Assembly: GCF_020616515.1 (NCBI RefSeq)
Contig: NZ_CP085135.1
Coordinates: 2,232,001-2,296,000 of the forward strand
Direction: 5' to 3'
Source: Mesorhizobium sp. PAMC28654
Lineage (GTDB): Bacteria; Pseudomonadota; Alphaproteobacteria; Rhizobiales; Rhizobiaceae
Length of the DNA stretch: 64,000 nucleotides
The notes beneath the pieces are model-generated. The model was not told the DNA's origin. It worked only from the letters and a program-made list of their open reading frames with translations, and did not search any database. Position 1 is the stretch's first letter, and each line of letters opens with the position of its first letter. This document shows, piece after piece, positions 1 to 64,000 of the stretch. The position numbers were made by a program, and so were the translations under genes.

Positions 1-1
1 C

Positions 2-298
2 TGGCGGATGGCCTTCTCCAGCCCGAGCCTTGGTGGCATCTGGGCCGCCGTCGCCGCCGGGTTGGGGCTGACGATCCGCACCGAGATCGGCCTGCCGGCC
101 AATGTGCGGGCAATGACGCCGGAAATCACCGGATTGCCTGCATTGCCCGGCATGGGGCTGTTCCTGCATCGCAAGGAAGCCGAACTGGATCCCGTGGCGG
201 CGAGACTTGCCGACATACTGCTGCAGGCGACGCTGGAATCGCTGCCTGAAATCGCGCGGGCACGGCCCGTGCATAGTGGCCTGCGAAGTGTAGCATGA
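2..298 (+). CDS. LysR-type regulator, C-terminal fragment
   Basis: The reading frame is open from the left edge and stops at 298, so only about 98 C-terminal residues are present. The stretch SPSLGGIWAAVAAGLG followed by a run toward GLP is typical of the second half of a LysR effector-binding domain, where a conserved serine-glycine segment precedes a 'gxGi' strand. The HTH half and the start codon lie outside the window, so target and effector cannot be named. The gene converges on der. The LysR family call is from motif memory only; another periplasmic-binding fold protein is possible. Confidence 0.65.
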   Translation, partial: WRMAFSSPSLGGIWAAVAAGLGLTIRTEIGLPANVRAMTPEITGLPALPGMGLFLHRKEAELDPVAARLADILLQATLESLPEIARARPVHSGLRSVA

Positions 299-302
299 TG
301 CC

Positions 303-320
303 GGCGCCCCTAAGGGCGCC
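303..320. terminator. GC hairpin between convergent genes
   Basis: A perfect 7-bp inverted repeat, GGCGCCC and GGGCGCC with a CTAA loop, lies just after the LysR stop and just before the der stop. Without a T run it may be a bidirectional RNA-stabilising or weak terminating hairpin. Confidence 0.5.
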
Positions 321-325
321 GCGAT

Positions 326-1765
326 TCACTGGCGTTTCTTCGCCCGACCGGCGAATGGGTTGTCCGATGTGCGCAATGCCATGCGGATCGGCACACCCGG
401 CATATCGAAGGCCTCGCGCAGACTGTTGGTCAGATAGCGGACGTAGGATTGCGGCATCGCATCGGGCCGCGAGCACTGGACAACAAAGCCCGGCGGCCGG
501 GTCTTGGCCTGCGTGAGATACTTGATCTTCAGCCGGCGACCCGCCACGGCGGGCGGCGGATGATGCGCCAAAATGCCTTCCAGCCAGCGGTTGAGCTTGC
601 CCGTCGAGACGCGGCTGTTCCAGACCTTGTGCGTCCTGATGACGGCGTCCATCAGCTTGTCGAGGCCGCGGCCGGTCTCGGCCGACACCGTCACCGCCTG
701 CATGCCGCGTGCCTGGGGAAGAAGCCGCTCGGTCTTCTCGCGCAATTCGGCCAGCAGTTCCTGTGGATTGTCGATCAGGTCCCACTTGTTGAAGGCGATC
801 ACCGGCGCACGGCCTTCGCGGATGATCAGGTCGGCGATCTGCAGATCCTGCTTTTCGAAGGGGATGGTGGCGTCGAGCACGATGATGACGATCTCGGCAA
901 AGCGGATGGCGCGCAGTCCATCCTGCACCGACATCACTTCCAGCTTTTCGTGAATCCTGGCCTTGCGGCGCATGCCGGCCGTGTCGAACAGTTTCAGGCG
1001 GCGGCCATGCCAATCCCAGTCGACGGAGATGGAATCGCGGGTGATGCCAGCTTCCGGTCCGGTCAGCAGCCTCTCCTCACCGATCAGCGCGTTGATCAGG
1101 GTCGACTTGCCAGCATTCGGCCGACCGACGACAGCGATGCGCATCGGCTTGGTGTCGTCATAGGTGTGGACGTCTTCGGCGTCCGGATCGGTGATGTCCT
1201 CGCCAATCAAAACCTCGCTGGCCGCGACCTCCTCGTCGCTGCCATCTTCCTCCTCACCGAAGGCTCGCGCCTCGCCAAGCGCCTCGATCACCGCATCGCG
1301 CAGGTCAGGCATGCCTTGCCCGTGTTCGGCCGAGACCGGAATCGGTTCGCCAAGGCCAAGCTCCCAAGCTTCCAGCATGCCACCCTGGGCGCCCTTCGCC
1401 TCGGCCTTGTTGGCGACCAGCACGACCGGCTTGCCCGATTTTCGCACGATCTCGGCGAAAGTCTTGTCGTCGGGCATCAGGCCGGCCTTGGCATCGACGG
1501 TGAAGAAGATCAGGTCGGCTTCGCGAATGGCAATCTCGGTCTGCGCGCGCATGCGGCCGGGCAGCGTGTTCGCGCCGGCGTCCTCGAAGCCAGCGGTATC
1601 GATCACGTCGAAATGCAGATCGTAGAGTTTGGCCGCGTGAACGCGGCGATCGCGGGTGACGCCTGGCGTGTCGTCGACAAGCGCCAGCTTCCTTCCCACA
1701 AGCCGATTGAAAAGCGTGGATTTGCCGACGTTAGGCCGACCGATGATGGCGACTTTGAACGTCAC
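326..1765 (-). CDS. der: Ribosome biogenesis GTPase Der (EngA)
   Basis: This 479-residue protein has the tandem GTPase layout unique to Der: a first P-loop GRPNVGKS at residues 9-16 with DTAG near 56 and NKAE near 119, then a second P-loop GRPNAGKS near 214-221 with DTAG and NKWD, and a C-terminal KH-like domain. An acidic linker (about 170-205) separates the G domains. Der acts in the cytoplasm on maturation of the 50S ribosomal subunit. Its start overlaps the stop of the YfgM-like gene by 4 bp (ATGA), so the two are translationally coupled. Length is normal for alphaproteobacteria. Confidence 0.96.
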
Positions 1766-2427
1766 GACGCATTGCCTGACCCGCGGATCAGTTCGGACAT
1801 CAGCGTCGCCCGCTCACGCGTGTTGCGCGGGGCACCATCATCCGAAGCGATCTGGTCGAACAGTTTCAGGGCATCCGCTGTCTTGCCTTCCTTCCAGGCG
1901 GCAAGGCCAAGCGCCTCGCGCGCGGTGTGGCGCAGCGTGTTGGTGTCGGATGTCAGCGCTTCGACGCGGCTCGAAACGTCGGCGAAGGAGCCGTGATCGA
2001 CCAGAAGCAGTGCTGCCCTCAGCCGTGCCATGTCGCGAATGCCCGCGGGAATGGCGGTGTCGGCGGCAACGCCGTCGAAATCCTTGACCGCTGCGTCAAC
2101 ATCGCCCTTGTCGGCCTTGACCGTCGCCGCCCGCATGCGGGCAAGCAGCGGATAGGCGCCATAGCCGTCCTTCTCCAGGGCATCCAGCGCGGCAAGCGCG
2201 TCGTCGCTCTTGCCGTCATTGGCAAGTTTCAGCGCCTGTGAAAAAGCATCGCCAGAACGGTTGGCGCGGGTTTCGTCCCAGTAGCGATAGCCGACGAAGG
2301 CGGCGGTACCGAGCACGATCAGAACGGCGAGACCGATCAACGCGGGACCAAAGCGGTCCCACAGCGCCTGCGCTTGTTCGCGGCGGATCTGTTCGTTGAC
2401 TTCGCGGATAAAAGTGTCGTCCGACAT
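1762..2427 (-). CDS. YfgM-like tetratricopeptide membrane protein
   Basis: The 221-residue product has a short cytoplasmic N-terminus ([18 protein letters not shown]), one membrane segment at about 28-48 and a periplasmic alpha-helical TPR-like domain. This is the layout of the YfgM/COG2976-like family, which in E. coli associates with the SecYEG translocon and periplasmic chaperones. It lies directly upstream of der with a 4-bp overlap; the same pairing occurs in enterobacteria as yfgM-bamB-der, here without bamB. The partner role is known for E. coli YfgM only and is inferred here. Confidence 0.82.
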
Positions 2428-2617
2428 ATATAACCATTCCTGCCCGGCCGGGGCCCTTCTTGAGCCCGCGTTTTAGCGGAATTTTGTCGGCATGGAAGGG
2501 GTTCGGCAGGAAAATCGGCTATTGGCTGCACAGGCGGACCACGAAGGCCGACCGCACCCACGCCACATTTTCCCGATAGCCGGCTCTCGAACCCTTCCTC
2601 TCCAGATCAGATCGTCG

Positions 2618-3619
2618 ATGCGTCTTCCATTCCGCGTTCTTGCGTTTTCCCTCGTTTCGCTTGCTGCATCAAGTGCGGCTCTCGCCGATCCGCCCACGGC
2701 GCCGGTGCCGGCAAAGCCAAAACAGGTCGTCATCATCTCGTTCGACAGCGCCCGCGACATTTCACAGTGGAAGCGCAGCCGGGCGCTGGCGCAACGCACT
2801 GGCGCGCATTTCACCTATTTCCTGTCCTGCGTCTTCCTGCTGGCGCCGGAGACGCGCGCGCAATATACGGCGCCCGGCAAGACCGCCGGCAAATCCAATA
2901 TCGGCTTTGCCGCGTCCAGGCAGGAAGTCGCTGATCGGCTTGAGCAGATCAGACTTGCCGCGTCCGAAGGCCACGATATCGGCAGCCACGCCTGCGGCCA
3001 CTTCGACGGCAAGGACTGGAGCAAGGCGGACTGGCTGAATGAGTTCAGCGCGTTCGAACGCATTTTCGAAAATGCCTATGCGATCAACGGCATCACCCCC
3101 GAGCCCAAGGGCTGGCGTGATTTCGCGCGACATGCCGTCGTCGGCTTCAGGGCGCCGTATTTGTCGGCGAACAAGGCGCTCTACGAGGCATTGCCGGCGG
3201 CGGGCTACCTGTTCGACGCAAGTGGCGTGTCACGCGGCCCGGTCCAGCCGCCGACCAGCAACGGCATCACCCGCTTCTCGCTGCCTCAGATTCCGGAAGG
3301 TCCTAAATCCCGGCCGGTGATCGCCATGGACTACAATCTCTATGTCCGCCATTCCGGTGGTTTCGAGCGACCGAGCGCGGCAAACGAGTTCGAGAACCGG
3401 ACCTACGACGCGTTCCGTGCCGCCTTCAACAGCCAATATAACGGCAAGAGGCTGCCGCTTGAGCTCGGCTTCCATTTCACGCTGATGAACAACGGCGCTT
3501 ATTGGAACGCGCTGGAGCGCTTCGCCGGAGACGTCTGCGTCAACCCCGATGTCGAGTGCATCAGTTTTCGCGATTATGTTTCGCGGCTGGGAGCCAAGGA
3601 CAAAACCGTGGGCGGCTAA
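2618..3619 (+). CDS. Secreted polysaccharide deacetylase family protein
   Basis: The ATG at 2618 was chosen over an upstream in-frame ATG at 2492 because it starts a clean signal peptide (MRLPFRVLAFSLVSLAASSA, cleavage near residue 23). The mature part is a NodB-fold deacetylase. FDSARD is a divergent form of the first metal/catalytic motif, SHACGH supplies the two zinc histidines, and FRAPYL matches the substrate-groove arginine motif. The expected role is metal-dependent removal of acetyl groups from a polysaccharide in the periplasm or outside the cell; the substrate is unknown. The normal TFDD is replaced by SFDS, so the catalytic base may differ. Length is 333 residues. Confidence 0.85.
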   Translation: MRLPFRVLAFSLVSLAASSAALADPPTAPVPAKPKQVVIISFDSARDISQWKRSRALAQRTGAHFTYFLSCVFLLAPETRAQYTAPGKTAGKSNIGFAASRQEVADRLEQIRLAASEGHDIGSHACGHFDGKDWSKADWLNEFSAFERIFENAYAINGITPEPKGWRDFARHAVVGFRAPYLSANKALYEALPAAGYLFDASGVSRGPVQPPTSNGITRFSLPQIPEGPKSRPVIAMDYNLYVRHSGGFERPSAANEFENRTYDAFRAAFNSQYNGKRLPLELGFHFTLMNNGAYWNALERFAGDVCVNPDVECISFRDYVSRLGAKDKTVGG

Positions 3620-3628
3620 GCCGCCCAC
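3608..3628. terminator. Perfect hairpin at convergent gene ends
   Basis: A 9-bp perfect stem, GTGGGCGGC and GCCGCCCAC, has the stop codon TAA of the deacetylase gene as its loop. It lies between two convergent genes and probably serves both as a transcript end. Confidence 0.6.
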
Positions 3629-3642
3629 GTCCTTTCCAACAA

Positions 3643-4905
3643 TCAGGCCGGATCGGGTTCTTTTGCTTGGCGCTCCATGAAGCGACGGTCAATGTCGGGG
3701 AGCGGCTCGCCATGGATCGTCGCCTCGAAGGCACGTAGACGTTTGTAGATCGAGATCAGTTCGACAATGGTTGGCCATGAATTGACCAGGTACTGGAACG
3801 AAGATCGGACCTGATCAAAGGAATTGAGAATCTGGTTTAAAGCGCCAAGCTTGATCTTTCCCGCGACCATCGTAGGAACCAGAACAATATATGGGAATAT
3901 ATTATCGATCTGAAGGTAAAATATTCTGGCTACGTTGAAATATAAATAGTGGAAGTATTTTAGAAAATAATTTCTCCGAACATTCCTAAAAAGCTCTGCG
4001 ACAGTTGGCGGTTGAGCGCGATTTACATCGTCCTCACCATAGACCAGTTCCTTGCGGTACGCTGCCTCTACACGCTGAGTACGGAACTCAAGCCCTGGGA
4101 GCTTGACACCAACCAAAGCCAAGAAAGTGGTTCCGAAGAGCGACCAAAAGATTGCCACAACAACGAGAGAATAAGGCACCGCGCCGACAATCGGCAGTTC
4201 CGTGACGTTCTGAGAGAGATGCAGCAGCACAGGGAGGAACGCTATAAGCGTCATGACAGACCCTACCAAGCTTACGCCCAAATCTTCCATCGTTGTGGAA
4301 AAGCGCATCGTGTCTTCTTGAACACGCTGGGATGCACCTTCGATGGACCTTAGCCTTTCCCAATTTGTCATGTAGTATTCGTTCATCGCGGTGCGCCAAC
4401 GAAATATCCAATGGCTGACGAAAAATCGATTGAGGGCCCCAACGGTTACAGCAACAAGCGCAATCCACATAATCGTCAGCAGTTGGCTATAGAAGTCCCA
4501 TGGCGTCGTGGAGAATGGTGTTCCCAAGGCCTTCTGAATAAGATCGTAGAAAGGGCCATACCAGTCGTTGAAAGCGACGTTCACCTGTACTTGGTAGTAG
4601 ATCACAAAGAAGATCAGTGAGGTCCCAAGGATGGACCAATTCTGCCATGGATGAGGCCGGTACCAAGCCCAAAAGCCGTAGAAAATCAGGACTACAGCGG
4701 CAAAATATATATAGAACCAGATAAAGGGCTTCGACCAAAAGAGTGACACGCCGATGATCTTGTCGACGCCTTCGGCAGTGGGGGGCAGTCCGAACAAGGC
4801 GCCAAGCTGTTCTCCCCCGAAAAACCAGAACAGAACGGCCGCAAGGCTCCAGATGGCGGCCGAAGAGAAGAACAGCTTCGGCTGCGGGAAAAAGGATACG
4901 AACAC
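3643..4905 (-). CDS. bacA: BacA/SbmA-family peptide transporter
   Basis: This 420-residue inner-membrane protein has many aromatic-rich membrane helices and the sequence landmarks of SbmA/Bac[18 protein letters not shown] in the central cytoplasmic part, [14 protein letters not shown] after it, and a C-terminal [20 protein letters not shown]. The family imports proline-rich and nodule cysteine-rich peptides using the proton gradient and resembles the membrane half of ABC exporters without an ATPase. In Sinorhizobium meliloti BacA is needed for bacteroid survival. The gene is visibly more AT-rich than its neighbours, most clearly at 3900-4020. It stands alone between two unrelated genes. Confidence 0.9.
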
Positions 4906-5019
4906 TGTGGCGAATTCCTCGATCTGTGCGCAAATCAGCGGGGTTCAGCGGGCATAAAGTCACACATTAGTTGGAAAGAAAATGCCTGCCCAATGCCCGT
5001 CACTGACCAAGACCACAAA

Positions 5020-6180
5020 TCATGGCGATTTTGGCGCAGCCGACCATGTGATGACGCCGGAGACCACCAGCATGGCTGCAGCGACGATCGAGGCGAGGAA
5101 GAAATTGCCTGACGCCTGGGCAAAAAGCCCGGCGGCGATCGGGCCGATGATCTGGCCAAGACCGAAGGACGCGGTCATCAGGGCGAAGATGCGCCGGGCC
5201 GATTTTGGCGCCTGCTGCCGCGCGGCCTGCAGGCCAAGTGCCGTGATGGCCATGAAGGTACCGCCAAGCAGCAGACCGCCAAGCAGCGGCCCCATATACC
5301 CGCCGAGGGCGACGCTGGCGGTGACGCCGACGACTTCGACCAGGCATTCCAGCGCATAGGCGGCATGGAGCCCGATCCGTGCAGCGATCTTCTGCCACGC
5401 CCATGTCGAGGGGAATGCTGCAAGGCCGGCGACCAGCCACACCATGTCTTCGAAGACGTGGCTGCCGCCACCTTGCCGGACGATGGCGACCAGGAAGGTC
5501 GCCGTCACCACATAACCGAAGCCAAACAGGCCATAGGCAATGATGATCTTCATCATCGACCGGTCCTTCGGCAGGGCCGGCTCACGGACGGCTTCGCCGG
5601 TGGCGAGCGGGCCTTCGTTCGCCAGCAGCGCCACGACCAGGAAGCCGCAAGCCGAAATCGCTGAAGACCACAGCCAGGCCGCCGCCCAGCCGGCATGTTC
5701 GGTGACCAGCACGGCCATCATTGCCGCCGAGATCGCGATGCCAAGGCCAACGCCGCCGAAATGCCAGGCCTGCAGGTCGTTGCGGCCGGCAGCGTTTATA
5801 TGGCTGAAAACGATGCTGGCCATGAAAACCATGACGAAGGCGCTGGCCAGACCGGCCAGGAAGCGAATGACGAGAAAGGCGACCATGGTGTCGGACAGCC
5901 CCATCAGGGCCGCAAGGACGGTGCTGGCGCCGAGACCCACGAGCATCATCAGGCGTTCTCGTCCATGCGCCCAGCCGCCCGCCGCCGCCAGCGCGCCGAT
6001 GAGGTATCCGAGATAATTGGCCGAGGCGATCCAGCCAGCATTGGCCGGCGACAGATGCAGTTCTTCCATCATGCCGGGCAGGATCGGCGTATAGACGAAG
6101 CGCCCGATGCCCATGGCGACGGCCATGGCGATCATGCCGGCGAAGGCGAACCGCAGCGGGGATGGAGAGAGCGTGTTCAT
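5020..6180 (-). CDS. MFS transporter, YbfB/YjiJ type
   Basis: The ATG at 6180 gives a 386-residue protein starting MNTLSPSPLRFAFAGMIAMA; the longer reading from 6258 adds a non-membrane leader and is unlikely. Twelve hydrophobic segments and the early motif MGIGRFVYTPILPGM are characteristic of the YbfB/YjiJ branch of the major facilitator superfamily. Substrate is unknown. It is divergent from a LysR regulator at 6617, with a decayed small ORF between them, so LysR control is plausible. The GRFVYTP signature makes the subfamily call fairly firm; direction of transport is not known. Confidence 0.85.
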   Translation of the reverse strand: MNTLSPSPLRFAFAGMIAMAVAMGIGRFVYTPILPGMMEELHLSPANAGWIASANYLGYLIGALAAAGGWAHGRERLMMLVGLGASTVLAALMGLSDTMVAFLVIRFLAGLASAFVMVFMASIVFSHINAAGRNDLQAWHFGGVGLGIAISAAMMAVLVTEHAGWAAAWLWSSAISACGFLVVALLANEGPLATGEAVREPALPKDRSMMKIIIAYGLFGFGYVVTATFLVAIVRQGGGSHVFEDMVWLVAGLAAFPSTWAWQKIAARIGLHAAYALECLVEVVGVTASVALGGYMGPLLGGLLLGGTFMAITALGLQAARQQAPKSARRIFALMTASFGLGQIIGPIAAGLFAQASGNFFLASIVAAAMLVVSGVITWSAAPKSP

Positions 6181-6299
6181 TGCAGCGCACAATAAGTGCG
6201 CCGGTCCTTGAGACAATCCGCTTTCTGTTGGGCCAGTGCGGCGGACCGTAGCCGCCAAACTGGAGATGTCCTTGTCAACCGTTCAGTCTGCCTCGGCAA

Positions 6300-6522
6300 T
6301 CAACACCCGCTGAGAGCAACCTGGAGTGTCGCGGTCTCGTAGGCCGTCCGCCGCGCCGTCAACCTGAACGGCACATCGCCGAGTTCACGCTCCGACATGG
6401 CGTCCCAGCACCGGATGCGACAGCGGATCGATCACCCATCTGGTGGTTTCGCTGTCATGCGGCTGCCTTTGCCATCCGTTCCCAGCGAAGAAGGTGGCCA
6501 GCGACGATAAAATCCTCAGCAT
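6300..6522 (-). pseudogene. Frameshifted small conserved-type ORF
   Basis: The ATG at 6522 opens a frame reading WVIDPLSHPVLG and then stops early, while the next frame continues as DAMSERELGDVPFR to a stop at 6300. Removing one G near 6404-6406 would join them into a protein of about 73 residues with DPLSHPVL followed by AMSERELGDVPF. I recall short Rhizobiales proteins of unknown function with this same DPLSHP...MSxREL-DLPF pattern, so this looks like a decayed member. The function is unknown. Family resemblance is from memory and needs a search; the frame change itself is visible. Confidence 0.5.
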
Positions 6523-6616
6523 CCCTGCCTCCGCAATCCGTCTGCTTCCGGTAAGGTCTGCCGTTTCAACATCTCTTTCAATTGAGATTTCAATCTCGGC
6601 AGTTTAGAAAAACTAT

Positions 6617-7531
6617 ATGGCTATGCTCAATCGCGTCCATCTCAACGGCCTGCGCGCCGTGGAAACCGTCGCCCGCCTTGGGTCGCTTTCGGCGGCGGCG
6701 GGCGAACTCAACGTTTCCGCCAGCGCGGTCAGCCAGCAGATCAACCGGACGGAAAGGCAGCTAGGCCGCGCCCTGTTCGATCGAACTGCGAGCGGCCTCG
6801 TCCTCACCGAATTTGGCACGGTCTTCGCGACCCGACTGGGCGCTGGCTTTCGCGAACTTGCCGCGGCGATGGCGCTCGCCGAGGAGGCGACCGAATGCAC
6901 GCTGGTGGTTTCGGTTGCACCGGCTTTTGCCTCGAAATGGCTGCTGCCGCGCCTCTCCAGCCACTTCGACCGGCACCCGAATGTACTGCTGCGTGTCGAC
7001 GCCTCGGTACGGGTCGCCGATCTCGACCGTTCCGACATCGATATCGCCATCCGTCTTGGCGACGGCAAATGGCCGAATGCACACGCGGAGTTGCTGCTGG
7101 CGCTGGAAGTATTTCCTGTCTGCGCGCCGGTCATCGCCCGGAAACTCAAATCGATCGAAGACCTCGCCCAGACCTGCGCCATCACCGACGAACGGTCGAT
7201 GATCAACTGGGAGAGCTGGTTTGAAGCGGCTTGCGTCAAGCCGGTCACGTTCCAGAAGGGCGCGCGCTTCACCGATCCAATGCTTTGCCTGGAATCGGCG
7301 ATTGCCGGCCACGGCGTCATGCTTGGCTGGCAATTGCTGACCGCCGATGCCCTGGCGGATGGCCGCCTCGTCGCGCCCTTCGGCATCCGCGCCCAGAGCG
7401 GCCTCGGTTACTGGCTGGTGACATCGCCAACCAGAACCGAAAGCCGCAAGGTCCGGGATTTCAAGACCTGGATCCGGGAAGAGATCGAAACGACCATGAC
7501 ACAGTTCGGATCCCTCGAACCCGCCAATTAG
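6617..7531 (+). CDS. LysR-type regulator, GcvA-like
   Basis: The 304-residue protein starts with a LysR winged HTH (residues about 7-66), with LGSLSAAAGELNVSASAVSQ as the helix-turn-helix and LFDRTASGLVLTEFG closing it. The effector domain follows, with VSVAPAFASKWLLPRL typical of the GcvA/AmpR-like subgroup. LSAAAGELNVSASAVS replaces the common FTRAAEELHVTQPAVS form. It is divergent from the MFS gene at 5020-6180, the usual arrangement for a LysR regulator and its target. It could also act on the aminopeptidase downstream, but a gap of 82 bp and a separate RBS make that less certain. Confidence 0.9.
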   Translation: MAMLNRVHLNGLRAVETVARLGSLSAAAGELNVSASAVSQQINRTERQLGRALFDRTASGLVLTEFGTVFATRLGAGFRELAAAMALAEEATECTLVVSVAPAFASKWLLPRLSSHFDRHPNVLLRVDASVRVADLDRSDIDIAIRLGDGKWPNAHAELLLALEVFPVCAPVIARKLKSIEDLAQTCAITDERSMINWESWFEAACVKPVTFQKGARFTDPMLCLESAIAGHGVMLGWQLLTADALADGRLVAPFGIRAQSGLGYWLVTSPTRTESRKVRDFKTWIREEIETTMTQFGSLEPAN

Positions 7532-7613
7532 AAAATGCCGGCAGCGATCGCGGTGGAAAGGTCGACAGTGCCGGTCTATGTATGATCGATCAACATCATG
7601 GCAGGCAGGGATC

Positions 7614-8870
7614 ATGACCACACATTCGCGCGGCGTTTCCGCAACCATCGACCCGGTGAAGCTCGACAGGCTGGCCGAGGTGGCCATCAAGGTCGGGCTG
7701 CAGTTGCAGCCGGGACAAGACCTTGTCGTGACATCGTCCATCGCCGCCCTGCCGCTGACGCGGCGGATCGTCGAGCACGCCTACAAGGCTGGTGCCGGCC
7801 TGGTCACCCCGATCTTCAACGATGACGAGATGACGCTGGCGCGCTATCGGTTTGGCGCCGATGCCGGCTTCGACCACGCCGCTGGCTGGCTCTATGAGGG
7901 CATGGCGAAGGCCTTCGCCAACAATGCCGCGCGGCTTGCCGTGCGCGGCGAGGATCCGTCGCTGCTGTCGGCGCAGGATCCGGCAAAAGTGGCGCGCGCC
8001 AACAAGGCCAATTCGATCGCCTACCAGCCGGCCCTGGAGAAGATCACCGGCTTCGACATCAACTGGAACATCGTCGCCTATCCGGACAAGGCATGGGCCA
8101 AGCAGGTATTCCCCGATGATGCGGAGGACGTCGCCGTGGTGAAACTCGCCGACGCCATATTTGCCGCTTCAAGGGTGGATGTCGAAGACCCGATCGGCGA
8201 TTGGAAGGCGCACAACGCCGCACTGCGCGCCCGCACCGAATGGCTGAACGGCCATGATTTCCACGCGCTGCATTTCACCGGACCCGGCACCGACCTGACG
8301 GTTGGACTGGCTGACGGCCATGAGTGGATGGGCGGCGCCTCGACCGCCAAGAACGGCATCACCTGCAACCCCAACATCCCGACCGAAGAGGTCTTCACCA
8401 CGCCGCATGCACGACGTGTCGAAGGCCATGTTTCTAGCACCAAACCGCTATCCTACCAGGGCACGCTGATCGACAACATCTCGGTGCGTTTCGAGGAAGG
8501 CAGGATCGTCGAGGCAAAGGCCTCGAAGGGCGAGGACGTGCTGAAGAAGGTGCTGGATACCGACGAAGGCTCGCGCCGTCTCGGAGAAGTGGCGCTGGTG
8601 CCACACTCCTCGCCGATCTCGGCGAGCGGCCTGTTGTTCTTCAACACGCTGTTCGACGAAAACGCCGCCTGTCACATCGCGCTGGGACAGTGCTATTCGA
8701 AGTGCTTTGTCGACGGCGCGTCGCTCAGCCAGGACGAGATCGCCGCGCGTGGCGGCAACAAGAGCTTTATCCACATCGACTGGATGATCGGCTCGGACAA
8801 GATCGACATAGACGGCGTCCACAAGGACGGTCGCCGCGTGCCCGTCATGCGCAAGGGCGAGTGGGCCTGA
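7614..8870 (+). CDS. M29-family aminopeptidase (AmpS/PepS type)
   Basis: The start at 7614 is preceded by AGGCAGGG at good spacing; the in-frame ATG at 7578 has no such site. The 418-residue protein matches thermophilic M29 metallo-aminopeptidases: NIPTEEVFTTPHARRVEG carries metal ligands (Glu and His), EVALVPHSSPIS and NTLFDENAACHIALGQCY carry further ligands, and DWMIGS near the end completes the two-metal site. These are cytoplasmic, broad-specificity enzymes that cut N-terminal residues from short peptides. Family length is about 410, so it is complete. No operon partner is evident apart from the small DUF488 gene 30 bp downstream. Confidence 0.93.
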   Translation: MTTHSRGVSATIDPVKLDRLAEVAIKVGLQLQPGQDLVVTSSIAALPLTRRIVEHAYKAGAGLVTPIFNDDEMTLARYRFGADAGFDHAAGWLYEGMAKAFANNAARLAVRGEDPSLLSAQDPAKVARANKANSIAYQPALEKITGFDINWNIVAYPDKAWAKQVFPDDAEDVAVVKLADAIFAASRVDVEDPIGDWKAHNAALRARTEWLNGHDFHALHFTGPGTDLTVGLADGHEWMGGASTAKNGITCNPNIPTEEVFTTPHARRVEGHVSSTKPLSYQGTLIDNISVRFEEGRIVEAKASKGEDVLKKVLDTDEGSRRLGEVALVPHSSPISASGLLFFNTLFDENAACHIALGQCYSKCFVDGASLSQDEIAARGGNKSFIHIDWMIGSDKIDIDGVHKDGRRVPVMRKGEWA

Positions 8871-8900
8871 GGGTCACTGCCGCTACGGAGGGAGGGTCCG

Positions 8901-9263
8901 ATGGCCTTCGACCTGGTAGTCAAGCGGATCTACGTACCCCCGGCGTCCGACGACGGGCAGCGGGTTCTGGTCGACCGGATCTGGCCACGCGGCGTCAGCA
9001 AGGAAGACGCCGCGCTGACGCTGTGGCTGAAGGAAATCGCGCCGAGCGACGAATTGCGAAAGTGGTTCGGACATGATCCCGAGCGCTGGGCGGAGTTTCG
9101 CGAGCGGTATCGCGTCGAGTTGGATGGGAATGGCGAAGTGGTGGCGGAACTTCGCAATCTGCTTCGTCATGGAAAGGTGACTCTGCTCTATGGCGCGCAT
9201 GACGAGGCGCACAATAATGCTGCGGCGTTGGCAGAATACCTACTTCGTCATCCTCGGGCTTGA
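8901..9263 (+). CDS. DUF488 (YeaO-like) protein
   Basis: The 120-residue product begins MAFDLVVKRIYVPPASDDG and contains VLVDRIWPRGVSKEDAAL and LRKWFGHDPERWAEF, the signature blocks of the DUF488 family. Its biochemical role is not established; members are small cytoplasmic proteins. It follows the aminopeptidase by 30 bp and has a GGAGGG ribosome site. The last few codons and the stop codon lie inside a palindromic repeat (9250-9272), so the natural C-terminus may have been replaced by repeat insertion. Confidence 0.85.
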   Translation: MAFDLVVKRIYVPPASDDGQRVLVDRIWPRGVSKEDAALTLWLKEIAPSDELRKWFGHDPERWAEFRERYRVELDGNGEVVAELRNLLRHGKVTLLYGAHDEAHNNAAALAEYLLRHPRA

Positions 9264-9272
9264 CCCGAGGAT
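9250..9272. repeat. Rhizobial intergenic palindrome
   Basis: ATCCTCGGG and CCCGAGGAT form a perfect 9-bp stem around CTTGA. The unit 'cctcgggcttgacccgagg' is one I recall as a dispersed short repeat in Mesorhizobium-type genomes. It contains the stop codon of the DUF488 gene. Confidence 0.65.
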
Positions 9273-9348
9273 CCATGCCATAGCTTCAACCGAAGGGCGT
9301 AGCGGCACCAGAACCTGCAACGTTGCAGCGCCCTGATGTCACGGCATG

Positions 9349-9399
9349 AATCCTATGGTCTGTGCCGCGTCGCTTCGCTCCTTGCTCCGCCATAGGATT
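9349..9399. repeat. Palindromic intergenic element
   Basis: The arms AATCCTATGG (9349-9358) and CCATAGGATT (9390-9399) are perfect inverted repeats around a 31-bp GC-rich centre with CGCTTCGCTCCTTGCTCCG. It lies between convergent genes next to the other palindrome, and the 165-bp gap holds no gene. Confidence 0.55.
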
Positions 9400-9429
9400 A
9401 CGACGGGATAGGTGTGCGCTTGCTGAATC

Positions 9430-9777
9430 CTACTTCACCGCCTGCTCATAAACATCCGGCTTGAAACCGACGAGAATCCGGTCGCCAAGCTCCAGCACCG
9501 GCCGCTTGATCATCGTCGGCTTGGCCAGCATCAGCGCCTTGGCCTTCTTTTCGTCCAGCCCTTGCTTGTCCTTATCCGCCAATTCCCGAAACGTCGTGCT
9601 CGCCTTGTTCAGCAGGACTTCCCAGCCGACCTTGCCGACCCAGCCATCCAGCCGCTTCGCGTCCAGCCCCTCAGCCCTGTAATCGTGAAAGCGGTAGACG
9701 ACATCATGGCTTTCCAGCCAGACGCGCGCCTTCCTGATCGTGTCGCAGGTGGTGATGCCGTACATCGTGGTCGTCAA
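9430..9777 (-). CDS. ArsC/Spx-family (YffB-like) reductase
   Basis: A TTG at 9777 with AAGGGAAG just upstream gives a 115-residue product starting MTTTMYGITTCDTIRKA, which matches the usual start of this family (x-Y-G-I-x-x-C-D-T). An ATG at 9765 is the alternative. The thioredoxin-like fold carries a single Cys in ITTCDT and the late motif PTMIKRPVLELGDRILVGF. That matches the Spx/YffB branch of arsenate reductase-like proteins, not classical ArsC with a full arsenate site. The role is probably glutathione-dependent thiol reduction. It has no arsenic-resistance neighbours. Confidence 0.85.
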   Translation of the reverse strand: MTTTMYGITTCDTIRKARVWLESHDVVYRFHDYRAEGLDAKRLDGWVGKVGWEVLLNKASTTFRELADKDKQGLDEKKAKALMLAKPTMIKRPVLELGDRILVGFKPDVYEQAVK

Positions 9778-9869
9778 AGCGTGCTTCCCTTGGGCTGACA
9801 AGTCGAATCCGTCCCCCAACCTAAAACCGCCCTTCCCGCTTTGCCAGCACCTCATGTCCGATCTCGTAA

Positions 9870-10063
9870 ATTTTGAGGCTGCCCTCGGCAGAGCCCTTCA
9901 TCACCCCGGTCATTTCCTTCCAGCCGGACGGCAAGGCACGCGCTACACCGCCACAGCCATCCACCGCGACGAGGCTACTCGCAAGAACCATGAAGAGATG
10001 GGATTCTTCGACGGCTGGCGCACGGTGCTCGATCAGCTTGCGGAGCACGTGAAGACGATTTGA
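9870..10063 (+). pseudogene. Truncated, frameshifted SRPBCC (AHSA1-like) gene
   Basis: One frame reads AEPFITPVISFQPDGK up to about 9934, then a -1 shift leads into GTRYTATAIHRDEATRKNHE and on through EMGFFDGW to the stop at 10063. Together these are the C-terminal third of an SRPBCC/Aha1-domain protein as found in many rhizobia. A stop codon in the first frame (9867-9869) and the absence of the N-terminal two thirds show that it is a remnant. The overlapping minus-strand frame at 9821-10048 has no family features. No function is expected. Confidence 0.7.
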
Positions 10064-10076
10064 GAGTTCGGACCGA

Positions 10077-10691
10077 CTACGATACCGCTATCAAGGGCCA
10101 ATGGTCCAGAAAGAGGTATTTTGTCAGACCGCGCATGCTGTGAACAAAGGTGAAGTCACAGGCAACGAAGCTGATCGGGTCGATGGGCTGCCGAGGGATA
10201 AACTTTTGATCGTAAGCGAGCGTCAGATGCGGAACGAAACCATCCGACGCTTTGAGCCCATTCTTTAGCATCTCTGCGCCAAGCAATTTGTGGAGTTGGA
10301 AAACCGGTCCATCGTCTGCCAACAACACAAACGGGCGATGAGGCGGCCTGCCTCCAGTCGCCAGACGACCGGAAAAGCTGCCGACACTGCCAAACGTGAC
10401 CTCGAATGCAGGCATGTGAACATGCTGGCCCGATCGTGATGCCGCAAAGACGATCTTTGACCGCAGCCGCCTGTAGTCACCAGCATGCTGCAGGCTCAGA
10501 TGGAACCGTTCAACCGACAGCAGCGATCCAACTATCCCATGTTGATGGCAAAGCTGCCTCTGCAGATTGGCGAAGGAACCATAGTACCGAGGCTGCAAAA
10601 ACAACCCGAAGAAGGCACGATCCGGCCGTTTCGGCTGGCGCGGCGGCACTGGCATGCCAAAATCGAATTCACCTTGCCGATACATACGCAC
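10077..10691 (-). CDS. 2'-5' RNA ligase family protein (LigT/ThpR)
   Basis: The 204-residue protein has the paired HxT/Sx motifs of the 2H phosphoesterase superfamily: HLSL at residues 64-67 and HLTL at 155-158, spaced as in LigT/ThpR. Such enzymes act on 2',3'-cyclic phosphate or 2'-5' linked RNA ends, and in bacteria as RNA cyclic phosphodiesterases. The N-terminal MRMYRQGEFDFGMPVPPRQP is an unstructured lead. The gene stands alone, 87 bp after the aldehyde dehydrogenase, and a perfect alphaproteobacterial SOS box lies 37 bp upstream of its start. That suggests LexA-controlled expression after DNA damage. Confidence 0.87.
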   Translation of the reverse strand: MRMYRQGEFDFGMPVPPRQPKRPDRAFFGLFLQPRYYGSFANLQRQLCHQHGIVGSLLSVERFHLSLQHAGDYRRLRSKIVFAASRSGQHVHMPAFEVTFGSVGSFSGRLATGGRPPHRPFVLLADDGPVFQLHKLLGAEMLKNGLKASDGFVPHLTLAYDQKFIPRQPIDPISFVACDFTFVHSMRGLTKYLFLDHWPLIAVS

Positions 10692-10727
10692 ACGCCCGGC
10701 GAAGAACGCTCCTGTTTTGCTCTACCA

Positions 10728-10742
10728 GAACAAAACAGGAAC
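10728..10742 (-). promoter_or_regulatory. LexA (SOS) box
   Basis: GAACAAAACAGGAAC fits the alphaproteobacterial LexA site GAAC-N7-GAAC (reverse GTTC-N7-GTTC) exactly. It sits 37-51 bp before the start of the RNA ligase gene, the only gene reading away from this gap. Confidence 0.75.
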
Positions 10743-10777
10743 AATTCTTTGAGTCAAGCGTGGATTTAGCCCGAAGC

Positions 10778-12205
10778 TTACGCCCCGTAGCCGATGATGC
10801 CCTTGACTTCGAGGAAGTCGTGGATCGCCCAATCGGCGTATTCGCGGCCGTTGCCCGACTGCTTGTAGCCGCCGAAGGGCGCGAAGGTGTCCCATTCCGG
10901 ATAGTTGATCGAGACCTGTCCGGCGCGCAGCTGTCCGGCCACCTTGCGAGCACGGTCGATATCCCCCGACTGCACATAGGCAGCGAGGCCATAGACCGTA
11001 TCGTTGGCGATCTTCACCGCATCATCATCGTCATTGTAGGAGATGACCGACAGCACCGGCCCAAAGATCTCCTCCTTTTCGATGGTCATGCCCGGCGTGA
11101 CGTGGCCGAACACGGTTGGCCGCACATAATAGCCGCGGTTGAGGTGTTCCGGCCGGCCGGGACCGCCGGTGACCAGCGTGGCGCCTTCCTTGATGCCGGC
11201 CTCGATCAGCCGCTGGATCTTGTCGTACTGGATGTTCGAGACAACCGGTCCGAGCTTGGTATCTTCCGAGCGGGGATCACCGACATTGTGCGCTTCGGCT
11301 GCCTTCTTGGCGATGGCAAGCGCCTCGTCGTGACGGGCGGCCGGCACCAGCATGCGGGTCGGCGCATCGCAGGACTGGCCGCTGTTGCCGAAGCAACCCT
11401 CGACGCCCTTGCGCACCGCCGTTTCGAAATCGGCATCGGGTAGAACGATGTTGGCCGACTTGCCGCCGAGCTCCTGCGCCACGCGCTTGACCGTCTCGGC
11501 CGCCGTCTTGGCGACGATGATGCCGGCGCGGGTCGAGCCGGTGAACGATACCATGTCGACATCGGGATGGCCGGCCATGATCTGGCCGACATCCGGGCCG
11601 TTGCCGTTGACCATGTTGTAGACACCCTTAGGCACGCCGGCGGCCTGCATGACTTCCGAGAAGACAATGCCGCTGATCGGCGCGATCTCGGAGGGCTTGA
11701 GCACGACGGTGCAGCCGGCGGCGATGGCCGGCGCCACCTTGCAGACGATCTGGTTCAGCGGCCAGTTCCATGGCGTGATCAGCGCGCAGACGCCGATCGG
11801 CTCCTTGATAACCATGGTGCCGCCGCGCTTCTCCGAGAATTCATAATCCTCCAGCGCCTTGATGGTGGCTTCCATGTGCGCCCTGCCCGCCCAGGCCTGC
11901 GCCTCGCGTGCCCAGGTGATCGGTGCGCCCATCTCATGGCTGACGGCCTGGGCGATGTCCTCGTAGCGCTCGTTGTAGACTTCGAGGATGCGCTTCAGGA
12001 GCTTCAGGCGCTCCGCCTTGCTGGTCTGCGAAAAGGACGGAAACGCGGCCTTGGCGGCAGCGACAGCCTTGTCGACATCGGCCTTCGAGCCGACGGAAAT
12101 CTTCGTATAGGCCTCTTCGGTGGACGGGTCGATGACGTCGAGCGTCGCTGGCACCACGGGTGCCACCCATTTGCCGTCGATGAAGAAGTTGAGATGATTG
12201 CTCAC
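10778..12205 (-). CDS. NAD(P)-dependent aldehyde dehydrogenase
   Basis: A GTG at 12205 behind CGGAG gives 475 residues starting MSNHLNFFIDGKWVAP, the normal family N-terminus. A longer ATG form would overlap the ATPase gene. The catalytic Cys is in NSGQSCDAPTRM (about residue 279), the general base Glu in QELGGKSAN (about 245), and the oxyanion Asn in TPWNWPLNQ (about 147). It is the last gene of the polyamine operon, so the likely job is oxidation of the aminoaldehyde made by the FAD oxidoreductase, for example 4-aminobutanal or its gamma-glutamyl form. The family call is firm; the substrate is inferred from context. Confidence 0.93.
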   Translation of the reverse strand: MSNHLNFFIDGKWVAPVVPATLDVIDPSTEEAYTKISVGSKADVDKAVAAAKAAFPSFSQTSKAERLKLLKRILEVYNERYEDIAQAVSHEMGAPITWAREAQAWAGRAHMEATIKALEDYEFSEKRGGTMVIKEPIGVCALITPWNWPLNQIVCKVAPAIAAGCTVVLKPSEIAPISGIVFSEVMQAAGVPKGVYNMVNGNGPDVGQIMAGHPDVDMVSFTGSTRAGIIVAKTAAETVKRVAQELGGKSANIVLPDADFETAVRKGVEGCFGNSGQSCDAPTRMLVPAARHDEALAIAKKAAEAHNVGDPRSEDTKLGPVVSNIQYDKIQRLIEAGIKEGATLVTGGPGRPEHLNRGYYVRPTVFGHVTPGMTIEKEEIFGPVLSVISYNDDDDAVKIANDTVYGLAAYVQSGDIDRARKVAGQLRAGQVSINYPEWDTFAPFGGYKQSGNGREYADWAIHDFLEVKGIIGYGA

Positions 12206-12242
12206 AGGGTAATACTCCGGTTTTTGGAAATGGATGGGCAGT

Positions 12243-13328
12243 TTATGCGGAGAGCATAGGGCAGTTAGCGCCACGGCGCAGGCTGATATGCGCCACGTCG
12301 CCGGCGCTGAATTGAAAACCTTCGGCCTGGCGCGGTGCGTCGATCACCAACGGCATACCTTGCCCCAGTTCGGCATGAAGGCGCAATGTGCGGCCGTGAA
12401 AGACGACGCTGTTGACGCGCGCCGGTGCGGTGCCGGTCGAGGCTTCGGTGGCCGCCAGCAAATCCTCGGGACGCACGCCGATGGTCCGCACTTCGCCTTC
12501 GCCCGGCGACTGGCCCGTGTCCGAGACGGCTTCCAGCGGCAGTGCGCCAGCGGCGAAACGCAAGCGATAGCCGTCGCGGCCGACAAAACGTGACTGCAGC
12601 AGGTTCATCGTGCCGATGAAGCTGGCGACGAATTTGGTCGCGGGCCGGTCATAGAGCGTGGCCGGCGGCGCGATCTGCTCGATGCGCCCCTTGTTCATGA
12701 CGACGATGCGGTCGGAGATCGACAGCGCTTCCGTCTGGTCGTGGGTAACCATGACGAAGGTGGTGCCTAGTCGGGATTGCAACCGCTTCAGCTCGACCTG
12801 CATCTGTTCGCGCAGATGCGCGTCGAGAGCCGACAGCGGTTCGTCAAGCAAAAGCACACGCGGCTCGCAAACGATGGCGCGGGCGAGCGCCACGCGCTGA
12901 CGCTGGCCGCCCGATAGCTCGGACACGCGGGCGCCGATCTTGTCGGCAAGGCCGACCATCTCGAGGGCCTCGCCAACGCGCTTTACCTGTTCGCCGCCGG
13001 AGAGTTTTCGCAACGACAGGCCGAAACCGACATTTTCGGTGACGTTCATGTGCGGAAACAGCGCATAGTCCTGGAACACGGTGTTGACCGGCCGGTCGAA
13101 GGGCCGGAGCGCGGTAATGTCGCGTCCCTCGAGCAGCACCTTGCCGCTCGACGGGCTTTCGAACCCGGCGATGACCCGCAGGCTGGTGGTCTTGCCGCAG
13201 CCGGATGGCCCCAACAGGGTCAGGAATTCGCCTCGGACGATGTCGAGATCGACGGCGTCGAGGCCGACAATGCCGCCGGGGAAAAGCTTCGAGACCGCCT
13301 GGAGCCGGACGAGAGGATCAGGCGCCAT
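12243..13328 (-). CDS. Polyamine-type ABC transporter ATPase (PotA-like)
   Basis: ATG at 13328, preceded by GAGG, gives 361 residues and overlaps the end of the XRE-cupin gene by 11 bp. Walker A GPSGCGKT is at about 40-47, LSGGQRQRVALARA at about 138, Walker B VLLLDEPLSALD at about 160, and the switch His in MVTHDQTEAL. A C-terminal TOBE domain follows (VRPEDLLAA). It energises uptake together with the two permeases and binding protein upstream in the same operon. VNTVFQDYALFPHM is characteristic of the PotA/FbpC/MalK importers. Confidence 0.94.
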   Translation of the reverse strand: MAPDPLVRLQAVSKLFPGGIVGLDAVDLDIVRGEFLTLLGPSGCGKTTSLRVIAGFESPSSGKVLLEGRDITALRPFDRPVNTVFQDYALFPHMNVTENVGFGLSLRKLSGGEQVKRVGEALEMVGLADKIGARVSELSGGQRQRVALARAIVCEPRVLLLDEPLSALDAHLREQMQVELKRLQSRLGTTFVMVTHDQTEALSISDRIVVMNKGRIEQIAPPATLYDRPATKFVASFIGTMNLLQSRFVGRDGYRLRFAAGALPLEAVSDTGQSPGEGEVRTIGVRPEDLLAATEASTGTAPARVNSVVFHGRTLRLHAELGQGMPLVIDAPRQAEGFQFSAGDVAHISLRRGANCPMLSA

Positions 13329-13929
13329 CGCGAACCTCGGAAGGTTTTGTTGTGTTGACCCACAGGATCTGGCAACGCTCGGTGCCCGGGTTGCGGAAGG
13401 CGTGCAAAAGCGTGCTCTTGAAGGCAAAGCTGTCGCCGGTTTTCAGCACGTATTTCGTGGAATCGACAATCAGCTCGACCTCGCCCGACAGGACGAAGCC
13501 GAATTCATGACCGGCATGGGCATAGGCTTCGGCAGTGCCGCCACTCGCTTCCACCGTCACCAGCATCCCGGTCAGCGTAGCGCCTGGCGGTGACAGCAGC
13601 GCCTTGGCGATGCCTTCCGACTTCACCGGGATCGAGCGACGGCTGTTGGCGCGCACGCAATAGAGATCGTTGACGGCGTCATTACCGTCGGTGATCAGCG
13701 CCGACGGTTCGACGTCGAGGGCCGCGGCGAGCGGCCAGATCACCTTGACGCGCAGCGAGGACATGCCGCGCTCGATCTGGCTGAGCGCGCCGATCGACAC
13801 GCCGGCTTTTGCCGCAAGATCAGCCAGCGACAGCTTGCGCTCCAGCCGCAGCGCCCGCACGCGCCGACCGACCCGCACATCGGCATCGTCCTTTGGCTTT
13901 TCAGCGGGTTCGTCCAGAACATCCATCAA
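13318..13929 (-). CDS. XRE-cupin transcriptional regulator (PuuR-like)
   Basis: The 203 residues hold an XRE helix-turn-helix (about 19-75; LADLAAKAGVSIGALSQIER) and a C-terminal cupin (about 125-195; YAHAGHEFGFVLSGEVEL). This fusion is the architecture of PuuR, the putrescine-responsive repressor. The gene is embedded in the transport operon between the binding-protein gene and the ATPase gene, which is unusual and suggests autoregulation. The twin TTTCA-N6-TGAAA palindromes upstream of the oxidoreductase and permease genes are the best candidate operators. The ligand is probably a polyamine, by context. Confidence 0.9.
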   Translation of the reverse strand: MMDVLDEPAEKPKDDADVRVGRRVRALRLERKLSLADLAAKAGVSIGALSQIERGMSSLRVKVIWPLAAALDVEPSALITDGNDAVNDLYCVRANSRRSIPVKSEGIAKALLSPPGATLTGMLVTVEASGGTAEAYAHAGHEFGFVLSGEVELIVDSTKYVLKTGDSFAFKSTLLHAFRNPGTERCQILWVNTTKPSEVRDGA

Positions 13930-13978
13930 GTCGTGGCCTCGTTTGCCGCATCCGCACTCTTACAAAAACTTACGCTGC

Positions 13979-14045
13979 CCCTCACCCTTACCTTCTCCCC
14001 CGTCACTATACGGGGAGAAGGTGCCGGCAGGTGGATGAGGGGCGG
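13979..14045. repeat. Rhizobial mosaic palindrome
   Basis: ACCTTCTCCCC (13992-14002) and GGGGAGAAGGT (14014-14024) form an 11-bp perfect stem, flanked by an outer CCCCTCA / TGAGGGG pair. This is the RIME-type intergenic element common in rhizobia. It lies in the 163-bp gap after the binding-protein gene, where it may also stabilise or end the upstream message. Confidence 0.75.
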
Positions 14046-14092
14046 CGCAAACTTCAGCAATTAGTCGTCTCCAGTACCATTCAAGCTGAAGC

Positions 14093-15163
14093 TCACCCGC
14101 CAGCCTTCACCTTTTCAAACATCTTCGCCACGTCGTCATTCTGTTTCATCGGTCCGGTGAAGATGGTGCTCTTCAGCATTACCTCCGGATCAGACGGCAG
14201 CTGCAGCTTCTCCAGTTCATCCTTCGGCACGCCCGCGAAAGCGGTGCTGAGCGAGCTGCCATAGCCATAAGATTCGATCAGGAATTTGCCCGAGTCGGCA
14301 TCCAGCCGGCTGTTGATGAAGTCATAGGCGAGGTCAACGTTCTTTGCATCCTTGAGCATGACGAAGCCGCAGGCCCAGGTCAGCATGCCTTCCTTCGGTT
14401 TCATGAACTCTACGGGAACGCCTTGCTTCTTGAGCGATGTCGCCGACGCGTTCCAGGTCATGGCGGCGACCAGTTGGCCGCTGGCCAGCGCCTGCTCCAC
14501 CGAGGTCATGTCGGTGGTGTAGTTGGAGAGCAGCGGACGCTGCTCGCGCAACTTTGCCGCAACCTTGTCCATCTGCTCGGGCGTCATGTCGAAGGGATTG
14601 ACGCCAGCGAGCAGCGCCGCGACGATCGGCGTGTCATGCACGGCGTCGATGGTCGCCATGCGGCCGGCATATTGCTTGTCCCACAGAAGGTTCCAGCTCG
14701 CCTCGGGGTTCTTCACCAGATCGGTGCGGTAGAGGATCGAGGTGTTGCCCCAGTCCCACGGCACCATCCAGACCTTGCCATCGCCGGCCTGCAGGTCGGG
14801 CAGGTTCTTGAAGACGGGGAAGATGGAATCCCAGTTCTTGATGCGCTTAGTGTCGATCGGCTGCAGCAGGCCTTCCTTGTTCCAGCGCGCCACCTTGTCG
14901 TAGCAGGGGTGCGCGATGTCAGGGCGGAAGCCGGCCTTGACCTTGGTGAAGGCGTCGTCGTCATCCCCGAAGATCGAGGCCTCGACGCCATCAGGGTGCG
15001 TGGCGAGGAAGCTCTTGTTGAAGTCGGGCAGTTCGTAGCCTGACCAGGTGAAATATTGCAGCTTGTCGCCGGCGAAAGCGACGGTCGATGAGAGTGCCAG
15101 CGCAAACGCTGTCAGCCCGGCGCAAACTGTCTTCGCGGAGATCGATTTCAAGTCGAATGCCAT
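14093..15163 (-). CDS. Polyamine ABC transporter periplasmic binding protein
   Basis: ATG at 15163 behind AGAGGAGAA gives 356 residues, overlapping the upstream permease by 16 bp. A signal peptide runs to about residue 31 (STVAFAG). The mature start DKLQYFTWSGYELPDFNKSF matches the PotD/PotF-type binding proteins (type 2 periplasmic fold), as do WMVPWDWGNTSILYRTDL and VDLAYDFINSRLD. It captures putrescine- or spermidine-like cations in the periplasm for the two permeases. Specificity is inferred from the neighbouring amine oxidoreductase and aldehyde dehydrogenase. A longer frame toward 15862 is only an overlap artefact. Confidence 0.92.
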   Translation of the reverse strand: MAFDLKSISAKTVCAGLTAFALALSSTVAFAGDKLQYFTWSGYELPDFNKSFLATHPDGVEASIFGDDDDAFTKVKAGFRPDIAHPCYDKVARWNKEGLLQPIDTKRIKNWDSIFPVFKNLPDLQAGDGKVWMVPWDWGNTSILYRTDLVKNPEASWNLLWDKQYAGRMATIDAVHDTPIVAALLAGVNPFDMTPEQMDKVAAKLREQRPLLSNYTTDMTSVEQALASGQLVAAMTWNASATSLKKQGVPVEFMKPKEGMLTWACGFVMLKDAKNVDLAYDFINSRLDADSGKFLIESYGYGSSLSTAFAGVPKDELEKLQLPSDPEVMLKSTIFTGPMKQNDDVAKMFEKVKAGG

Positions 15164-16023
15164 TGCAGTTCTCCTCTTTCGTTTTGTTTTGGTTGTGATG
15201 GGTCCAACGGTCTTGGTGCGGCCGCGGCCACGCCGCGATGGCGCAGGATTTCGGCAAGGCCGGCGATGATGAAGGACACGGCGAGGATCGACGTTCCCAA
15301 CGCCATGACGGTCGGCAGCGATTTGGGGAAGCGCAGTTGGCTCCAGATGTAGAGCGGCAGGGTCGGCTCGGTGCCGGCAAGGAAAAAGACGACGATGAAT
15401 TCGTCGAAGGAGATCAGGAAGGCCAGCATGAAGGCTGAGATGATGGCCGGCAGGCTGAGCGGCAGCATGACCCGCCGGAACGTCGTCCAATCGGAAGCCC
15501 CGAGATCGAGGGCCGCCTCGCGAATGGTCTTGGGGATAGCGGCGAAGCGGCTGCGCATGATCACCACCGTCGTCGGCAGCGCCACAAGGATGTGGCCGAG
15601 AACGATGGCGATCCGCGATGGCCCGAGACCGATCAGGTTGATGAGGATCAGCAGGGAGATGCCGACGATGACGCCGGGGATCAGGATCGGCAGCCTGGCA
15701 ATGGCGCTGATAGTGGCGGACAGGGACGAGCGGCCATAGAGATCCATGTAGGAGACGGTGATGCCGCACAGCGTCGCACCCGTGCCGGCCACCGCACCGA
15801 TGATCAGGCTGTTCAAGAGCGCGCCCGAGAGCGCCGGGTTGCCGAACAAGGTCGCGTACCACTGAAGAGTGAAGCCCTGCAGCGGAAACGCGGCCTGAAT
15901 GGAATCATTGAAGGAAAACAATGGGATCAGCGCCACCGGCAGATACAGGAAGACAAGATAGGCGAGCACATAGAGGCCAAGCCAGCGGCCGCTTTTGTTT
16001 GCATCCGCGCGTCCGGCACTCAT
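15148..16023 (-). CDS. Polyamine-type ABC permease (PotC-like)
   Basis: The 291-residue protein has six hydrophobic helices and the EAA loop EAALDLGASDWTTFRRVMLP, which docks the ATPase. FDEFIVVFFLAGTEPTLPLY is diagnostic of the PotC/second permease of polyamine importers. Its start overlaps the stop of the first permease by 4 bp (ATGA), and its end overlaps the start of the binding-protein gene, so the three are co-translated. Confidence 0.92.
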   Translation of the reverse strand: MSAGRADANKSGRWLGLYVLAYLVFLYLPVALIPLFSFNDSIQAAFPLQGFTLQWYATLFGNPALSGALLNSLIIGAVAGTGATLCGITVSYMDLYGRSSLSATISAIARLPILIPGVIVGISLLILINLIGLGPSRIAIVLGHILVALPTTVVIMRSRFAAIPKTIREAALDLGASDWTTFRRVMLPLSLPAIISAFMLAFLISFDEFIVVFFLAGTEPTLPLYIWSQLRFPKSLPTVMALGTSILAVSFIIAGLAEILRHRGVAAAAPRPLDPSQPKQNERGELQWHST

Positions 16024-16904
16024 GTGCGGCTGCCAAATCTGCGGTCGGCACCGCGCGCGACCAGAACCACGCAGAGGATGACCAGCATGACGCAGACCGA
16101 AAGCGCGGCGCCAAACGGCCAGTCATTGGCCTTGCCGAACTGCGACTGGATCAGCGTGCCGATCATGGTGCTGGCCGGGCCGCCGACAAGCGCCGGCGTG
16201 ACATAGTCGCCAACAGTCGGCACGAAGACGACGAGGGCCGCCGCCAGCACGCCGGGCATCGAATTCGGCAGGACGACCCGGCGGAAGCTGGTGAAGGGTC
16301 TTGCACCAAGATCGGAAGCAGCCTCGAGCAGCGATTTCGGGATCGTCTCCAGCGCCACATAGATCGGCAGGATGGCGAAGGGCGCGTAGGCATGCGCGAG
16401 GGTGACGACCACGGCCGCCGGCGTGTTGAGGAAGGCCAGCGTCGGTTCCGACCAGACGCCGCTTTCGATCAGCGCCGAGTTCAGCACGCCATTGTAGGCG
16501 AGCACGATCTTCCAGGCGAAGACGCGCAGCAGATAGCTGGTCCAGAACGGCAGCGTCACCAGGAACAGCAGCAGGCCGCGCCGCCGCCCGGCATGGAAAG
16601 CGAGATAATAGGCGACGGGATAGGCGGTAACGACCGTTGCCAGCGTCACCAGGCCCGCGATGATCAACGAGCGCAACGTCACCGTCCAGTATAGCGGGTC
16701 GGACACCACTGTGACGAAGTTGGCCACGCTGAAGCCAACGCCCAGCAGCGACCCGTCATTGTTGCGGAAGGCAAGGAACAGCACGAGGCCGAGGGCAAAC
16801 AGGATCAGCAGGAAGGTGACCAACGCGCCGGGTAGCGACATGCCAAGCCGGAACCCCGAAGAGGATCGGGATGATGGCGGCGCTGCTACAACAATGGTCG
16901 ACAT
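16020..16904 (-). CDS. Polyamine-type ABC permease (PotB-like)
   Basis: The 294-residue membrane protein carries six helices and the EAA loop LEAASDLGARPFTSFRRVVL. NSMPGVLAAALVVFVPTVGD following it is the usual PotB/PotH signature. An N-terminal cytoplasmic tail of about 25 residues is serine-rich. It is the first of the transport genes. A TTTCA-N6-TGAAA palindrome lies 39 bp upstream, so it can be controlled separately from the oxidoreductase gene that precedes it by 89 bp. Confidence 0.92.
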   Translation of the reverse strand: MSTIVVAAPPSSRSSSGFRLGMSLPGALVTFLLILFALGLVLFLAFRNNDGSLLGVGFSVANFVTVVSDPLYWTVTLRSLIIAGLVTLATVVTAYPVAYYLAFHAGRRRGLLLFLVTLPFWTSYLLRVFAWKIVLAYNGVLNSALIESGVWSEPTLAFLNTPAAVVVTLAHAYAPFAILPIYVALETIPKSLLEAASDLGARPFTSFRRVVLPNSMPGVLAAALVVFVPTVGDYVTPALVGGPASTMIGTLIQSQFGKANDWPFGAALSVCVMLVILCVVLVARGADRRFGSRT

Positions 16905-16942
16905 CGACCTGCCCGTCGGAATTTTGAAATTTCCTAAAAATT

Positions 16943-16958
16943 TTTCATATTAATGAAA
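16943..16958. promoter_or_regulatory. Palindromic operator, probably for XRE-cupin regulator
   Basis: TTTCATATTAATGAAA is a perfect TTTCA-N6-TGAAA palindrome, 39 bp upstream of the first permease start in an AT-rich 89-bp gap. The same pattern recurs at 18322-18337. Confidence 0.6.
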
Positions 16959-16993
16959 CTGTCAAGCTTATTCATGAACGACCGGAATAAGCC

Positions 16994-18277
16994 TTAGCGC
17001 TCAAGCGCATCCAGCGTCCGATACCAGGCGATCGTGGCGGCAACGCCAATCTGCCGGAAGGCGTGGAACGGGATCGGACGGATCGGTGAGACCGGGAACG
17101 GCAGTTGCCGGACATCGCCGCTCGACAGGTAGCCTGCAATGCACTTGCCAAGCGCGGTCATCAGCCCCACGCCCCGCCCCTGGCAACCGACCGCGGCCAG
17201 CAGGCCTGGCTCCGGCTCATGGATGTGCGGAAGATGGTCGGGCGTCATCGCCACGCGACCAAACCATCGCTTCTCGATGGCAACGCCGGACAGTACCGGA
17301 TAGAGACGCCGCAGCGCACGCTCGAGATGCGTCCAGTCGGCGGAGCTTGTCGGCAACGCCATGCGCCCACGACCGCCCAGAACCAGCCGCCCATCAGCAC
17401 TTTTGCGGTAATACACAAGGATGCGCCGCGAGTCCGAGACAGCCTGTCCCTCCGGCAGGATAGCGCCGGCGAGACTGGACGAAAGCGGCGCCGTGGCGAT
17501 CTGGAAGGAATGCAGCGGAACGATCGTTTCGGCGAGGCCTGGAATGAGGCTGTCGGTGTAAGCGTTCGTTGCAACGACAACGAATTTCGCCTGCAGTGTT
17601 ACGCCGTTTTCCGTCTCAACCCGCCAGCTTCCGCCACTTCTGGAGAGACCCACCGCCTTTTGGCGGGCAGCAATTTCCACACCCGAGGCAAGCGCGACCC
17701 GCGCCAGTTCCGACGTGTAGGCGAGCGGATCGATGACGCCGGCGCGACGATCGAGCCAGCCGCCGAGATAGCCTTTCGCACCGGTCATGGCCACGACTTC
17801 CGCCTTGCTCAGCAGTTTGGCATCGGCGCCCCGCGCCCGCCATTGCCGATCCCTGTTCGCTGCCGCCTTCAGCGCCACTTCGGTATGCGCCGCCTGGATC
17901 CAGCCTTTGCGAACGAAGGGCACCGTGAGCTGTTCGTCGCGGATCAGATCGAAGACGCTATCCGCTGTCGACGCGGCAAAGCTGATGAGCGCTTCGCCGC
18001 GTTCAGCGCCAAAATGCTCCAGCAGCCATTCAGGATCGTATTTGAGGCCAGGGATGACTTGCCCGCCATTCAGGCCAGACGCACCCTGCCCGATGTCGCC
18101 GGCATCCAGCACCTGTACAACAAGGCCAAGTCGAGCGGCATGCAAAGCCGTTGAAAGGCCCATGATACCGGCCCCGACAACGACGACATCGACGTGTTTT
18201 CCCGCCGAGACCAGCGGCTGGAGGGATATGGCAGCATGCGGCCTCTGCCAGATAGGATCCGAAAACGGAGCGGACAA
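16994..18277 (-). CDS. FAD-dependent amine oxidoreductase (PuuB-like)
   Basis: The 427-residue protein starts with an FAD-binding Rossmann motif, VVVVGAGIMGLSTALHA (GxGxxG near 35-40), preceded by about 30 residues with a conserved-type WQRPHAAISLQ. It has the DAO domain layout: GLNGGQVIPGLKYDP, VVVATNAYTDSLIPGL, and a late MTPDHLPHI and GCQGRGVGLMTALG. This set matches gamma-glutamylputrescine oxidoreductase and related amine or sarcosine oxidases. The likely reaction is oxidative deamination of a polyamine or its gamma-glutamyl adduct, giving the aldehyde for the aldehyde dehydrogenase in the same block. No gamma-glutamylputrescine synthetase (PuuA) is present in the window. Confidence 0.87.
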   Translation of the reverse strand: MSAPFSDPIWQRPHAAISLQPLVSAGKHVDVVVVGAGIMGLSTALHAARLGLVVQVLDAGDIGQGASGLNGGQVIPGLKYDPEWLLEHFGAERGEALISFAASTADSVFDLIRDEQLTVPFVRKGWIQAAHTEVALKAAANRDRQWRARGADAKLLSKAEVVAMTGAKGYLGGWLDRRAGVIDPLAYTSELARVALASGVEIAARQKAVGLSRSGGSWRVETENGVTLQAKFVVVATNAYTDSLIPGLAETIVPLHSFQIATAPLSSSLAGAILPEGQAVSDSRRILVYYRKSADGRLVLGGRGRMALPTSSADWTHLERALRRLYPVLSGVAIEKRWFGRVAMTPDHLPHIHEPEPGLLAAVGCQGRGVGLMTALGKCIAGYLSSGDVRQLPFPVSPIRPIPFHAFRQIGVAATIAWYRTLDALER

Positions 18278-18321
18278 GACTTCCTCCGGGCACCTTCAGA
18301 AAATGAAAATCCTAGAAGCGA

Positions 18322-18337
18322 TTTCATTTTTTTGAAA
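18322..18337. promoter_or_regulatory. Second TTTCA-N6-TGAAA operator
   Basis: TTTCATTTTTTTGAAA repeats the pattern at 16943-16958. It is 45 bp upstream of the amine oxidoreductase start and could also influence the divergent FAH-family gene at 18526. Confidence 0.6.
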
Positions 18338-18525
18338 GGTGATTTCACCCCGTATTGCAGACTGGCCCAACGGTTCTGTGCGGTGTCGCGTGCGGCAGCA
18401 CATGAGACCTCGATTCTTCATCGACCAGGACGGGTAGACCTTTGGCCGGAATTTGTTGAAAGTGCCGCGCCGCCGGCCAGACAACAATAATGTCCAGGCG
18501 GATAAGACGGGGAGGACCGCGAGCC

Positions 18526-19683
18526 ATGACGAACGCTATGCACTTGCCAACTGACGGCCTCTTTGTTGGCCGCGCCAGGACAGGCGATGCGCCGCATCCG
18601 CTCGTGGTCACGGTGCGCGACGGCGTGGTCTTCGACATCACGTCGGCCACGGCGCCAACCGTTCGCGATATCTGCGAGATGCCCGACCCTGCCGGACACG
18701 TCAGGTCGGCCAAAGGCAAGCCGATCGGTTTGCTCGATGCAGTCGCCGCCAACAGTTTCCAGTCCACGCGCGACCCGGCAAAGCCATACCTGCTCTCGCC
18801 GGTCGACCTGCAGGCCGTGAAGGCATCGGGCGTCACCTTCGTCGTCAGCCTTCTCGAACGGGTCATCGAGGAACAGGCACGCGGTTCGGCCGAGAAAGCC
18901 GACGCCATCCGCGCCGACATTGCCGGGCTGATCGGCCATGACCTGTCGAAGCTGAAGCCTGGTTCACCAGAGGCGATGGAGATCAAGGCCAAGCTGATCG
19001 CGCGCGGCGCCTGGTCGCAATATCTGGAAGTGGGCATCGGGCCTGACGCCGAGATCTTCACAAAATGCCAGCCGATGGCCTCGGTGGGTTTCGGCGCCGA
19101 TGTCGGCCTGCACCCGGTGTCGACCTGGAACAATCCGGAGCCCGAGATCGCCATGATCGCCGCCAGCAGCGGCAAGATCGTCGGCGCGACCATCGGCAAT
19201 GACGTCAATCTGCGTGACGTCGAGGGGCGCTCGGCACTGCTGCTCGGCAAGGCCAAGGACAACAACGCCTCGGCGTCGCTTGGCCCCTTCATCCGCCTGT
19301 TCGACGATACATTTTCCATCGATGACGTGAAGGACGCCGTCGTCCGCCTGAAGGTCGAGGGCGAGGACGGTTTCTCGCTGGAAGGCGCAAGCTCGATGGC
19401 CGAGATCAGCCGTTCGCCGGAAGAACTGGTTGCCGCCGCCATGGGCCCGCATCACCAATACCCGGACGGGCTGGCGCTCTATCTCGGCACCATGTTCGTG
19501 CCGTCCAAGGATCGCGGCGAAAAGGGCGGGGGGTTCACCCACAAGGTCGGCGACATCGTCACCATCTCGTCGGAGAAGTTCGGCGCGCTGGTCAACCGCG
19601 TGCGGCTGTCACCCGATTGCCCGCACTGGACCTATGGCGCGAGCCATCTCATGCGCGACCTTGCCAAGGCCAATCTTATCTAG
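18526..19683 (+). CDS. Fumarylacetoacetate hydrolase-family sugar-acid enzyme
   Basis: ATG at 18526 has GGGGAGGA at proper spacing; the frame could be read from 18490 but lacks a site there. The 385-residue protein has the FAH-fold C-terminus: YLEVGIGPDAEIFTKCQP, EPEIAMIA (metal-binding Glu pair), GNDVNLRDVEGRSALLL and GASSMAEISRSPEEL. The length and N-terminal domain match the AraD1/GguC-like branch found beside sugar ABC transporters in rhizobia. Members include 2-keto-3-deoxy sugar acid dehydratases and diketo-acid hydrolases. Its place before the SDR and ABC genes suggests a late step of sugar-acid breakdown. Confidence 0.85.
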   Translation: MTNAMHLPTDGLFVGRARTGDAPHPLVVTVRDGVVFDITSATAPTVRDICEMPDPAGHVRSAKGKPIGLLDAVAANSFQSTRDPAKPYLLSPVDLQAVKASGVTFVVSLLERVIEEQARGSAEKADAIRADIAGLIGHDLSKLKPGSPEAMEIKAKLIARGAWSQYLEVGIGPDAEIFTKCQPMASVGFGADVGLHPVSTWNNPEPEIAMIAASSGKIVGATIGNDVNLRDVEGRSALLLGKAKDNNASASLGPFIRLFDDTFSIDDVKDAVVRLKVEGEDGFSLEGASSMAEISRSPEELVAAAMGPHHQYPDGLALYLGTMFVPSKDRGEKGGGFTHKVGDIVTISSEKFGALVNRVRLSPDCPHWTYGASHLMRDLAKANLI

Positions 19684-19756
19684 CCACAAGTCCGAAACAC
19701 GGCACAGCCGGCGCTTGTGGCGGCGGCCGACCGGTTTCCGCATTCAGCGTGTGTTG

Positions 19757-19770
19757 TGGAAACGATATAA
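19757..19770. promoter_or_regulatory. LacI-type operator, site 1
   Basis: TGGAAACGATATAA shares its core with six other sites in the 19-41 kb block. It lies in the 271-bp gap before the SDR-ABC operon, about 120 bp upstream of the promoter-overlapping site 2. Confidence 0.55.
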
Positions 19771-19862
19771 ACCGCCACGCCACCTCTTTGTCGCCATAAG
19801 CTCATTAAATTCAAATAATTATACGAACCCCGATCTGCCAGAGTGATTCAGAGGCGGCCGCC

Positions 19863-19890
19863 TTGACACAAGTATTGGAAACGATATTAT
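19863..19890 (+). promoter_or_regulatory. Promoter with LacI-type operator, site 2
   Basis: TTGACA at 19863-19868 and TATTAT at 19885-19890 (16-bp spacing) make a strong promoter for the SDR-ABC operon. The operator-like TTGGAAACGATATTAT (19875-19890) covers the spacer and the -10 box, so a bound LacI protein would block RNA polymerase. Confidence 0.65.
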
Positions 19891-19954
19891 TTTTGACCAA
19901 ATGCGATGGCATGACACGCGGTGTCAGCCTCGCAGGTGTCAGGGAGGAACTGGC

Positions 19955-20722
19955 ATGCGGGGGCTCAAAGGCAAGGTCGCGGCGATCACCGGTGCTGGCT
20001 CGGGGATCGGCCGTGCAGCCGCTCTGCGGCTTGGCGAGGAAGGCTGCAAGGTCGCTGTCCTCGACTGGAACGGGGACAGCGCCAAGGCGACCGCCGAGCA
20101 CATCCAAAAGGCTGGTGGCGAGGCCATCGCCATCAAGACCGACGTCAGCAATGAAACGCAGGTCGAAGCCGCGTTTGCCCAGATCGTCAAGACATTCAGC
20201 CGTCTCGATATTCTCGTTTCCAACGCCGGCATCTTTTCGGGCGAACGCGATGGCAAGGTGGACGGGTTGCCCAAGGCCGTCTGGGACGAGATCGTCGGCG
20301 TCAACCTGACCGGCATGTACCTGACCTGCAAGCATGGTGTCGCCGCCATCAAGGCCACCGCCGGCAAGGGCGCGGTGGTGCTCACAGGCTCGCCGACCGG
20401 CATGTCCGGTTGCACGCCCGCCAATGTCGCCTACGGCTCCAGCAAGGGCGGCGTCCACGGACTGTCGCGCGTAATGGCTGTCGACCATGCTCCCGAAGGC
20501 ATCCGCGTCAATGTCGTGGTGCCCGGCTTCACCCTGACGCCCATCGTGCGCGAACTCGTCGCCGACCCCAAGGTCTACGAGTGGCAAGTGCAGAACATAC
20601 CGCTCAAGCGCGGCGCCGAGCCGGAAGAAATCGCCGGAGCCGTGGCGTTCCTGGCGTCGGACGACGCCTCCTACATGACGGGCTCGTTCATGTTTGTCGA
20701 TGGTGGCCTGACCGCCATCTGA
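19955..20722 (+). CDS. SDR-family dehydrogenase
   Basis: ATG at 19955 follows GGGAGGAA; the frame from 19901 has no site. The 255 residues show a classical SDR: TGAGSGIG at about 13-20, NAGIF near 90, catalytic Ser in LTGSPTG and Tyr/Lys in YGSSKGG, and PGFTLTPIV. It heads the first sugar ABC operon directly under the LacI-type promoter. It is likely an NAD(P)-dependent sugar, lactone or 2-keto-3-deoxy acid dehydrogenase; the substrate is not readable from sequence. Confidence 0.9.
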   Translation: MRGLKGKVAAITGAGSGIGRAAALRLGEEGCKVAVLDWNGDSAKATAEHIQKAGGEAIAIKTDVSNETQVEAAFAQIVKTFSRLDILVSNAGIFSGERDGKVDGLPKAVWDEIVGVNLTGMYLTCKHGVAAIKATAGKGAVVLTGSPTGMSGCTPANVAYGSSKGGVHGLSRVMAVDHAPEGIRVNVVVPGFTLTPIVRELVADPKVYEWQVQNIPLKRGAEPEEIAGAVAFLASDDASYMTGSFMFVDGGLTAI

Positions 20723-20799
20723 GCGACCGGAATTCCGGGCGCCTTGGCGCCCGACCGCGCAGTGCAACCATAACAACGACAATCAGGGAGGAACGCTCA

Positions 20800-21870
20800 A
20801 TGGCCGTCAACAAGACCAGACCGAAACTCGTACTCGGCGCCATCGCGCTTGCGCTCGGCATGTCGACCGCTCATGCTGAAGACATCACCATAGGTTTCGT
20901 CGCCCATGCGCAGGGCGATCCTTTCGTGCAGCAGATCCAGGACGGCGCGCAGGCCGCCGCCACGGATCTCGGCGTCAAGCTCGTCGTCGCCCAACAGGCA
21001 GGCGGAGCGCCCGAAGGCCAGTTGAAGCTGGTGCAGAACTTCGCCAATTCCGGCGCGCAAGGCATCGCCACCTCGGTGCCAGGCGAGTCGATGGCCAAGG
21101 GCCTCAATGAGATCATCGGCGGCGGCGTGCCGATCGTTCAGTTCAACCTGCTGTCGACCGCGGTCAATGCTCCCTATGTCGGTGAGAAATCCGTCGAAAG
21201 CGGCCGTATCCTGGGGCGGATGGTGGTCGACAAACTTGGCGGCGCCGGCGCCAAGGGCACGGTCATTCTGGGCAACTGCTTCCCCGGCTTCCCGGTTCTG
21301 GAGAACCGCGCCAAGGGCGTCGAGGAATCGCTGAAGAAGGCGCCTGGCCTGAAGGTGCTCGGTCCGTTCGACGTCAAGGTTTCCGCCGTCGACAACTACA
21401 ACCGCTGGGAACAGCTTTATGGCGCCAATCCTGAAGCCGTGGCGCTGATCGGACTGTGCGCGCCGGACGTCACCAGCCTCGGCAAGCTGAACGCCGCCAA
21501 TGGCGACAAGTTTGTCGCCGGCGGCTATGACCTGACGGAACTCAACCTCAAGGCGGTCAAGGAAGGCCATGCCTATGTGACGATCGGCCAGAGTGCCTTC
21601 GTCCAAGGTTATCTGCCCGTCGCACTGCTGGTCAATGCGATCAAGGGCGGCAAGAAGCTCAGCCCCGGTTTCTACAATGCCGGCTCGCAGATCGTCACGG
21701 CCGACAAGGTCGATATGGGCAACGGCTTGCCGGCTGTCTCATTCGATGAGGCGCAGAAGCTGGCGGCCGACCCGGCAGCGACGGCAGCCTATTACAAGGC
21801 CTGGACCAAGACACTCACCGCCGACATGCTCTCGGCGACGCCAAAGCCGATCTCCGCGGAATCCGAGTGA
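20800..21870 (+). CDS. Sugar ABC transporter periplasmic binding protein
   Basis: The 356-residue product has a signal peptide ending near THAHAED (residue 26) and a ribose-binding-like fold. Landmarks are ITIGFVAHAQGDPFVQQIQ at the mature N-terminus, PIVQFNLLS in the hinge region, and GGYDLTELNLKAVKEG in the second lobe. It delivers a sugar or sugar derivative to the permease at 23482. ATG at 20800 has AGGGAGGA upstream. A strong hairpin follows the gene, which probably keeps its mRNA level above that of the ATPase. Confidence 0.9.
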   Translation: MAVNKTRPKLVLGAIALALGMSTAHAEDITIGFVAHAQGDPFVQQIQDGAQAAATDLGVKLVVAQQAGGAPEGQLKLVQNFANSGAQGIATSVPGESMAKGLNEIIGGGVPIVQFNLLSTAVNAPYVGEKSVESGRILGRMVVDKLGGAGAKGTVILGNCFPGFPVLENRAKGVEESLKKAPGLKVLGPFDVKVSAVDNYNRWEQLYGANPEAVALIGLCAPDVTSLGKLNAANGDKFVAGGYDLTELNLKAVKEGHAYVTIGQSAFVQGYLPVALLVNAIKGGKKLSPGFYNAGSQIVTADKVDMGNGLPAVSFDEAQKLAADPAATAAYYKAWTKTLTADMLSATPKPISAESE

Positions 21871-21893
21871 CTGCTTCCGCAATCCGTTTCAAG

Positions 21894-21923
21894 ATCAGGG
21901 GCGATCGCAGGATCGCCCCTGAT
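21894..21923 (+). terminator. Intra-operon hairpin after binding-protein gene
   Basis: ATCAGGGGCGATC and GATCGCCCCTGAT form a 13-bp perfect stem with a GCAG loop between the binding-protein gene and the ATPase gene. No T run is present, so partial termination or 3'-end protection is more likely than full termination. Confidence 0.65.
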
Positions 21924-21937
21924 TTCGTGGGAAGATC

Positions 21938-23482
21938 ATGTCCGGTCCGCCGATGATTTCCGTGCGCAATCTTGCCAAGCGCTATGGCGGCGTTGTCGCG
22001 CTCCAGGATATGAGCCTGAGCGTCGAGCGGGGCACGATCCACGCCGTCGTGGGCGAAAATGGCGCCGGCAAATCGACGTTGATGAAGGTGCTTGCCGGCG
22101 TCGTACGGCCCGATAGCGGCGCCATCGAGCTCGATGGCCACGCAGTGACCATCGACAGCCCCAACGCCGCGCGGCAGCACGGCATTGGCATGGTCTATCA
22201 GGAACTCAGCCTGTTTCCCGAGCGGTCCGTGCTGGCCAATCTGTTCGTCAACCGCGAGCCGGTGCACAACGGCCTGATCTCCAAACGAGAGATGGAAGCC
22301 CGCAGCCGCGACCTGCTTCGGCAGCTTGGCCTGCACGTCGACGTGCACGCGCCGGTCAGCCGCCTCAGCATTGGCGAGCGGCAGCTCGTCGAACTCACTC
22401 GCGTGCTGCTCGAGCACCCCCGTCTGCTGATCCTTGACGAGCCGAATTCCGCACTCAACCAGCGCGAGACAGAGCGGCTGTTCACGGTGCTGAAGGGGCT
22501 GCGCGCCAACGGCATCAACATGCTCTACGTGTCGCATCGGCTGGAGGAGGTTTTCGCCATTTCCGACCGTGTTACCATCACCCGCAACGGGCGCGATGTG
22601 CTGACGAAGGATCGTTCAGCGCTGACGATACCCGAAGTCATCGAGGGCATGATCGGCCAGCAGCGCGAGGCATTGTTCCCACCTCCCCTGCCGTCGACGG
22701 TCGGTGCGACACTGCCGCAGATGACGGTGAAGGGCCTTGCGGGCGGCAGGCTTGCGAATGTCAGCTTCACCGCGCGTTCCGGCGAGATCGTCGGGTTGGC
22801 CGGGCTTGAAGGGTCCGGCGTCGCGGATCTTCTCGACATGCTGTTCGGCTTGCGCAAGGCGCGCGGCGGCGAGGTGCGCTTTCCCGACGGCAGCGGCCTG
22901 CCCAGGAGCGCGACCGAAGCAGCACGGCGCAATGTCTGCCTGGTTCCATCCGACCGCCGCCGCAACGGGCTGATGTTGGACAAATCCATCCTGTTCAACA
23001 TTTCCAACGTGGTCGTCGGCGCGCGCGACTGGGGCACGCCCTGGTATTCGCCCAAAACCGCGCTCAGCCGCGCCAACCGTCAGATCGACGCGCTGCGTAT
23101 CAAGGGCCTGCCGCACGCACTGGCGAACTCGCTGTCGGGCGGCAACCAGCAGAAGGTCGTCATCGGCAAATGGCTGGAGATCGGGCCGCAGGTCTTCCTG
23201 CTCGATGATCCGACGCGTGGCGTCGATATCGGCGCCAAGCGTGAGATCTACACGCTGATCCGCGAGATGTCGGCCAATGGCGGCATCGTGCTGTTCAGTT
23301 CGACCGAACTGCCCGAATTGATCGGGCTCTGCGACCGCATCCTGGTCATTTATCAAGGCCGGCTCGCCGGCGAGGTTTCTGGAGCCGAGATGAACAGCCA
23401 GACGGTCCTGCATCTGACCAATACCGGCGAAATGCCGGGTGCGGGCCGCAAGAAGCAAGCACGCCAGGGGGACATGGCCTGA
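21938..23482 (+). CDS. Sugar ABC transporter ATPase, RbsA type
   Basis: The 514-residue protein is a fusion of two nucleotide-binding domains. The first has Walker A GENGAGKS (39-46), a divergent signature LSIGERQLVEL and Walker B LLILDEPNSAL. The second has a non-canonical P-loop region (GLEGSGVADLL), LSGGNQQKVVIGKWL and Walker B FLLDDPTRGVD with Asp in place of the catalytic Glu. Such asymmetry is normal for RbsA/MglA/XylG. It ends in TGATG, sharing one base with the permease start. Confidence 0.93.
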   Translation: MSGPPMISVRNLAKRYGGVVALQDMSLSVERGTIHAVVGENGAGKSTLMKVLAGVVRPDSGAIELDGHAVTIDSPNAARQHGIGMVYQELSLFPERSVLANLFVNREPVHNGLISKREMEARSRDLLRQLGLHVDVHAPVSRLSIGERQLVELTRVLLEHPRLLILDEPNSALNQRETERLFTVLKGLRANGINMLYVSHRLEEVFAISDRVTITRNGRDVLTKDRSALTIPEVIEGMIGQQREALFPPPLPSTVGATLPQMTVKGLAGGRLANVSFTARSGEIVGLAGLEGSGVADLLDMLFGLRKARGGEVRFPDGSGLPRSATEAARRNVCLVPSDRRRNGLMLDKSILFNISNVVVGARDWGTPWYSPKTALSRANRQIDALRIKGLPHALANSLSGGNQQKVVIGKWLEIGPQVFLLDDPTRGVDIGAKREIYTLIREMSANGGIVLFSSTELPELIGLCDRILVIYQGRLAGEVSGAEMNSQTVLHLTNTGEMPGAGRKKQARQGDMA

Positions 23483-24516
23483 TGAGCAAGACCGATCTCA
23501 TTCCACCGCTCGCCGGATCGGCGGCCCACCCTGCCCGGCGCGGCTTTCGCATTCCCGAGGAGATCGGCGTCATCATCGCGCTGGTCGGGATGATGGCGAT
23601 CATCGGCTTTGCCCGGCCGCGCTTCCTCAATCCGATCAACCTGTTTTCGCTGCTGGGCAACACAACCTTCCTCGGCATGCTGGCTATCGGCATGGTGTTC
23701 CTGCTCGCCATCCGCGAGATTGATCTTTCGGTCGGCTGGATGTTCAACTTCTCCGCGGTCTTCGCGGCACTGCTGATGGTCGCGGGCATCGACCCCTGGC
23801 TTGCCGCCTTTGCCGGGGTGCTGTTCGGCGCCGGCCTCGGCCTGATCAACGGGCTGATCGCGGTGACGTTGCGCCTGCCCGCCATCATCGTGACGCTGGG
23901 CACCTACTCCATGTTCCAGGGCCTGTCGCTGGTGGTGAACAAGGGACGCGCGATCGTGCCGGCGGACCAGAGCAGCAGCTTCTTCTCGGTGATCTCCGAC
24001 AAGCTCTTCGGCGTCGTGCCGGTGGCCGCACTGGTGTTCATCGCACTGGCGCTCGCCATGCACATCGTGCTTCATCGCACCCGCTTCGGCTATCGCGTGC
24101 AGGCGGTGGGCAGCAACCCCGAGGCCGCCGCCCATGCCGGCATTCCGACTGCGTTGGTGCGGCTGCAGACACTGGTGCTGATGGGCGCCATCTGCGGGCT
24201 TTCGGGCGTGATGTATGTCGGTTTCCGCGGCGCCATCGATCCCAATGAAGGCAGTGATTTCGTGCTCGTGGTGATTGCCGCGGTGATCATCGGCGGCACT
24301 CCGCTGTCCGGCGGTCATGGCACGATCATCGGCGCGGTGATCGGCATGATGATCATCCAAGTGATCTCGAGCGGGCTGATCTTCTTCGGCATCGACGCGA
24401 CATGGAGCACATTCGTCACCGGCGCCGTGACCGTGCTGGCCGTGTCGCTGGACCGGCTGATCAAGTTCCAGCGCACAAGGCGCATCGAGCGCAGCAAGGA
24501 AAATTTCCACGCCTGA
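23482..24516 (+). CDS. Sugar ABC transporter permease, RbsC type
   Basis: The 344-residue membrane protein has about ten hydrophobic segments. It carries REIDLSVGWMFNFSAVFAAL, the family's 'GgIDLSVGs' motif with Arg-Glu here, and GGTPLSGGHGTIIGAVIGMM near the end, both diagnostic of BPD_transp_2 permeases. It pairs with the two-domain ATPase and binding protein just upstream. A single permease gene implies a homodimeric pore. The gene converges on the LacI regulator, 11 bp away. Confidence 0.93.
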   Translation: MSKTDLIPPLAGSAAHPARRGFRIPEEIGVIIALVGMMAIIGFARPRFLNPINLFSLLGNTTFLGMLAIGMVFLLAIREIDLSVGWMFNFSAVFAALLMVAGIDPWLAAFAGVLFGAGLGLINGLIAVTLRLPAIIVTLGTYSMFQGLSLVVNKGRAIVPADQSSSFFSVISDKLFGVVPVAALVFIALALAMHIVLHRTRFGYRVQAVGSNPEAAAHAGIPTALVRLQTLVLMGAICGLSGVMYVGFRGAIDPNEGSDFVLVVIAAVIIGGTPLSGGHGTIIGAVIGMMIIQVISSGLIFFGIDATWSTFVTGAVTVLAVSLDRLIKFQRTRRIERSKENFHA

Positions 24517-24527
24517 GGCAGGCTGAC

Positions 24528-25547
24528 CTATCGCCTCGGAACAGGCAGGCAGGATCCGCCCATGATCAGTTGCGTCGGGAATGAGATGCGTTGCGCCGGA
24601 CGATCGCTGTGGCCGCCGAGCCGCTCCAGCAGAAGCTGCGCGGCGGTGCGGCCGATTTCTTCCACGGGCCGGTCTATGAGCGTGATCGGTCCTGGATAAA
24701 GCAATGCGACGTCCGACCGGTCGCAACCGATCAGCGAAATGTCCTGAGGCACGGATACGCCCTGCTGCTGGATGGCGCGCAACACGCCGACCAGGATGCG
24801 GTTGCCGGCGGCGATGATGGCGGTCGGCCGTTCCGGCATCTGGAGCAAGGCTGTCGCCTCGCGGAAACCGAAATCCACCGAAAGGCTTTGCGAACGGATC
24901 AGATCTTCCGGCACCGGCAAGCCACTGCGCTGGAACGCTTCGACGAAGCCGCGCACGCGCTCACGGCCGGGGCGGATGTCGCTGCCGGCGGTGATGATGG
25001 CGATGCGGCAATGTCCGAGTTCGATCAGGTAGCTCGTCGCCTGCCGCAGTCCGGTGGCATGCTCGGTCAGCACGGCGTCGATATCGAGCGGGATGTCACG
25101 GTCGAGCAGTACCGAGGGAACGCGCAATTCCTTCAGGCGCTTGATGGTACGGGCATCCTGTTCGTTGTTGATGGTCATGATCATGCCGTCGGCGCGGCCG
25201 TGCTGCAGCATGTCGATGGCCGCCGCCTCCTCGGTCGCGCGGCCATTGGTGCTCATCAGATAGAGTGAATAGCCGCGCTGGCGCATTTCCGCGTCCACCG
25301 CCTTGAAGCAGCTAGCATGCCAGGGATTGGCGATATCGTCGATGACGAAGCCGACAGTCATGGTATTGCGGCGGCGCATGTTCTGCGCACGCGAATCGGG
25401 CTGGAAACCGAGCTGCTGGATCGCCGCGCGCACCTTGCCAAGCGTACCCGGCCTCACGGTCTCAGGCGCGTTCAAACTCCGTGAAACGGTTCCGACAGAG
25501 ACGCCGGAAACACGCGCCACATCCCGTATTGTCGCCGGCTTGTCCAT
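24528..25547 (-). CDS. LacI-family repressor of the sugar-acid regulon
   Basis: ATG at 25547 has GAGGAAG upstream and gives 339 residues starting MDKPATIRDVARVSGVSVGT, the classical LacI HTH, with a hinge helix at MRRRNTMTVGFV. The effector domain is ribose-binding-protein-like (DRDIPLDIDAVLTEHATG, IGCDRSDVALLYPGPITLID). It sits between the first ABC operon and the dehydratase gene, and is divergent from the latter. Seven similar operator-like sites around it are the probable targets, so it may act as the local master repressor; this is inferred from site recurrence and gene position. Confidence 0.9.
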   Translation of the reverse strand: MDKPATIRDVARVSGVSVGTVSRSLNAPETVRPGTLGKVRAAIQQLGFQPDSRAQNMRRRNTMTVGFVIDDIANPWHASCFKAVDAEMRQRGYSLYLMSTNGRATEEAAAIDMLQHGRADGMIMTINNEQDARTIKRLKELRVPSVLLDRDIPLDIDAVLTEHATGLRQATSYLIELGHCRIAIITAGSDIRPGRERVRGFVEAFQRSGLPVPEDLIRSQSLSVDFGFREATALLQMPERPTAIIAAGNRILVGVLRAIQQQGVSVPQDISLIGCDRSDVALLYPGPITLIDRPVEEIGRTAAQLLLERLGGHSDRPAQRISFPTQLIMGGSCLPVPRR

Positions 25548-25678
25548 GCCCTTCCTCACGCAGCCCCCTTGTCGACCCCTTTGGGCCAGACGTCGCATCA
25601 AGCCGCCGAAACTCATATAAAACCGGAGTCTAGCGTGTCCGATGCCATTCGGGCAAGGAGATTAGCGGCGCGCCGGCA

Positions 25679-25721
25679 CTTGACCTCGCGAGAGCGGCTG
25701 GACTATTCTGGAAACGTTTCT
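25679..25721 (+). promoter_or_regulatory. Promoter with LacI-type operator, site 3
   Basis: CTTGAC at 25679-25684 and CTATTC at 25703-25708 match the rhizobial housekeeping promoter. GGAAACGTTTCT (25710-25721), a near-perfect LacI-family palindrome, follows over the transcription start, ahead of the dehydratase gene at 25749. Confidence 0.7.
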
Positions 25722-25748
25722 ATTTCTATTCCAACATCAGAGTTCATC

Positions 25749-26867
25749 ATGGTCGCACAGCTGAAGATCGAACGCATAGAATGCGTGCCGCTTTGCATGC
25801 CCCTGCCCCGCACGTTCCGGGGCAGCAATTATTTCATGACCCACCGCTGCACGATCATCACCCGCATCTACACCTCGCAGGGAATCGTTGGCGAGGTCTA
25901 CAATGGCGACGAGTTCGAAACCCAGGCCGAAGTCGTCAGGATCATCCTGGACGAAATCCAGCCGCTGCTGATCGGCAAGGACGCCTTCAACATCGAAGGC
26001 TGCTGGGAAGCGATGCGCAAGCCGAGCTACAATATCCTGCGCGACCGCAAGCTTGCCATGTGCGCGCAGGCCTGCGTCGACAGCGCGCTGTGGGACACGG
26101 TCGGCAAGGCGCTGGACATGCCGCTATACAAGCTCTGGGGCGGCTACAAGGACAAGCTTCCGGTCATCTGCATCGCCGGATATTACGAAGAAAACAAGAC
26201 CTTGGCCGATTTCGGCCGCGAGATGGAGCAGATCCGCGCCAGCGGCTACGCCGGCTGCAAATTCAAGGTCGGTGGCCGCACGCCCAAGGAAGATGCCGAG
26301 CGCGTGCGGGCCGCGCGCAGTGCGGTGGGCGACGACTTCACACTGCTGGTCGACGCCAACCAGGGCTGGAACCTGGCGGAAGCCGTCGCGTTTTCGCGCC
26401 TTGCCGCGGACCTCAACATCCGCTGGTTCGAGGAGCCGGTGCGCTGGTACAATGACCGACTCGACATGGCGGCGGCCCGCAACCAGACCGGCATTCCGAT
26501 TGCCGCCGGGCAGAGCGAAATCAGCCGCGCCGGCTGCCGCGACCTGATGATGTCGGGCGCCATAGACGTCTGCAATTTCGACGCCAGTTGGGGTGGTGGG
26601 CCGACGGAGTGGCGTCGCGTCGCAGCACTCGCCTCCTGCTTCACCGTGGAAATGGGTCATCATGAGGAGCCGCAGATATCCGCCCACCTGCTGGCTTCGA
26701 TTCCGAATGGCACATATTTGGAAACGTTTCATCCGGATCGCGACCCGATGTTCTACGCACTCGTCGCCAACCGGTCGAAATTCGACAATGGCACCTATGA
26801 CGTGCCGCAAGGCGCCGGCTTCGGCCTCGTGCTCGATCAGGCCACGATCAGCAAATATCGCGTGTAG
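25749..26867 (+). CDS. Enolase-superfamily sugar-acid dehydratase (MR type)
   Basis: The 372-residue protein has the capping and barrel domains of the mandelate racemase group. KFK at 171-173 gives the KxK base, metal ligands are D202 (DANQ), E228 (FEEP) and E257 (AGQSE), and a D278-H304 pair gives the second base. Such enzymes abstract the alpha proton of aldonates or aldarates, mostly to dehydrate them to 2-keto-3-deoxy acids; racemases share the fold. ATG at 25749 is 28 bp after the operator and is preferred to the far-upstream frame opening, which runs through the promoter. It is transcribed alone, divergent from the LacI gene. Confidence 0.9.
   Translation: MVAQLKIERIECVPLCMPLPRTFRGSNYFMTHRCTIITRIYTSQGIVGEVYNGDEFETQAEVVRIILDEIQPLLIGKDAFNIEGCWEAMRKPSYNILRDRKLAMCAQACVDSALWDTVGKALDMPLYKLWGGYKDKLPVICIAGYYEENKTLADFGREMEQIRASGYAGCKFKVGGRTPKEDAERVRAARSAVGDDFTLLVDANQGWNLAEAVAFSRLAADLNIRWFEEPVRWYNDRLDMAAARNQTGIPIAAGQSEISRAGCRDLMMSGAIDVCNFDASWGGGPTEWRRVAALASCFTVEMGHHEEPQISAHLLASIPNGTYLETFHPDRDPMFYALVANRSKFDNGTYDVPQGAGFGLVLDQATISKYRV
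26718..26732. promoter_or_regulatory. LacI-type operator inside coding sequence, site 4
   Basis: TTGGAAACGTTTCAT lies in the last 150 bp of the dehydratase gene and has the same core as the promoter sites, including a perfect GAAACGTTTC palindrome. It is about 1 kb downstream of site 3, so it may serve as an auxiliary looping operator, or be coincidental. Confidence 0.4.
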
Positions 26868-26937
26868 GCAGCGCTCCGGCGTGGGGCAGCGTTGCAATCG
26901 GTGACTGATCGGGATGAACACCCGGGGATTTCCTGTT

Positions 26938-26963
26938 GCGGAAACCGATTTCCAGGTTTCCGC
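26938..26963. terminator. Hairpin between convergent operons
   Basis: GCGGAAACC and GGTTTCCGC form a 9-bp perfect stem around an 8-base loop in the 104-bp gap between the dehydratase gene and the second ABC ATPase gene, which converge here. Confidence 0.55.
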
Positions 26964-26971
26964 ATCATTCC

Positions 26972-28477
26972 CTACGCGGCCGTGCCCATGCGGCTTTCCT
27001 GCTCGAGGCGCGTGATGTCGGTCGCCAGTTGCTCGACCTGTGCGTAATCGGCGATCCGCAGCGAAGGCGCCATGGCACCGTCCGCCACGACATGCACCCG
27101 ATCGGCAGCCTCGTAGACCTCCAGCACTTCGGTGCAGAAGATCACCACCGTGTTGCCCTGGTCGGCATAGTCGCGCAGCAGGCGATAGATCTCGGCCTTG
27201 CTGTGGATGTCGACGCCGCGTGTCGGCTCTTCAAGCAGCAGCAGCTTCGGGGCGCAGTGCAGCGCCTGCGCGATCGCGACCTTCTGCTGGTTGCCGCCCG
27301 ACAGCGAGCGGATTGGCTGTGTCGTCGTTTCTGTCTTGACCAGGAAGCGCGACACCGCCGCCTTGGCCAACGATTTCATTTGCCGGGTCTTCAACATGAA
27401 GCCCGCGCCGGCAATCTGTGGATACCCCAGCCGCACCAACAGGTTTTCACCAACGGAAAAATTGCTGTAGAGGCTGAGTTGACGCGTCGCCGGCACATAG
27501 GCCGTCAGCGTGTCGAGTGCCGACGATCCCGACATCGCGCCGATCTGGATCGATCCCGTGCACTTCTCAAGCCCGGCCAACGAGCGCAGCAATTCACGCG
27601 CGCCCGAACCTTCGACGCCGATCAAGGCGATGATCTCGCCCGGCCGACCTTCGAAAGCAATATCTGAAAATGCCGTCCGATGCGTCCAGCCGTCAGTCTG
27701 AAAAAGCGGCGGGCCGCCGGCAAAGCCATTGCCGCGATCGCGGACCGCCAGGGCCGAGCTTGCGGCGCTCTCCGTGACCAGTTGCCTTGCTATGGCATCC
27801 TCGGTCAGAGCTTCCCCTTCCAGAATGACGCGCACCTTGCCGTCACGCACCACCGCGACACGATTGCAATGCGCCACGAAGTCGGCGAGGCGATGCGTAA
27901 CCAGGACGACGATGCGCCCCGATGCCGCCAGCTTGTGGATTTCCCGGAACAGTTCATCGGATTCTTCGGCGGTCAAAGCCGAATTCGGCTCGTCGAACAG
28001 GAACACCTTGGAATCCCGTGCCACGGCGCGGGCGATTTCGGTGCGCTGTTGCGTCGCCAACGAGCAATCCTCCAGCGCCTTGTCCTTGAGGTGCCCGATG
28101 CCAAGCGCGTCCATGACCGCTGCGTCGGCGGCGCCGAGCGTAGGATGCCTGTTGCCACTGCCCTCGCGGCCAACCATGACGTTTTCGGCCACGGTGAGGT
28201 TTGGGAAGAGCTGCGGTTCCTGGTGTACGACGGCGACGGCCTGCCATTCATCGACCGGCGACCAGGGGCGGCCGTCGAAGGTGAGCTTGCCAAGGGTCGG
28301 CCGCTCCTCGCCCGCGATCATGCGCACCAGCGTCGACTTGCCGGCGCCGTTGGGTCCGGCGACGCCGAGGACTTCTCCCGGCCTAAGATCCAGATCGACG
28401 CCCGCCAATGCCAATGTCGCGCCATAGGCCTTGGCCACGCCCCGAAGCGAAATGCCGCGTTCCAGGACAGGGGTCAT
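26972..28477 (-). CDS. Sugar ABC transporter ATPase, second RbsA type
   Basis: ATG at 28477 overlaps the permease stop by 4 bp (ATGA) and gives 501 residues; the longer frame to 29224 is a shadow over the permease. The first domain has Walker A GPNGAGKS, a degenerate signature (CSLATQQRTEI) and Walker B VFLFDEPNSAL. The second has LSGGNQQKVAIAQ and LLLLEEPTRGVD, where the Walker B Asp is Glu. It powers the transporter formed with the genes at 28474 and 29595. It is the last gene of the minus-strand sugar-acid operon. Confidence 0.92.
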   Translation of the reverse strand: MTPVLERGISLRGVAKAYGATLALAGVDLDLRPGEVLGVAGPNGAGKSTLVRMIAGEERPTLGKLTFDGRPWSPVDEWQAVAVVHQEPQLFPNLTVAENVMVGREGSGNRHPTLGAADAAVMDALGIGHLKDKALEDCSLATQQRTEIARAVARDSKVFLFDEPNSALTAEESDELFREIHKLAASGRIVVLVTHRLADFVAHCNRVAVVRDGKVRVILEGEALTEDAIARQLVTESAASSALAVRDRGNGFAGGPPLFQTDGWTHRTAFSDIAFEGRPGEIIALIGVEGSGARELLRSLAGLEKCTGSIQIGAMSGSSALDTLTAYVPATRQLSLYSNFSVGENLLVRLGYPQIAGAGFMLKTRQMKSLAKAAVSRFLVKTETTTQPIRSLSGGNQQKVAIAQALHCAPKLLLLEEPTRGVDIHSKAEIYRLLRDYADQGNTVVIFCTEVLEVYEAADRVHVVADGAMAPSLRIADYAQVEQLATDITRLEQESRMGTAA

Positions 28478-29526
28478 GACGAGCGGCTCTTGCGCAGCTT
28501 GGTCAGGAACAGGTCCAACGCCACCGCGCCAATTGTCACCGCGCCGAGGAAAATCTGCTGGACATAGGCGCCGGGCGACAGGATGGAGAGGCCGAGTTGC
28601 AGTTCCGCCAAAAGCAGGGCGCCGCCCAGCGTTCCGATAACGGTGCCCTTGCCGCCGGAAAGGCTGGCGCCACCGATGATCACCGCGGCAAAGACGGGAA
28701 ATGTCGCTGACAATCCGGTGTTGGGCTGGCTGGTCTGGATGAAGGAGAAATCGAGCACGCCCGCAACCGCGGCCAGCACGCCGCAAAGCACGAAAGCCAT
28801 CACCTTGTAGCTGCGCACCGGCAACCGGGCCAGCGACGCCGCGATCGGATTGCCACCGATGGCCATCAGCCGGAAGCCAAACAGCGATCGATGGAGAAGC
28901 AGTCCGATGACAACAGCGATGGCGATCATCCAGATCACTTCGATCGAGAGCTGGAAAGAACCGACGCTTTGCGTGAGGCCGACGAAGAAGTCGAGCTCGC
29001 CCTTGGGCACGGTCTTTCCGGCCGGAGGATAGGCGGGGTTGAAGGTTCCTGTGTTCGAGACCCACAACGTGACACCATACAACAGGTTGTAACTGCCAAG
29101 CGTGACAATAAACGACGGGATCTTGAGTTGCGTCACCAGCACGCCGTTGAAGAGACCGACAAGGGCGCCAACGAGAATGGCCAGCGGCATCGCGAAATAC
29201 ACAGGTATGCCGTGAACGATCCACATCACAGCCAGGCAGTTGATGGCCAGCCCGTATATCGCGCCAAACGACAGGTCGATCTCGCCAACCACGATCACCA
29301 GCGTCAACCCAAGCGCCATGATGGCGACCGAGCTCATGGAGCGCAGAACCGAGCCGGCCATGTTGAGATTGGCGACGTTCGGATTGATGGCAATGAAAAT
29401 GAGCGCGACGACAACAATGGCGGCAAACAGCCCTCCGAGCCGCAAGGCGACGTCGATCGTTGCCTTGCCGGCCACGGACATTGACGGGCGCGGCGCGGCG
29501 GACTGCGTGGTTTCGGTGTTGGTCAT
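28474..29526 (-). CDS. Sugar ABC transporter permease, second RbsC type
   Basis: The 350-residue product has a hydrophilic N-terminus of about 25 residues, then about ten membrane segments. GEIDLSFGAIYGLAINCL and IIGGASLSGGKGTVIGTLGG are the BPD_transp_2 landmarks. It lies between the binding-protein gene and the ATPase gene; a hairpin in the gap before it separates it from the highly expressed binding-protein message. Confidence 0.92.
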   Translation of the reverse strand: MTNTETTQSAAPRPSMSVAGKATIDVALRLGGLFAAIVVVALIFIAINPNVANLNMAGSVLRSMSSVAIMALGLTLVIVVGEIDLSFGAIYGLAINCLAVMWIVHGIPVYFAMPLAILVGALVGLFNGVLVTQLKIPSFIVTLGSYNLLYGVTLWVSNTGTFNPAYPPAGKTVPKGELDFFVGLTQSVGSFQLSIEVIWMIAIAVVIGLLLHRSLFGFRLMAIGGNPIAASLARLPVRSYKVMAFVLCGVLAAVAGVLDFSFIQTSQPNTGLSATFPVFAAVIIGGASLSGGKGTVIGTLGGALLLAELQLGLSILSPGAYVQQIFLGAVTIGAVALDLFLTKLRKSRSS

Positions 29527-29551
29527 CGCATCCTCATGGCAGAAAAAGCAG

Positions 29552-29582
29552 AAGGCGAGCCGCGGGTCGCGCGGCTCGCCTT
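29552..29582 (-). terminator. Intra-operon hairpin after binding-protein gene
   Basis: AAGGCGAGCCGCG and CGCGGCTCGCCTT form a 13-bp stem with a five-base loop in the 68-bp gap between the binding-protein and permease genes. It is placed like those at 21894, 53511 and 60468. Confidence 0.65.
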
Positions 29583-29594
29583 ATCCTATAGACC

Positions 29595-30704
29595 TTACTG
29601 GCCCATCGTGCGGTTCAGTTCCTCGCGGGCCTTTGCGACGCCATCCTTCAGGACCGCCTTCAGTGTCTGTGTATTGGGCAGGATTTCACCGTTCTTCAGG
29701 AAGGCGGCACAGGCCACCGAACCGAAGCCAGCCTGATCGGGCCAGCGCTGATCGAGTTGCGCAACCTGGATACCCTTCTCGATGCCGTCGAGTTGGCCCA
29801 GCGACGAGTTCCAGCCGATCGTGAAGACCTTGCCGACAAGGCCAAGGCTTTCGATGGCACGGTCGGCATGCTCGGCGCCGATGTCGACGTTTTCGATGAA
29901 CTGGACGTTCGGATTGGCGCTCAGGAACGAGCGATACGTGTCGTAGGTCTGGCCAGGTTCGTAGCTGGTGTTGAGGCCGTTGGCCTCGGTCGTAACGAAG
30001 GTCGCGTCGGGAATGGCAGCCTTGATCGTTTCGACGAAGCTCTTCATGCGGCCCTGGGCCCACTCAACCGTGGGATCGCCTCCCGAAACGGCGAAGACCT
30101 TTATATCGGTCTTGTTGTTCTCCTTGATCCACTTGAGCACCGTCTCGGCGGCATACTTGCCTTCCTGGAGAGGTATCTGCGTGAAACGGGTGAACTCATG
30201 ACCGTTTGAAGGCACGCCCGAGGTGAAAACAGGGATGCCCATGTCCATCAGCTTGTTGGTGATGGCGGTCATGGAGTCGCCGCTGACGGGTTCGATTCCG
30301 ATGCAATCGATCTCGCCCGCGGCAAGCTTTGCCTCGATCTGTGACACCTGCTGGTTGGGATCGTTCTGAACCGGCGCGATGGAGGCGCAGTTCATCGGGT
30401 AGATCGACTGCGCCATCTTGCAGCCCATATCGAAGCCTGCGGCGAATTGCGGCGAGAACAACGGAATGCCCGATGCCTGATAGGAAAACACGTAGTTGAT
30501 CTTTTCGCCGGCCTTGACCTTGGCGGCGATGCGATCGGCCAGCTTGAAGGTTCCCCAGTCACGCTTGACCGTGAAAGGCGCGCCCTCGACCTTCTCGCCG
30601 GTCAAGGGAATCTGCGTGTCGACATTCTGCGCCGCTGCATAACCGGCGGAGAGCATGGTGCAACCAAGCGCCGCGGCCATTCCGTATTGTACGATTTTCC
30701 TCAC
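29595..30704 (-). CDS. Sugar ABC transporter periplasmic binding protein, second
   Basis: A GTG at 30704 with GGGAGGAAAATC upstream starts a 369-residue protein. The signal peptide ends near GYAAAQN (about residue 26). The mature part is a Peripla_BP_4-type fold: INYVFSYQASGIPLFSPQ, IDCIGIEPVSGDSMTAITN, PVFTSGVPSN and FTIGWNSSLGQLDGI. It lies 39 bp after the dehydratase gene, so the sugar or sugar acid it binds is probably the substrate of that enzyme set. Confidence 0.9.
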   Translation of the reverse strand: MRKIVQYGMAAALGCTMLSAGYAAAQNVDTQIPLTGEKVEGAPFTVKRDWGTFKLADRIAAKVKAGEKINYVFSYQASGIPLFSPQFAAGFDMGCKMAQSIYPMNCASIAPVQNDPNQQVSQIEAKLAAGEIDCIGIEPVSGDSMTAITNKLMDMGIPVFTSGVPSNGHEFTRFTQIPLQEGKYAAETVLKWIKENNKTDIKVFAVSGGDPTVEWAQGRMKSFVETIKAAIPDATFVTTEANGLNTSYEPGQTYDTYRSFLSANPNVQFIENVDIGAEHADRAIESLGLVGKVFTIGWNSSLGQLDGIEKGIQVAQLDQRWPDQAGFGSVACAAFLKNGEILPNTQTLKAVLKDGVAKAREELNRTMGQ

Positions 30705-30743
30705 GATTTTCCTCCCATTTTGAATTGAGCTTCTGCTTCTGGT

Positions 30744-31883
30744 CTAAAGTCTGCCGAGCACCTTTTCGCTACGATATCCCTCGACCACGTCTTCGATGAC
30801 CTCGATTCCGAGGCCAGGCCCGGTCGGTGGGTAGACCCAGCCGTCGACATGCTCGAAAGGCTTGGTGACGAGGTCATGCTGCATCGGGTTGCGCAGCGGC
30901 TTGAACTCGAAAAGCTTGCACGCCGGCGAATTGAACGAGATGGCGAGGCTGGCGGCGGTGACTATGGCCGACGACCAGGCATGCGCGTTGGCCTGCCGGC
31001 GATAGAACTCGCAGCGTTCGGTCACCTTCTTGAAGCCGGTGATGCCTTCGGCGCGGCCAGGATCGACGCCGATGACATCGACCGTGCCGGTGGCCAGCAC
31101 GCGCTCGAACTGCTCCAGCGTCCACTCCCGTTCGCCATAGGCGATGCGCGTGGTGGTCTTGGAGCGCAGGTTGGCGTAACCCTCCGGATCCCAGGCGCCC
31201 AACGGCTCCTCGATCCAGGCGAGGTCATACTCCTCCATCGCCTTGGCGCGACGCACGGCATCGGTGACGTCCCATTTGATGTTGATGCCGTTGTCGATCA
31301 TCAGCATCTTGTCGCCGAGCACTTCGCGCATCGCCTTGACGTAGGCGACGTCGCGCTTGTGGTCGTAGCCGAGATTGGCGTTGCCGCGCTTGCCGAAACC
31401 GGTCTTCAGCCCCTGAAGTCCGGTGGAAACCCACTCCGCCGTTTCCTGCGCCATTTCCTCGATGGATTCGTAGTGGGCGTGGCACGACGCGATCGCCGGC
31501 AGCCGCTCATGCACGCAGCCGCCCAAAAGGTCGAGAACGCTACGGCCGAGCGCCTTGCCTTTCAGGTCCCAGAGCGCGATGTCGATCGCTGCCGTGGCAT
31601 AGGAGGCGATGCCGCCATGATAGCCATACCACCAGGCCTGCTGCTTGTTCTGCCGCCACAACGCCTCGGTCTGCACAGGGTCCTTGCCGATCAGATTGGG
31701 CGCCATGCCCTCGATGATGGCCTTGGCGGCGAAATTCGCCTCCGGAAACTGGGTGATGGATTCACCCCAGCCAACCTGGCCGTCATCGGCGGTGATCTTG
31801 GCGAGGCACAGATGTCGCAGCGCGTTGAAGTCGTTCGGCTCAGGGTAGCTGACCGGAATCGCTTCGACCTTGGCAATCTTCAT
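30744..31883 (-). CDS. Enolase-superfamily sugar-acid dehydratase, second
   Basis: ATG at 31883 with GGAAAG upstream gives 379 residues. Residues in the expected order are K160 (GLKTG), metal ligands D197 (IDNG), E225 (IEEP) and E251 (YGERE), D274 (VDPGRAEG) and H301 (NAHAW). Only one Lys of the KxK motif is kept. This D-H dyad type is common among acid-sugar dehydratases. The gene sits between an SMP-30 lactonase gene and the second ABC transporter, consistent with lactone to acid to 2-keto-3-deoxy acid steps. It is clearly distinct from the dehydratase at 25749. Confidence 0.9.
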   Translation of the reverse strand: MKIAKVEAIPVSYPEPNDFNALRHLCLAKITADDGQVGWGESITQFPEANFAAKAIIEGMAPNLIGKDPVQTEALWRQNKQQAWWYGYHGGIASYATAAIDIALWDLKGKALGRSVLDLLGGCVHERLPAIASCHAHYESIEEMAQETAEWVSTGLQGLKTGFGKRGNANLGYDHKRDVAYVKAMREVLGDKMLMIDNGINIKWDVTDAVRRAKAMEEYDLAWIEEPLGAWDPEGYANLRSKTTTRIAYGEREWTLEQFERVLATGTVDVIGVDPGRAEGITGFKKVTERCEFYRRQANAHAWSSAIVTAASLAISFNSPACKLFEFKPLRNPMQHDLVTKPFEHVDGWVYPPTGPGLGIEVIEDVVEGYRSEKVLGRL

Positions 31884-31894
31884 GATGGACTTTC

Positions 31895-32773
31895 CTAACC
31901 AATCGCGCCGCGAAACAACGGCATGCCTTCCACCCCGACATCGACTTCGACCAGCTGGCCGGTCATTGCCGCGCCGGAGGTGTCGAACGGCCCCATGTCG
32001 CAGACAAACAGCTTGCCGCCCTTGCCGAAGCAGCAATTGAGCAAAGTGCCGCCGACGTCGAGGAAGTGCAGGTGCTTGCCTTCCCTGGAGAGCACGTCGA
32101 CGCCGCCCGAGGCGACCGTCGTGATCCACAGATTGCCGTCGACGTCGATCTTCAAGCCGTCGGGAATATGGCCCTCTGCAAGAGTGTGGATCACGGTCAT
32201 GGTGCCGTCGGGCTTTCGCCTGACAACGCGCAGCGTGTAGGATTCCACCCACACGATCGAGCCGTCCGGCTCGGCGACGATGCCGTTGGGATAGACATAG
32301 TCCAGCTCTTCCAGAATCCTGGCGACGCCGTTCTGCTCGACGACGATGATGCGTCCCGGATGCGGCTTTTCGGCCTGGTTCCAGTCACCGGAATCCGTGA
32401 AATAGAGCCGGCCGTCCGGACCGAATGTCAGGTCGTTGGGACCGTCGAATTTCACGCCGTCGGCCTCGGTCACCAATATCTCGACCTTGCCGCCAGCTGA
32501 TGTCTTCTGGATCGACGGCGGCCGGTGGACCGGGGCGATCCAGGTGCCGACATTCGGCGTCTGCGTCGAATAGACGGCGCCATCACTGCCAAGCATGCAA
32601 GCGTTTGGGCCGCCACCGACAAAGGCATAAGTGCCCTGCTTGTTGGTCTTCGGATCCCAGAACCCGATCTCGCTGGCATAGGTGTTGGCATAGATCACCC
32701 GCCCATCGTCAAGCTCGTAGGGACCTTCCGGATGCCCGAGTCCCCTGGCCCGCGTGATCATCGGCTTCTTCAT
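31895..32773 (-). CDS. SMP-30/gluconolactonase-family lactonase
   Basis: The 292-residue protein is a six-bladed propeller of the regucalcin/gluconolactonase family. PEGPYEL carries the metal Glu, FDGPNDLTFGPDGRLYFTDSG the central Asn and Asp, YPNGIVAEPDG another Asn, and IPDGLKIDVDGNLWI the last Asp. It should open a sugar lactone to the free acid for the dehydratase that follows 11 bp downstream. No signal peptide is seen, so it is cytoplasmic. The start has GGAGGA 7 bases upstream. Confidence 0.92.
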   Translation of the reverse strand: MKKPMITRARGLGHPEGPYELDDGRVIYANTYASEIGFWDPKTNKQGTYAFVGGGPNACMLGSDGAVYSTQTPNVGTWIAPVHRPPSIQKTSAGGKVEILVTEADGVKFDGPNDLTFGPDGRLYFTDSGDWNQAEKPHPGRIIVVEQNGVARILEELDYVYPNGIVAEPDGSIVWVESYTLRVVRRKPDGTMTVIHTLAEGHIPDGLKIDVDGNLWITTVASGGVDVLSREGKHLHFLDVGGTLLNCCFGKGGKLFVCDMGPFDTSGAAMTGQLVEVDVGVEGMPLFRGAIG

Positions 32774-32786
32774 GCTTGTCCTCCGT

Positions 32787-33536
32787 TCACCAGGTCACCA
32801 GGCCGCCAGTGAAATTAACCGCCTGCCCGGTCATGTAGGCTGCCTCGTCCGACAGCAGGAACCAGATGGCGCCGGCGCACTCATCGGCGCTTGCGGCGCG
32901 ACCCAGCGGCACGGTGCGCGTGCGCGCCTCCTCGAGGGCCGCGATCTCCGTGCGGCGCAGCCTTGAGACACTGGCGAGCACGCTGTCCTGCATCGGCGTG
33001 TCGATGATGCCGGGGCAGATGGCATTGACCCGGACCGGGCGGGAGGCCAAGGCATAGGCGAAGGACCGGGTGATCGACAGGATCGTCGTCTTGGACGCGG
33101 CATAGGCGGCGACCTCGACGGTGGAGGCGAGCTTGGAGGAACTCGACGACAAATTGACGATGGCGCCGCCCGGCTTCAGCTTCGGCCCGATCGCCTGGCA
33201 CAGGAAAAACACCGACTCGGCATTCACAGCCTGTACCTTGCGCCAGTCTTCCAGGGTGATGTCGAAGATCGACTTGACCATGATGATGCCGTGGGAATTG
33301 ACCAGATAGTCGGCGCCGTCAGCGGCCTCCGCGAGCTTTGCGCGCCCGGCCGGATCGGCGAGATCCACGCTCTTGATCCGGCAATCGGCCCTGGCCAGAT
33401 CGTCAAGCCTGGCCGCATCGATGTCGACCGCCAGCACGTCGACGCCCTCGCGCAGAAGGCGCAACGCAACCGCCTTGCCGATGCCGCTGCCGGCTCCGGT
33501 GACAATGGCGCGGCGGCTGCGCATCGGCGAACCCAT
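32787..33536 (-). CDS. SDR-family dehydrogenase, first gene of minus-strand operon
   Basis: ATG at 33536 has AGGGAG 6 bp upstream; an alternative ATG is at 33524. The 249-residue SDR has TGAGSGIG near 14-21, NSHGI in place of the usual NNAG, catalytic Ser in NLSSSSSKL, YAASKTT and PGIIDTPM. It is probably the sugar 1-dehydrogenase producing the lactone for the SMP-30 enzyme next in the operon. Transcription starts at a clear promoter overlapped by a LacI-type operator (33658-33686). Confidence 0.9.
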   Translation of the reverse strand: MGSPMRSRRAIVTGAGSGIGKAVALRLLREGVDVLAVDIDAARLDDLARADCRIKSVDLADPAGRAKLAEAADGADYLVNSHGIIMVKSIFDITLEDWRKVQAVNAESVFFLCQAIGPKLKPGGAIVNLSSSSSKLASTVEVAAYAASKTTILSITRSFAYALASRPVRVNAICPGIIDTPMQDSVLASVSRLRRTEIAALEEARTRTVPLGRAASADECAGAIWFLLSDEAAYMTGQAVNFTGGLVTW

Positions 33537-33657
33537 CGTGCTCCCTGACTTCAAACATGCCAACGACCGCGGGGCGATGACCTTGCCGCATCGCGGCTGG
33601 TCGACGCTCGGCGCCGTCATGCTCCTCCGGGAGCCACGGCTCCCACTTCCCGATCAA

Positions 33658-33686
33658 CTATATTGAAACGTTATTGTTTGATGCAA
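33658..33686 (-). promoter_or_regulatory. Promoter with LacI-type operator, site 5
   Basis: On the minus strand TTGCAT (33686-33681) and ATATAG (33663-33658) are 17 bp apart. ATTGAAACGTTATTG (33662-33676 on the plus strand) fills most of the spacer. It drives the SDR-lactonase-dehydratase-ABC operon. Confidence 0.65.
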
Positions 33687-33926
33687 GCGATTTTTGGGAT
33701 GACCACGCCGGCCACCGCCACGAGCCTGGCAAAGTACGGCTCCGTGCGCATTGTGCCACGGCACAGCGACGCGAAATTTCTCTTCGAAGACCCGTAGATT
33801 CAAGGCGCGGATACAAAATTCAATTGCCTCTCTCGCCAATTTTTGGCCTCAGGGGGAGGAAGCCATGCCTTTCTCCCCCACAATCGACGAATGGCCGCAA
33901 GGCCACTGGGCCCGCGCAAGACGCAC
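33687..33926. other. Intergenic spacer between divergent operons, no gene seen
   Basis: About 240 bp between the two divergent promoters hold no convincing gene. A minus-strand frame reading VFEEKFRVAVPWHNAHGAVL (within 33654-33839) has no recognised family or ribosome site. A G-rich AGGGGGAGGAAG at 33851 precedes an ATG in a short frame that also looks non-coding. Confidence 0.5.
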
Positions 33927-33970
33927 TTGCAATGCTCATTCGGGCTGGCTATTAATTGAAACGATATTTT
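33927..33970 (+). promoter_or_regulatory. Promoter with LacI-type operator, site 6
   Basis: TTGCAA (33927-33932) and TATTAA (33950-33955) are 17 bp apart, followed at once by ATTGAAACGATATTTT (33955-33970) over the transcription start. This promoter leads into the plus-strand operon beginning at 34008. Confidence 0.65.
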
Positions 33971-34007
33971 TCCTTGACCCCCAGACCGCACCAGAGAAGA
34001 GAAAACC

Positions 34008-35090
34008 ATGCCTTCAGCGAAGATCGCGGTCATCGAAGGAGACGGTATCGGGAAGGAAGTCGTTCCGGAGGGTGTGAAAGTCGTCGAGGCGGCCGCGCGT
34101 GTCTTCGGCATCGATCTGACATGGGATCATCTCGACTGGGGCTGCGATCATCATGCCAGACTTGGCCGGATGATGCCGGAGAACGGGCTCGAGCGCATTG
34201 CCGGACATGATGCGATCTTTCTCGGCGCCATCGGCTGGCCGACCGTCTCCGATGTGCAATCGCTGTGGACGCTGCTGATGCCGATCCGGCGCAATTTCCA
34301 GCAATATGTAAATCTGCGGCCAGTGCGGCTCTTCAACGGCGTGCCCTCCCCGCTGGCAAGGCCGGGCACGATCGATTTCTACATCGTGCGCGAAAACAAC
34401 GAGGGCGAGTATTCCGAGGTCGGCGGCCGCATGTTCCCCGGCACCGACCAGGAGATGGTCATCCAGGACACGGTGCTGACGCGCTTCGGCTGCGACCGGG
34501 TGATGAAGTTTGCCTTCGAGCTGGCGCGCAAGCGCAAACGCAGGCTGACCTCGGCGACGAAATCCAACGGTATCATCCACACGATGCCGTTCTGGGACGA
34601 ACGGTTTCGTGCTGTCGCCGGCGATTTTCCCGATGTCGTCACCGAGCAATATCACATCGACATCCTGACCGCGCATTTCGTGCGCCGCCCGTCGAGCTTC
34701 GATGTCGTGGTGGCCAGCAATCTGTTCGGCGATATCCTCTCCGACCTCGGCCCGGCGGTAACCGGGACGATCGGCATCGCGCCATCAGCCAATCTCAACC
34801 CCGAGCGAAGGTTTCCGTCCATGTTCGAGCCGGTACACGGCTCCGCGCCTGACATCGCCGGCAAGAACATCGCCAACCCGATCGGCCAGATCTGGTCGGG
34901 CGCCATGATGCTGGAGCATCTCGGCGCCAAGGATGCGGCCGACGCGATTGTCGCGGCTATCGAGCGTGTGCTGGCTTCAGGCGAAAACCTGACGCCGGAC
35001 ATGGGTGGCAACGCATCGACAACCGCACTCGGCCAGGCGATCGCCGATGCGGTTTCGGCTCATCCCGTGGAGGCGCGCCGCCATGGCTGA
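34008..35090 (+). CDS. Tartrate/isopropylmalate dehydrogenase family enzyme
   Basis: The 360-residue protein has the decarboxylating beta-hydroxyacid dehydrogenase landmarks: IEGDGIGKEV, FYIVRENNEGEYSEVGGR with the catalytic Tyr, TSATKSNGIIHTMPFWDE with the catalytic Lys, FDVVVASNLFGDILSDL with metal Asp residues, and FEPVHGSAPDIAGKNIAN. NEGEYS and WTLLMPIRRNFQQYVNLRP place it with tartrate or D-malate dehydrogenases (TtuC/DmlA) rather than LeuB. It makes a 2-keto acid or decarboxylates a 2-hydroxy diacid with NAD. It begins the operon and overlaps the amidohydrolase by 8 bp. Confidence 0.9.
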   Translation: MPSAKIAVIEGDGIGKEVVPEGVKVVEAAARVFGIDLTWDHLDWGCDHHARLGRMMPENGLERIAGHDAIFLGAIGWPTVSDVQSLWTLLMPIRRNFQQYVNLRPVRLFNGVPSPLARPGTIDFYIVRENNEGEYSEVGGRMFPGTDQEMVIQDTVLTRFGCDRVMKFAFELARKRKRRLTSATKSNGIIHTMPFWDERFRAVAGDFPDVVTEQYHIDILTAHFVRRPSSFDVVVASNLFGDILSDLGPAVTGTIGIAPSANLNPERRFPSMFEPVHGSAPDIAGKNIANPIGQIWSGAMMLEHLGAKDAADAIVAAIERVLASGENLTPDMGGNASTTALGQAIADAVSAHPVEARRHG

Positions 35091-35952
35091 CATCCCCTTC
35101 GTCGACACGCATTTCCACCTGCACGACATGAAGCATCCGCAATTGCGCTATGGCTGGCTGGAGCCGGATGCTGTGCACGGTTTCCTGCCCGACACCGACC
35201 CGCTGAAATCGCAGCACTATTTCATCAAGGACTACATCGCCGAAATCCGCTTCGCCAACGTGCCCAAGGCCGTGCATGTGCAGGCGGCGGTCAACACGCC
35301 CGACCCAGTGGTCGAGACCGCGTGGCTGCAGGCCTTCGCAGACAAGACCGGCTATCCGCAAGGCATCGTGGCGGAATGCCACCTGGCACGTCCCGACGCG
35401 GCGCAGGTGCTCGACCGGCACCTGAAATTCGCCAATGTGCGCGGCATCCGCGATTTCGGCGATGGGCGCTATCTGATCGACCCGTCGTGGCGCCGCGGCT
35501 TTGCCGAACTCGGACCGCGCAACCTTGTTTCGTGCATCGACACCCGCGTCGAGCTTGCCGACGACATTCTCGACCTCGCGCGCAGCTTTCCCGAAACGCG
35601 GATCTGCATCGACCATTGCGCGGTCCCGATGGGACGCAATGCCGCGAGCTTCCAGCGCTGGCGGGCGGCGATGGATGTGATGGCCAAGTCCCCGAATGTC
35701 ACGATGAAGGTATCCGGGCTCGGCATGGGTGATCCGCTTTGGACGGTGGATTCAATCCGTCCCTATGTGCTCGGCACCATCGATGCGTTCGGAACCGACC
35801 GCGTCGTCTTCGGCACCAACTGGCCGGTCGACCGCATGTTCAGTTCGTACCCGGACGTGATCAACGCCTATGCCGAGATCATTTCCGGATTTTCCAAGGC
35901 GGAACAGACGGCGATGTTCTCGGGCAATGCCGAGCGCCTGTTCAGGATATGA
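35083..35952 (+). CDS. Amidohydrolase-2 family lactonase/hydrolase
   Basis: ATG at 35083 overlaps the preceding gene; the product has 289 residues. DTHFHLHD at the N-terminus gives the HxH metal motif, CIDHCAVPMG the later His, and VVFGTNWPVDR the final Asp of a TIM-barrel amidohydrolase-2 enzyme. Relatives include fuconolactonase and 2-pyrone-4,6-dicarboxylate lactonase, and the sugar-acid context favours lactone hydrolysis. The residues between the HxH and the IDHC motif are family-typical (VQAAVNTPDPVVETAWLQ). Confidence 0.87.
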   Translation: MADIPFVDTHFHLHDMKHPQLRYGWLEPDAVHGFLPDTDPLKSQHYFIKDYIAEIRFANVPKAVHVQAAVNTPDPVVETAWLQAFADKTGYPQGIVAECHLARPDAAQVLDRHLKFANVRGIRDFGDGRYLIDPSWRRGFAELGPRNLVSCIDTRVELADDILDLARSFPETRICIDHCAVPMGRNAASFQRWRAAMDVMAKSPNVTMKVSGLGMGDPLWTVDSIRPYVLGTIDAFGTDRVVFGTNWPVDRMFSSYPDVINAYAEIISGFSKAEQTAMFSGNAERLFRI

Positions 35953-35961
35953 GGCTGCAAC

Positions 35962-36441
35962 ATGCCTGAAGCAATCGATGCAATCGAAGGTGTCCATCAT
36001 ATCGGGATGAGCGTCGCCAGCCTGCAGGCCGCGCTCGACTTCTGGGAGGGCTTTCTCGGCAGGCCGGCACGCTGGACCACGGTGCTCGACCGGCCCTATC
36101 TCAGCCGGGTCGTCGGCTATCCCGGGATTGCCATAAAGGCGGCGTTCGTGGACTTGCCGGGCGGCGGCGTGATCGAGTTGCTCGACTACCAGGCCGTCGA
36201 GCGCAGCGCCAATGACGACGCAACGGCCAACCCCGGCAATGTGCATCTCTGCCTGAAGGTTTCCGATGCCCGCGCGACGTGGCAGCGGGCCGTCAGTTGC
36301 GGCGCCCGGCCGATTTCGGCGGACGGCCCCGTCGCCATAGACGGTGGCCCCAATATCGGTGCGCAAGCGGCCTATCTGCGCATCCATGACGGCATTACGC
36401 TGGAGCTGTTCCAGCCCCCACCCAAGGCAGCCACGTCATGA
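35962..36441 (+). CDS. VOC (glyoxalase-fold) family protein
   Basis: The 159-residue protein starts HHIGMSVASLQAALDFWEGF after about 14 residues and ends with GITLELFQPP, the N- and C-terminal beta-alpha units that carry the metal His and Glu of vicinal oxygen chelate enzymes. The reaction is unknown; lactoylglutathione-like, epimerase or dioxygenase activity is possible. It overlaps the EthD gene by 4 bp (ATGA). Confidence 0.85.
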   Translation: MPEAIDAIEGVHHIGMSVASLQAALDFWEGFLGRPARWTTVLDRPYLSRVVGYPGIAIKAAFVDLPGGGVIELLDYQAVERSANDDATANPGNVHLCLKVSDARATWQRAVSCGARPISADGPVAIDGGPNIGAQAAYLRIHDGITLELFQPPPKAATS

Positions 36442-36770
36442 TCAAGCGCGTCAGTTTCCTCCGCCGCAAGGAAGGGCTCAGCAAGGAAGAGTTTTTTACC
36501 CACTGGACCGGCCCGCATGCCGATATTGTCAGCCAGTTGCCCGGCGTGCGCGGTCTGCGCTTCGGGCGAGTGCAGAGCTGGTCGCCGGAAGACGCTACCT
36601 GGGACGGTGTCGGCGAAGTCTGGTTCGACAGCATCGAGGACGCGCACAAGGCATTTGCCACCGAGCCGTTCCACTCGATGCTGGTGGAAGACCGGAAGAA
36701 ATTCATGCGCGAGGCGCAATCGTGCTTCGTCACCGAACTGACGGTGATCGCGCCACCGTCGGAAGCCTAA
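36438..36770 (+). CDS. EthD-domain protein
   Basis: The 110-residue product begins MIKRVSFLRRKEGLSKEEFF and continues with HWTGPHADIV, the EthD ferredoxin-like signature. EthD proteins are small, often dimeric, and accompany oxidoreductases or decarboxylases; a defined reaction is rare. Co-translation with the VOC gene upstream and an SDR gene 12 bp downstream ties it to the sugar-acid operon, perhaps as a small isomerase or lactone-processing enzyme (speculative). Confidence 0.87.
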   Translation: MIKRVSFLRRKEGLSKEEFFTHWTGPHADIVSQLPGVRGLRFGRVQSWSPEDATWDGVGEVWFDSIEDAHKAFATEPFHSMLVEDRKKFMREAQSCFVTELTVIAPPSEA

Positions 36771-36782
36771 CAGGAGGATCCC

Positions 36783-37550
36783 ATGGCGTTCAACATCGGC
36801 TCCGGCCTCGAAGGAAAAAGCGTTCTCGTCACCGGCGGCACGGGCGGCATCGGCCGCGAGGTGTGCTTGGCCTTCGCGGCGGCCGGTTCTCGCGTCGCGG
36901 TGGTCGACATCGACCAGGGCCGTGTCGACACGCTGGTGGCGGAAATGGAAGGCGGACCGCATCTGGCGATCGCCCATGACCTACGGCCGGTCGGCGGCCA
37001 TGCCGAGTTGATCGCGAAGGTGGTTGGAGTGTTCGGCAAACTTGACGTGCTTGTGCAGACGGCGGCGGTGCTGATCCGCAGGGCGAGCGTCTTTGATGTC
37101 AGTGAAGCCGACTGGGATATCCAGCACGACGTCAACCTCAAGGCCTCGTTCTTCCTGTGCCAGGCTGTTGCCCGCACCATGAAGGAGCAGGGCACGGGCG
37201 GCCGGATAATCAACTTCACCTCGCAGGGCTGGATGAGCGGCGGCTTCGGAGGATCCGTTGCCTATGCGGCGACCAAGGGCGGCATCGTCTCGATGACGCG
37301 AGGGCTGGCGCGCTCGCTCGCCAAGGACAAGATCACCGTCAACGCGGTGTCGCCTGGCGCGGCGGACACGGCGATGATGCGTTCGGGCATGGACGATGCG
37401 GCACTGGCCGGCACCATCGCGCAGATACCGCTTGGCTACATGGCGGCGCCTTCCGAACTCGCGGGCTCCGTGCTGTTCCTCGCGTCCAACCACGCCAGTT
37501 ACATCACCGGCGCCACCATCAATGTCAGCGGCGGCTGGCTGATGTACTAG
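36783..37550 (+). CDS. SDR-family dehydrogenase
   Basis: The 255 residues contain TGGTGGIG near 19-26, catalytic Ser in INFTSQGWMSG, YAATKGG with Tyr and Lys, and SPGAADTAMM. The usual NNAG is VQTAAV, a deviation also seen in some sugar dehydrogenases. GGAGG precedes the ATG. It is followed 23 bp on by another SDR gene, and the two differ enough to act on different steps. It is probably an oxidoreductase for a sugar-acid intermediate. Confidence 0.88.
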   Translation: MAFNIGSGLEGKSVLVTGGTGGIGREVCLAFAAAGSRVAVVDIDQGRVDTLVAEMEGGPHLAIAHDLRPVGGHAELIAKVVGVFGKLDVLVQTAAVLIRRASVFDVSEADWDIQHDVNLKASFFLCQAVARTMKEQGTGGRIINFTSQGWMSGGFGGSVAYAATKGGIVSMTRGLARSLAKDKITVNAVSPGAADTAMMRSGMDDAALAGTIAQIPLGYMAAPSELAGSVLFLASNHASYITGATINVSGGWLMY

Positions 37551-37573
37551 CAGGACACAGGGAGGAACCAGCC

Positions 37574-38344
37574 ATGACGCAATCGCTGTCGGGAAAGGTA
37601 GCCGCCATAACCGGTGCGGCACGCGGCATCGGCGATGCGATTGCCGCTCGTTTCCTAGAGGAAGGCGCCAGGGTCTTCTCGCTCGATCTCAGCGAACCGG
37701 ACGAAAGGCGCGAAGGCGTAACCTATCTGACCGCCGACGTTGCGAACACCGAAAGCGTCGCCGAGGCCTTCCGCAGCATCGACCGTGAGGCCGGATGCAT
37801 TGACGTGCTGGTCAACAATGCCGGCGTGCAGCGGGTTGCCCTCGCCGAAAACATGCTGATCGAGGACTGGCATCTGGTTCTCAACACCCACTTGACCGGC
37901 ATGCATCTATGCTGTGCACAGGCGATACGCCGCATGCGGGAGCGAGGCACCGGCGGTGCGATCGTCAGCATCGCGTCAGCCGCGGGCATTGTCGGCATCC
38001 CCGGACGTGGACCCTACAGCGCCGCGAAGGCAGGCATCGAAAGCCTGACGCGCGTCTACGCCACGGAGGTCGCGTCCGCCAACATCCGCGTCAATGCGGT
38101 GGCTCCCGGCTCCACGCGTACCAAGCTGATCGAGCAAGGGCTGAAGGACGGTTCCATCCGTGGCGAATGGCAGGTCGAACGCATTCCGATGGGGCGGCTC
38201 GCGGAGCCCGTGGAGATCGCCGATCCGGTCGTCTACCTGGCCAGCGACAGGGCAAGCTACATCACGGGCCAAACCTTGGTCGTCGATGGCGGCTGGACCG
38301 TGCAAGGGATGGTGCACATCGCAGACTGGCTGCGGGTCTCTTGA
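37574..38344 (+). CDS. SDR-family dehydrogenase
   Basis: ATG at 37574 has GGGAGGAA 7 bp upstream. The 256-residue SDR has TGAARGIG near 14-21, NNAGVQ, catalytic Ser in IVSIASAAG and Tyr/Lys in YSAAKAG. PGSTRTKLI and ITGQTLVVDGGWT match gluconate 5-dehydrogenase or 3-oxoacyl reductase-like enzymes. Its stop overlaps the TTG start of the acyl-CoA ligase (TTGA), linking the sugar-acid steps to CoA activation. Confidence 0.9.
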   Translation: MTQSLSGKVAAITGAARGIGDAIAARFLEEGARVFSLDLSEPDERREGVTYLTADVANTESVAEAFRSIDREAGCIDVLVNNAGVQRVALAENMLIEDWHLVLNTHLTGMHLCCAQAIRRMRERGTGGAIVSIASAAGIVGIPGRGPYSAAKAGIESLTRVYATEVASANIRVNAVAPGSTRTKLIEQGLKDGSIRGEWQVERIPMGRLAEPVEIADPVVYLASDRASYITGQTLVVDGGWTVQGMVHIADWLRVS

Positions 38345-39867
38345 TCGCGAAACCCTTCAATCTCGCTGATCATTGCGTCGGTCGCCCCGCAAGCGCGACG
38401 CCGGACAAGACGGCGTTGATCGTGGTCGGTGACGCCGATGCACCCGAACAAGCCGAGCGCTGGACCTATGCCGCCCTCGACCTTGCCGTGCGCGGCGTGG
38501 CCGCGGGGCTGCTTGCCGAGGGCCTCACTGCCGGCGACAGGATCATGCTGCGCCTGCCCAACACCAGCGACTATGCGCTGCTGTTCTTCGGCGCCATCTC
38601 GGCCGGCCTCGTGCCGATTCCCGTGTCCTCGCAACTGACGGAAGGTGAAGCCGCTTTTTTGCTCGACGATTCCGCCGCCTCAGCCATCGTGCGAACCGGC
38701 CCATTGGCAATCGCTTCGATCCCGCCGGGCTGCAAGATCATCGACGAAAAAGCGATCGCCCGCCTCAAGGCGTCGGTACCGCTTCCCGCCCATGCGGACA
38801 CGGAGGCCGAAGCGCCGGCCTTCATGATCTACACATCCGGCACGACCAGCCGGCCCAAGGGCGTCGTTCACGCGCATCGCACCGCGCTTGGCCGGGCACC
38901 AATGCACCGCGACTGGCAAGGGCTGACCTCCGATGACATCATGCTGCATGCGGGCGCCTTCAACTGGAGCTATACGCTGGGCGTCGGGTTGCTCGACCCC
39001 TGGGCCTGCGGCGCGACCGCCGTGCTCTATAACGGGCCGAGGGATATCGAGGTGTGGCCAAAGCTGATCGACGCCGCCGGTGCCACGCTTTTCGCCGCCG
39101 TGCCCTCGCTCTATCGGCAGATGCTGAAATACTGCTCGTTGACACCGGGGAGCATGCCAACGCTGCGGCATGGCCTTGCCGCCGGCGAGGCCCTGAGCCC
39201 TGCTATCCTGGAAAGCTGGCGCAGAGCTACGGGGCGCGAGATCTACGAGGCGTTTGGCATGAGCGAATGCTCGACCTTCGTCTCCAACCACGCGGGCATG
39301 CCGATCCGCCCGGGCAGCCCAGGCAAGTCGCAAGGCGGACGGCGCATCGCCATCCTGCCGCTTTCGGGTTCCAATGAGCCGTTGCCCACCGGAGACATCG
39401 GGCTGCTTGCCATCCATCGCGGCGATGCCGGCCTGATGCGCGGCTACTGGCGGCGCGCGGAGGAAGAAAACCAGGTGTTTCGCGGCGACTGGTTTGCCGG
39501 CGGTGATCTCGCCGCTTTCGATAAAGACGGCTATATCTGGTATCATGGCCGTGCCGACGACATGATGAATGCTGGCGGCTTCCGGGTCTCGCCGCTGGAG
39601 GTCGAGGCGGCATTGGCGCCCTGCCCCGGCATTGCCGAAATCGCGGTCGCCGAACACCGTGTGCGCGACGATGTATCGGTGATCGCCGCCTATGTGGTGC
39701 GCAAGGACGGCGCCAGCGTCAGCGCCGAAGACATCGTCGCCATGGCTGGCAAGCGCCTTGCCGCCTACAAATGCCCGAGGCAGGTGTTCTTCGTGCCCAG
39801 CCTGCCGCGCAGCGCCAATGGCAAACTGCTGCGCCGCGATTTGAACATGTCGGCGATATCGTCATGA
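38341..39867 (+). CDS. AMP-dependent acyl-CoA synthetase (carboxylic acid CoA ligase)
   Basis: A TTG at 38341, overlapping the SDR stop, gives about 508 residues starting MIAKPFNLADHCV; no upstream ATG fits. The ANL-superfamily motifs are clear: IYTSGTTSRPKGVVHAHR (A3), YEAFGMSECS (A5), GDWFAGGDLAAFDKDGY (A7), NAGGFRVSPLEVE (A8) and SANGKLLRRDL with the catalytic Lys (A10). The layout resembles benzoate/acetyl-CoA-type ligases; the acid is unknown. It is the last gene of this operon and points to a carboxylic acid intermediate being activated to its CoA thioester. Confidence 0.9.
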   Translation: MIAKPFNLADHCVGRPASATPDKTALIVVGDADAPEQAERWTYAALDLAVRGVAAGLLAEGLTAGDRIMLRLPNTSDYALLFFGAISAGLVPIPVSSQLTEGEAAFLLDDSAASAIVRTGPLAIASIPPGCKIIDEKAIARLKASVPLPAHADTEAEAPAFMIYTSGTTSRPKGVVHAHRTALGRAPMHRDWQGLTSDDIMLHAGAFNWSYTLGVGLLDPWACGATAVLYNGPRDIEVWPKLIDAAGATLFAAVPSLYRQMLKYCSLTPGSMPTLRHGLAAGEALSPAILESWRRATGREIYEAFGMSECSTFVSNHAGMPIRPGSPGKSQGGRRIAILPLSGSNEPLPTGDIGLLAIHRGDAGLMRGYWRRAEEENQVFRGDWFAGGDLAAFDKDGYIWYHGRADDMMNAGGFRVSPLEVEAALAPCPGIAEIAVAEHRVRDDVSVIAAYVVRKDGASVSAEDIVAMAGKRLAAYKCPRQVFFVPSLPRSANGKLLRRDLNMSAISS

Positions 39868-39911
39868 CCGCCGCCGCGGCCTTCGGTCGAGCCCAGTGGC
39901 TCCTCTGCCTG

Positions 39912-40148
39912 TCAGACCTCAAGCACGAGCGTCGGCGCGCCGGTTTTCACGTCATCGCCGACAGCAATCAGGATCTCGACCACGGTGCCGCCAAAAGGAG
40001 CCGGAATCTCGACCTGGCTCTTGTCGGTTTCGACAACAAACAGCGTCTGCCCCTCGACGACCTTGGCGCCAATCTTGGCCTGGATATCGTTGATCACGAC
40101 TTCGTCGACGGCGTCGCCGACCTTGGGCATTTTGAGGGTGGAACGCAT
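39912..40148 (-). CDS. Free-standing lipoyl/biotinyl domain protein
   Basis: ATG at 40148 gives 78 residues, essentially one lipoyl-type domain with VVETDKSQVEIPAPFGGTV, Lys 43 being the attachment site. ETDK flanking points to lipoyl rather than biotin, where MKM is expected. It has no catalytic or linker part, so it is not a full E2. It is divergent from genes for E1 beta and E1 alpha, with a LacI-type site between them. I infer a mobile lipoyl carrier for that E1 pair, with the acyltransferase and E3 drawn from elsewhere. Confidence 0.85.
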   Translation of the reverse strand: MRSTLKMPKVGDAVDEVVINDIQAKIGAKVVEGQTLFVVETDKSQVEIPAPFGGTVVEILIAVGDDVKTGAPTLVLEV

Positions 40149-40308
40149 CGCCGATTCTCCGTGTGCAAGGCCTGTACTGAAGGAAATCCGCCGGTTGCCG
40201 GAAGGCCGCACGGTGGACGCGCGAGTGCGCCAGAGGGCTGTGACCGCGTCCATCCGTCGAAAGGACGCGGCTCTTCCACAGCTATAACCAGAGTGGCGTC
40301 AGGCATCA

Positions 40309-40327
40309 ATAAAAACGTTTCCAAATT
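40309..40327. promoter_or_regulatory. LacI-type operator, site 7
   Basis: On the minus strand TTGGAAACGTTTTTAT matches the cores at 25710 and 26718. It lies in the 244-bp gap between the lipoyl gene and E1 beta. On the minus strand TTGATG and TTATAG nearby form a weak promoter for the lipoyl gene. Confidence 0.55.
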
Positions 40328-40392
40328 TTTTCGACTGGGCTAGCTTCATGCCCTGCACAGACGGTTGAACAGCGTATTGGGAGGTCTGAACC

Positions 40393-41400
40393 TTGGCTAA
40401 AATCTGGATACGGCAAGCGGTCCTGAGGGCGCTTGACGATGCGATGACGGATGATCCCAGCGTCATCGTCATGGGCGAGGATGTCGCCGTGGCCGGCGGC
40501 CCGTTCAAGGTGACCGACGGCCTGCTTGCCTCGCACGGCCCGGAACGGGTGATCGACACGCCGATTTCCGAAATGGCCTTCATGGGCGCCGCGGTCGGCG
40601 CGGCGGTCTGCGGTCTGAAGCCGGTGGTCGAGATGATGTTCATCGAGTTCATCGGAGTCGCGCTCGATCAATTGACGACGCAGGCGGCGACGATGCGCTA
40701 TCTGTCTCGCGGCCGGCTGACGACGCCGCTCGTCGTGCGCGCCTCGGCCGGCGCCGGCCAGGGTTTCGGTTGCCAACACTCGCAGATGCTCGATCATTGG
40801 TTTCGGGGCACGCCGGGCCTCAAGGTCGCGGTGACCAGCAACGCCCGCACGACCTACGGCCTGCTCCGTTCCGCGATCGAGGATCCCGATCCCGTGGTGA
40901 TACTCGAGCCGCGCGTGCTCTACGCCGAGCGCGAGGAATATGAATTCGACCGCAACTACCGCATTCCGCTCGGCCAGGCCGAGATCGCGCGGCAGGGAAG
41001 CGATGTGACGCTCGTCACCTGCGGCGCCATGCGGCGCGTCGCGCTGGCGGCGGCGGAGGCCAGCAGCGCCAACATCGAGGTCATCGACCTCCTGACATTG
41101 TGGCCCTGGGACCGCAAGACCGTGATGGAATCAGTTGCGCGCACCGGCCGTCTGGTCACCTTGGAAGAGGCGCCGGCCGGCAGCGGCTGGGGCGGCGACG
41201 TCGTCTCGTCGATCGCCGTCGAGGCTTTCGGCAAGCTGAAGGCCGCGCCGCACCGGATCACGCTTCCCGACGCTCCCGTGCCCTACAGCGGCGCCCTTGA
41301 AGCCCGTTTCCTGCCCAACCCGGCCTATGTGGCCGAGCAGGTGGCCGCCCTGGTCTCGACCAACAAACCGCCCCTGCCCTGGTGGAGGAATGCAGCATGA
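40393..41400 (+). CDS. 2-oxoacid dehydrogenase E1 beta subunit
   Basis: A TTG at 40393, behind GGGAGG, starts 335 residues MAKIWIRQAVLRALDDAMTD. The transketolase-like pyrimidine-binding domain has VIVMGEDVAVAGGPFKVT, DTPISEMAFMGAAVGAA (with the activating Glu) and TTQAATMRYLSRG; the C-terminal transketolase domain has EVIDLLTLWPWD and TLEEAPAGSGWGGDVVS. It matches acetoin/pyruvate/branched-chain E1 beta (AcoB type). It pairs with the E1 alpha gene that overlaps it by 4 bp. Placing beta before alpha is the reverse of the common order. Confidence 0.93.
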   Translation: MAKIWIRQAVLRALDDAMTDDPSVIVMGEDVAVAGGPFKVTDGLLASHGPERVIDTPISEMAFMGAAVGAAVCGLKPVVEMMFIEFIGVALDQLTTQAATMRYLSRGRLTTPLVVRASAGAGQGFGCQHSQMLDHWFRGTPGLKVAVTSNARTTYGLLRSAIEDPDPVVILEPRVLYAEREEYEFDRNYRIPLGQAEIARQGSDVTLVTCGAMRRVALAAAEASSANIEVIDLLTLWPWDRKTVMESVARTGRLVTLEEAPAGSGWGGDVVSSIAVEAFGKLKAAPHRITLPDAPVPYSGALEARFLPNPAYVAEQVAALVSTNKPPLPWWRNAA

Positions 41401-42431
41401 CGATCTCCAATTCCAATTCCCCGATTGCCCGTCGCGAAGCCTTGCAGGACAGACTCGAGCAACTCACGCGGATGATCGAAATCCGCTTTGTCGAGGATCG
41501 CATCCAGAAGCTGTTCGCCGAAGGCCATATCCGCGGCAGCACGCATCTGGCCAGCGGCCAGGAGGCGGTTTCGGTCGGCATCGCCCGCTCGATCGATCCG
41601 GACGATATCGTCACCTGCACCTATCGCGGCCACGGCCACGCGCTGGCACTCGGCGTGACGCCGGAAGGCGTGATCGGCGAGATTTGCGGCCGCGTCATCG
41701 GCTGTGCCGGCGGCCTTGGCGGCTCGATGCATCTGGTCGAGCCGGAGGTTGGCCTGCTGCCGACCGCAGCCATTATTGGCGCCGGGCTGCCCATCGCCTG
41801 CGGGGCGGCAATGGCCGCACGGGCGCGTGGCAAGGATCGCGTCGCCGTCTCGATCTTCGGGGACGGCTCGGCCAACATCGGCGCCTTCCATGAATCGCTG
41901 AATTTCGCGGCCATCCGCAAACTGCCGGTGGTGTTCGTCTGCGAGAACAATCTCTATGGCGAATACACGCGCATCGAACTGTCGACGCCGGTCGAGGATA
42001 TCGCGGTGCGTGCCGCCAGCTACGACATGCCCGGCGTCATCGTCGACGGGCAGGATGTCGACAAGGTCGCGGAGGCGATGACGACCGCTGTTGCGCGGGC
42101 GCGCCGAGGCGAAGGTCCGACCTTGATCGAAATGAAGACCTATCGCTATTCAGGCCATTCGCGATCCGACCCGGCGACGTACCGGCCGGCGGGCGAACTG
42201 GACGCCTGGTTGAAGCGCGACCCGATCGACATTCTTGCCGATAGGCTGGTCAGCGAAAGCATTCTGGCGCCAGGCGGTCTCGACCATCTGAAAGCCGAGA
42301 CGCGCGATGCGGTGGAACGGGCGACGGCGGAGGTGCTGGACTCACCGGCACCAGATCTGGGAGAAATCCTGTCGCATGTCAGCGCTTCTTCGGCTGGAGG
42401 CGACCAGAGGTTCAGCTTCTGGTCACGCTAG
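41397..42431 (+). CDS. 2-oxoacid dehydrogenase E1 alpha subunit
   Basis: ATG at 41397 sits in ATGA overlapping E1 beta, with GGAGG upstream; a GTG frame opening at 41382 is inside the beta gene. The 344-residue protein has the thiamine diphosphate motif GDGSANIGAFHESLNFAA (about 155-172) ending in CENN at 182-185, TYRGHGHALALG, and YRYSGHSRSDPATYR with the phospho-loop. It decarboxylates a 2-keto acid and reductively acylates the lipoyl domain. Substrate may be pyruvate, acetoin or a sugar-derived keto acid. Confidence 0.93.
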   Translation: MTISNSNSPIARREALQDRLEQLTRMIEIRFVEDRIQKLFAEGHIRGSTHLASGQEAVSVGIARSIDPDDIVTCTYRGHGHALALGVTPEGVIGEICGRVIGCAGGLGGSMHLVEPEVGLLPTAAIIGAGLPIACGAAMAARARGKDRVAVSIFGDGSANIGAFHESLNFAAIRKLPVVFVCENNLYGEYTRIELSTPVEDIAVRAASYDMPGVIVDGQDVDKVAEAMTTAVARARRGEGPTLIEMKTYRYSGHSRSDPATYRPAGELDAWLKRDPIDILADRLVSESILAPGGLDHLKAETRDAVERATAEVLDSPAPDLGEILSHVSASSAGGDQRFSFWSR

Positions 42432-42450
42432 CATCCAGGCTTGCCAAGGC

Positions 42451-43461
42451 ATGACAAGCGAGCGTTCGGCGATCGGCATAGACGGACCGTTCTATGATGA
42501 TCTGAGAATTGGCGATCGTTTCGATACGGCGCCGGCCATGCGGCTGACGGACGGCCTTGCCGCCGTTCATCACGCCATTGTCGGCGGCCGGCTCAGGCTC
42601 GCCTTCGATGCCGATTTGTCGGCGTCCGTCACCGGTAGCCAACAGCCATTCGCCGCACCGGCGCTGGTCTGGGACATCGCGATCGGGCAATCGACGCTTG
42701 TGACACAGCGGGCGATCGCCAACCTCTTCTATCGTGGCCTGTTCTTCCGCAGGGCGCCGTCTATCGGAGATACTCTCAAGACCGCCACCACGGTCATTGG
42801 GCTGCGGCCGGCCAGCGCCAAGCCCGGCCGGCCATCGCGCGGCCTCGTCACCATGCGAATCGCCACCAGCGATCAGGACGATCGGCCGGTGCTCGATTTC
42901 TGTCGTTGCGCCATGCTGCCCGCCAGGCAAGCCGAAGATAGTGGCGCGCAAGGCGAGACCGATTTGCCGAGACCCGAACTGACAGCCATGCAGGCGGCAG
43001 CGGCAGTCGAGAGCTGGAATCTCGAAGCCTATCGCAAGGCGGTCCATGGCCTGCATTTCAACGATCTGCGCGCAGGGACAGTGCATCGCCTTGCGGGCGG
43101 CGACGTGGTCAGCAGCGCGCCGGAACTGGCGCGGCTGACGATGAACCTGGCTGCTATCCATCATGACAGCACACAGTCGGGGCAACGCCTCGTCTATGGC
43201 GGCCACACGATCGGGCTTGCAGCAGCACAGCTGACCCGTGTCTTCCCGTCCCTGGTCACCATTCTCGGCTGGCACGATTGCGACCATCTCGGTCCGGTGC
43301 ATGAAGGCGATACGCTGCATTCCGAGATCACCGTCGAACGCTGCGAGGCGCTGCCGTCCGGTGGCGGGCTTGTCCATCTGCGCTCCTTCGCGAGAGCGAC
43401 AAATCTCTCCGGCAAGGTTTCCGACGTCCTCGACTGGCGGCTGATCGGATTGTTCGCATGA
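42451..43461 (+). CDS. Double-hotdog MaoC-type dehydratase (mesaconyl-CoA hydratase-like)
   Basis: ATG at 42451, 19 bp after E1 alpha, gives 336 residues with two hotdog halves. FYDDLRIGDRFDTAPAM and NLFYRGLFFRRAPSIGDTL in the first half and LGPVHEGDTLHSEITVERCE in the second follow the pattern of (3-methyl)malyl-CoA dehydratase/mesaconyl-CoA hydratase. The expected activity is reversible hydration of a branched or C4-C5 enoyl-CoA. It overlaps the CoA-transferase gene by 4 bp. Exact substrate is inferred from the family only. Confidence 0.75.
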   Translation: MTSERSAIGIDGPFYDDLRIGDRFDTAPAMRLTDGLAAVHHAIVGGRLRLAFDADLSASVTGSQQPFAAPALVWDIAIGQSTLVTQRAIANLFYRGLFFRRAPSIGDTLKTATTVIGLRPASAKPGRPSRGLVTMRIATSDQDDRPVLDFCRCAMLPARQAEDSGAQGETDLPRPELTAMQAAAAVESWNLEAYRKAVHGLHFNDLRAGTVHRLAGGDVVSSAPELARLTMNLAAIHHDSTQSGQRLVYGGHTIGLAAAQLTRVFPSLVTILGWHDCDHLGPVHEGDTLHSEITVERCEALPSGGGLVHLRSFARATNLSGKVSDVLDWRLIGLFA

Positions 43462-44671
43462 ATGACGGCATCCTGTCTGGCCTCAGCGTCGTCGAGGGCT
43501 CAGCCTTCGTCGCGGCGCCGCTCGGCGGCATGACGCTGGCGCAGCTCGGCGCCGACGTCATCCGCTTCGACCAGATTGGCGGCGGGCTCGACCATCGCCG
43601 CTGGCCGGTGACGGAAAGCGGCCAAAGCCTGTTCTGGGCGGGCATGAACAAAGGCAAGCGTTCGATACAGGTCGACCTGCGCTCCCCGGAAGGACAGGAC
43701 ATCGTTGCGGCATTGATCACCCGGCCGGGGCCTGATCACGGCATCTTCCTGACCAACCTGCCGGCCAGGGGCGCTCTCACCTACGAAGCCCTCAAAGCAC
43801 GCCGTGACGATCTCATCATGGTCGCGCTGACCGGCAACGCCGATGGTTCAAGCGAGGTCGATTACACGGTCAATTCGCGACCGGCTTTCCCGAGATCACA
43901 GGACCGCGCGGCGCCGACGAGCCCACCAACAGCGTGCTACCGGCCTGGGATATCGCCATGGGCGAGATGGCCGCCGTCGGCCTGCTCGCGGCCGACCGGC
44001 ATCGCAGCCGCACCGGCAAGGGATCGCTGGTGAAACTGGCGCTATCCGACGTGGCGCTGGCCATGGTCGGCAATCTTGGGCGGCTGGCGCAAGCCGAACG
44101 TGGGGGAATGGCCGAAAAGGACGGTAACTCCCTTTACGGCGCATTCGGACGCGACTTCATCACTGCGGATGGCCGGCGCGTCATGGTGATGGCCCTGACC
44201 GACCGGCAGTGGGCCGCATTGCAGCGGGCAACGGGTCTTGACGCGGCCGGTCTCACCTCCGCGACCGGCACCGACCTTTCAACGGAAAGCGGACGTTTCG
44301 TGGCACGGGATGCCATCAGCGCTGCACTGGCGCCATGGTTTTCAGCCCGCAGCTTTGCCGAGCTCCGGCATATCCTTTCCGACGCAGGCGCTTCCTGGGG
44401 TCCTTACCAGACATTCCAGCAATTGCTGGCGGAAGACCCACGCTGTTCAACGGACAATCCGCTGTTCTCCAGGGTCGATCACCCTGGCATCGGCCCCCTG
44501 CTGACGCCGGCCTCGCCGCTCTACTTCTCATCGGCGAACCGCGTCGGTGCAAGGCGGGCGCCTTTGCCCGGCGAGCACACCGATGAGATTCTGACCAGCC
44601 TGGGATTGAGCGACGACGAGATCGGACGACTGCATGATCGCGGCATTGTCGCCGGCCCGACACGGACATGA
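43458..44671 (+). pseudogene. Family III CoA-transferase (2-methylfumaryl-CoA isomerase-like), frameshifted
   Basis: The first frame reads GLSVVEGSAFVAAPLGGMTL and IGGGLDHRRWPVTESG up to VDYTVN near 43874, then goes out of frame. The second frame resumes at once as ATGFPEITGPRGADEPTNSV, then LPAWDIAMGEMAAVGLLAA, and runs to 44671. A single missing base in AATTCGCGACC (expected AATTGCGCGACC) restores a CaiB/BaiF protein of about 404 residues. The N-terminus and IGGGLDxRRWP resemble Mct, 2-methylfumaryl-CoA isomerase. The break is either a real mutation or a sequencing error. It is the last gene of the E1 operon. Confidence 0.8.
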
Positions 44672-44705
44672 AGACCGTGCCAGGAGCCGATGCACATCGA
44701 CAGTA

Positions 44706-47096
44706 TCAATCCAACGCGCGCAGATAGCGCATCGGTCGTCCAGCCGCGATGCCATTGCCGGCCGCCACGATCGAATTCGCGTCGATGCCGAAGTGACGGT
44801 AGAGATCGTCGATCGTTCCCGACTGGCCGAAATGCTCGACGCCAAGGCTGCGCGTGCGATGGCCGTGGACCGAACCCAGCCATCCGAGCGATGCCGGGTG
44901 GCCGTCGGTCACCGTAACTATCGCGCAGTGCGGCGGAAGATCATCAAACAGCCTTTCGACATGGCTCCTGGCATGGACGAGGCCGCGTTCGCGCGCACGG
45001 CTAGCCGCGGTCCAGCCGGCGTTCAGCCGATCGGCCGAGGTTACCGCCAGCAGGCCGACATCGCGACGGTCCTCCGCCATCATGCCGACCGCCTCGATGG
45101 CCTCCGGAGCGACCGCGCCGGTATAGGCGACGACCAACTCGGCATTCGGGCCCGGGCGGCGCAGCCAGTAGCCGCCATCGACAATGTCCTGCTCGAGCTC
45201 CGGCGTCATGGTACGGGCGACCTGTTCGACCGGCCGTGTCGACAAGCGCAGATAGACCGATCCGCCGGTCTCGTCGCGCAGCCATGTGCGCTCCGACTGC
45301 ACGGCGTCGCCATCGCGCTGCATGTAATCCAGCGCAAAGCGCATGATAACGCTCAACTCGTCGACGAAGGCCGGTTCATAGGCGGCAAGCCCGTCTTGCG
45401 CCATGCCGATCAGCTGGGTGGCGATCGACTGGTGCGCGCCACCCTCGGGCGCCAGCGTCACGCCTGAGGGCGTGGCGACGAGCAGGAAGCGGGCATCCTG
45501 GTAGCAGGCATAGTTGAGCGCATCGAGGCCGCGCTGGATGAACGGGTCGTAGAGCGTGCCGATCGGCAGCAGCCGCTTGCCGAAGATCGAGTGCGACAGG
45601 CCGAGCGCCGACAGCAGGATGAACAGATTGTTCTCGGCGATGCCAAGCTCGATATGCTGGCCGGACGTGCCGAACTCCCATTTCTGCGCCGAGACGATGC
45701 GTTCGTTGCGGAACGTATCCGCCAGCGATTCCTTGGCGAAGAGCCCGCGCCGGTTCACCCATGGGCCGAGATTGGTTGAAACCGTGACATCCGGCGATGT
45801 GGTGACGATGGCGTCCGCGAGCGGTCCGCCGGCCCGCCCGATCTCATCCAGGATCCTGCCGAAGCCAACTTGTGTGGAAACGCTGCCCTTGGCTTCCGAG
45901 ACAAGACGATCGGGCACGATGATGCGTTGGGCGTGACGCCGACGCTGGCCCTTGGCCGCGAACGGAACCGCGTCGAGGAACCGCTGCAGCTCCAGATCCC
46001 CGACATCCAGTCCCTCGAAGGCGTTCCACTCGCGGCCTTCGCCGACCGACATCGACGTGCGAAACGTCGCCATCTGGTCTTTTGTCATCAGACCGGAATG
46101 GTTGTCCTTGTGGCCAGCGAGCGGCAGCCCGAAACCCTTGATCGTGTAGGCGATGAAGCAGGTCGGGCGGTCGTTGCCGCGCGCCGTTTCGAACGCGTCG
46201 AGCAGGCACGGCAGGTCATGGCCGCCGAGATTGGTCATCAGCGCGGCCAGATCGGCGTCGGAACGCCGTTCGAGCAGCGACGCGACGCTGGGTGCGTTGC
46301 CAATGTCGGCCAGCAAGCGCTTGCGCCAGGCGACACCGCCCTGGAAGGTCAGCGCCGAATAAAGCTGGTTGGGACAGGCGTCGATCCAGCCGCGCAGCGC
46401 CTCACCGCCAGGTTCGGCGAAGGCCGCCTGCTGCAGTGAGCCATATTTCAGGATGACGACATCCCAGCCGAAATTGCGGAAGATGCTCTCGAAGCGCTCC
46501 CACAGGCCCTCGCGCACCACCGCATCAAGGCTCTGGCGGTTATAGTCGACGATCCACCAGCAATTGCGCAGGCCGTGCTTCCAGCCCTCCAGCAGCGCTT
46601 CGAAGATGTTGCCCTCATCCATCTCGGCGTCGCCGATCAACGCCACCATGCGGCCTTCGGCAAAATTCTCGTCACGGGCGCGCAGATAATCCTGCACCAG
46701 TGAGGCGAACAGCGTCTGGGCCACGCCCAGTCCCACCGAGCCGGTGGAGAAATCGACATCGTCGATATCCTTGGTCCGTGATGGATAGCTTTGCGCGCCG
46801 CCAAAGGCGCGGAACTGCTCGAGCTTCTCGCGTGTCTGGTTGCCCAGCAGATACTGGATGGCATGGAATATAGGGGACGCATGCGGCTTCACCGCGATGC
46901 GGTCTTCAGGCCTGAGCGCGGAGAAATAGAGCGCGGTCATGATCGTCGCCATCGAGGCTGATGACGCCTGGTGGCCGCCAACCTTCAGGCCGTCGGTGTT
47001 TTCGCGCAGATGATTGGCATTGTGGATCATCCACGCCGCCAGCCAAAGCACCTTTTTCTCCAGCGCGGAAAGCGCCTTCAATTTCCCTTTGTCCAA
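44706..47096 (-). CDS. AceE-like homodimeric 2-oxoacid dehydrogenase E1
   Basis: The 796-residue protein has the homodimeric pyruvate dehydrogenase E1 layout: GGHQASSASMATIMTALYF with thiamine-contacting His, GDAEMDEGNIFEALLEGW (155-172) as the ThDP motif ending at DYNRQS, and PSGVTLAPEGGAHQSI in the central domain. It is about 90 residues shorter than E. coli AceE and matches 'transketolase/MdeB-like' proteins paired with Lrp genes. No E2 or E3 gene is near. The divergent Lrp/AsnC gene at 47225 suggests control by an amino acid, and so a keto-acid substrate such as 2-ketobutyrate; this is inference. Confidence 0.9.
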   Translation of the reverse strand: MDKGKLKALSALEKKVLWLAAWMIHNANHLRENTDGLKVGGHQASSASMATIMTALYFSALRPEDRIAVKPHASPIFHAIQYLLGNQTREKLEQFRAFGGAQSYPSRTKDIDDVDFSTGSVGLGVAQTLFASLVQDYLRARDENFAEGRMVALIGDAEMDEGNIFEALLEGWKHGLRNCWWIVDYNRQSLDAVVREGLWERFESIFRNFGWDVVILKYGSLQQAAFAEPGGEALRGWIDACPNQLYSALTFQGGVAWRKRLLADIGNAPSVASLLERRSDADLAALMTNLGGHDLPCLLDAFETARGNDRPTCFIAYTIKGFGLPLAGHKDNHSGLMTKDQMATFRTSMSVGEGREWNAFEGLDVGDLELQRFLDAVPFAAKGQRRRHAQRIIVPDRLVSEAKGSVSTQVGFGRILDEIGRAGGPLADAIVTTSPDVTVSTNLGPWVNRRGLFAKESLADTFRNERIVSAQKWEFGTSGQHIELGIAENNLFILLSALGLSHSIFGKRLLPIGTLYDPFIQRGLDALNYACYQDARFLLVATPSGVTLAPEGGAHQSIATQLIGMAQDGLAAYEPAFVDELSVIMRFALDYMQRDGDAVQSERTWLRDETGGSVYLRLSTRPVEQVARTMTPELEQDIVDGGYWLRRPGPNAELVVAYTGAVAPEAIEAVGMMAEDRRDVGLLAVTSADRLNAGWTAASRARERGLVHARSHVERLFDDLPPHCAIVTVTDGHPASLGWLGSVHGHRTRSLGVEHFGQSGTIDDLYRHFGIDANSIVAAGNGIAAGRPMRYLRALD

Positions 47097-47224
47097 GCAC
47101 CTTCCTCCCGCTTCTGAACCTGTCCAGCATATGTCAGGCCTACGGACGGTTTTCGCTAAACTTGCACCTCCCGCGAGATCAGTTTAGGCACTTCCATCAA
47201 TTCTGGCATCAAAAATGGTGTTCC

Positions 47225-47698
47225 ATGCCAAAAACCCGGCTCGACGATATCGACCGCAAGATCATCGATGCGCTGCAAATCGACGGACGCATGACCGCGC
47301 AGCAGCTTGCCGACAAGGTCGGCCTCTCGGCTTCGCCCTGCGCGCGCCGGGTCCGGCTGATGGAGGACATGGGTGTCATCACCAGCTACACCGCCGTCAT
47401 CGACCAGGATCTCGTCGACCTGCCGATCTCCGTGTTCGCATCGATCAAGCTGGAGCGTCAGCGCGAGAACGAGCTTGAACGGTTCAGCGCAGCGATCACG
47501 CGCTGGCCGGAGGTCGTCGATTGCTACCTGATGACCGGCCAGCGCGATTACCTGCTTCGCATCGTCGTGCGGGACCTGCATGCCTATGAGCGCTTCCTGA
47601 AGGAGAAGCTGACGCGGCTCGAAGGCGTCGCCTCGATCGAATCGAGCTTTGCACTGACGCAGATCAAGCGGTCGAACCGGTTGCCGCTCGAAGCGTGA
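47225..47698 (+). CDS. Lrp/AsnC-family regulator
   Basis: ATG at 47225 gives 157 residues beginning MPKTRLDDIDRKIIDALQID. The N-terminal HTH has MTAQQLADKVGLSASPCARR and the C-terminal RAM domain has VVDCYLMTGQRDYLLRIVV. It is divergent from the AceE-like gene, the standard arrangement for a specific Lrp-type activator and its target, and probably senses an amino acid. The frame is open farther upstream but runs through the shared 128-bp promoter region. Confidence 0.93.
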   Translation: MPKTRLDDIDRKIIDALQIDGRMTAQQLADKVGLSASPCARRVRLMEDMGVITSYTAVIDQDLVDLPISVFASIKLERQRENELERFSAAITRWPEVVDCYLMTGQRDYLLRIVVRDLHAYERFLKEKLTRLEGVASIESSFALTQIKRSNRLPLEA

Positions 47699-47705
47699 TT
47701 TCAAC

Positions 47706-47757
47706 CATTGAATTTTCCACAACGAGGAATATGGAATTATCTTTCTGGAATTCGACG
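47706..47757. promoter_or_regulatory. Putative RpiR autoregulatory sites
   Basis: The AT-rich gap upstream of the RpiR gene holds TTGAATTTTCCA and two TGGAATT copies. These resemble the TTGGAAATTTTCCA palindrome before the SDR gene at 48749. Confidence 0.4.
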
Positions 47758-47789
47758 CGAAACGCGCCGGCGGATGGAAGGGGGAGTCA

Positions 47790-48641
47790 ATGGCGTCCGA
47801 ACAAAGAGCTACGGACGACTACGGCAGCCTCGTCGCGGCACTGTCGGAGGGCAAATCGAAGCTGAGCAAGCGGCTGCAGCAGGTCGCCCAGTTCTTCCTC
47901 AACAATCCCGAAGACGTGGCGATCTACACCATCGTCGAGATCGCCAGGCAGGCCGGCACGCATCCGTCGACGATTTCGCGCTTTGCCAAGGAAATGGGCT
48001 TCGACGGTTTCAGCGGCCTGCAGAACGTGTTTCGCCAGCGCCTCGTCGGACCGAAGATGACCTATTCCGACCGCATGAAGGCGCTTTCCGAAGGCCCCGG
48101 CAAGCCGCTGTCGGCGGACCTCGAACTGGATGACCCGCATGTCGTGTTCGACACGTTCGTGCTGGCTGCGATGGACGCTTTGCTCAGGGTGCGCGAGGAC
48201 ATCGATGCCGCAACCCTGCGCGGCTTCGTCGAGGTGCTCCGGCAGTCCGGCGCCGTTCACATTGCCGCGGCGCGTGGCGCCTTCGGCGTCGGCACTTATT
48301 CCTATTACGGGTTTTCGCGGGTCGGCAAACGGGCGCATCTGATCGACAATATGGGCGCCATGCGCGAGCAACAGCTGGCAGCCATGGCGCCCGATGACGT
48401 GCTCTTCGTACTGACCTTCGACGACTACACGCCGGAGACGGTCGAGCTGGCGAAAGCCGCCCACAAGAAGGGCCGCAAACTGCTTGTCATCACCGACAAT
48501 GAACTGAGCCCGGTGGCCAAACTCGGCACGCATACGCTCTATGTGAAGGAAGCCCGTCTTGGGCACTTCCGTTCGCAGGTGCCGGCGATGGTGCTGTGCC
48601 AATCGATCATCGTCAGCCTGGGCAGTCTAATAGACCGCTGA
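47790..48641 (+). CDS. RpiR/MurR-family regulator
   Basis: The 283-residue protein has an N-terminal HTH_6 domain (about 15-90; VEIARQAGTHPSTISRFAKE, GFDGFSGLQ) and a C-terminal SIS sugar-phosphate-binding domain (about 130-270; SGAVHIAAARGAFGVGTYS, VLFVLTFDDYTPETVELAK). ATG at 47790 follows GGGGGAG. It lies at the head of the polyol/sugar block and shares AT-rich palindromic sites with the promoter of the next gene, so it probably controls 48.7-57 kb in response to a phosphorylated sugar or polyol. Confidence 0.92.
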   Translation: MASEQRATDDYGSLVAALSEGKSKLSKRLQQVAQFFLNNPEDVAIYTIVEIARQAGTHPSTISRFAKEMGFDGFSGLQNVFRQRLVGPKMTYSDRMKALSEGPGKPLSADLELDDPHVVFDTFVLAAMDALLRVREDIDAATLRGFVEVLRQSGAVHIAAARGAFGVGTYSYYGFSRVGKRAHLIDNMGAMREQQLAAMAPDDVLFVLTFDDYTPETVELAKAAHKKGRKLLVITDNELSPVAKLGTHTLYVKEARLGHFRSQVPAMVLCQSIIVSLGSLIDR

Positions 48642-48668
48642 AGGGTTGATCGCCGTCTTCTGCCGCGC

Positions 48669-48727
48669 TTGACTCACGGCTAATGGAAACATATTTCTAT
48701 AATTATAAAATTGGAAATTTTCCATTC
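48669..48727 (+). promoter_or_regulatory. Promoter with RpiR-type operators
   Basis: TTGACT (48669-48674) and TATTTC (48692-48697) form a promoter with 17-bp spacing. TGGAAACATATTTC covers the -10 region, and TTGGAAATTTTCCATT (48711-48726) is a near-perfect palindrome just downstream, ahead of the TTG-started SDR gene. Confidence 0.55.
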
Positions 48728-48748
48728 ATCGGTATTTGGGAGGGTCCG

Positions 48749-49543
48749 TTGATTGTAGCGCTTGAGGGCAAGACGCTTGTCGTCACCGGAGGAACGCAAG
48801 GGCTTGGCGCGACTATAGCGCGGCTGGCCTCGGCCGGCGGTGTCGAAGCCATCGCCATTGTCGGCCGCAACGCCGAGCGCGGCGCGCGCATTGCCGAAGA
48901 ACTGACAAGGACTGAGCAGCCAGTCGTCTTCATCCAGGCCGACCTTGCCGAACCCGCCGCACCAGCCGCCGTGATGGCGGAAGCCATCACGAGGCTTGGC
49001 CGCGTCGACTGCCTGGTCAACGCCGCCGCCCTCACCGACCGCGCCTCAATGGAAACCGGCACCATGGATGACTGGGAAAGGCTGTTTTCCGTCAATGCGC
49101 GCGCACCTTTCTTCCTGATGCAGGCGGCGGTGGCCGATATGAAGGCACGGCAGGCACCCGGATCTATCGTCAACATCCTATCTGTGAACGCCCATTGCGG
49201 CGCTGCGGACCTCGCCATCTATTCCGCCACCAAGGGCGCGCTGTCGACGCTGACCCGCAACATCGCCAACGCGCATCTTGCCGATCGCATCCGTGTCAAC
49301 GGCATCAACATGGGCTGGGTGGCGACGCCCGCCGAACAGGAGATGCAGGCACGCAAGCTCGGCAAGGGCGAAGACTGGGCCAAGGTTGCCGCGGCCGGCA
49401 TGCCGCTCGGACGCCTGCTGACCATGGATGAAGTAGCCCAACTGGCGCTGTTCCTGCTCAGCGACATGTCAGGCTTGATGACCGGCACGCTGATCGACAT
49501 GGAACAGGCCGTGCTCGGTGCACCAACGCGCGGAATTGCATGA
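48749..49543 (+). CDS. SDR-family dehydrogenase
   Basis: A TTG at 48749 with GGGAGGG 5 bases upstream gives 264 residues starting MIVALEGKTLVVTGGTQGLG. An upstream ATG at 48683 would place the palindromic operator inside the coding sequence and is rejected. TGGTQGLG, NAAALTD, catalytic Ser in NILSVNA and YSATKGAL complete the SDR signature. INMGWVATPAEQEM is the product-loop region. It is translationally coupled to the mannitol dehydrogenase-type gene by ATGA. Substrate is likely a polyol or sugar. Confidence 0.88.
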   Translation: MIVALEGKTLVVTGGTQGLGATIARLASAGGVEAIAIVGRNAERGARIAEELTRTEQPVVFIQADLAEPAAPAAVMAEAITRLGRVDCLVNAAALTDRASMETGTMDDWERLFSVNARAPFFLMQAAVADMKARQAPGSIVNILSVNAHCGAADLAIYSATKGALSTLTRNIANAHLADRIRVNGINMGWVATPAEQEMQARKLGKGEDWAKVAAAGMPLGRLLTMDEVAQLALFLLSDMSGLMTGTLIDMEQAVLGAPTRGIA

Positions 49544-51072
49544 TGGGTTCGGACGCTCAATCTATCCGGCTTGGCACGTCGAGCCTGGACCTCCTGCCCG
49601 CGTCGGTCCGCCGCCCTGGCTATGATCGGACGCGCCTCACTCCGGGCATGCTGCATCTTGGGGTCGGCGCCTTTCATCGCTGCCACCAGGCCGAATATAC
49701 CGACGACGCACTGGAATCTGCTTTCGGGCCATGGGGCATTGTCGGCGTGAATTTGCGCGCACCCGATCTCGGCTCCACGCTCGGTCCGCAAGGCGGCCTC
49801 TATTGCCGCGAGCTGCGTGACGGCAGCCAGACGGACCGCCGGTTGATCGGTGCGATGGTGGACACTATCTCGGTGCCCGGCCCGGATCAGGCCTCGCATC
49901 ATGCGACGCTGAAGCGCGCGTTGGATAAGGCAAGCAGTGCCGCCATCGGCGTGGTGACCCTGACCGTGACGGAAAAGGGCTACTGCCATATTCCGGCGAC
50001 GGGTGAACTCGATCTCGATCACCCCGACATCCGGCACGACATCGCCAATCCGCAATCGCCGGTCTCCGTGCCGGGTTTCGTGTTGCGCATGCTGGCGCGA
50101 AGGCTTCAATCCGGCACGCCCCTGCCGGCCTTGATCAGCTGCGACAATGTTCCAGACAATGGCTCGACCTTGCGGAACTCGGTGCTGGGCCTCGCCGCGA
50201 AGATCGATCCTGTCCTGCACGATCGCGTCGCGCGGGAAGCGCATTTCGCCAACACCATGGTCGACCGCATCGTGCCGGCGACGCGGCCGGAGGACATCGC
50301 CGCTTTCGCATCGCAGACCGGCGTGGAGGATCTGGGTCTCGTCGTCGGCGAGCCGTTTCGCATGTGGGTTCTGGAAGACCGTTTCGATGGACCGTTGCCG
50401 GCCTGGGACCGAGCCGGCGCCCTCTTCGTCAGGGATGTCGCGCCTTACGAGATCCTCAAGATGCGGGTGGTCAACGGCATCCAATCTAATCTCTGCCAGC
50501 TCGGAGTCCTGTCCGGCCTCGAATTCATGTCGGACGTGATGGCCAAGGATGGCTTCGCCCAATTCGCCGAACAAACCATCGCGCGCGAAGTGGTGCCCAA
50601 CCTGCCGCCGGTCGCCGGCATAGACGTACCCGCTTATATCGCGGAAACGATTGTTCGTCTCAGGAACCCGGCGCTGAAGCACCGAACGCAGCAGATATCG
50701 ACGGACGGCTCGCAGAAGATCAAGCAGCGCCTGCTTGAGCCGTTGCGCGCCGGGCTGCGTGCGGGAACGCCTTGCGACGGCCTGCTGCTTGGCATTGCCG
50801 GCTGGATGCAATATGCGAGCGGCCGCGACAGCGCCGGCCGGAAGATCGAGGTCAACGACCCGTTTGCCGAGCGCACACAGGCCATCGGAACCGCCAGCGG
50901 AGGTGATGCTGGAACTTTGGTTGATGGCATGCTGGAAATTGATGGGATCTTCGGTTTCGACCTGCGCGCGGACGCTGCAATAAGGGCTCGACTCGCCGCT
51001 GACGTGGCCAGGCTGCAGAAGCAGCCGGCGCTTTTCGTCATCCGCGATTTTCTGGCCTCTGACAGAGGCTGA
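49540..51072 (+). CDS. Mannitol dehydrogenase-family polyol dehydrogenase
   Basis: The 510-residue protein has the long-chain polyol dehydrogenase pattern: LHLGVGAFHRCHQAEYTDD (NAD site), VTLTVTEKGYCH, SCDNVPDNGSTLRNSVLG and LKMRVVNGIQSNLCQLG with the catalytic Lys. It interconverts a sugar alcohol and a ketose, or fructuronate and mannonate, using NAD. It is co-translated with the SDR upstream. The usual 'KLRLLNGxHS' motif is KMRVVNGIQS here, with Gln in place of His, an oddity that may alter substrate binding. Confidence 0.9.
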   Translation: MMGSDAQSIRLGTSSLDLLPASVRRPGYDRTRLTPGMLHLGVGAFHRCHQAEYTDDALESAFGPWGIVGVNLRAPDLGSTLGPQGGLYCRELRDGSQTDRRLIGAMVDTISVPGPDQASHHATLKRALDKASSAAIGVVTLTVTEKGYCHIPATGELDLDHPDIRHDIANPQSPVSVPGFVLRMLARRLQSGTPLPALISCDNVPDNGSTLRNSVLGLAAKIDPVLHDRVAREAHFANTMVDRIVPATRPEDIAAFASQTGVEDLGLVVGEPFRMWVLEDRFDGPLPAWDRAGALFVRDVAPYEILKMRVVNGIQSNLCQLGVLSGLEFMSDVMAKDGFAQFAEQTIAREVVPNLPPVAGIDVPAYIAETIVRLRNPALKHRTQQISTDGSQKIKQRLLEPLRAGLRAGTPCDGLLLGIAGWMQYASGRDSAGRKIEVNDPFAERTQAIGTASGGDAGTLVDGMLEIDGIFGFDLRADAAIRARLAADVARLQKQPALFVIRDFLASDRG

Positions 51073-51087
51073 AATGGACAAGAATCA

Positions 51088-51120
51088 GGAATTTCATAAT
51101 TTGACTTTTGGAAATTCACA
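51088..51120. promoter_or_regulatory. Putative RpiR sites before the Gfo/Idh-ABC operon
   Basis: GGAATTTCAT (51088-51097) and TTGGAAATTCACA (51108-51120) flank a TTGACT (51101-51106) that could be a -35 box, in the 133-bp gap before the Gfo/Idh gene at 51206. They share the TTGGAAATT core with 48711-48726. Confidence 0.4.
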
Positions 51121-51205
51121 TGCAGTACTTTATCGAAAAAAGAACGCATGGCTTGGGAGGAAGACGATGCAGGCTGGCCGGCTTCCCGGCTTGAGGGGCT
51201 GAACC

Positions 51206-52387
51206 ATGGTTCATGCCACCAATGACGCGATCGAGACACGCAGGCTAAGGGTCGGCATGGTCGGTGGCGGCCGCGACGCCTTCATTGGCGCCGTGCATCG
51301 CCTGGCAATGCGGCTCGATGATCGCATCGAGCTCGTCGCCGGCGCACTGTCCTCCGACCCGGAGCGGGCGCGACTGTCCGCAGCCGATATCGGCATTGCG
51401 GCCGACCGCGCCTATTCCAGCTACCAGGAGATGGCGGCGGCCGAGGCGGCGCGTGCTGACGGCATTGAGGCGGTGGTGATCGTCACGCCGAACCATATGC
51501 ACGCGCCAGTAGCCGCAGCCTTTCTCGACGCAGGCATCGACATCATCTGCGACAAGCCGCTGTCAGCCACATTGCAGCAGGCCGAGGACCTGGCACGACG
51601 CGCCGCGAAAAGCGGACTGGTGTTTGCCGTCACCTTGAACAACACCGGCTACGCCATGGTGCGCGAGGCGCGCGCCATCGTCGCCTCCGGCGCGCTGGGC
51701 AAGATCCGCATCGTGCGCGCCGAATATATCCAGGACTGGCTGACGCTGCCGATCGACGCCGACGGCCAGAAGCAGGCGGAATGGCGCACCGACCCCGCAC
51801 GCGCCGGGCGCTCGGCCTGCCTCGCCGATATCGGCGTGCACGCCTACAGCCTGGCCCAGTTCGTCACCGGCCAAATGCCGGACGCCATTGCCGCCGACCT
51901 GACGACCTTCGTGCCCGGCCGGCGACTGGACGACAACGCCCATGTGCTGATGCGCTACGCCAGCGGCGCGCGCGGCGTGCTCATCGCCAGCCAGGTGTCG
52001 CCTGGAAATTACAACCGCCTCTCGCTCAAAGTGTATGGCGAAAAGGCCGGCCTGGAATGGTTCGCGCATGAGCCGGAGGTGCTGCATTTCGCGGCATTCG
52101 GCGAACCTGCCCGAACCCTGACGCGTGGCGGACCGGGCGTCGGCCAGGCAGCCGGCTCGGTATCGCGCATGCCGGCCGAGCATCCGGAAGGCTATGTCGA
52201 GGGGTTTGCCAATCTCTACCGCGACGCCGCGGCGCTGATTGCCGCCCGCCGCGCCGGCAGGACACCCGACCCGGCCCTTGTCGCCGCGGTGCCCAACATT
52301 CATGATGGCCTCGTCGGCATGCGTTTCATCGAGGCGGCCGTGGATTCCCATGACAATGGAGGAGCATGGACCACGATCGCCGCGTGA
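51206..52387 (+). CDS. Gfo/Idh/MocA-family oxidoreductase
   Basis: The 393-residue protein has an N-terminal Rossmann domain with VGMVGGGRDAFIGAVHRLA (GGGxxxxIG), the CDKPLSAT motif with the catalytic-type Lys, and an alpha/beta C-terminal domain with CLADIGVHAYSLAQFVTG. The 'GGGpgafIGavHR' opening marks a subgroup often tied to inositol or sugar oxidation in rhizobia. It is the first gene of the operon with the ABC transporter at 52456-57056, so it probably oxidises the imported sugar or inositol. Confidence 0.9.
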   Translation: MVHATNDAIETRRLRVGMVGGGRDAFIGAVHRLAMRLDDRIELVAGALSSDPERARLSAADIGIAADRAYSSYQEMAAAEAARADGIEAVVIVTPNHMHAPVAAAFLDAGIDIICDKPLSATLQQAEDLARRAAKSGLVFAVTLNNTGYAMVREARAIVASGALGKIRIVRAEYIQDWLTLPIDADGQKQAEWRTDPARAGRSACLADIGVHAYSLAQFVTGQMPDAIAADLTTFVPGRRLDDNAHVLMRYASGARGVLIASQVSPGNYNRLSLKVYGEKAGLEWFAHEPEVLHFAAFGEPARTLTRGGPGVGQAAGSVSRMPAEHPEGYVEGFANLYRDAAALIAARRAGRTPDPALVAAVPNIHDGLVGMRFIEAAVDSHDNGGAWTTIAA

Positions 52388-52455
52388 TCACCCAATCCGC
52401 GACGGAGAGGTTTTCCGTACGGTAAATACAGAACTGAACAGTGGAGGAGTTACAC

Positions 52456-53487
52456 ATGAAAATGCTTAAGAAGATCGGGCTTGCCGCGCTCGTGGCAGGC
52501 CTATGCTCGACCGCAGCGATGGCGGCGGGAAAGACCTACACGATCGGTGTTTCCAACACCGTGCAGGGCAATGGCTGGCGTGAAGAGATGATCTGCGCGA
52601 TCAAGGCGCAGGCGCTCGCTTCGGGCGAGGTCGCCAAGCTCAACATCGCCCACCGTAATACCGACGCGGCCGGCCAGCTGGAAGACCTGCGCAACCTGAT
52701 CAGCGCCAAGGTCGATGCCATCGTCGTCAACCCGGCCGATCCGGCGGGCATCAAGGCGGCCCTTGCCGAAGCCACCAAGGCTGGCATCGTCGTCGTCGCC
52801 GTCGACCAGGCGGTTACCGAGCCCTCGGCCTACATCATCTCCAACAACCAGGAAAAATACGCCTATCTGGGCGCCAAGTGGCTGTTCCAGCAGATGGGCG
52901 GCAAGGGCGGCGTCGTCTACATGCGTGGTGCCGCTGGCGCCTCGGCCGACAGCGACCGCGACAAAGGCTTCAAGGAAGCGCTCAAGGAATTTCCGGACGT
53001 GAAGGTCGTGCATGAGGTCTTCACCGGCTGGCAGCAGGACCAGGCCAAGCAGCAGATCCTCGACTTCATCGCCACCGGAACGCCGTTCACCGGTATCTGG
53101 ACGTCTGGCATCGACAACGTGATCGTCGACGCTCTGACGGAGTCCCAGACAGCGCTGGTGCCGATCGTCGGCGCCGACAATGCTGGCTTCGTCGGCCAGC
53201 TCAACAAGGTCGAAGGCCTCAAGGGCGCCGCGGTCACCAATCCGGGCTCGATCGGCGGCGCTGGCGTGACGCTCGCCCTGCAGATCCTCGACGGCAAGAA
53301 GCCGGCTCAGCAGACCGTGCTGGTCGAGCCGTCGCTGTGGGAAAACGTCACCGATGCCGGCAAGGCTCAGCTGAAGTCGGCGGCCGATCCGTCGCTTTCG
53401 CCCGAGTGGCCGGTGTCGATCTCGATCCCGAACTGGACGACCTACACCAAGGACCAGATCGTGGCCTGCAAGGGCCCCGGCGAATAA
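52456..53487 (+). CDS. Sugar ABC transporter periplasmic binding protein, third
   Basis: ATG at 52456 behind GGAGGAG gives 343 residues with a signal peptide ending at AAMAAGK (about residue 24). The mature part is a ribose-binding-type fold: TYTIGVSNTVQGNGWREEMI, IVVNPADPAGIKAALAEATK, VVAVDQAVTEPS and LVPIVGADNAGFVGQLN. It delivers a sugar or polyol to the transporter with two permeases downstream. A strong hairpin follows the gene. Confidence 0.9.
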   Translation: MKMLKKIGLAALVAGLCSTAAMAAGKTYTIGVSNTVQGNGWREEMICAIKAQALASGEVAKLNIAHRNTDAAGQLEDLRNLISAKVDAIVVNPADPAGIKAALAEATKAGIVVVAVDQAVTEPSAYIISNNQEKYAYLGAKWLFQQMGGKGGVVYMRGAAGASADSDRDKGFKEALKEFPDVKVVHEVFTGWQQDQAKQQILDFIATGTPFTGIWTSGIDNVIVDALTESQTALVPIVGADNAGFVGQLNKVEGLKGAAVTNPGSIGGAGVTLALQILDGKKPAQQTVLVEPSLWENVTDAGKAQLKSAADPSLSPEWPVSISIPNWTTYTKDQIVACKGPGE

Positions 53488-53510
53488 TCGACCGACCTGA
53501 AACGACAAGC

Positions 53511-53542
53511 AGGGACGGCAAGCCAAAGTGCCTGCCGTCCCT
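53511..53542 (+). terminator. Intra-operon hairpin after binding-protein gene
   Basis: AGGGACGGCA and TGCCGTCCCT form a 10-bp perfect stem with a 12-base loop in the gap before the ATPase gene, as in the other three sugar ABC operons. Confidence 0.65.
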
Positions 53543-53566
53543 GCCATTTAACCCTGGATCGCACCC

Positions 53567-55102
53567 TTGACGACGAATCCCATCCTCGACGCCGCCGGTG
53601 TGGCGAAAAGCTATGGCGCGGTGGCCGCGCTGCGCAACGCGTCGCTGTCCGTACTGCCGGGCGAAGTCCATGCGCTGATGGGCGCGAACGGGGCCGGCAA
53701 GTCGACCCTGGTCAAGATCCTGACCGGCGCGATACGCGCCGACAAGGGTGACATCAAGATCAGAGGCCAGGCACGTGACGTGCGCTCTCCAGCCGATGCC
53801 CGCCGGGCCGGGCTGGTTCCCGTCTATCAGGAACCGTCGCTGATCCCGGATCTCGACATCGTCTCCAACCTCCGGCTGACCGGCACGCCGCTCGAGCCGT
53901 TCCGCGCCTGGGTGCGCGAACTCGGCGTCCCCGATCTCGACGTCAACGACATGGCGAGGGATGTGCCGCTGGCGATCCTGAGAGTGCTCGACCTTGCCCG
54001 CGCGCTGGCCGTCGAACCCGACGTGATCCTGCTCGACGAGATGACCGCGGCACTGCCGGCAAACCTTGCCGAACGGGTGATCGACGTCGTCAGGCAACAG
54101 AGCAAGAGCGGGCGCTCCGTCATCTTCATTTCCCACCGCTTCATCGAGATCTCAGCGATGTGCGACCGCGCCACCGTGCTGCGCGACGGCGAGACCGTCG
54201 GTGTCGTCGACATCGTGCCCGGCATCGAGGAGAAGATCGTCGAGTTGATGCTCGGCGCGCGCGTCGAGAAGACCTACACCAAGAGCGGCGGCGCCAGAGC
54301 GGCCGACGGTGTCCAAGCGACCCGTCCCCGGCTCGGCGTGCGCAATCTGCGCGTCGGGACCAAGCTCCAGGACGTCTCGTTCGACCTCAGGGACGGCGAA
54401 GTCGCCGGCGTGGTCGCCCTGGAAGGCCAGGGGCAAGATGAGCTGTTCGGGGCGCTTTCGGGCGCCATCCGCCCGTCCGGAGGAACGATCGAGGTTGACG
54501 GCAAGGCTGTTCAGTTCAGCCATCCCGCCGATGCGATCGAGCTGGGTATAGCCTACGTTCCCGGTGATCGCACGGAAGTGCTGCTGATGCAGCAATCGGT
54601 GCGCGAAAACATCGCCCTGCCCTTCAGCGCCCGGCTGCGCAAATGGGGCCCGATCAATATGGGCCGCGAGCGCACCACCGTCGCCGGCGCCATCGAGCGG
54701 CTGCAGATCGACACACGGGCGCAACGCGAAGTCCAGCGGCTGTCCGGAGGCAACCAGCAGAAGGTCACCATCGCCCGCTGGATCGCGGCGGACGCCCGCA
54801 CCATCCTCTGCTTCGATCCAACGCGCGGCATCGACGTGCGCACCAAACAGGAGATCTACAGGCTGCTGCGCGAACTCGCCGCCCAGGGCAAATCGGTGCT
54901 CTACTACACGTCCGAACTGGAAGAGGTGCAGCGCGTCTGCGACCGCGCCATCGTCATCTTCGGCGGCCGCGTTGTCGACGTGCTGCCGACGGATATTGCC
55001 GACGAAGCCGCCCTTACCCGCGCTTCCTACGGCCTTCCCCGCCATGCGCGGGACGATGTCGGCATCCTCGCCGCCTCGAACACTCCGGCAGGCTCGCGAT
55101 GA
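53567..55102 (+). CDS. Sugar ABC transporter ATPase, third RbsA type, divergent motifs
   Basis: A TTG at 53567 starts 511 residues. The first domain has Walker A GANGAGKS, but the LSGGQ signature is replaced by VPLAILRVLDLARAL, and Walker B reads VILLDEMTAAL. The second has LSGGNQQKVTIARWI, but Walker B is ILCFDPTRGID with Phe for Asp and Asp for Glu. Such decay in both halves goes beyond the usual RbsA asymmetry, yet P-loop 1 and signature 2, which form one composite site, remain intact. It is co-translated with the first permease (ATGA). It powers the transporter of the RpiR block. Confidence 0.9.
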   Translation: MTTNPILDAAGVAKSYGAVAALRNASLSVLPGEVHALMGANGAGKSTLVKILTGAIRADKGDIKIRGQARDVRSPADARRAGLVPVYQEPSLIPDLDIVSNLRLTGTPLEPFRAWVRELGVPDLDVNDMARDVPLAILRVLDLARALAVEPDVILLDEMTAALPANLAERVIDVVRQQSKSGRSVIFISHRFIEISAMCDRATVLRDGETVGVVDIVPGIEEKIVELMLGARVEKTYTKSGGARAADGVQATRPRLGVRNLRVGTKLQDVSFDLRDGEVAGVVALEGQGQDELFGALSGAIRPSGGTIEVDGKAVQFSHPADAIELGIAYVPGDRTEVLLMQQSVRENIALPFSARLRKWGPINMGRERTTVAGAIERLQIDTRAQREVQRLSGGNQQKVTIARWIAADARTILCFDPTRGIDVRTKQEIYRLLRELAAQGKSVLYYTSELEEVQRVCDRAIVIFGGRVVDVLPTDIADEAALTRASYGLPRHARDDVGILAASNTPAGSR

Positions 55103-56073
55103 TCCACTTCATCCGAAAGAATGGCTGGGTCACGGGTCTGTTCGTGCTGCTGGCGTTGCTGTTCGTCATCACCAAGATCATCCAGCCCGGCTATGGCGCG
55201 GGCGACTTTGGATCGCTGGTGCGTGCCGTGCTGCCCTTCGCCTTCGCCGTCGCGGCGCAGACGATCGTCGTCATCGCGGGAGGCATCGATCTGTCGGTTG
55301 CCTCGATGATGGCGCTGACCAGCGTCACGGCGGCCTACATGATGAATGGCGCCAGCGAGGAATTCGCGCTGCTGGTGGTGCCGATGGTGCTGCTGATGGG
55401 CGCTGCGCTCGGTGCGCTCAACGGCATCCTGATCGTCGTCACCCGTGTTCCCGACATCGTGGTGACGCTGTCGATGCTCTTCGTGCTGCAGGGTGCCGCC
55501 CTGCTCGTGCTCGGCTCACCCGGCGGCGGCGCCGCCGAATGGCTGAAGGAACTGATCGTCGGCACGATCCAGATTCCCGGCATTCCCGACGCGGTCAATG
55601 CCTGGATCCCCAAGGGCCTTCTGCTCCTGCTCGTCTGTCTCGGCATCGTCTGGATTCCGCTCAGGCGTTCCTGGCTTGGCCTCTCCATCTACGCGATCGG
55701 CAGCAACCCGCTCGCCGCCTTCCGCAGCGGCGTGCCGGTCGCGCGCACCAAGATCATCGCCTATGCTTTTGCCGGCCTGTTCGGCGCCATGGGAGGGCTG
55801 ACATTGACCATGAGCACCGGCATTGGCGCTCCCATTCCGGGGCCGTATCTGCTGGCCAGCGTCGCGGCCGTGGTCTTGGGCGGCGTGGTGCTTGGCGGCG
55901 GCCGTGGCGGGCTGGTCGGCCCGATCGTCGCCGTCTTCGTGCTGCGTCTGGTGCGAACCGACCTGACGCTTCTCGCCATCGATCCAAACGTCACCGCGAT
56001 CGTCGAAGGTACCATCATGGTCGTCGTCGTGATGCTTGGCGCATACCTTGCGATGAGAGGCCGCACACCATGA
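55099..56073 (+). CDS. Sugar ABC transporter permease, first of pair
   Basis: ATG at 55099 overlaps the ATPase stop. The 324-residue BPD_transp_2 protein has GGIDLSVASMMALTSVTAAY and VVLGGVVLGGGRGGLVGPI. Together with the next permease it should form a heterodimeric pore, unlike the single-permease systems elsewhere in this window. About ten membrane segments are seen. Confidence 0.92.
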   Translation: MIHFIRKNGWVTGLFVLLALLFVITKIIQPGYGAGDFGSLVRAVLPFAFAVAAQTIVVIAGGIDLSVASMMALTSVTAAYMMNGASEEFALLVVPMVLLMGAALGALNGILIVVTRVPDIVVTLSMLFVLQGAALLVLGSPGGGAAEWLKELIVGTIQIPGIPDAVNAWIPKGLLLLLVCLGIVWIPLRRSWLGLSIYAIGSNPLAAFRSGVPVARTKIIAYAFAGLFGAMGGLTLTMSTGIGAPIPGPYLLASVAAVVLGGVVLGGGRGGLVGPIVAVFVLRLVRTDLTLLAIDPNVTAIVEGTIMVVVVMLGAYLAMRGRTP

Positions 56074-57056
56074 GCGCAAGCGTAACGTCGACACAGCCTG
56101 TTTCTTTCGGCCGCCGCCTCAAGCGGTTCATGAGCGATCAGCCGCTGGTGCCCCTGATCGTCCTGCTCATCCTTCTGGTCGTTGTCCTGCAGATCCTGCG
56201 GCCGGGCATCGTCAACGAGCGCTGGATCGCCAATACGATCAAGTTCGCGATTCCGCTGGCGATGCTGGCCGGCTGCCAGACCATGACGATGCTGACCGGC
56301 GGCATAGACCTTTCGGTGGGAACGGTCGCAACGATGGCCGCCTTCATCATGGCGACGCAGGCGATCCACTTTCACCCGGCGGTCGCGATCCTGATCGCCA
56401 TGATGCCGGCCGTACTGATCGGCCTGGCGAACGGCATCGGCGTCGGCGTCTTTCGCGTCCATCCGCTGATCATGACGCTTGGTACCAGCCTGATCGGCAT
56501 CGGCTGCCTGCAGGTCTACCAGCGCACTGTCATCGCCACCGGTACCAAGGTTCCCGACTTCCTGGCCTGGCTCGGCACCGGCTTGAGCTACGGCATTCCC
56601 AACGCGTTGCTGCTGTTCATTCCCGTGGCCGCTGCCATCATCTTCACGCTGCGCCGCACCGGTTTCGGCAGGCTGCTCTATGCGGTCGGCGACAATGAGA
56701 AGGCGACGCGCCTGTCGGGCGTCGTCTACTGGCAGGTCATCGTCGCCCTCTACGTCATTTCGAGCCTGCTCGCCGGCGTCATGGGGCTGCTTTATGTCGG
56801 CCTCATCAAGGCGCCGTCGCTGTCGCTGGTCGAGCCGCTCGTGCTGCCCTCGGTCGCGGCGGCGGTGATTGGCGGGACATCGATCTTCGGAGGACGCGGC
56901 GGCTACACCGGCACGATCATCGGCGCGCTCATCCTGACGGTGCTGACGACGCTGCTCAGCGTGCTGCAGATGCCCGAAGGCGCGCGCCGCATCCTCTTCG
57001 GAGCCATCGTGCTGCTCGTCACCGCCGCCTATCTCAGGATCACCGAGGATCGGTAG
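56070..57056 (+). CDS. Sugar ABC transporter permease, second of pair
   Basis: ATG at 56070 overlaps the first permease by 4 bp. The 328 residues show GGIDLSVGTVATMAAFIMAT and VIGGTSIFGGRGGYTGTIIG, both BPD_transp_2 hallmarks, and about ten membrane segments. The last 17 bp overlap the 3' end of the convergent Gfo/Idh gene at 57040, so transcripts from the two strands would be complementary there. Confidence 0.92.
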   Translation: MSASVTSTQPVSFGRRLKRFMSDQPLVPLIVLLILLVVVLQILRPGIVNERWIANTIKFAIPLAMLAGCQTMTMLTGGIDLSVGTVATMAAFIMATQAIHFHPAVAILIAMMPAVLIGLANGIGVGVFRVHPLIMTLGTSLIGIGCLQVYQRTVIATGTKVPDFLAWLGTGLSYGIPNALLLFIPVAAAIIFTLRRTGFGRLLYAVGDNEKATRLSGVVYWQVIVALYVISSLLAGVMGLLYVGLIKAPSLSLVEPLVLPSVAAAVIGGTSIFGGRGGYTGTIIGALILTVLTTLLSVLQMPEGARRILFGAIVLLVTAAYLRITEDR

Positions 57057-58164
57057 AGCGCAAGGCGACCGGCGCGCCCGTTTTCGCGCTGGTCATCGCC
57101 GCCTCGACGAGGCGCAATGAGACGAGATTGCCGCGCGCGGCATTGATCGGCGGCTTGCCGGTCTCGACAGCTACGAGCAGCGCGCCCATGGTGCCGGCAA
57201 AGCCGTCATTGAACCACTGACCGGTGAGCTCCGGCCGCGCCACGCCCTCGGCCGTCGTGAGACTGACCGCCTGCCGTCCGAGGTCGGGCCCGGTGCTGCG
57301 CAGCGTTCCCCTGGTGCCGATGACGACCGTCGAATCCTGTGCGCCGAAGCGGGTGTGACCATCGAAGACAAGCGATGCCTGCCCGCCCGGATAGGCGACC
57401 ATCGCCTGGGCCAGAAGCTGTGAGGCCACCTGCTGATCCCCTGCACGCGTGCCGGTCGCGTAGACGGTCCGCGCGGTGTCGCCGATGACGCTTGCCAGAA
57501 AATCGAACCAGTGGATGGCGAAGTCGTCGAGCACGATCTGGTCGATCTTTTCGAAGGGCGTGCCGGCGATCCAGGAATGGTCCCACTGGATGGACACGTG
57601 CACCCCAGTCACCTCACCGATCAGTCCTGCGGAGACGGCTTCGCGGATATAGGACAGATGCGGCGCCCAGCGGCCATTTTGGTTGACGGCAAGCTGGAGT
57701 CCGCTGGCCTCGGCCATATCAACCAGTTCGCGGCCAATGGTCATGTCGCGCACGAACGGCTTCTGCGACAGCACGTGCTGGCCGGCCTCCAGTGCTCGCC
57801 GGATCAGCGGCGCGCGATCCGCCGGATGCAGGGTGATATCCAGCACCATGATGCCGGGATTGCCGATCAGATCATCGATCCGATCAGTCGCGACGGCATT
57901 TGGAAAAAACTGATCGCGACGGCCTTGCGCCCGGTCGAGGTGCCGGTCGGCAATGGCGACGACGTTCAGCCCGGATTTCCTGTAGGCATCGAGATGCGCG
58001 AAGCTGATGCCACCGGCGCCGATCAACCCGATCGGGATCGATCTGTCCTTTGGCATCGGCGGCGCATAGTCGAGGATCGGAGCCGCCACCGGCTTGGCGT
58101 CGGCGGCAACGAGCGCGTAGGAATCCGGCGCCGGTATTTCGGTTTCGTTGCCGGATTTGGTCAT
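57040..58164 (-). CDS. Gfo/Idh/MocA-family oxidoreductase
   Basis: ATG at 58164 overlaps the upstream gene stop (ATGA) and gives 374 residues. The Rossmann motif is IGLIGAGGISFAHLDAYRKS near 49-68, after an N-terminal extension of about 45 residues. SQKPFVRDM replaces EKP, and DDFAIHWFDFLASVIG is the C-terminal His-containing helix. It is probably an NAD(P)-dependent sugar or inositol oxidoreductase. It is co-transcribed with the second Gfo/Idh gene and shares 17 bp with the permease on the other strand. Confidence 0.9.
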   Translation of the reverse strand: MTKSGNETEIPAPDSYALVAADAKPVAAPILDYAPPMPKDRSIPIGLIGAGGISFAHLDAYRKSGLNVVAIADRHLDRAQGRRDQFFPNAVATDRIDDLIGNPGIMVLDITLHPADRAPLIRRALEAGQHVLSQKPFVRDMTIGRELVDMAEASGLQLAVNQNGRWAPHLSYIREAVSAGLIGEVTGVHVSIQWDHSWIAGTPFEKIDQIVLDDFAIHWFDFLASVIGDTARTVYATGTRAGDQQVASQLLAQAMVAYPGGQASLVFDGHTRFGAQDSTVVIGTRGTLRSTGPDLGRQAVSLTTAEGVARPELTGQWFNDGFAGTMGALLVAVETGKPPINAARGNLVSLRLVEAAMTSAKTGAPVALRSTDPR

Positions 58165-59243
58165 GGCAACAGCTCCAGCGTCCGTCCCTCTCGGGCCGAC
58201 AGCACCGCCGTGTCGATGATGCGCTGCGCGGTCCGGCACAGGTCGGCATTGAGCGGCCCTTCGATCGGCTTGCCGGCCTGCTTGCAGTGCAGGACATATT
58301 CCACCGGCCTGCGGAAGGGCGCCTCGAGCACGTCCACGGCGATGTTGCGCACCTCAGGATGCGCCCTGGTTTGCACGCCGATATGCTCCTCATAGTCGTA
58401 GCTGGAAATGGTGCCTTCGGTTCCCACCACCACGAAGCCGCATTTCGGCTGCGGCTGCAACGTCCACGGATCGGTGAAAGTGCCCCAGCGCGTTTCGAAT
58501 TTCGACAGGCCGGTGGCGTATCGGCAGACGGTGATGGAATGCTCGTCGACTTCGAGACCTTCGGGACGGTCGACCACCGATGTCACCGTCAGCGGCGCGC
58601 GGCCGCCCATGAACCAGGTGCCAAGCGTGGCGCCATAACCCATATAATCGAGCAGGCTGCCGCCTCCCGAAGCGGCCTTGTACCACCATGAGGTCGGCTT
58701 TCTCCGCCGCACCTCCTCGTCGGAAACCTCGACCTTGTCGGCAAGGTGGTAGAGGGGACCGCGATTGCCGTCATAGAAATGGACTTCGATCACCTCGCCG
58801 ATCGTGCCTTCGTCGATCAGCCGCTTGGTCGTGACATGCGGCGGATACCAGGCTAGCGGCCAGTTGATGGCGAGCCGAACGCCGGATTTCCGTGTCGCGG
58901 CGATCATCCGGTCGGCATCGGCGAGCGAGGCGGCAAACGGTTTCTCGACGAGAATATCGGCGCCGAAGCCGGCGGCCTCCTCGACCGCCGATGCATGGTC
59001 GGCGGTCGCCGGGCAAAGGATGACCAGGTCGGGACGAGTGGTGGACAGGCACTGTTGAACGTCCGTGAATATCTTGTCCGCTGGAATGTCGAGAGCCGAA
59101 GAAGCGCCGCTCATCCGCTCAGGCCTGGCATCACAGATACCGACGATTTCGGCGTCGGGATGGTCGCGAACCTCACGCAGCAGATCTCCCATGTGCATGT
59201 GGTCGAAGTTGACGCCGACAACACGCCATCGCTTTTTCGTCAT
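58161..59243 (-). CDS. Gfo/Idh/MocA-family oxidoreductase
   Basis: The 360-residue product starts MTKKRWRVVGVNFDHMHMGD, with the Rossmann strand RVVGVNFDHMHMG, where the usual GxGxxG is altered to GVNFDHMHMG. VEKPFAASLADADRM holds the EKP motif, and GGSLLDYMGYGATLGTWFMG sits in the C-terminal domain. Lack of the glycine-rich loop is seen in some family members and may change cofactor binding. It precedes the other Gfo/Idh gene with a 4-bp overlap and is divergent from the fructose-type ABC operon. Confidence 0.87.
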   Translation of the reverse strand: MTKKRWRVVGVNFDHMHMGDLLREVRDHPDAEIVGICDARPERMSGASSALDIPADKIFTDVQQCLSTTRPDLVILCPATADHASAVEEAAGFGADILVEKPFAASLADADRMIAATRKSGVRLAINWPLAWYPPHVTTKRLIDEGTIGEVIEVHFYDGNRGPLYHLADKVEVSDEEVRRRKPTSWWYKAASGGGSLLDYMGYGATLGTWFMGGRAPLTVTSVVDRPEGLEVDEHSITVCRYATGLSKFETRWGTFTDPWTLQPQPKCGFVVVGTEGTISSYDYEEHIGVQTRAHPEVRNIAVDVLEAPFRRPVEYVLHCKQAGKPIEGPLNADLCRTAQRIIDTAVLSAREGRTLELLP

Positions 59244-59519
59244 GCAATCCTCCCTGTGCCCGGCGCACTGTATGGAAATTTGCCTGCCGAGGAAGGGTCG
59301 CCTGCCGGGAAAATCTCATCCAAACTGATGTAATCTGATTGAGGTCCTGATGGCGCCTCAACCGCCCCCGTCTACCACTTGCAAATGGAGGCTTGCCATC
59401 CGCCGAAAAAGGGGGTGCTCTGACGTATCTGACTGGCGCTGGCAAAAAGACGCGGTCCGGTTTCTTTGCCGGAACAGAAGTTGGACTTGGTAGTCATTTT
59501 CAAAATGGGAGGAAACCAA

Positions 59520-60452
59520 ATGCTGACGAGGCTACGATTACTTGCGATCGGTCTGATTGTGGCGCTGGCCATTCCGGCGGCCGCACAGGCCAAGACCTTC
59601 TATTGGATTTCACATGGCGGCCCGGCCGATCCGGTCTGGACCTACTTCCTGGCCGGCGCCAAGCAATGGGCGAAAGACACCGGCAACACTGTCAACACCT
59701 CGTTCCACAATGGCGACGTGGCCTCGCAGCAGGAGGCCGTACGCGCGGCCATCGCCGCCAAGGCAGACGGCATCACCACCACCAGTCCCGATCCGGGCAG
59801 CCTGGTCGAGATCGTCAAGGAAGCCCGCGCGGCGAACATCCCGATCATCAACTTCAACACGCCCGATCCGAAGGCGAACTTCAACGCCTATGTCGGCGGC
59901 GACAACGTCACCTTCGGCAAGCACTGGGCGCAATATCTGGTCGACAAGGGCCTGGTGAAGAAAGGCGATTTCGTCTGGATGCCGGTCGAGATTCCCGGCG
60001 CCACCTATGGCGTTCAGGAAGAGGAAGGCATCAAGAGCGTCTTCGGCCCGCTGGGCATCACCTATGAAGTCACCGAAGCGACGCTCGACCAGGCAGAAGT
60101 CATCAACCGCATGGTCGACTACCTCACCGCCAACAAGGCCAAGGTCAAGGCGATCATCGGCCTCGGCGACCTGGTCACCGGTTCGATCAAGCGCGTGTTC
60201 GACCAGGTCGGCATCAAGCCAGGCGAAATCCCGGTCGTCGGCTGGGGCAACTCGCTCGACACAACGCAGGAAGTGCTGAACGGCTACGTCAATGCCGGGC
60301 AGTGGCAGGACCCGCAGGCGACCAGCTATGTCGCGCTTTCGCTGGCCAACATGGCAGCATCAGGCATTCCTCCGGGCTTCAACGTGATCACCGGCGCGCT
60401 CTACGAAAAAGACACCGCTGCGGTCTACGACAAGATCCTGTCGGGCAAGTAA
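59520..60452 (+). CDS. Sugar ABC transporter periplasmic binding protein, FrcB-like
   Basis: ATG at 59520 has GGGAGGAAA upstream and starts a signal peptide (cleavage near AAQAKTF, residue 24). The 310-residue protein has the ribose-type fold: TFYWISHGGPADPVWTYFLA, GITTTSPDPGSLVEIVKEA, IPIINFNTPDPKANFNAYVG and VVGWGNSLDT. With the permease and the one-domain ATPase downstream it matches the FrcBCA gene order of the Sinorhizobium fructose/mannose transporter, but it is about 30 residues shorter than FrcB. The 276-bp gap before it holds no other gene. Confidence 0.88.
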   Translation: MLTRLRLLAIGLIVALAIPAAAQAKTFYWISHGGPADPVWTYFLAGAKQWAKDTGNTVNTSFHNGDVASQQEAVRAAIAAKADGITTTSPDPGSLVEIVKEARAANIPIINFNTPDPKANFNAYVGGDNVTFGKHWAQYLVDKGLVKKGDFVWMPVEIPGATYGVQEEEGIKSVFGPLGITYEVTEATLDQAEVINRMVDYLTANKAKVKAIIGLGDLVTGSIKRVFDQVGIKPGEIPVVGWGNSLDTTQEVLNGYVNAGQWQDPQATSYVALSLANMAASGIPPGFNVITGALYEKDTAAVYDKILSGK

Positions 60453-60467
60453 GACTCGAAGCCTACA

Positions 60468-60497
60468 GCGCCGCGCGTCCTTCCGGATGCGCGGCGC
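60468..60497 (+). terminator. Intra-operon hairpin after binding-protein gene
   Basis: GCGCCGCGC and GCGCGGCGC form a 9-bp stem with an inner TCC/GGA pairing, in the 120-bp gap between the binding-protein and permease genes. Confidence 0.65.
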
Positions 60498-60572
60498 CAG
60501 ACATTGCCTTTCCGCCTCGGACCGCTCGTGCCTTGAGCTGCCGGCCAATCCCAACCATGTCGCGGGTCCAAC

Positions 60573-61559
60573 GTGGAAAATCATTCGCTTATCCAACGCC
60601 TGATCGCGCGGCCTGAATTCGGGCCTTTCGTGCTCCTCGTCGTCGAGATCACCGTGTTCTGGAGCTTCAATCACGACTTCCTGTCGCCGCAGAACATCTC
60701 AAACACGCTGGCCTTCACCGTCGAGCTCGGCCTGATCGCGCTGGCCATGACGCTGCTGATGACATCGGGCGAATTCGACCTGTCGGTCGGCTCGCTGTTC
60801 GGCTTCTCGCCGGTGCTCATGTGGACGCTGTTCAACAGCGGCCTCACCTCGCTTGAGGTAGGCTTCTTCGTCGCCTTGCTGGTCGCCGCCTTCATCGGAC
60901 TGGTCAATGGCTGGTTCGTGACGCAGTTGAAAATCCCCTCCTTCCTGGTGACGCTCGGTATGCTGCTGGTCGTACGCGGGACCGCCCTGTTCGTGACCGA
61001 CGGTTTTCCGCAACGTACCTGGAGCGCCGAAGGCAGCTGGCTCGCCGAGATACTGGTCGGCGATTTCTTCATCGGGCCATTCCGTATCTACATGTCGCTG
61101 TTCTGGTTCATCGCCGCGGCGATCGCGCTTGGTTACGTGCTGACGCAGAGCCGTATCGGCAACTGGATCCAGGCGGCCGGCGGCAACCCCAGCGCGGCAC
61201 GGGCGCGCGGCGTCAACGTCAACGGCGTCAAGATCGGCCTGTTCATCCTGTCGTCGGTCATGGCCTCGCTAGCCGGCGTCATCTCCTCGCTGCGCACCTC
61301 GGCGGCCAACCCCAACAGCGGCACTGGCTACGAACTGGAAGTCATCGCCATGGTGGTGATCGGCGGCACCGCGCTGACCGGCGGACGCGGCACGATTATC
61401 GGCACCGTGCTCGGCATCCTGATCCTGCGCGTGATGCGCAACGGCATCGTGCTGATCGGCGTGCCGGGCCTTGCCTACAACATCTTCATCGGCGCCATCA
61501 TCCTTGGCATGATGGCGCTCCACTCATGGCTGGAACGCCGGCATCAGGCAGGGACTTGA
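60573..61559 (+). CDS. Sugar ABC transporter permease, FrcC-like
   Basis: A GTG at 60573 starts 328 residues. TSGEFDLSVGSLFGFSPVLM and VIGGTALTGGRGTIIGTVLG are the BPD_transp_2 landmarks; the usual GGIDLSVG is SGEFDLSVG. About ten membrane segments. It is 120 bp after the binding-protein gene and 3 bp before the ATPase gene. Confidence 0.91.
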   Translation: MENHSLIQRLIARPEFGPFVLLVVEITVFWSFNHDFLSPQNISNTLAFTVELGLIALAMTLLMTSGEFDLSVGSLFGFSPVLMWTLFNSGLTSLEVGFFVALLVAAFIGLVNGWFVTQLKIPSFLVTLGMLLVVRGTALFVTDGFPQRTWSAEGSWLAEILVGDFFIGPFRIYMSLFWFIAAAIALGYVLTQSRIGNWIQAAGGNPSAARARGVNVNGVKIGLFILSSVMASLAGVISSLRTSAANPNSGTGYELEVIAMVVIGGTALTGGRGTIIGTVLGILILRVMRNGIVLIGVPGLAYNIFIGAIILGMMALHSWLERRHQAGT

Positions 61560-61562
61560 ACC

Positions 61563-62357
61563 ATGGCCGAGCCACTCATCCGCATGACGAACATCCGCAA
61601 GTCCTATGGGCGCGTGCAGGCGCTTGAGGATGCCAATTTCCATGTCAACGAGAGGGAGATTGTCGGCCTGCTCGGCGACAACGGTGCCGGCAAGTCGACG
61701 CTGATCAAGGTCTTGTCGGGCGCCGTGCCGCTGACCAGCGGCGATATCTTCATTCGCGGCAAGAAAGTGAACCTGCGCAGCACCAGCGACGCCATTGCCC
61801 ACGGCATCGAGACCATCTACCAGGACTCGGCGCTGGTGACGCAATTGTCGATCGCCCGCAATTTGTTCCTCGGGCGCGAGCCGATCAAACCACCGCGCTT
61901 CCTGAACCGCATGGACCAGGAGACGATGAACATGGTGGCCCGCGACCTGCTCAAGCAGGTCGGCATCTCCAAGAATATCCCGCCGACGACGCCGATCGGC
62001 TCGCTCTCGGGCGGCGAGCGGCAGGCCGTGGCGATCGCGCGCGCCATGCATTTCGACAGCGACCTCATCATTCTTGACGAGCCGACCAACAATCTCGGCG
62101 TCGCCGAGACGCAAGGCGTGCTGAGTTTCGTGCGCAACGCCCGCGATTCCGGCCATTCCTGCATCTTCATCGCGCACAATATCCACCATGTCTTCCAGGT
62201 GGTCGACCGCATCGTCGTCATGCGTCGGGGCAAGGTGGTCGCCGATGATATCGACCCGAAGAAGACCAGCGTCGCCGAAGTTGAACGGATCATCACCGGC
62301 ATGTCCGACAAGGAAATTCACGACGCGGTAGTCGAAGGCACGCAGCCGACAGGCTGA
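61563..62357 (+). CDS. Sugar ABC transporter ATPase, single-domain (FrcA-like)
   Basis: The 264-residue protein is one complete nucleotide-binding domain: Walker A GDNGAGKSTLIK (about 40), signature LSGGERQAVAIARAM, Walker B LIILDEPTNNLG and switch His in IFIAHNIHHVF. The single-domain form, with FAH replaced by IAH and NNLGV after the Walker B, is that of FrcA rather than the fused RbsA types elsewhere in this window. It lies 3 bp after the permease and 6 bp before a LacI gene. Confidence 0.92.
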   Translation: MAEPLIRMTNIRKSYGRVQALEDANFHVNEREIVGLLGDNGAGKSTLIKVLSGAVPLTSGDIFIRGKKVNLRSTSDAIAHGIETIYQDSALVTQLSIARNLFLGREPIKPPRFLNRMDQETMNMVARDLLKQVGISKNIPPTTPIGSLSGGERQAVAIARAMHFDSDLIILDEPTNNLGVAETQGVLSFVRNARDSGHSCIFIAHNIHHVFQVVDRIVVMRRGKVVADDIDPKKTSVAEVERIITGMSDKEIHDAVVEGTQPTG

Positions 62358-62363
62358 AGACCC

Positions 62364-63386
62364 ATGAAAGCCACCGTCTCGGACATCGCCAGGAACTGCG
62401 GTCTTTCGACCGCCACGGTCGATCGCGTGCTCAACAACCGGCCGGGCGCCAGTGCCGCCAACCGGCAGCGCGTGATGGAGGCCGCCAAGCAACTCGGTTA
62501 TCTGCCGGTCGCGGATCAGGTGACGCTGCCCTCTCGACCCGCCCATCTCGAATTCTTCCTGCCCATCGGCAGCAATGCCTTCATGATGGATCTGGCTGGT
62601 CATATCGAGGACTATGCGGCGCGCCTGCCTCTTGTCGCCTCCTGCCGCATCCACAATCTCGCCGGCATTTCACCGAGCGCGCTGCAGGCCGCCGTCGAGA
62701 ACCTGTCATTGCGCGCCAATGGCGTCGGTGTCATCGCGGTCGATCATCCGCGAACGCGCAACATCCTGCGCGAGATCGTCGAAGCCGGCATTCGTCTGGT
62801 GACGATGATATCCGACGTGCCCGCCGCGCCTCGCTCCGCCTATGTCGGCATTGATAACCGCGTTGCCGGCCGCACGGCTGCCCTCATGATGGGGCGCTTC
62901 CTCGGTGGCCGCTCCGGGCATCTGGCAATGGTCGTCGGATCACGCTCCTATCGCGGCCACGAGGAGCGCGAAATGGGCTTCCGCTCCGTGCTCAGCGAGG
63001 AGTTCCCGCAACTGACGGTAACCAGCGCCGTCGAGATCAACGACGAGCCGGAAATCAGCTACACCGCGACCATGAAGGCGCTGCACAATGAACCGGAACT
63101 GCTTGGCATCTACTGCGTTGGCGCCGGACGTTCCGGCGTGGCAAAGGCGCTTCGGGAAGCGAGGCCACAGAGGAAGCCTGTTTTCATCTGCCACGATCTG
63201 ACCAGGGAAACGCGTGGCTACCTTGTTGACGACCTGCTCGATGTCGTCATCGACCAGAACGCGCGGCTGATCGCCGAACAGTCGGTCATCCGCCTGTTGG
63301 GCTCAATTGCGTCTTCGGCGCCGTACCTGACCAGGAAATTCATTGAGCCACGCCTGATCTTGAAGGAGAATGTCCCGGTGCAGTGA
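62364..63386 (+). CDS. LacI-family regulator of the FrcBCA-like operon
   Basis: ATG at 62364 gives 340 residues starting MKATVSDIARNCGLSTATVD with RVLNNRPGASAA, a LacI HTH and hinge. The effector domain is ribose-binding-like (YVGIDNRVAGRTAALMMGRF, GIYCVGAGRSGVAKALREA). As the last gene of the transporter operon it is a likely local autorepressor. Its targets need not be the TGRAACGWT sites of the 19-41 kb block, none of which is visible at the promoter of this operon. Confidence 0.9.
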   Translation: MKATVSDIARNCGLSTATVDRVLNNRPGASAANRQRVMEAAKQLGYLPVADQVTLPSRPAHLEFFLPIGSNAFMMDLAGHIEDYAARLPLVASCRIHNLAGISPSALQAAVENLSLRANGVGVIAVDHPRTRNILREIVEAGIRLVTMISDVPAAPRSAYVGIDNRVAGRTAALMMGRFLGGRSGHLAMVVGSRSYRGHEEREMGFRSVLSEEFPQLTVTSAVEINDEPEISYTATMKALHNEPELLGIYCVGAGRSGVAKALREARPQRKPVFICHDLTRETRGYLVDDLLDVVIDQNARLIAEQSVIRLLGSIASSAPYLTRKFIEPRLILKENVPVQ

Positions 63387-63509
63387 TATCGAGGCTCGCG
63401 ACCATTGGTCGACTTTTGAGCTAGCCGGCATCTCATTTCACACGCGGCCTGACGACCATTCCCTTAGGTGATCCGGCAAATCTGCACAGCAGCCATGCAA
63501 CATCCGCGA
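63387..63509. other. Spacer before small RNA, no gene seen
   Basis: About 120 bp after the LacI stop hold no reading frame with family features. CGACCATTGGTCG (63399-63411) is a short imperfect palindrome near the LacI stop and could be the end of the preceding operon. Confidence 0.4.
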
Positions 63510-63538
63510 TTGCCGAATCATTGGGCAATGGGTAGTTT
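63510..63538 (+). promoter_or_regulatory. Putative promoter of the small RNA
   Basis: TTGCCG (63510-63515) and TAGTTT (63533-63538) are 17 bp apart. The predicted start, about 63545, coincides with the first base of hairpin 1. Confidence 0.5.
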
Positions 63539-63544
63539 GACCGT

Positions 63545-63658
63545 GTTGGCCATCTACTCCTCCCAGATGCGATGCCAACGCTGAATGGGGCGCACCTCCT
63601 CCCGCGTCACATTCGAAATCGAGCCCGCTGCCACCTCCTCCCGGCAGCGGGCTTTTTT
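63545..63658 (+). ncRNA. αr14/NfeR1-type ('cuckoo') small RNA
   Basis: Three successive hairpins each carry the anti-Shine-Dalgarno motif CTCCTCCC in the loop. Hairpin 1 is 63545-63579 (GTTGGC/GCCAAC outer stem, loop ACTCCTCCC), hairpin 2 is 63583-63614 (GAATG/CATTC outer stem, loop ACCTCCTCCC), and hairpin 3 is 63623-63652 (GCCCGCTGCC/GGCAGCGGGC, loop ACCTCCTCCC) followed by six T residues. Hairpin 3 is a Rho-independent terminator. The total of about 114 nt, the three repeated loops and the terminal hairpin match the αr14/NfeR1 family of rhizobial trans-acting RNAs, which bind ribosome sites of transport mRNAs. The structure was drawn by eye. Confidence 0.82.
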
Positions 63659-63757
63659 CATTCCGGCAAATTACAAATGTTGAGATGCAGCCTGCGGCAG
63701 CGCTGTGGCGCGAGGCCGGTAGCCACGCCCCAGACAAACTCGCCTTGACGTTGAGCG

Positions 63758-64000
63758 TTAACTTGCCGTGGCGCCCCTGAACGACGCAATGAGACCTTCC
63801 GCCATGCGGACAAACTGGGCGCTGGGACCTTCCGTCCCGACGCTTTGAACACTGACACGGGCGCCTTCAAGCAGAAGCGACAGCGTATCGGCAAGCAGTT
63901 CGGCCTGGCCGATGCCGGCATCCCGGCACAGCGTTACCAGGCGATCACGCTGCGCCTCCTTGAGTTCCTTGATCACACGTCTGGCTGGATGATCCGTGTC
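63758..64000 (-). CDS. TetR-type regulator, C-terminal fragment
   Basis: The frame is open past the right edge, so about 80 C-terminal residues are present, with VIKELKEAQRDRLVTLCRDA and LLADTLSLLLEGARVSVQSV. The pattern 'aelLAdtlslLleGarv' near the end is typical of the ligand-binding half of TetR regulators. The HTH part lies outside. It is convergent with the small RNA, and its stop codon is at 63758. Target and ligand cannot be named. Confidence 0.7.
   Translation of the reverse strand, partial: DTDHPARRVIKELKEAQRDRLVTLCRDAGIGQAELLADTLSLLLEGARVSVQSVGTEGPSAQFVRMAEGLIASFRGATAS

Follow-up and report, generated by a model that had tools for sequence, protein, structure and literature searches.

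A conserved block of sugar-acid and acyl-CoA genes in Mesorhizobium that seems to convert a sugar to coenzyme-A thioesters

A conserved and putatively jointly controlled block of about 25 genes in the soil bacterium Mesorhizobium sp. PAMC28654 seems, from its gene content, to convert a sugar to coenzyme-A thioesters. The block lies in a stretch of 64,000 nucleotides of contig NZ_CP085135.1, termed the window. The preferred reading, to which we assign a probability of about 0.4, is that of one putative LacI-controlled catabolic locus encoding a single sugar pathway, in which the E1 component of a 2-oxoacid dehydrogenase would act instead of an aldolase and which would finish at the coenzyme-A level. 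A sequence-only reading had proposed a composite pathway from sugar acids to acyl-CoA at 18526..44671. The gene classes that it named, those of sugar-acid and of acyl-CoA metabolism, are present at or near these positions by family scans and reading of the open reading frames (ORFs), and its interpretation as a whole is partly supported; the branched acyl-CoA product and the aldarate substrate that it raised are conjectural.

The sugar half brings together sugar dehydrogenases, lactonases and acid-sugar dehydratases in one locus, all assigned by family rather than by activity. SDR1 (19955..20722, plus strand), a short-chain dehydrogenase and candidate sugar 1-dehydrogenase that falls below the cut-offs of the NCBIfam SDR models, is followed by a ribose-type ABC importer (20797..24516, plus strand), of which the binding protein is assigned by PF13407 and the ATPase and permease by eye; both are found in 11 of the 12 loci compared. 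The gene of a LacI-family regulator (24528..25547, minus strand; assigned by eye) is whole in 11/12 loci and lies in two frames in genome G302. ENO1 (25749..26867, plus strand; family scans), an enolase-superfamily (MR/MLE) acid-sugar dehydratase, matches PDB entries 3msy, 3no1 and 4h83 at 464 bits, where the molecule name is generic. The second enolase-superfamily acid-sugar dehydratase, ENO2 (30744..31877, minus strand), is 91–99% identical in relatives, and between the two lies a second ribose-type importer (ATPase, permease and binding protein; 26972..30704, minus strand), assigned by scans and by eye. The minus strand also carries an SMP-30/gluconolactonase-type lactonase (31895..32773; PF08450, 83 bits) and a short-chain dehydrogenase, SDR2 (32787..33620), whose real start is probably about 30 codons further in. 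On the plus strand are TTDH (34008..35090), a tartrate/D-malate-type decarboxylating dehydrogenase that scores 527 bits against TIGR02089 (cut-off 470) and is present in nine of the 12 loci (not seen in G015, G261 and G302), and AMH (35080..35952), an L-fuconolactonase-like amidohydrolase-2 lactonase (PF04909) with 69 bits against NF052480 (cut-off 400) and 48 bits against 4dlf. Family scans of most proteins, with the importers and LacI judged by eye, did not reveal a recognisable aldolase, kinase or Route III hydrolase in the window's block. Solved binding proteins, used as a clue to the substrate, gave no match at E 1e-20 or 1e-15, and the plasmid neighbours of ENO1 and ENO2 homologues (42–50% identical; four of nine matches) include sugar importers in three cases and point to no common substrate.

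The sequence-only reading had also placed FAH (18526..19683, plus strand; PF01557), which is 2-keto-3-deoxypentonate dehydratase-like, in the pathway set. The gene is present but loosely linked: it adjoins the sugar block in three of 11 genomes, a count in which some fetched stretches stop 2–6 kb past SDR1, and adjoins the remnant of the block in G302 as well. It lies away from the block in G297, G299, G300 and G301 and is encoded somewhere in all six genomes tested, the G301 copy at 56%. FAH was rejected as a core enzyme because its position varies among genomes.

The acyl half begins on the plus strand with a VOC/glyoxalase-fold protein (35962..36441; PF13669) and an EthD-domain protein (36438..36770; PF07110, 54 bits), the latter present in 10/12 loci and missing from the earlier list. 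SDR3 (36783..37550) and the FabG-like SDR4 (37577..38344), which could be a 4-dehydrogenase, are assigned by family scan and precede LIG (38374..39867, start approximate), an AMP-forming acyl-CoA ligase (PF00501/PF13193) that is below the cut-off of the NCBIfam acyl-CoA ligases. LIG is found in 11 of the 12 loci; G302 has just its last fifth. With P0121, a protein 92% identical to that of the window, as the query in its place, no match among solved structures was obtained at 1e-60. LIG homologues on two Methylobacterium plasmids stand without other block genes, apart from a 29% SDR match in one. E1 beta (40393..41400, plus strand; family scans) and E1 alpha (41397..42431, plus strand; PF00676, 269 bits) form the 2-oxoacid dehydrogenase pair, in which the thiamine-diphosphate motif of E1 alpha is intact; the presence of E1 and LIG is seen directly in the sequence, and the substrate specificity of E1 is not readable from it. 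At E ≤ 1e-95, E1 beta is found in one of 385 genomes of the class. The lipoyl carrier said to accompany the pair is indeed there: LIP (39912..40145; PF00364, 61 bits) is free-standing and retains its lipoyl site, ETDK, in 10 of 10 copies examined, but in the window it lies antisense, on the minus strand, between LIG and E1 beta, whereas it is in line with LIG and E1 in G404. Neither a full E2 nor an E3 was recognised in the window's block, where LIP is the sole lipoyl carrier.

MEH (42454..43461, plus strand), which occurs in six of 146 genomes of the genus, had been read as mesaconyl-CoA hydratase-like. It is of the MaoC type, with a double-hotdog fold, but belongs to the Rv0216 family: its nearest structure is Rv0216 (PDB 2bi0, 'hypothetical protein'; 336 bits), as against 87 bits for the beta-methylmalyl-CoA dehydratase 8hgn and 73 bits for the MaoC-domain dehydratase 4e3e. 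MCT (43458..44671, plus strand) likewise agrees with the proposed Mct-like transferase at the level of family, as a class III CoA-transferase like mesaconyl-CoA C1–C4 transferase; its gene, however, is split in the window by one missing base near 43875, judged against the in-frame copies of M. comanense and G346, and the two pieces of the window copy score 220 and 278 bits against TIGR04253 (cut-off 725). Beyond MCT lies ACEE (44706..47096, minus strand), an AceE/transketolase-like protein that adjoins seven of the 10 loci with window-type E1 and is probably a non-member. The motif scan of 18401–47300 shows no operator match near ACEE, and ACEE and Lrp occur without the other genes on two Mesorhizobium plasmids; it was set aside as a pathway member, though not with certainty.

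The block genes are under purifying selection. In a set comprising neither the importers nor SDR2, FAH and EthD, dN/dS is 0.01–0.15 for 18 coding pieces against two close relatives and 0.06–0.32 against G404 for the 17 pieces found there.

The proposed shared operator-like sites are indeed present in the block, and their placement at promoters is kept in relatives. The LacI-type motif TKGAAACGWTWY has seven matches in 18401–47300, where 300 Markov sequences give a mean of 0.017 and a maximum of 1, and 13 in the whole 6.7-Mb genome, compared with two genome matches for a reversed control pattern; the pattern was derived from the block's own sites, which makes this enrichment partly circular. 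Independent support for the putative operators comes from the same placement at the promoters of relatives. Six of the block matches are at promoters: two before SDR1 (19757..19768 and 19876..19887, plus strand), one between LacI and ENO1 (25709..25720, plus strand), two between SDR2 and TTDH (33663..33674 and, just before TTDH, 33956..33967, plus strand) and one before E1 beta (40312..40323, minus strand); the seventh is inside the ENO1 reading frame. A site is found between LacI and ENO1 in all 11 loci with the sugar block, in the gap from SDR2 to TTDH or AMH in 11/11 and before SDR1 in 10/11, and the E1 beta site lies 80–84 bases upstream of the gene in eight of the 10 loci with this pair. 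By ORF calls, five of the six matches outside the block fall within reading frames (one of them, in L125, in a doubtful frame), and the sixth is in the gap before a gene that by eye is FAD monooxygenase-like.

Ten other genomes of the order, from at least two families, carry the same block, colinear in nine and rearranged in one; gene order is kept in 10 of 11 loci, and G015 has one inverted segment. Genes of the relatives were placed by tblastn with proteins of the window or of G298; the remaining ORFs were predicted from composition and, where no family scan is given, judged by eye. Seventeen non-E1 genes stand together in 11 of the 12 loci, and an E1 pair is present in 12/12. ENO2 is present at >90% identity in 6/146 genomes of the genus and 3/297 of the order. 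LIG and an E1 alpha/beta pair lie in the same stretch in all eight distinct genomes found through ENO2, the window's included, a count that leaves aside seven weaker ENO2 matches (45–58%). These eight are the fairer test of linkage, since six loci (G297–G302) were first found via MEH, itself an acyl gene; G297 and G298 were found again via ENO2 (as G312 and G366, taken as identical genomes from their equal match coordinates), and G299, G300, G301 and G302 come from MEH alone. Among the 146 genomes of the genus, MEH and ENO2 occur together in five and singly in one each (Fisher 7e-8, species not being independent). Trees of E1 and of the sugar genes both show G299 with G300 and the clade of the window; the remaining sugar tree is without resolution. 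The absence or unlinking of the acyl part in related genomes, which would have spoken against the composite pathway, was thus not seen in 11 of 12 loci from at least two families, where the halves are still linked; the exception is G302, where the sugar half is gone and the acyl half remains.

There is variability among these loci in TTDH, MEH, MCT and LIP, and in the E1 pair. In G298, G015 and G261, a second E1 pair with 50% and 42% identity to the first lies immediately downstream of ENO1, accompanied by a complete E2 in G298 and G015; the G261 stretch examined contains neither E2 nor LIP. G015 also has Mct, MaoC and a CitE-like lyase that is without homologue in the other 11 loci. This lyase is CitE/RipC-like with scores below equivalog cut-offs, and it could be an aldolase, since HpcH/HpaI aldolase/citrate lyase is the name of the Pfam family to which it belongs (PF03328). 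In G404, the genes from TTDH through MCT, including LIG-LIP-E1 beta-E1 alpha, are co-directional in one putative operon, and MEH is absent. With the window's MCT interrupted and no MEH in G404, the MCT and MEH steps may be dispensable.

In the preferred reading, the two ABC importers would take up the sugar, SDR1 and SDR2 would oxidise it to a lactone, the SMP-30 protein and the amidohydrolase would open the lactone, and ENO1 and ENO2 would dehydrate the resulting acid to a 2-keto-3-deoxy acid. A dedicated thiamine-dependent E1 alpha/beta would then decarboxylate this acid oxidatively, in the place of an aldolase, onto a lipoyl carrier (the free LIP in the window, the full E2 in G015 and G298); the product would be a 3-hydroxyacyl thioester one carbon shorter. 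At the CoA level, LIG, SDR3/SDR4 and Mct/MaoC, with the CitE-type lyase in G015, would lead to acetyl-CoA and a small 2-oxo acid. The sugar substrate, the E1 reaction and the order of the later steps are what we infer from this gene content. The available text of PMC6336799 gives a 2-keto-3-deoxy acid three fates: aldol cleavage, dehydration and dehydrogenation. Tentatively, the locus may represent a fourth, in which E1 with free LIP, or with its own E2, forms a 2-deoxyaldonyl thioester that enters a beta-oxidation or citramalyl-type end, the sugar being broken down in the form of an acyl-CoA. Several observations count against the E1 route: FAH, which resembles the Route II enzyme, is encoded in all six genomes tested, so that the 2-keto-3-deoxy acid may go via Route II; the G015 lyase could be an aldolase; the window's block has LIP without E2, and the G261 stretch has neither; TTDH, MEH, MCT and LIP are inconstant; G302 has no sugar half; and related E1 pairs on plasmids lie in acetoin or acyl-CoA gene sets. 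Were the route real, non-phosphorylative sugar pathways would gain an aldolase-free branch into acyl-CoA metabolism, there would be a testable setting for two enolase-superfamily dehydratases and one Rv0216-family member, and how an E1 works with a free lipoyl carrier would become a concrete question for biochemistry. If the linkage alone holds, the search for the inducer still has a well-bounded gene set and a regulator to start from.

Three other explanations bear on the same observations. A conjugate substrate would make the locus one regulon for two parallel pathways, the sugar passing through a Weimberg-type (Route II) or unlinked route while the acyl half (LIG, SDR3/4, VOC, EthD, E1, MEH and MCT) degrades the released acid or aglycone. 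EthD, VOC and muconolactone-isomerase-like genes are common in ring or lactone catabolism, and the first two are present here along with a muconolactone-isomerase-like gene in four of six extended loci. The survival of the acyl half alone in G302 fits as well, as does the presence of FAH in every genome tested. A conjugate is nevertheless unlikely, given that FAH stands outside the conserved block, that no glycosidase or esterase was noticed by eye among the block ORFs, and that the second E1 pair lies directly behind ENO1.

The position of that second pair, next to ENO1 in three genomes, also argues against an acetoin-dehydrogenase-like E1 that cleaves an acyloin, a hydroxy-ketone made by SDR3/SDR4, rather than the dehydratase product. 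That the window's E1 is outside the ENO1 operon and that, of four plasmid regions around homologues of E1 beta, one holds an acetoin set (the other three have enoyl-CoA hydratase and acyl-CoA dehydrogenase) would suit such an enzyme, which we consider improbable. Least of all do we expect the acyl genes to be hitch-hikers, adjacent catabolic islands that share the LacI-type motif by descent or chance. Linkage in 8/8 genomes found through ENO2, from two families, the distinct second E1 pair of this locus and the conserved operator-like sites all speak against it, in spite of the patchy distribution (6/146 genomes of the genus), the variable MEH and MCT, G302, and ACEE-Lrp next door, which looks like just such a neighbour.

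As in the non-phosphorylative oxidative Weimberg (Route II), Dahms (Route I) and Route III systems, a single locus combines, by family, a sugar dehydrogenase, a lactonase and an acid-sugar dehydratase with an ABC importer and a regulator. Unlike Routes I and III, the window's conserved block has no recognised aldol-cleavage enzyme or Route III hydrolase and has E1 and CoA enzymes; the Route II-type FAH is beside the sugar block in three of 11 genomes. E1 alpha/beta, the thiamine motif and the lipoyl domain, as well as E2 in G015 and G298, resemble the pyruvate, acetoin and branched-chain 2-oxoacid dehydrogenase complexes, from which the window's block differs in its free lipoyl carrier and the lack of a recognised E2 or E3. 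The mesaconyl-CoA end of the 3-hydroxypropionate bicycle employs an Mct transferase and a MaoC hydratase. The locus shares this pairing at the level of family, and in G015 a CitE/RipC-like lyase, with that end and, as far as the available text of PMC12290011 goes, with itaconate/methylsuccinate clusters; it departs from mesaconyl-CoA modules in its tie to sugar genes, in scores below equivalog cut-offs and in that no citramalyl-CoA lyase was recognised in the window.

The combination of acid-sugar dehydratases, E1 and acyl-CoA ligase was not found in the open-access literature searched. The earlier statement that no described pathway is known to combine these classes calls for one qualification, a sugar-acid route through CoA thioesters, which the available text of PMC6365646 proposes for 2-deoxyribonate in Klebsiella michiganensis: activation by a CoA synthetase, oxidation by a hydroxyacyl-CoA dehydrogenase and splitting, with a CoA-transferase present. 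LIG and SDR3/SDR4 of the window are, by family, candidate counterparts of the synthetase and the dehydrogenase; an E1 acting on 2-keto-3-deoxygluconate would give the deoxyribonyl thioester. Unlike the window, the Klebsiella cluster has no dehydratase or E1 named in that text, and nothing equivalent to its thiolase or its glycerate kinase was recognised, by eye or by scans, among the ORFs of the window's block. In Rhodococcus koreensis, homologues of MEH and MCT lie beside an acyl-CoA dehydrogenase and a lyase, the latter identified by eye.

The block at 18.5–44.7 kb of the window (2232001–2296000 of a single-contig, 6.7-Mb genome) begins with FAH (2-keto-3-deoxypentonate dehydratase-like), the short-chain dehydrogenase SDR1, a ribose-type ABC importer, a LacI regulator, and the acid-sugar dehydratase ENO1, followed on the opposite strand by a second importer, a second dehydratase (ENO2), an SMP-30 lactonase, and SDR2. 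Next come a tartrate/D-malate-type decarboxylating dehydrogenase (TTDH), an amidohydrolase lactonase (AMH), a VOC protein, an EthD protein, SDR3, SDR4, and an AMP-forming acyl-CoA ligase (LIG). The block ends with an antisense free-standing lipoyl carrier (LIP), the 2-oxoacid dehydrogenase subunits E1 beta and E1 alpha, a MaoC-type hydratase of the Rv0216 family (MEH), and a class III CoA-transferase (MCT), and then an AceE-like gene. ENO1 and ENO2 are of the MR/MLE class. TTDH scores above the NCBIfam tartrate dehydrogenase cut-off; the remaining proteins scanned against NCBIfam are under the displayed cut-offs or have no match, and their substrates therefore cannot be named. MCT (43458–44671) is split by one absent base, either a mutation or an assembly error, and is in frame in both close relatives aligned, G346 and Mesorhizobium comanense. 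The latter is the nearest named relative seen (85–99% protein identity across the block). Pairwise dN/dS is 0.01–0.15 against these two (18 coding pieces) and 0.06–0.32 against a further relative, G404 (17 pieces, MEH being absent there).

The sequence-only reading, which joined a sugar part to an acyl part, is upheld on linkage: LIG and E1 are linked in all eight genomes found via ENO2 alone, the window's included. This set comprises six genomes from a genus search plus G015 and G261 from a further search, and excludes seven other ENO2 matches (45–58% identical). Seventeen genes (SDR1, the three of importer 1, LacI, ENO1, the three of importer 2, ENO2, SMP-30, SDR2, AMH, VOC, SDR3, SDR4, and LIG) are co-located in 11 of 12 genome neighborhoods read, with the window's order kept in 10 of the 11; in G015 the segment from SDR1 to ENO1 is inverted. 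An E1 pair is present in 12/12 loci, the window-type pair and LIP each in 10/12, and EthD and TTDH were detected in 10/12 and 9/12, respectively. MEH occurs in 1/297 order genomes (E ≤ 1e-30) and 6/146 genus genomes (E ≤ 1e-40), ENO1 and ENO2 each in 6/146 genus genomes (E ≤ 1e-120), and E1 beta in 1/385 class genomes (E ≤ 1e-95). All three of MEH, ENO1, and ENO2 are found in five genomes; G404 has both dehydratases without MEH, and G355, with the coordinates of G302 (strain LSHC420B00), has MEH and neither dehydratase. G302 has lost the sugar genes and kept the acyl half; where they are missing, an intact FAH stands next to a LacI split over two frames and the final fifth of LIG (stretches L015, 1–1600, and L090).

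The shared operator-like sites proposed from the sequence are likewise borne out, with the same placement at promoters in relatives. The pattern TKGAAACGWTWY, derived from the window's own sites, is found seven times in the block: two copies precede SDR1, two lie between SDR2 and TTDH, one each precedes ENO1 and E1 beta, and the seventh is inside ENO1. Each of the 11 sugar-block loci has a match before ENO1 and one in the interval from SDR2 to TTDH (or AMH), and all but G300 have one before SDR1 (10 loci). A match 80–84 bases before E1 beta is seen in eight of 10 loci with the window-type pair; G404 and G302 have none before E1 beta. G404, the longest branch in the E1 tree, has TTDH, AMH, VOC, SDR3, SDR4, LIG, LIP, E1 beta, E1 alpha, and MCT all in the same direction, so that its E1 seems to belong to the TTDH operon.

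The locus adopts a reduced form (window, G346, M. comanense, and G404) and an extended form (G298, G403, and G299–G302), both containing LIP. In the extended form, the interval from LIG to E1 beta holds genes for an additional CoA-transferase and SDR, a RipB-like MaoC protein, a VOC protein, an ABC ATPase, and a third enolase-type enzyme, with a muconolactone-isomerase-like gene in four of six loci; where the contig is long enough, MCT is followed by a second LacI and a further sugar importer. In Mesorhizobium sp. 65-26 (G298), ENO1 is immediately followed by a second E1 alpha/beta pair and a complete E2; this E1 alpha is 50% and this E1 beta 42% identical to the first pair. This second E1 alpha is matched in 32/297 order genomes (E ≤ 1e-90), above 54% identity only in G015 (81%) and G261 (75%), the other matches listed being 47–54%. 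Both G015 and G261 contain the sugar block with AMH-VOC-EthD-SDR3-SDR4-LIG and a second-type E1 pair immediately after ENO1. G015 also encodes a full E2, a CitE/RipC-like lyase, a MaoC protein carrying a FAS1-type dehydratase domain, and, behind LIG, an MCT relative (48/37%). Neither genome yielded TTDH, LIP, MEH, or the AceE-like gene, and the stretches read of G261 contain no E2, LIP, or MCT. An E1 and LIG are therefore constant, whereas the lineage of that E1 and the enzymes of the later steps vary, which is the strongest evidence that E1 serves the sugar part.

2-Keto-3-deoxy acids are the products of enolase-type acid-sugar dehydratases, and ENO1 and ENO2 would make such an acid here. Three fates for it, aldol cleavage, dehydration, and dehydrogenation followed by hydrolysis, are given in PMC6336799. 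No enzyme for aldol cleavage and no hydrolase for the dehydrogenation route were recognized in the window's block, and dehydration is represented solely by the loosely linked FAH. Given this, the presence of E1, and the E1 pair behind ENO1 in three genomes, we infer that E1 probably decarboxylates the keto acid oxidatively to a 3-hydroxyacyl thioester, one carbon shorter. The thioester would then be within reach of SDR3/SDR4, LIG, and the MaoC/CoA-transferase enzymes, in an order after E1 that is a guess; in G015 the pathway would end with a citramalyl-type lyase. The Klebsiella michiganensis 2-deoxyribonate cluster (PMC6365646) provides a precedent for a CoA-bound sugar-acid route.

Several observations count against oxidative decarboxylation by E1. 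FAH is present in six of six genomes tested for it, and the G015 lyase, whose Pfam family covers HpcH/HpaI aldolases as well as citrate lyases, could be an aldolase. MEH and MCT are absent or broken in some loci, and G302 kept the acyl half alone. In the window's locus, a free lipoyl carrier accompanies E1 alpha/beta (40393–42431) without a recognized E2. The gene set at 40393–42431 does not account for the acyl group's way off the free lipoyl carrier. The locus is a conserved composite with shared operator-like sites, of ordinary parts in an unusual combination; the branched acyl-CoA product proposed in the sequence-only reading is unproven.

In Rhodococcus koreensis (L031, 7802–12224), MEH and MCT homologues have, by eye, an acyl-CoA dehydrogenase and a CitE-like lyase as neighbors, which suggests that the Rv0216 family has a role in hydration of the mesaconyl-CoA type. 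At 44706–47698 of the window, the AceE/transketolase-like gene is paired with a divergent Lrp regulator; two Mesorhizobium plasmids that were read carry this pair as well (91% and 74% identical), close to genes for conjugation and without other block genes. Adjacent to the AceE-like gene, at 47790–51072, are genes of RpiR, SDR, and mannitol-dehydrogenase-like type that G298 and G346 also retain; they perhaps constitute a separate polyol block.
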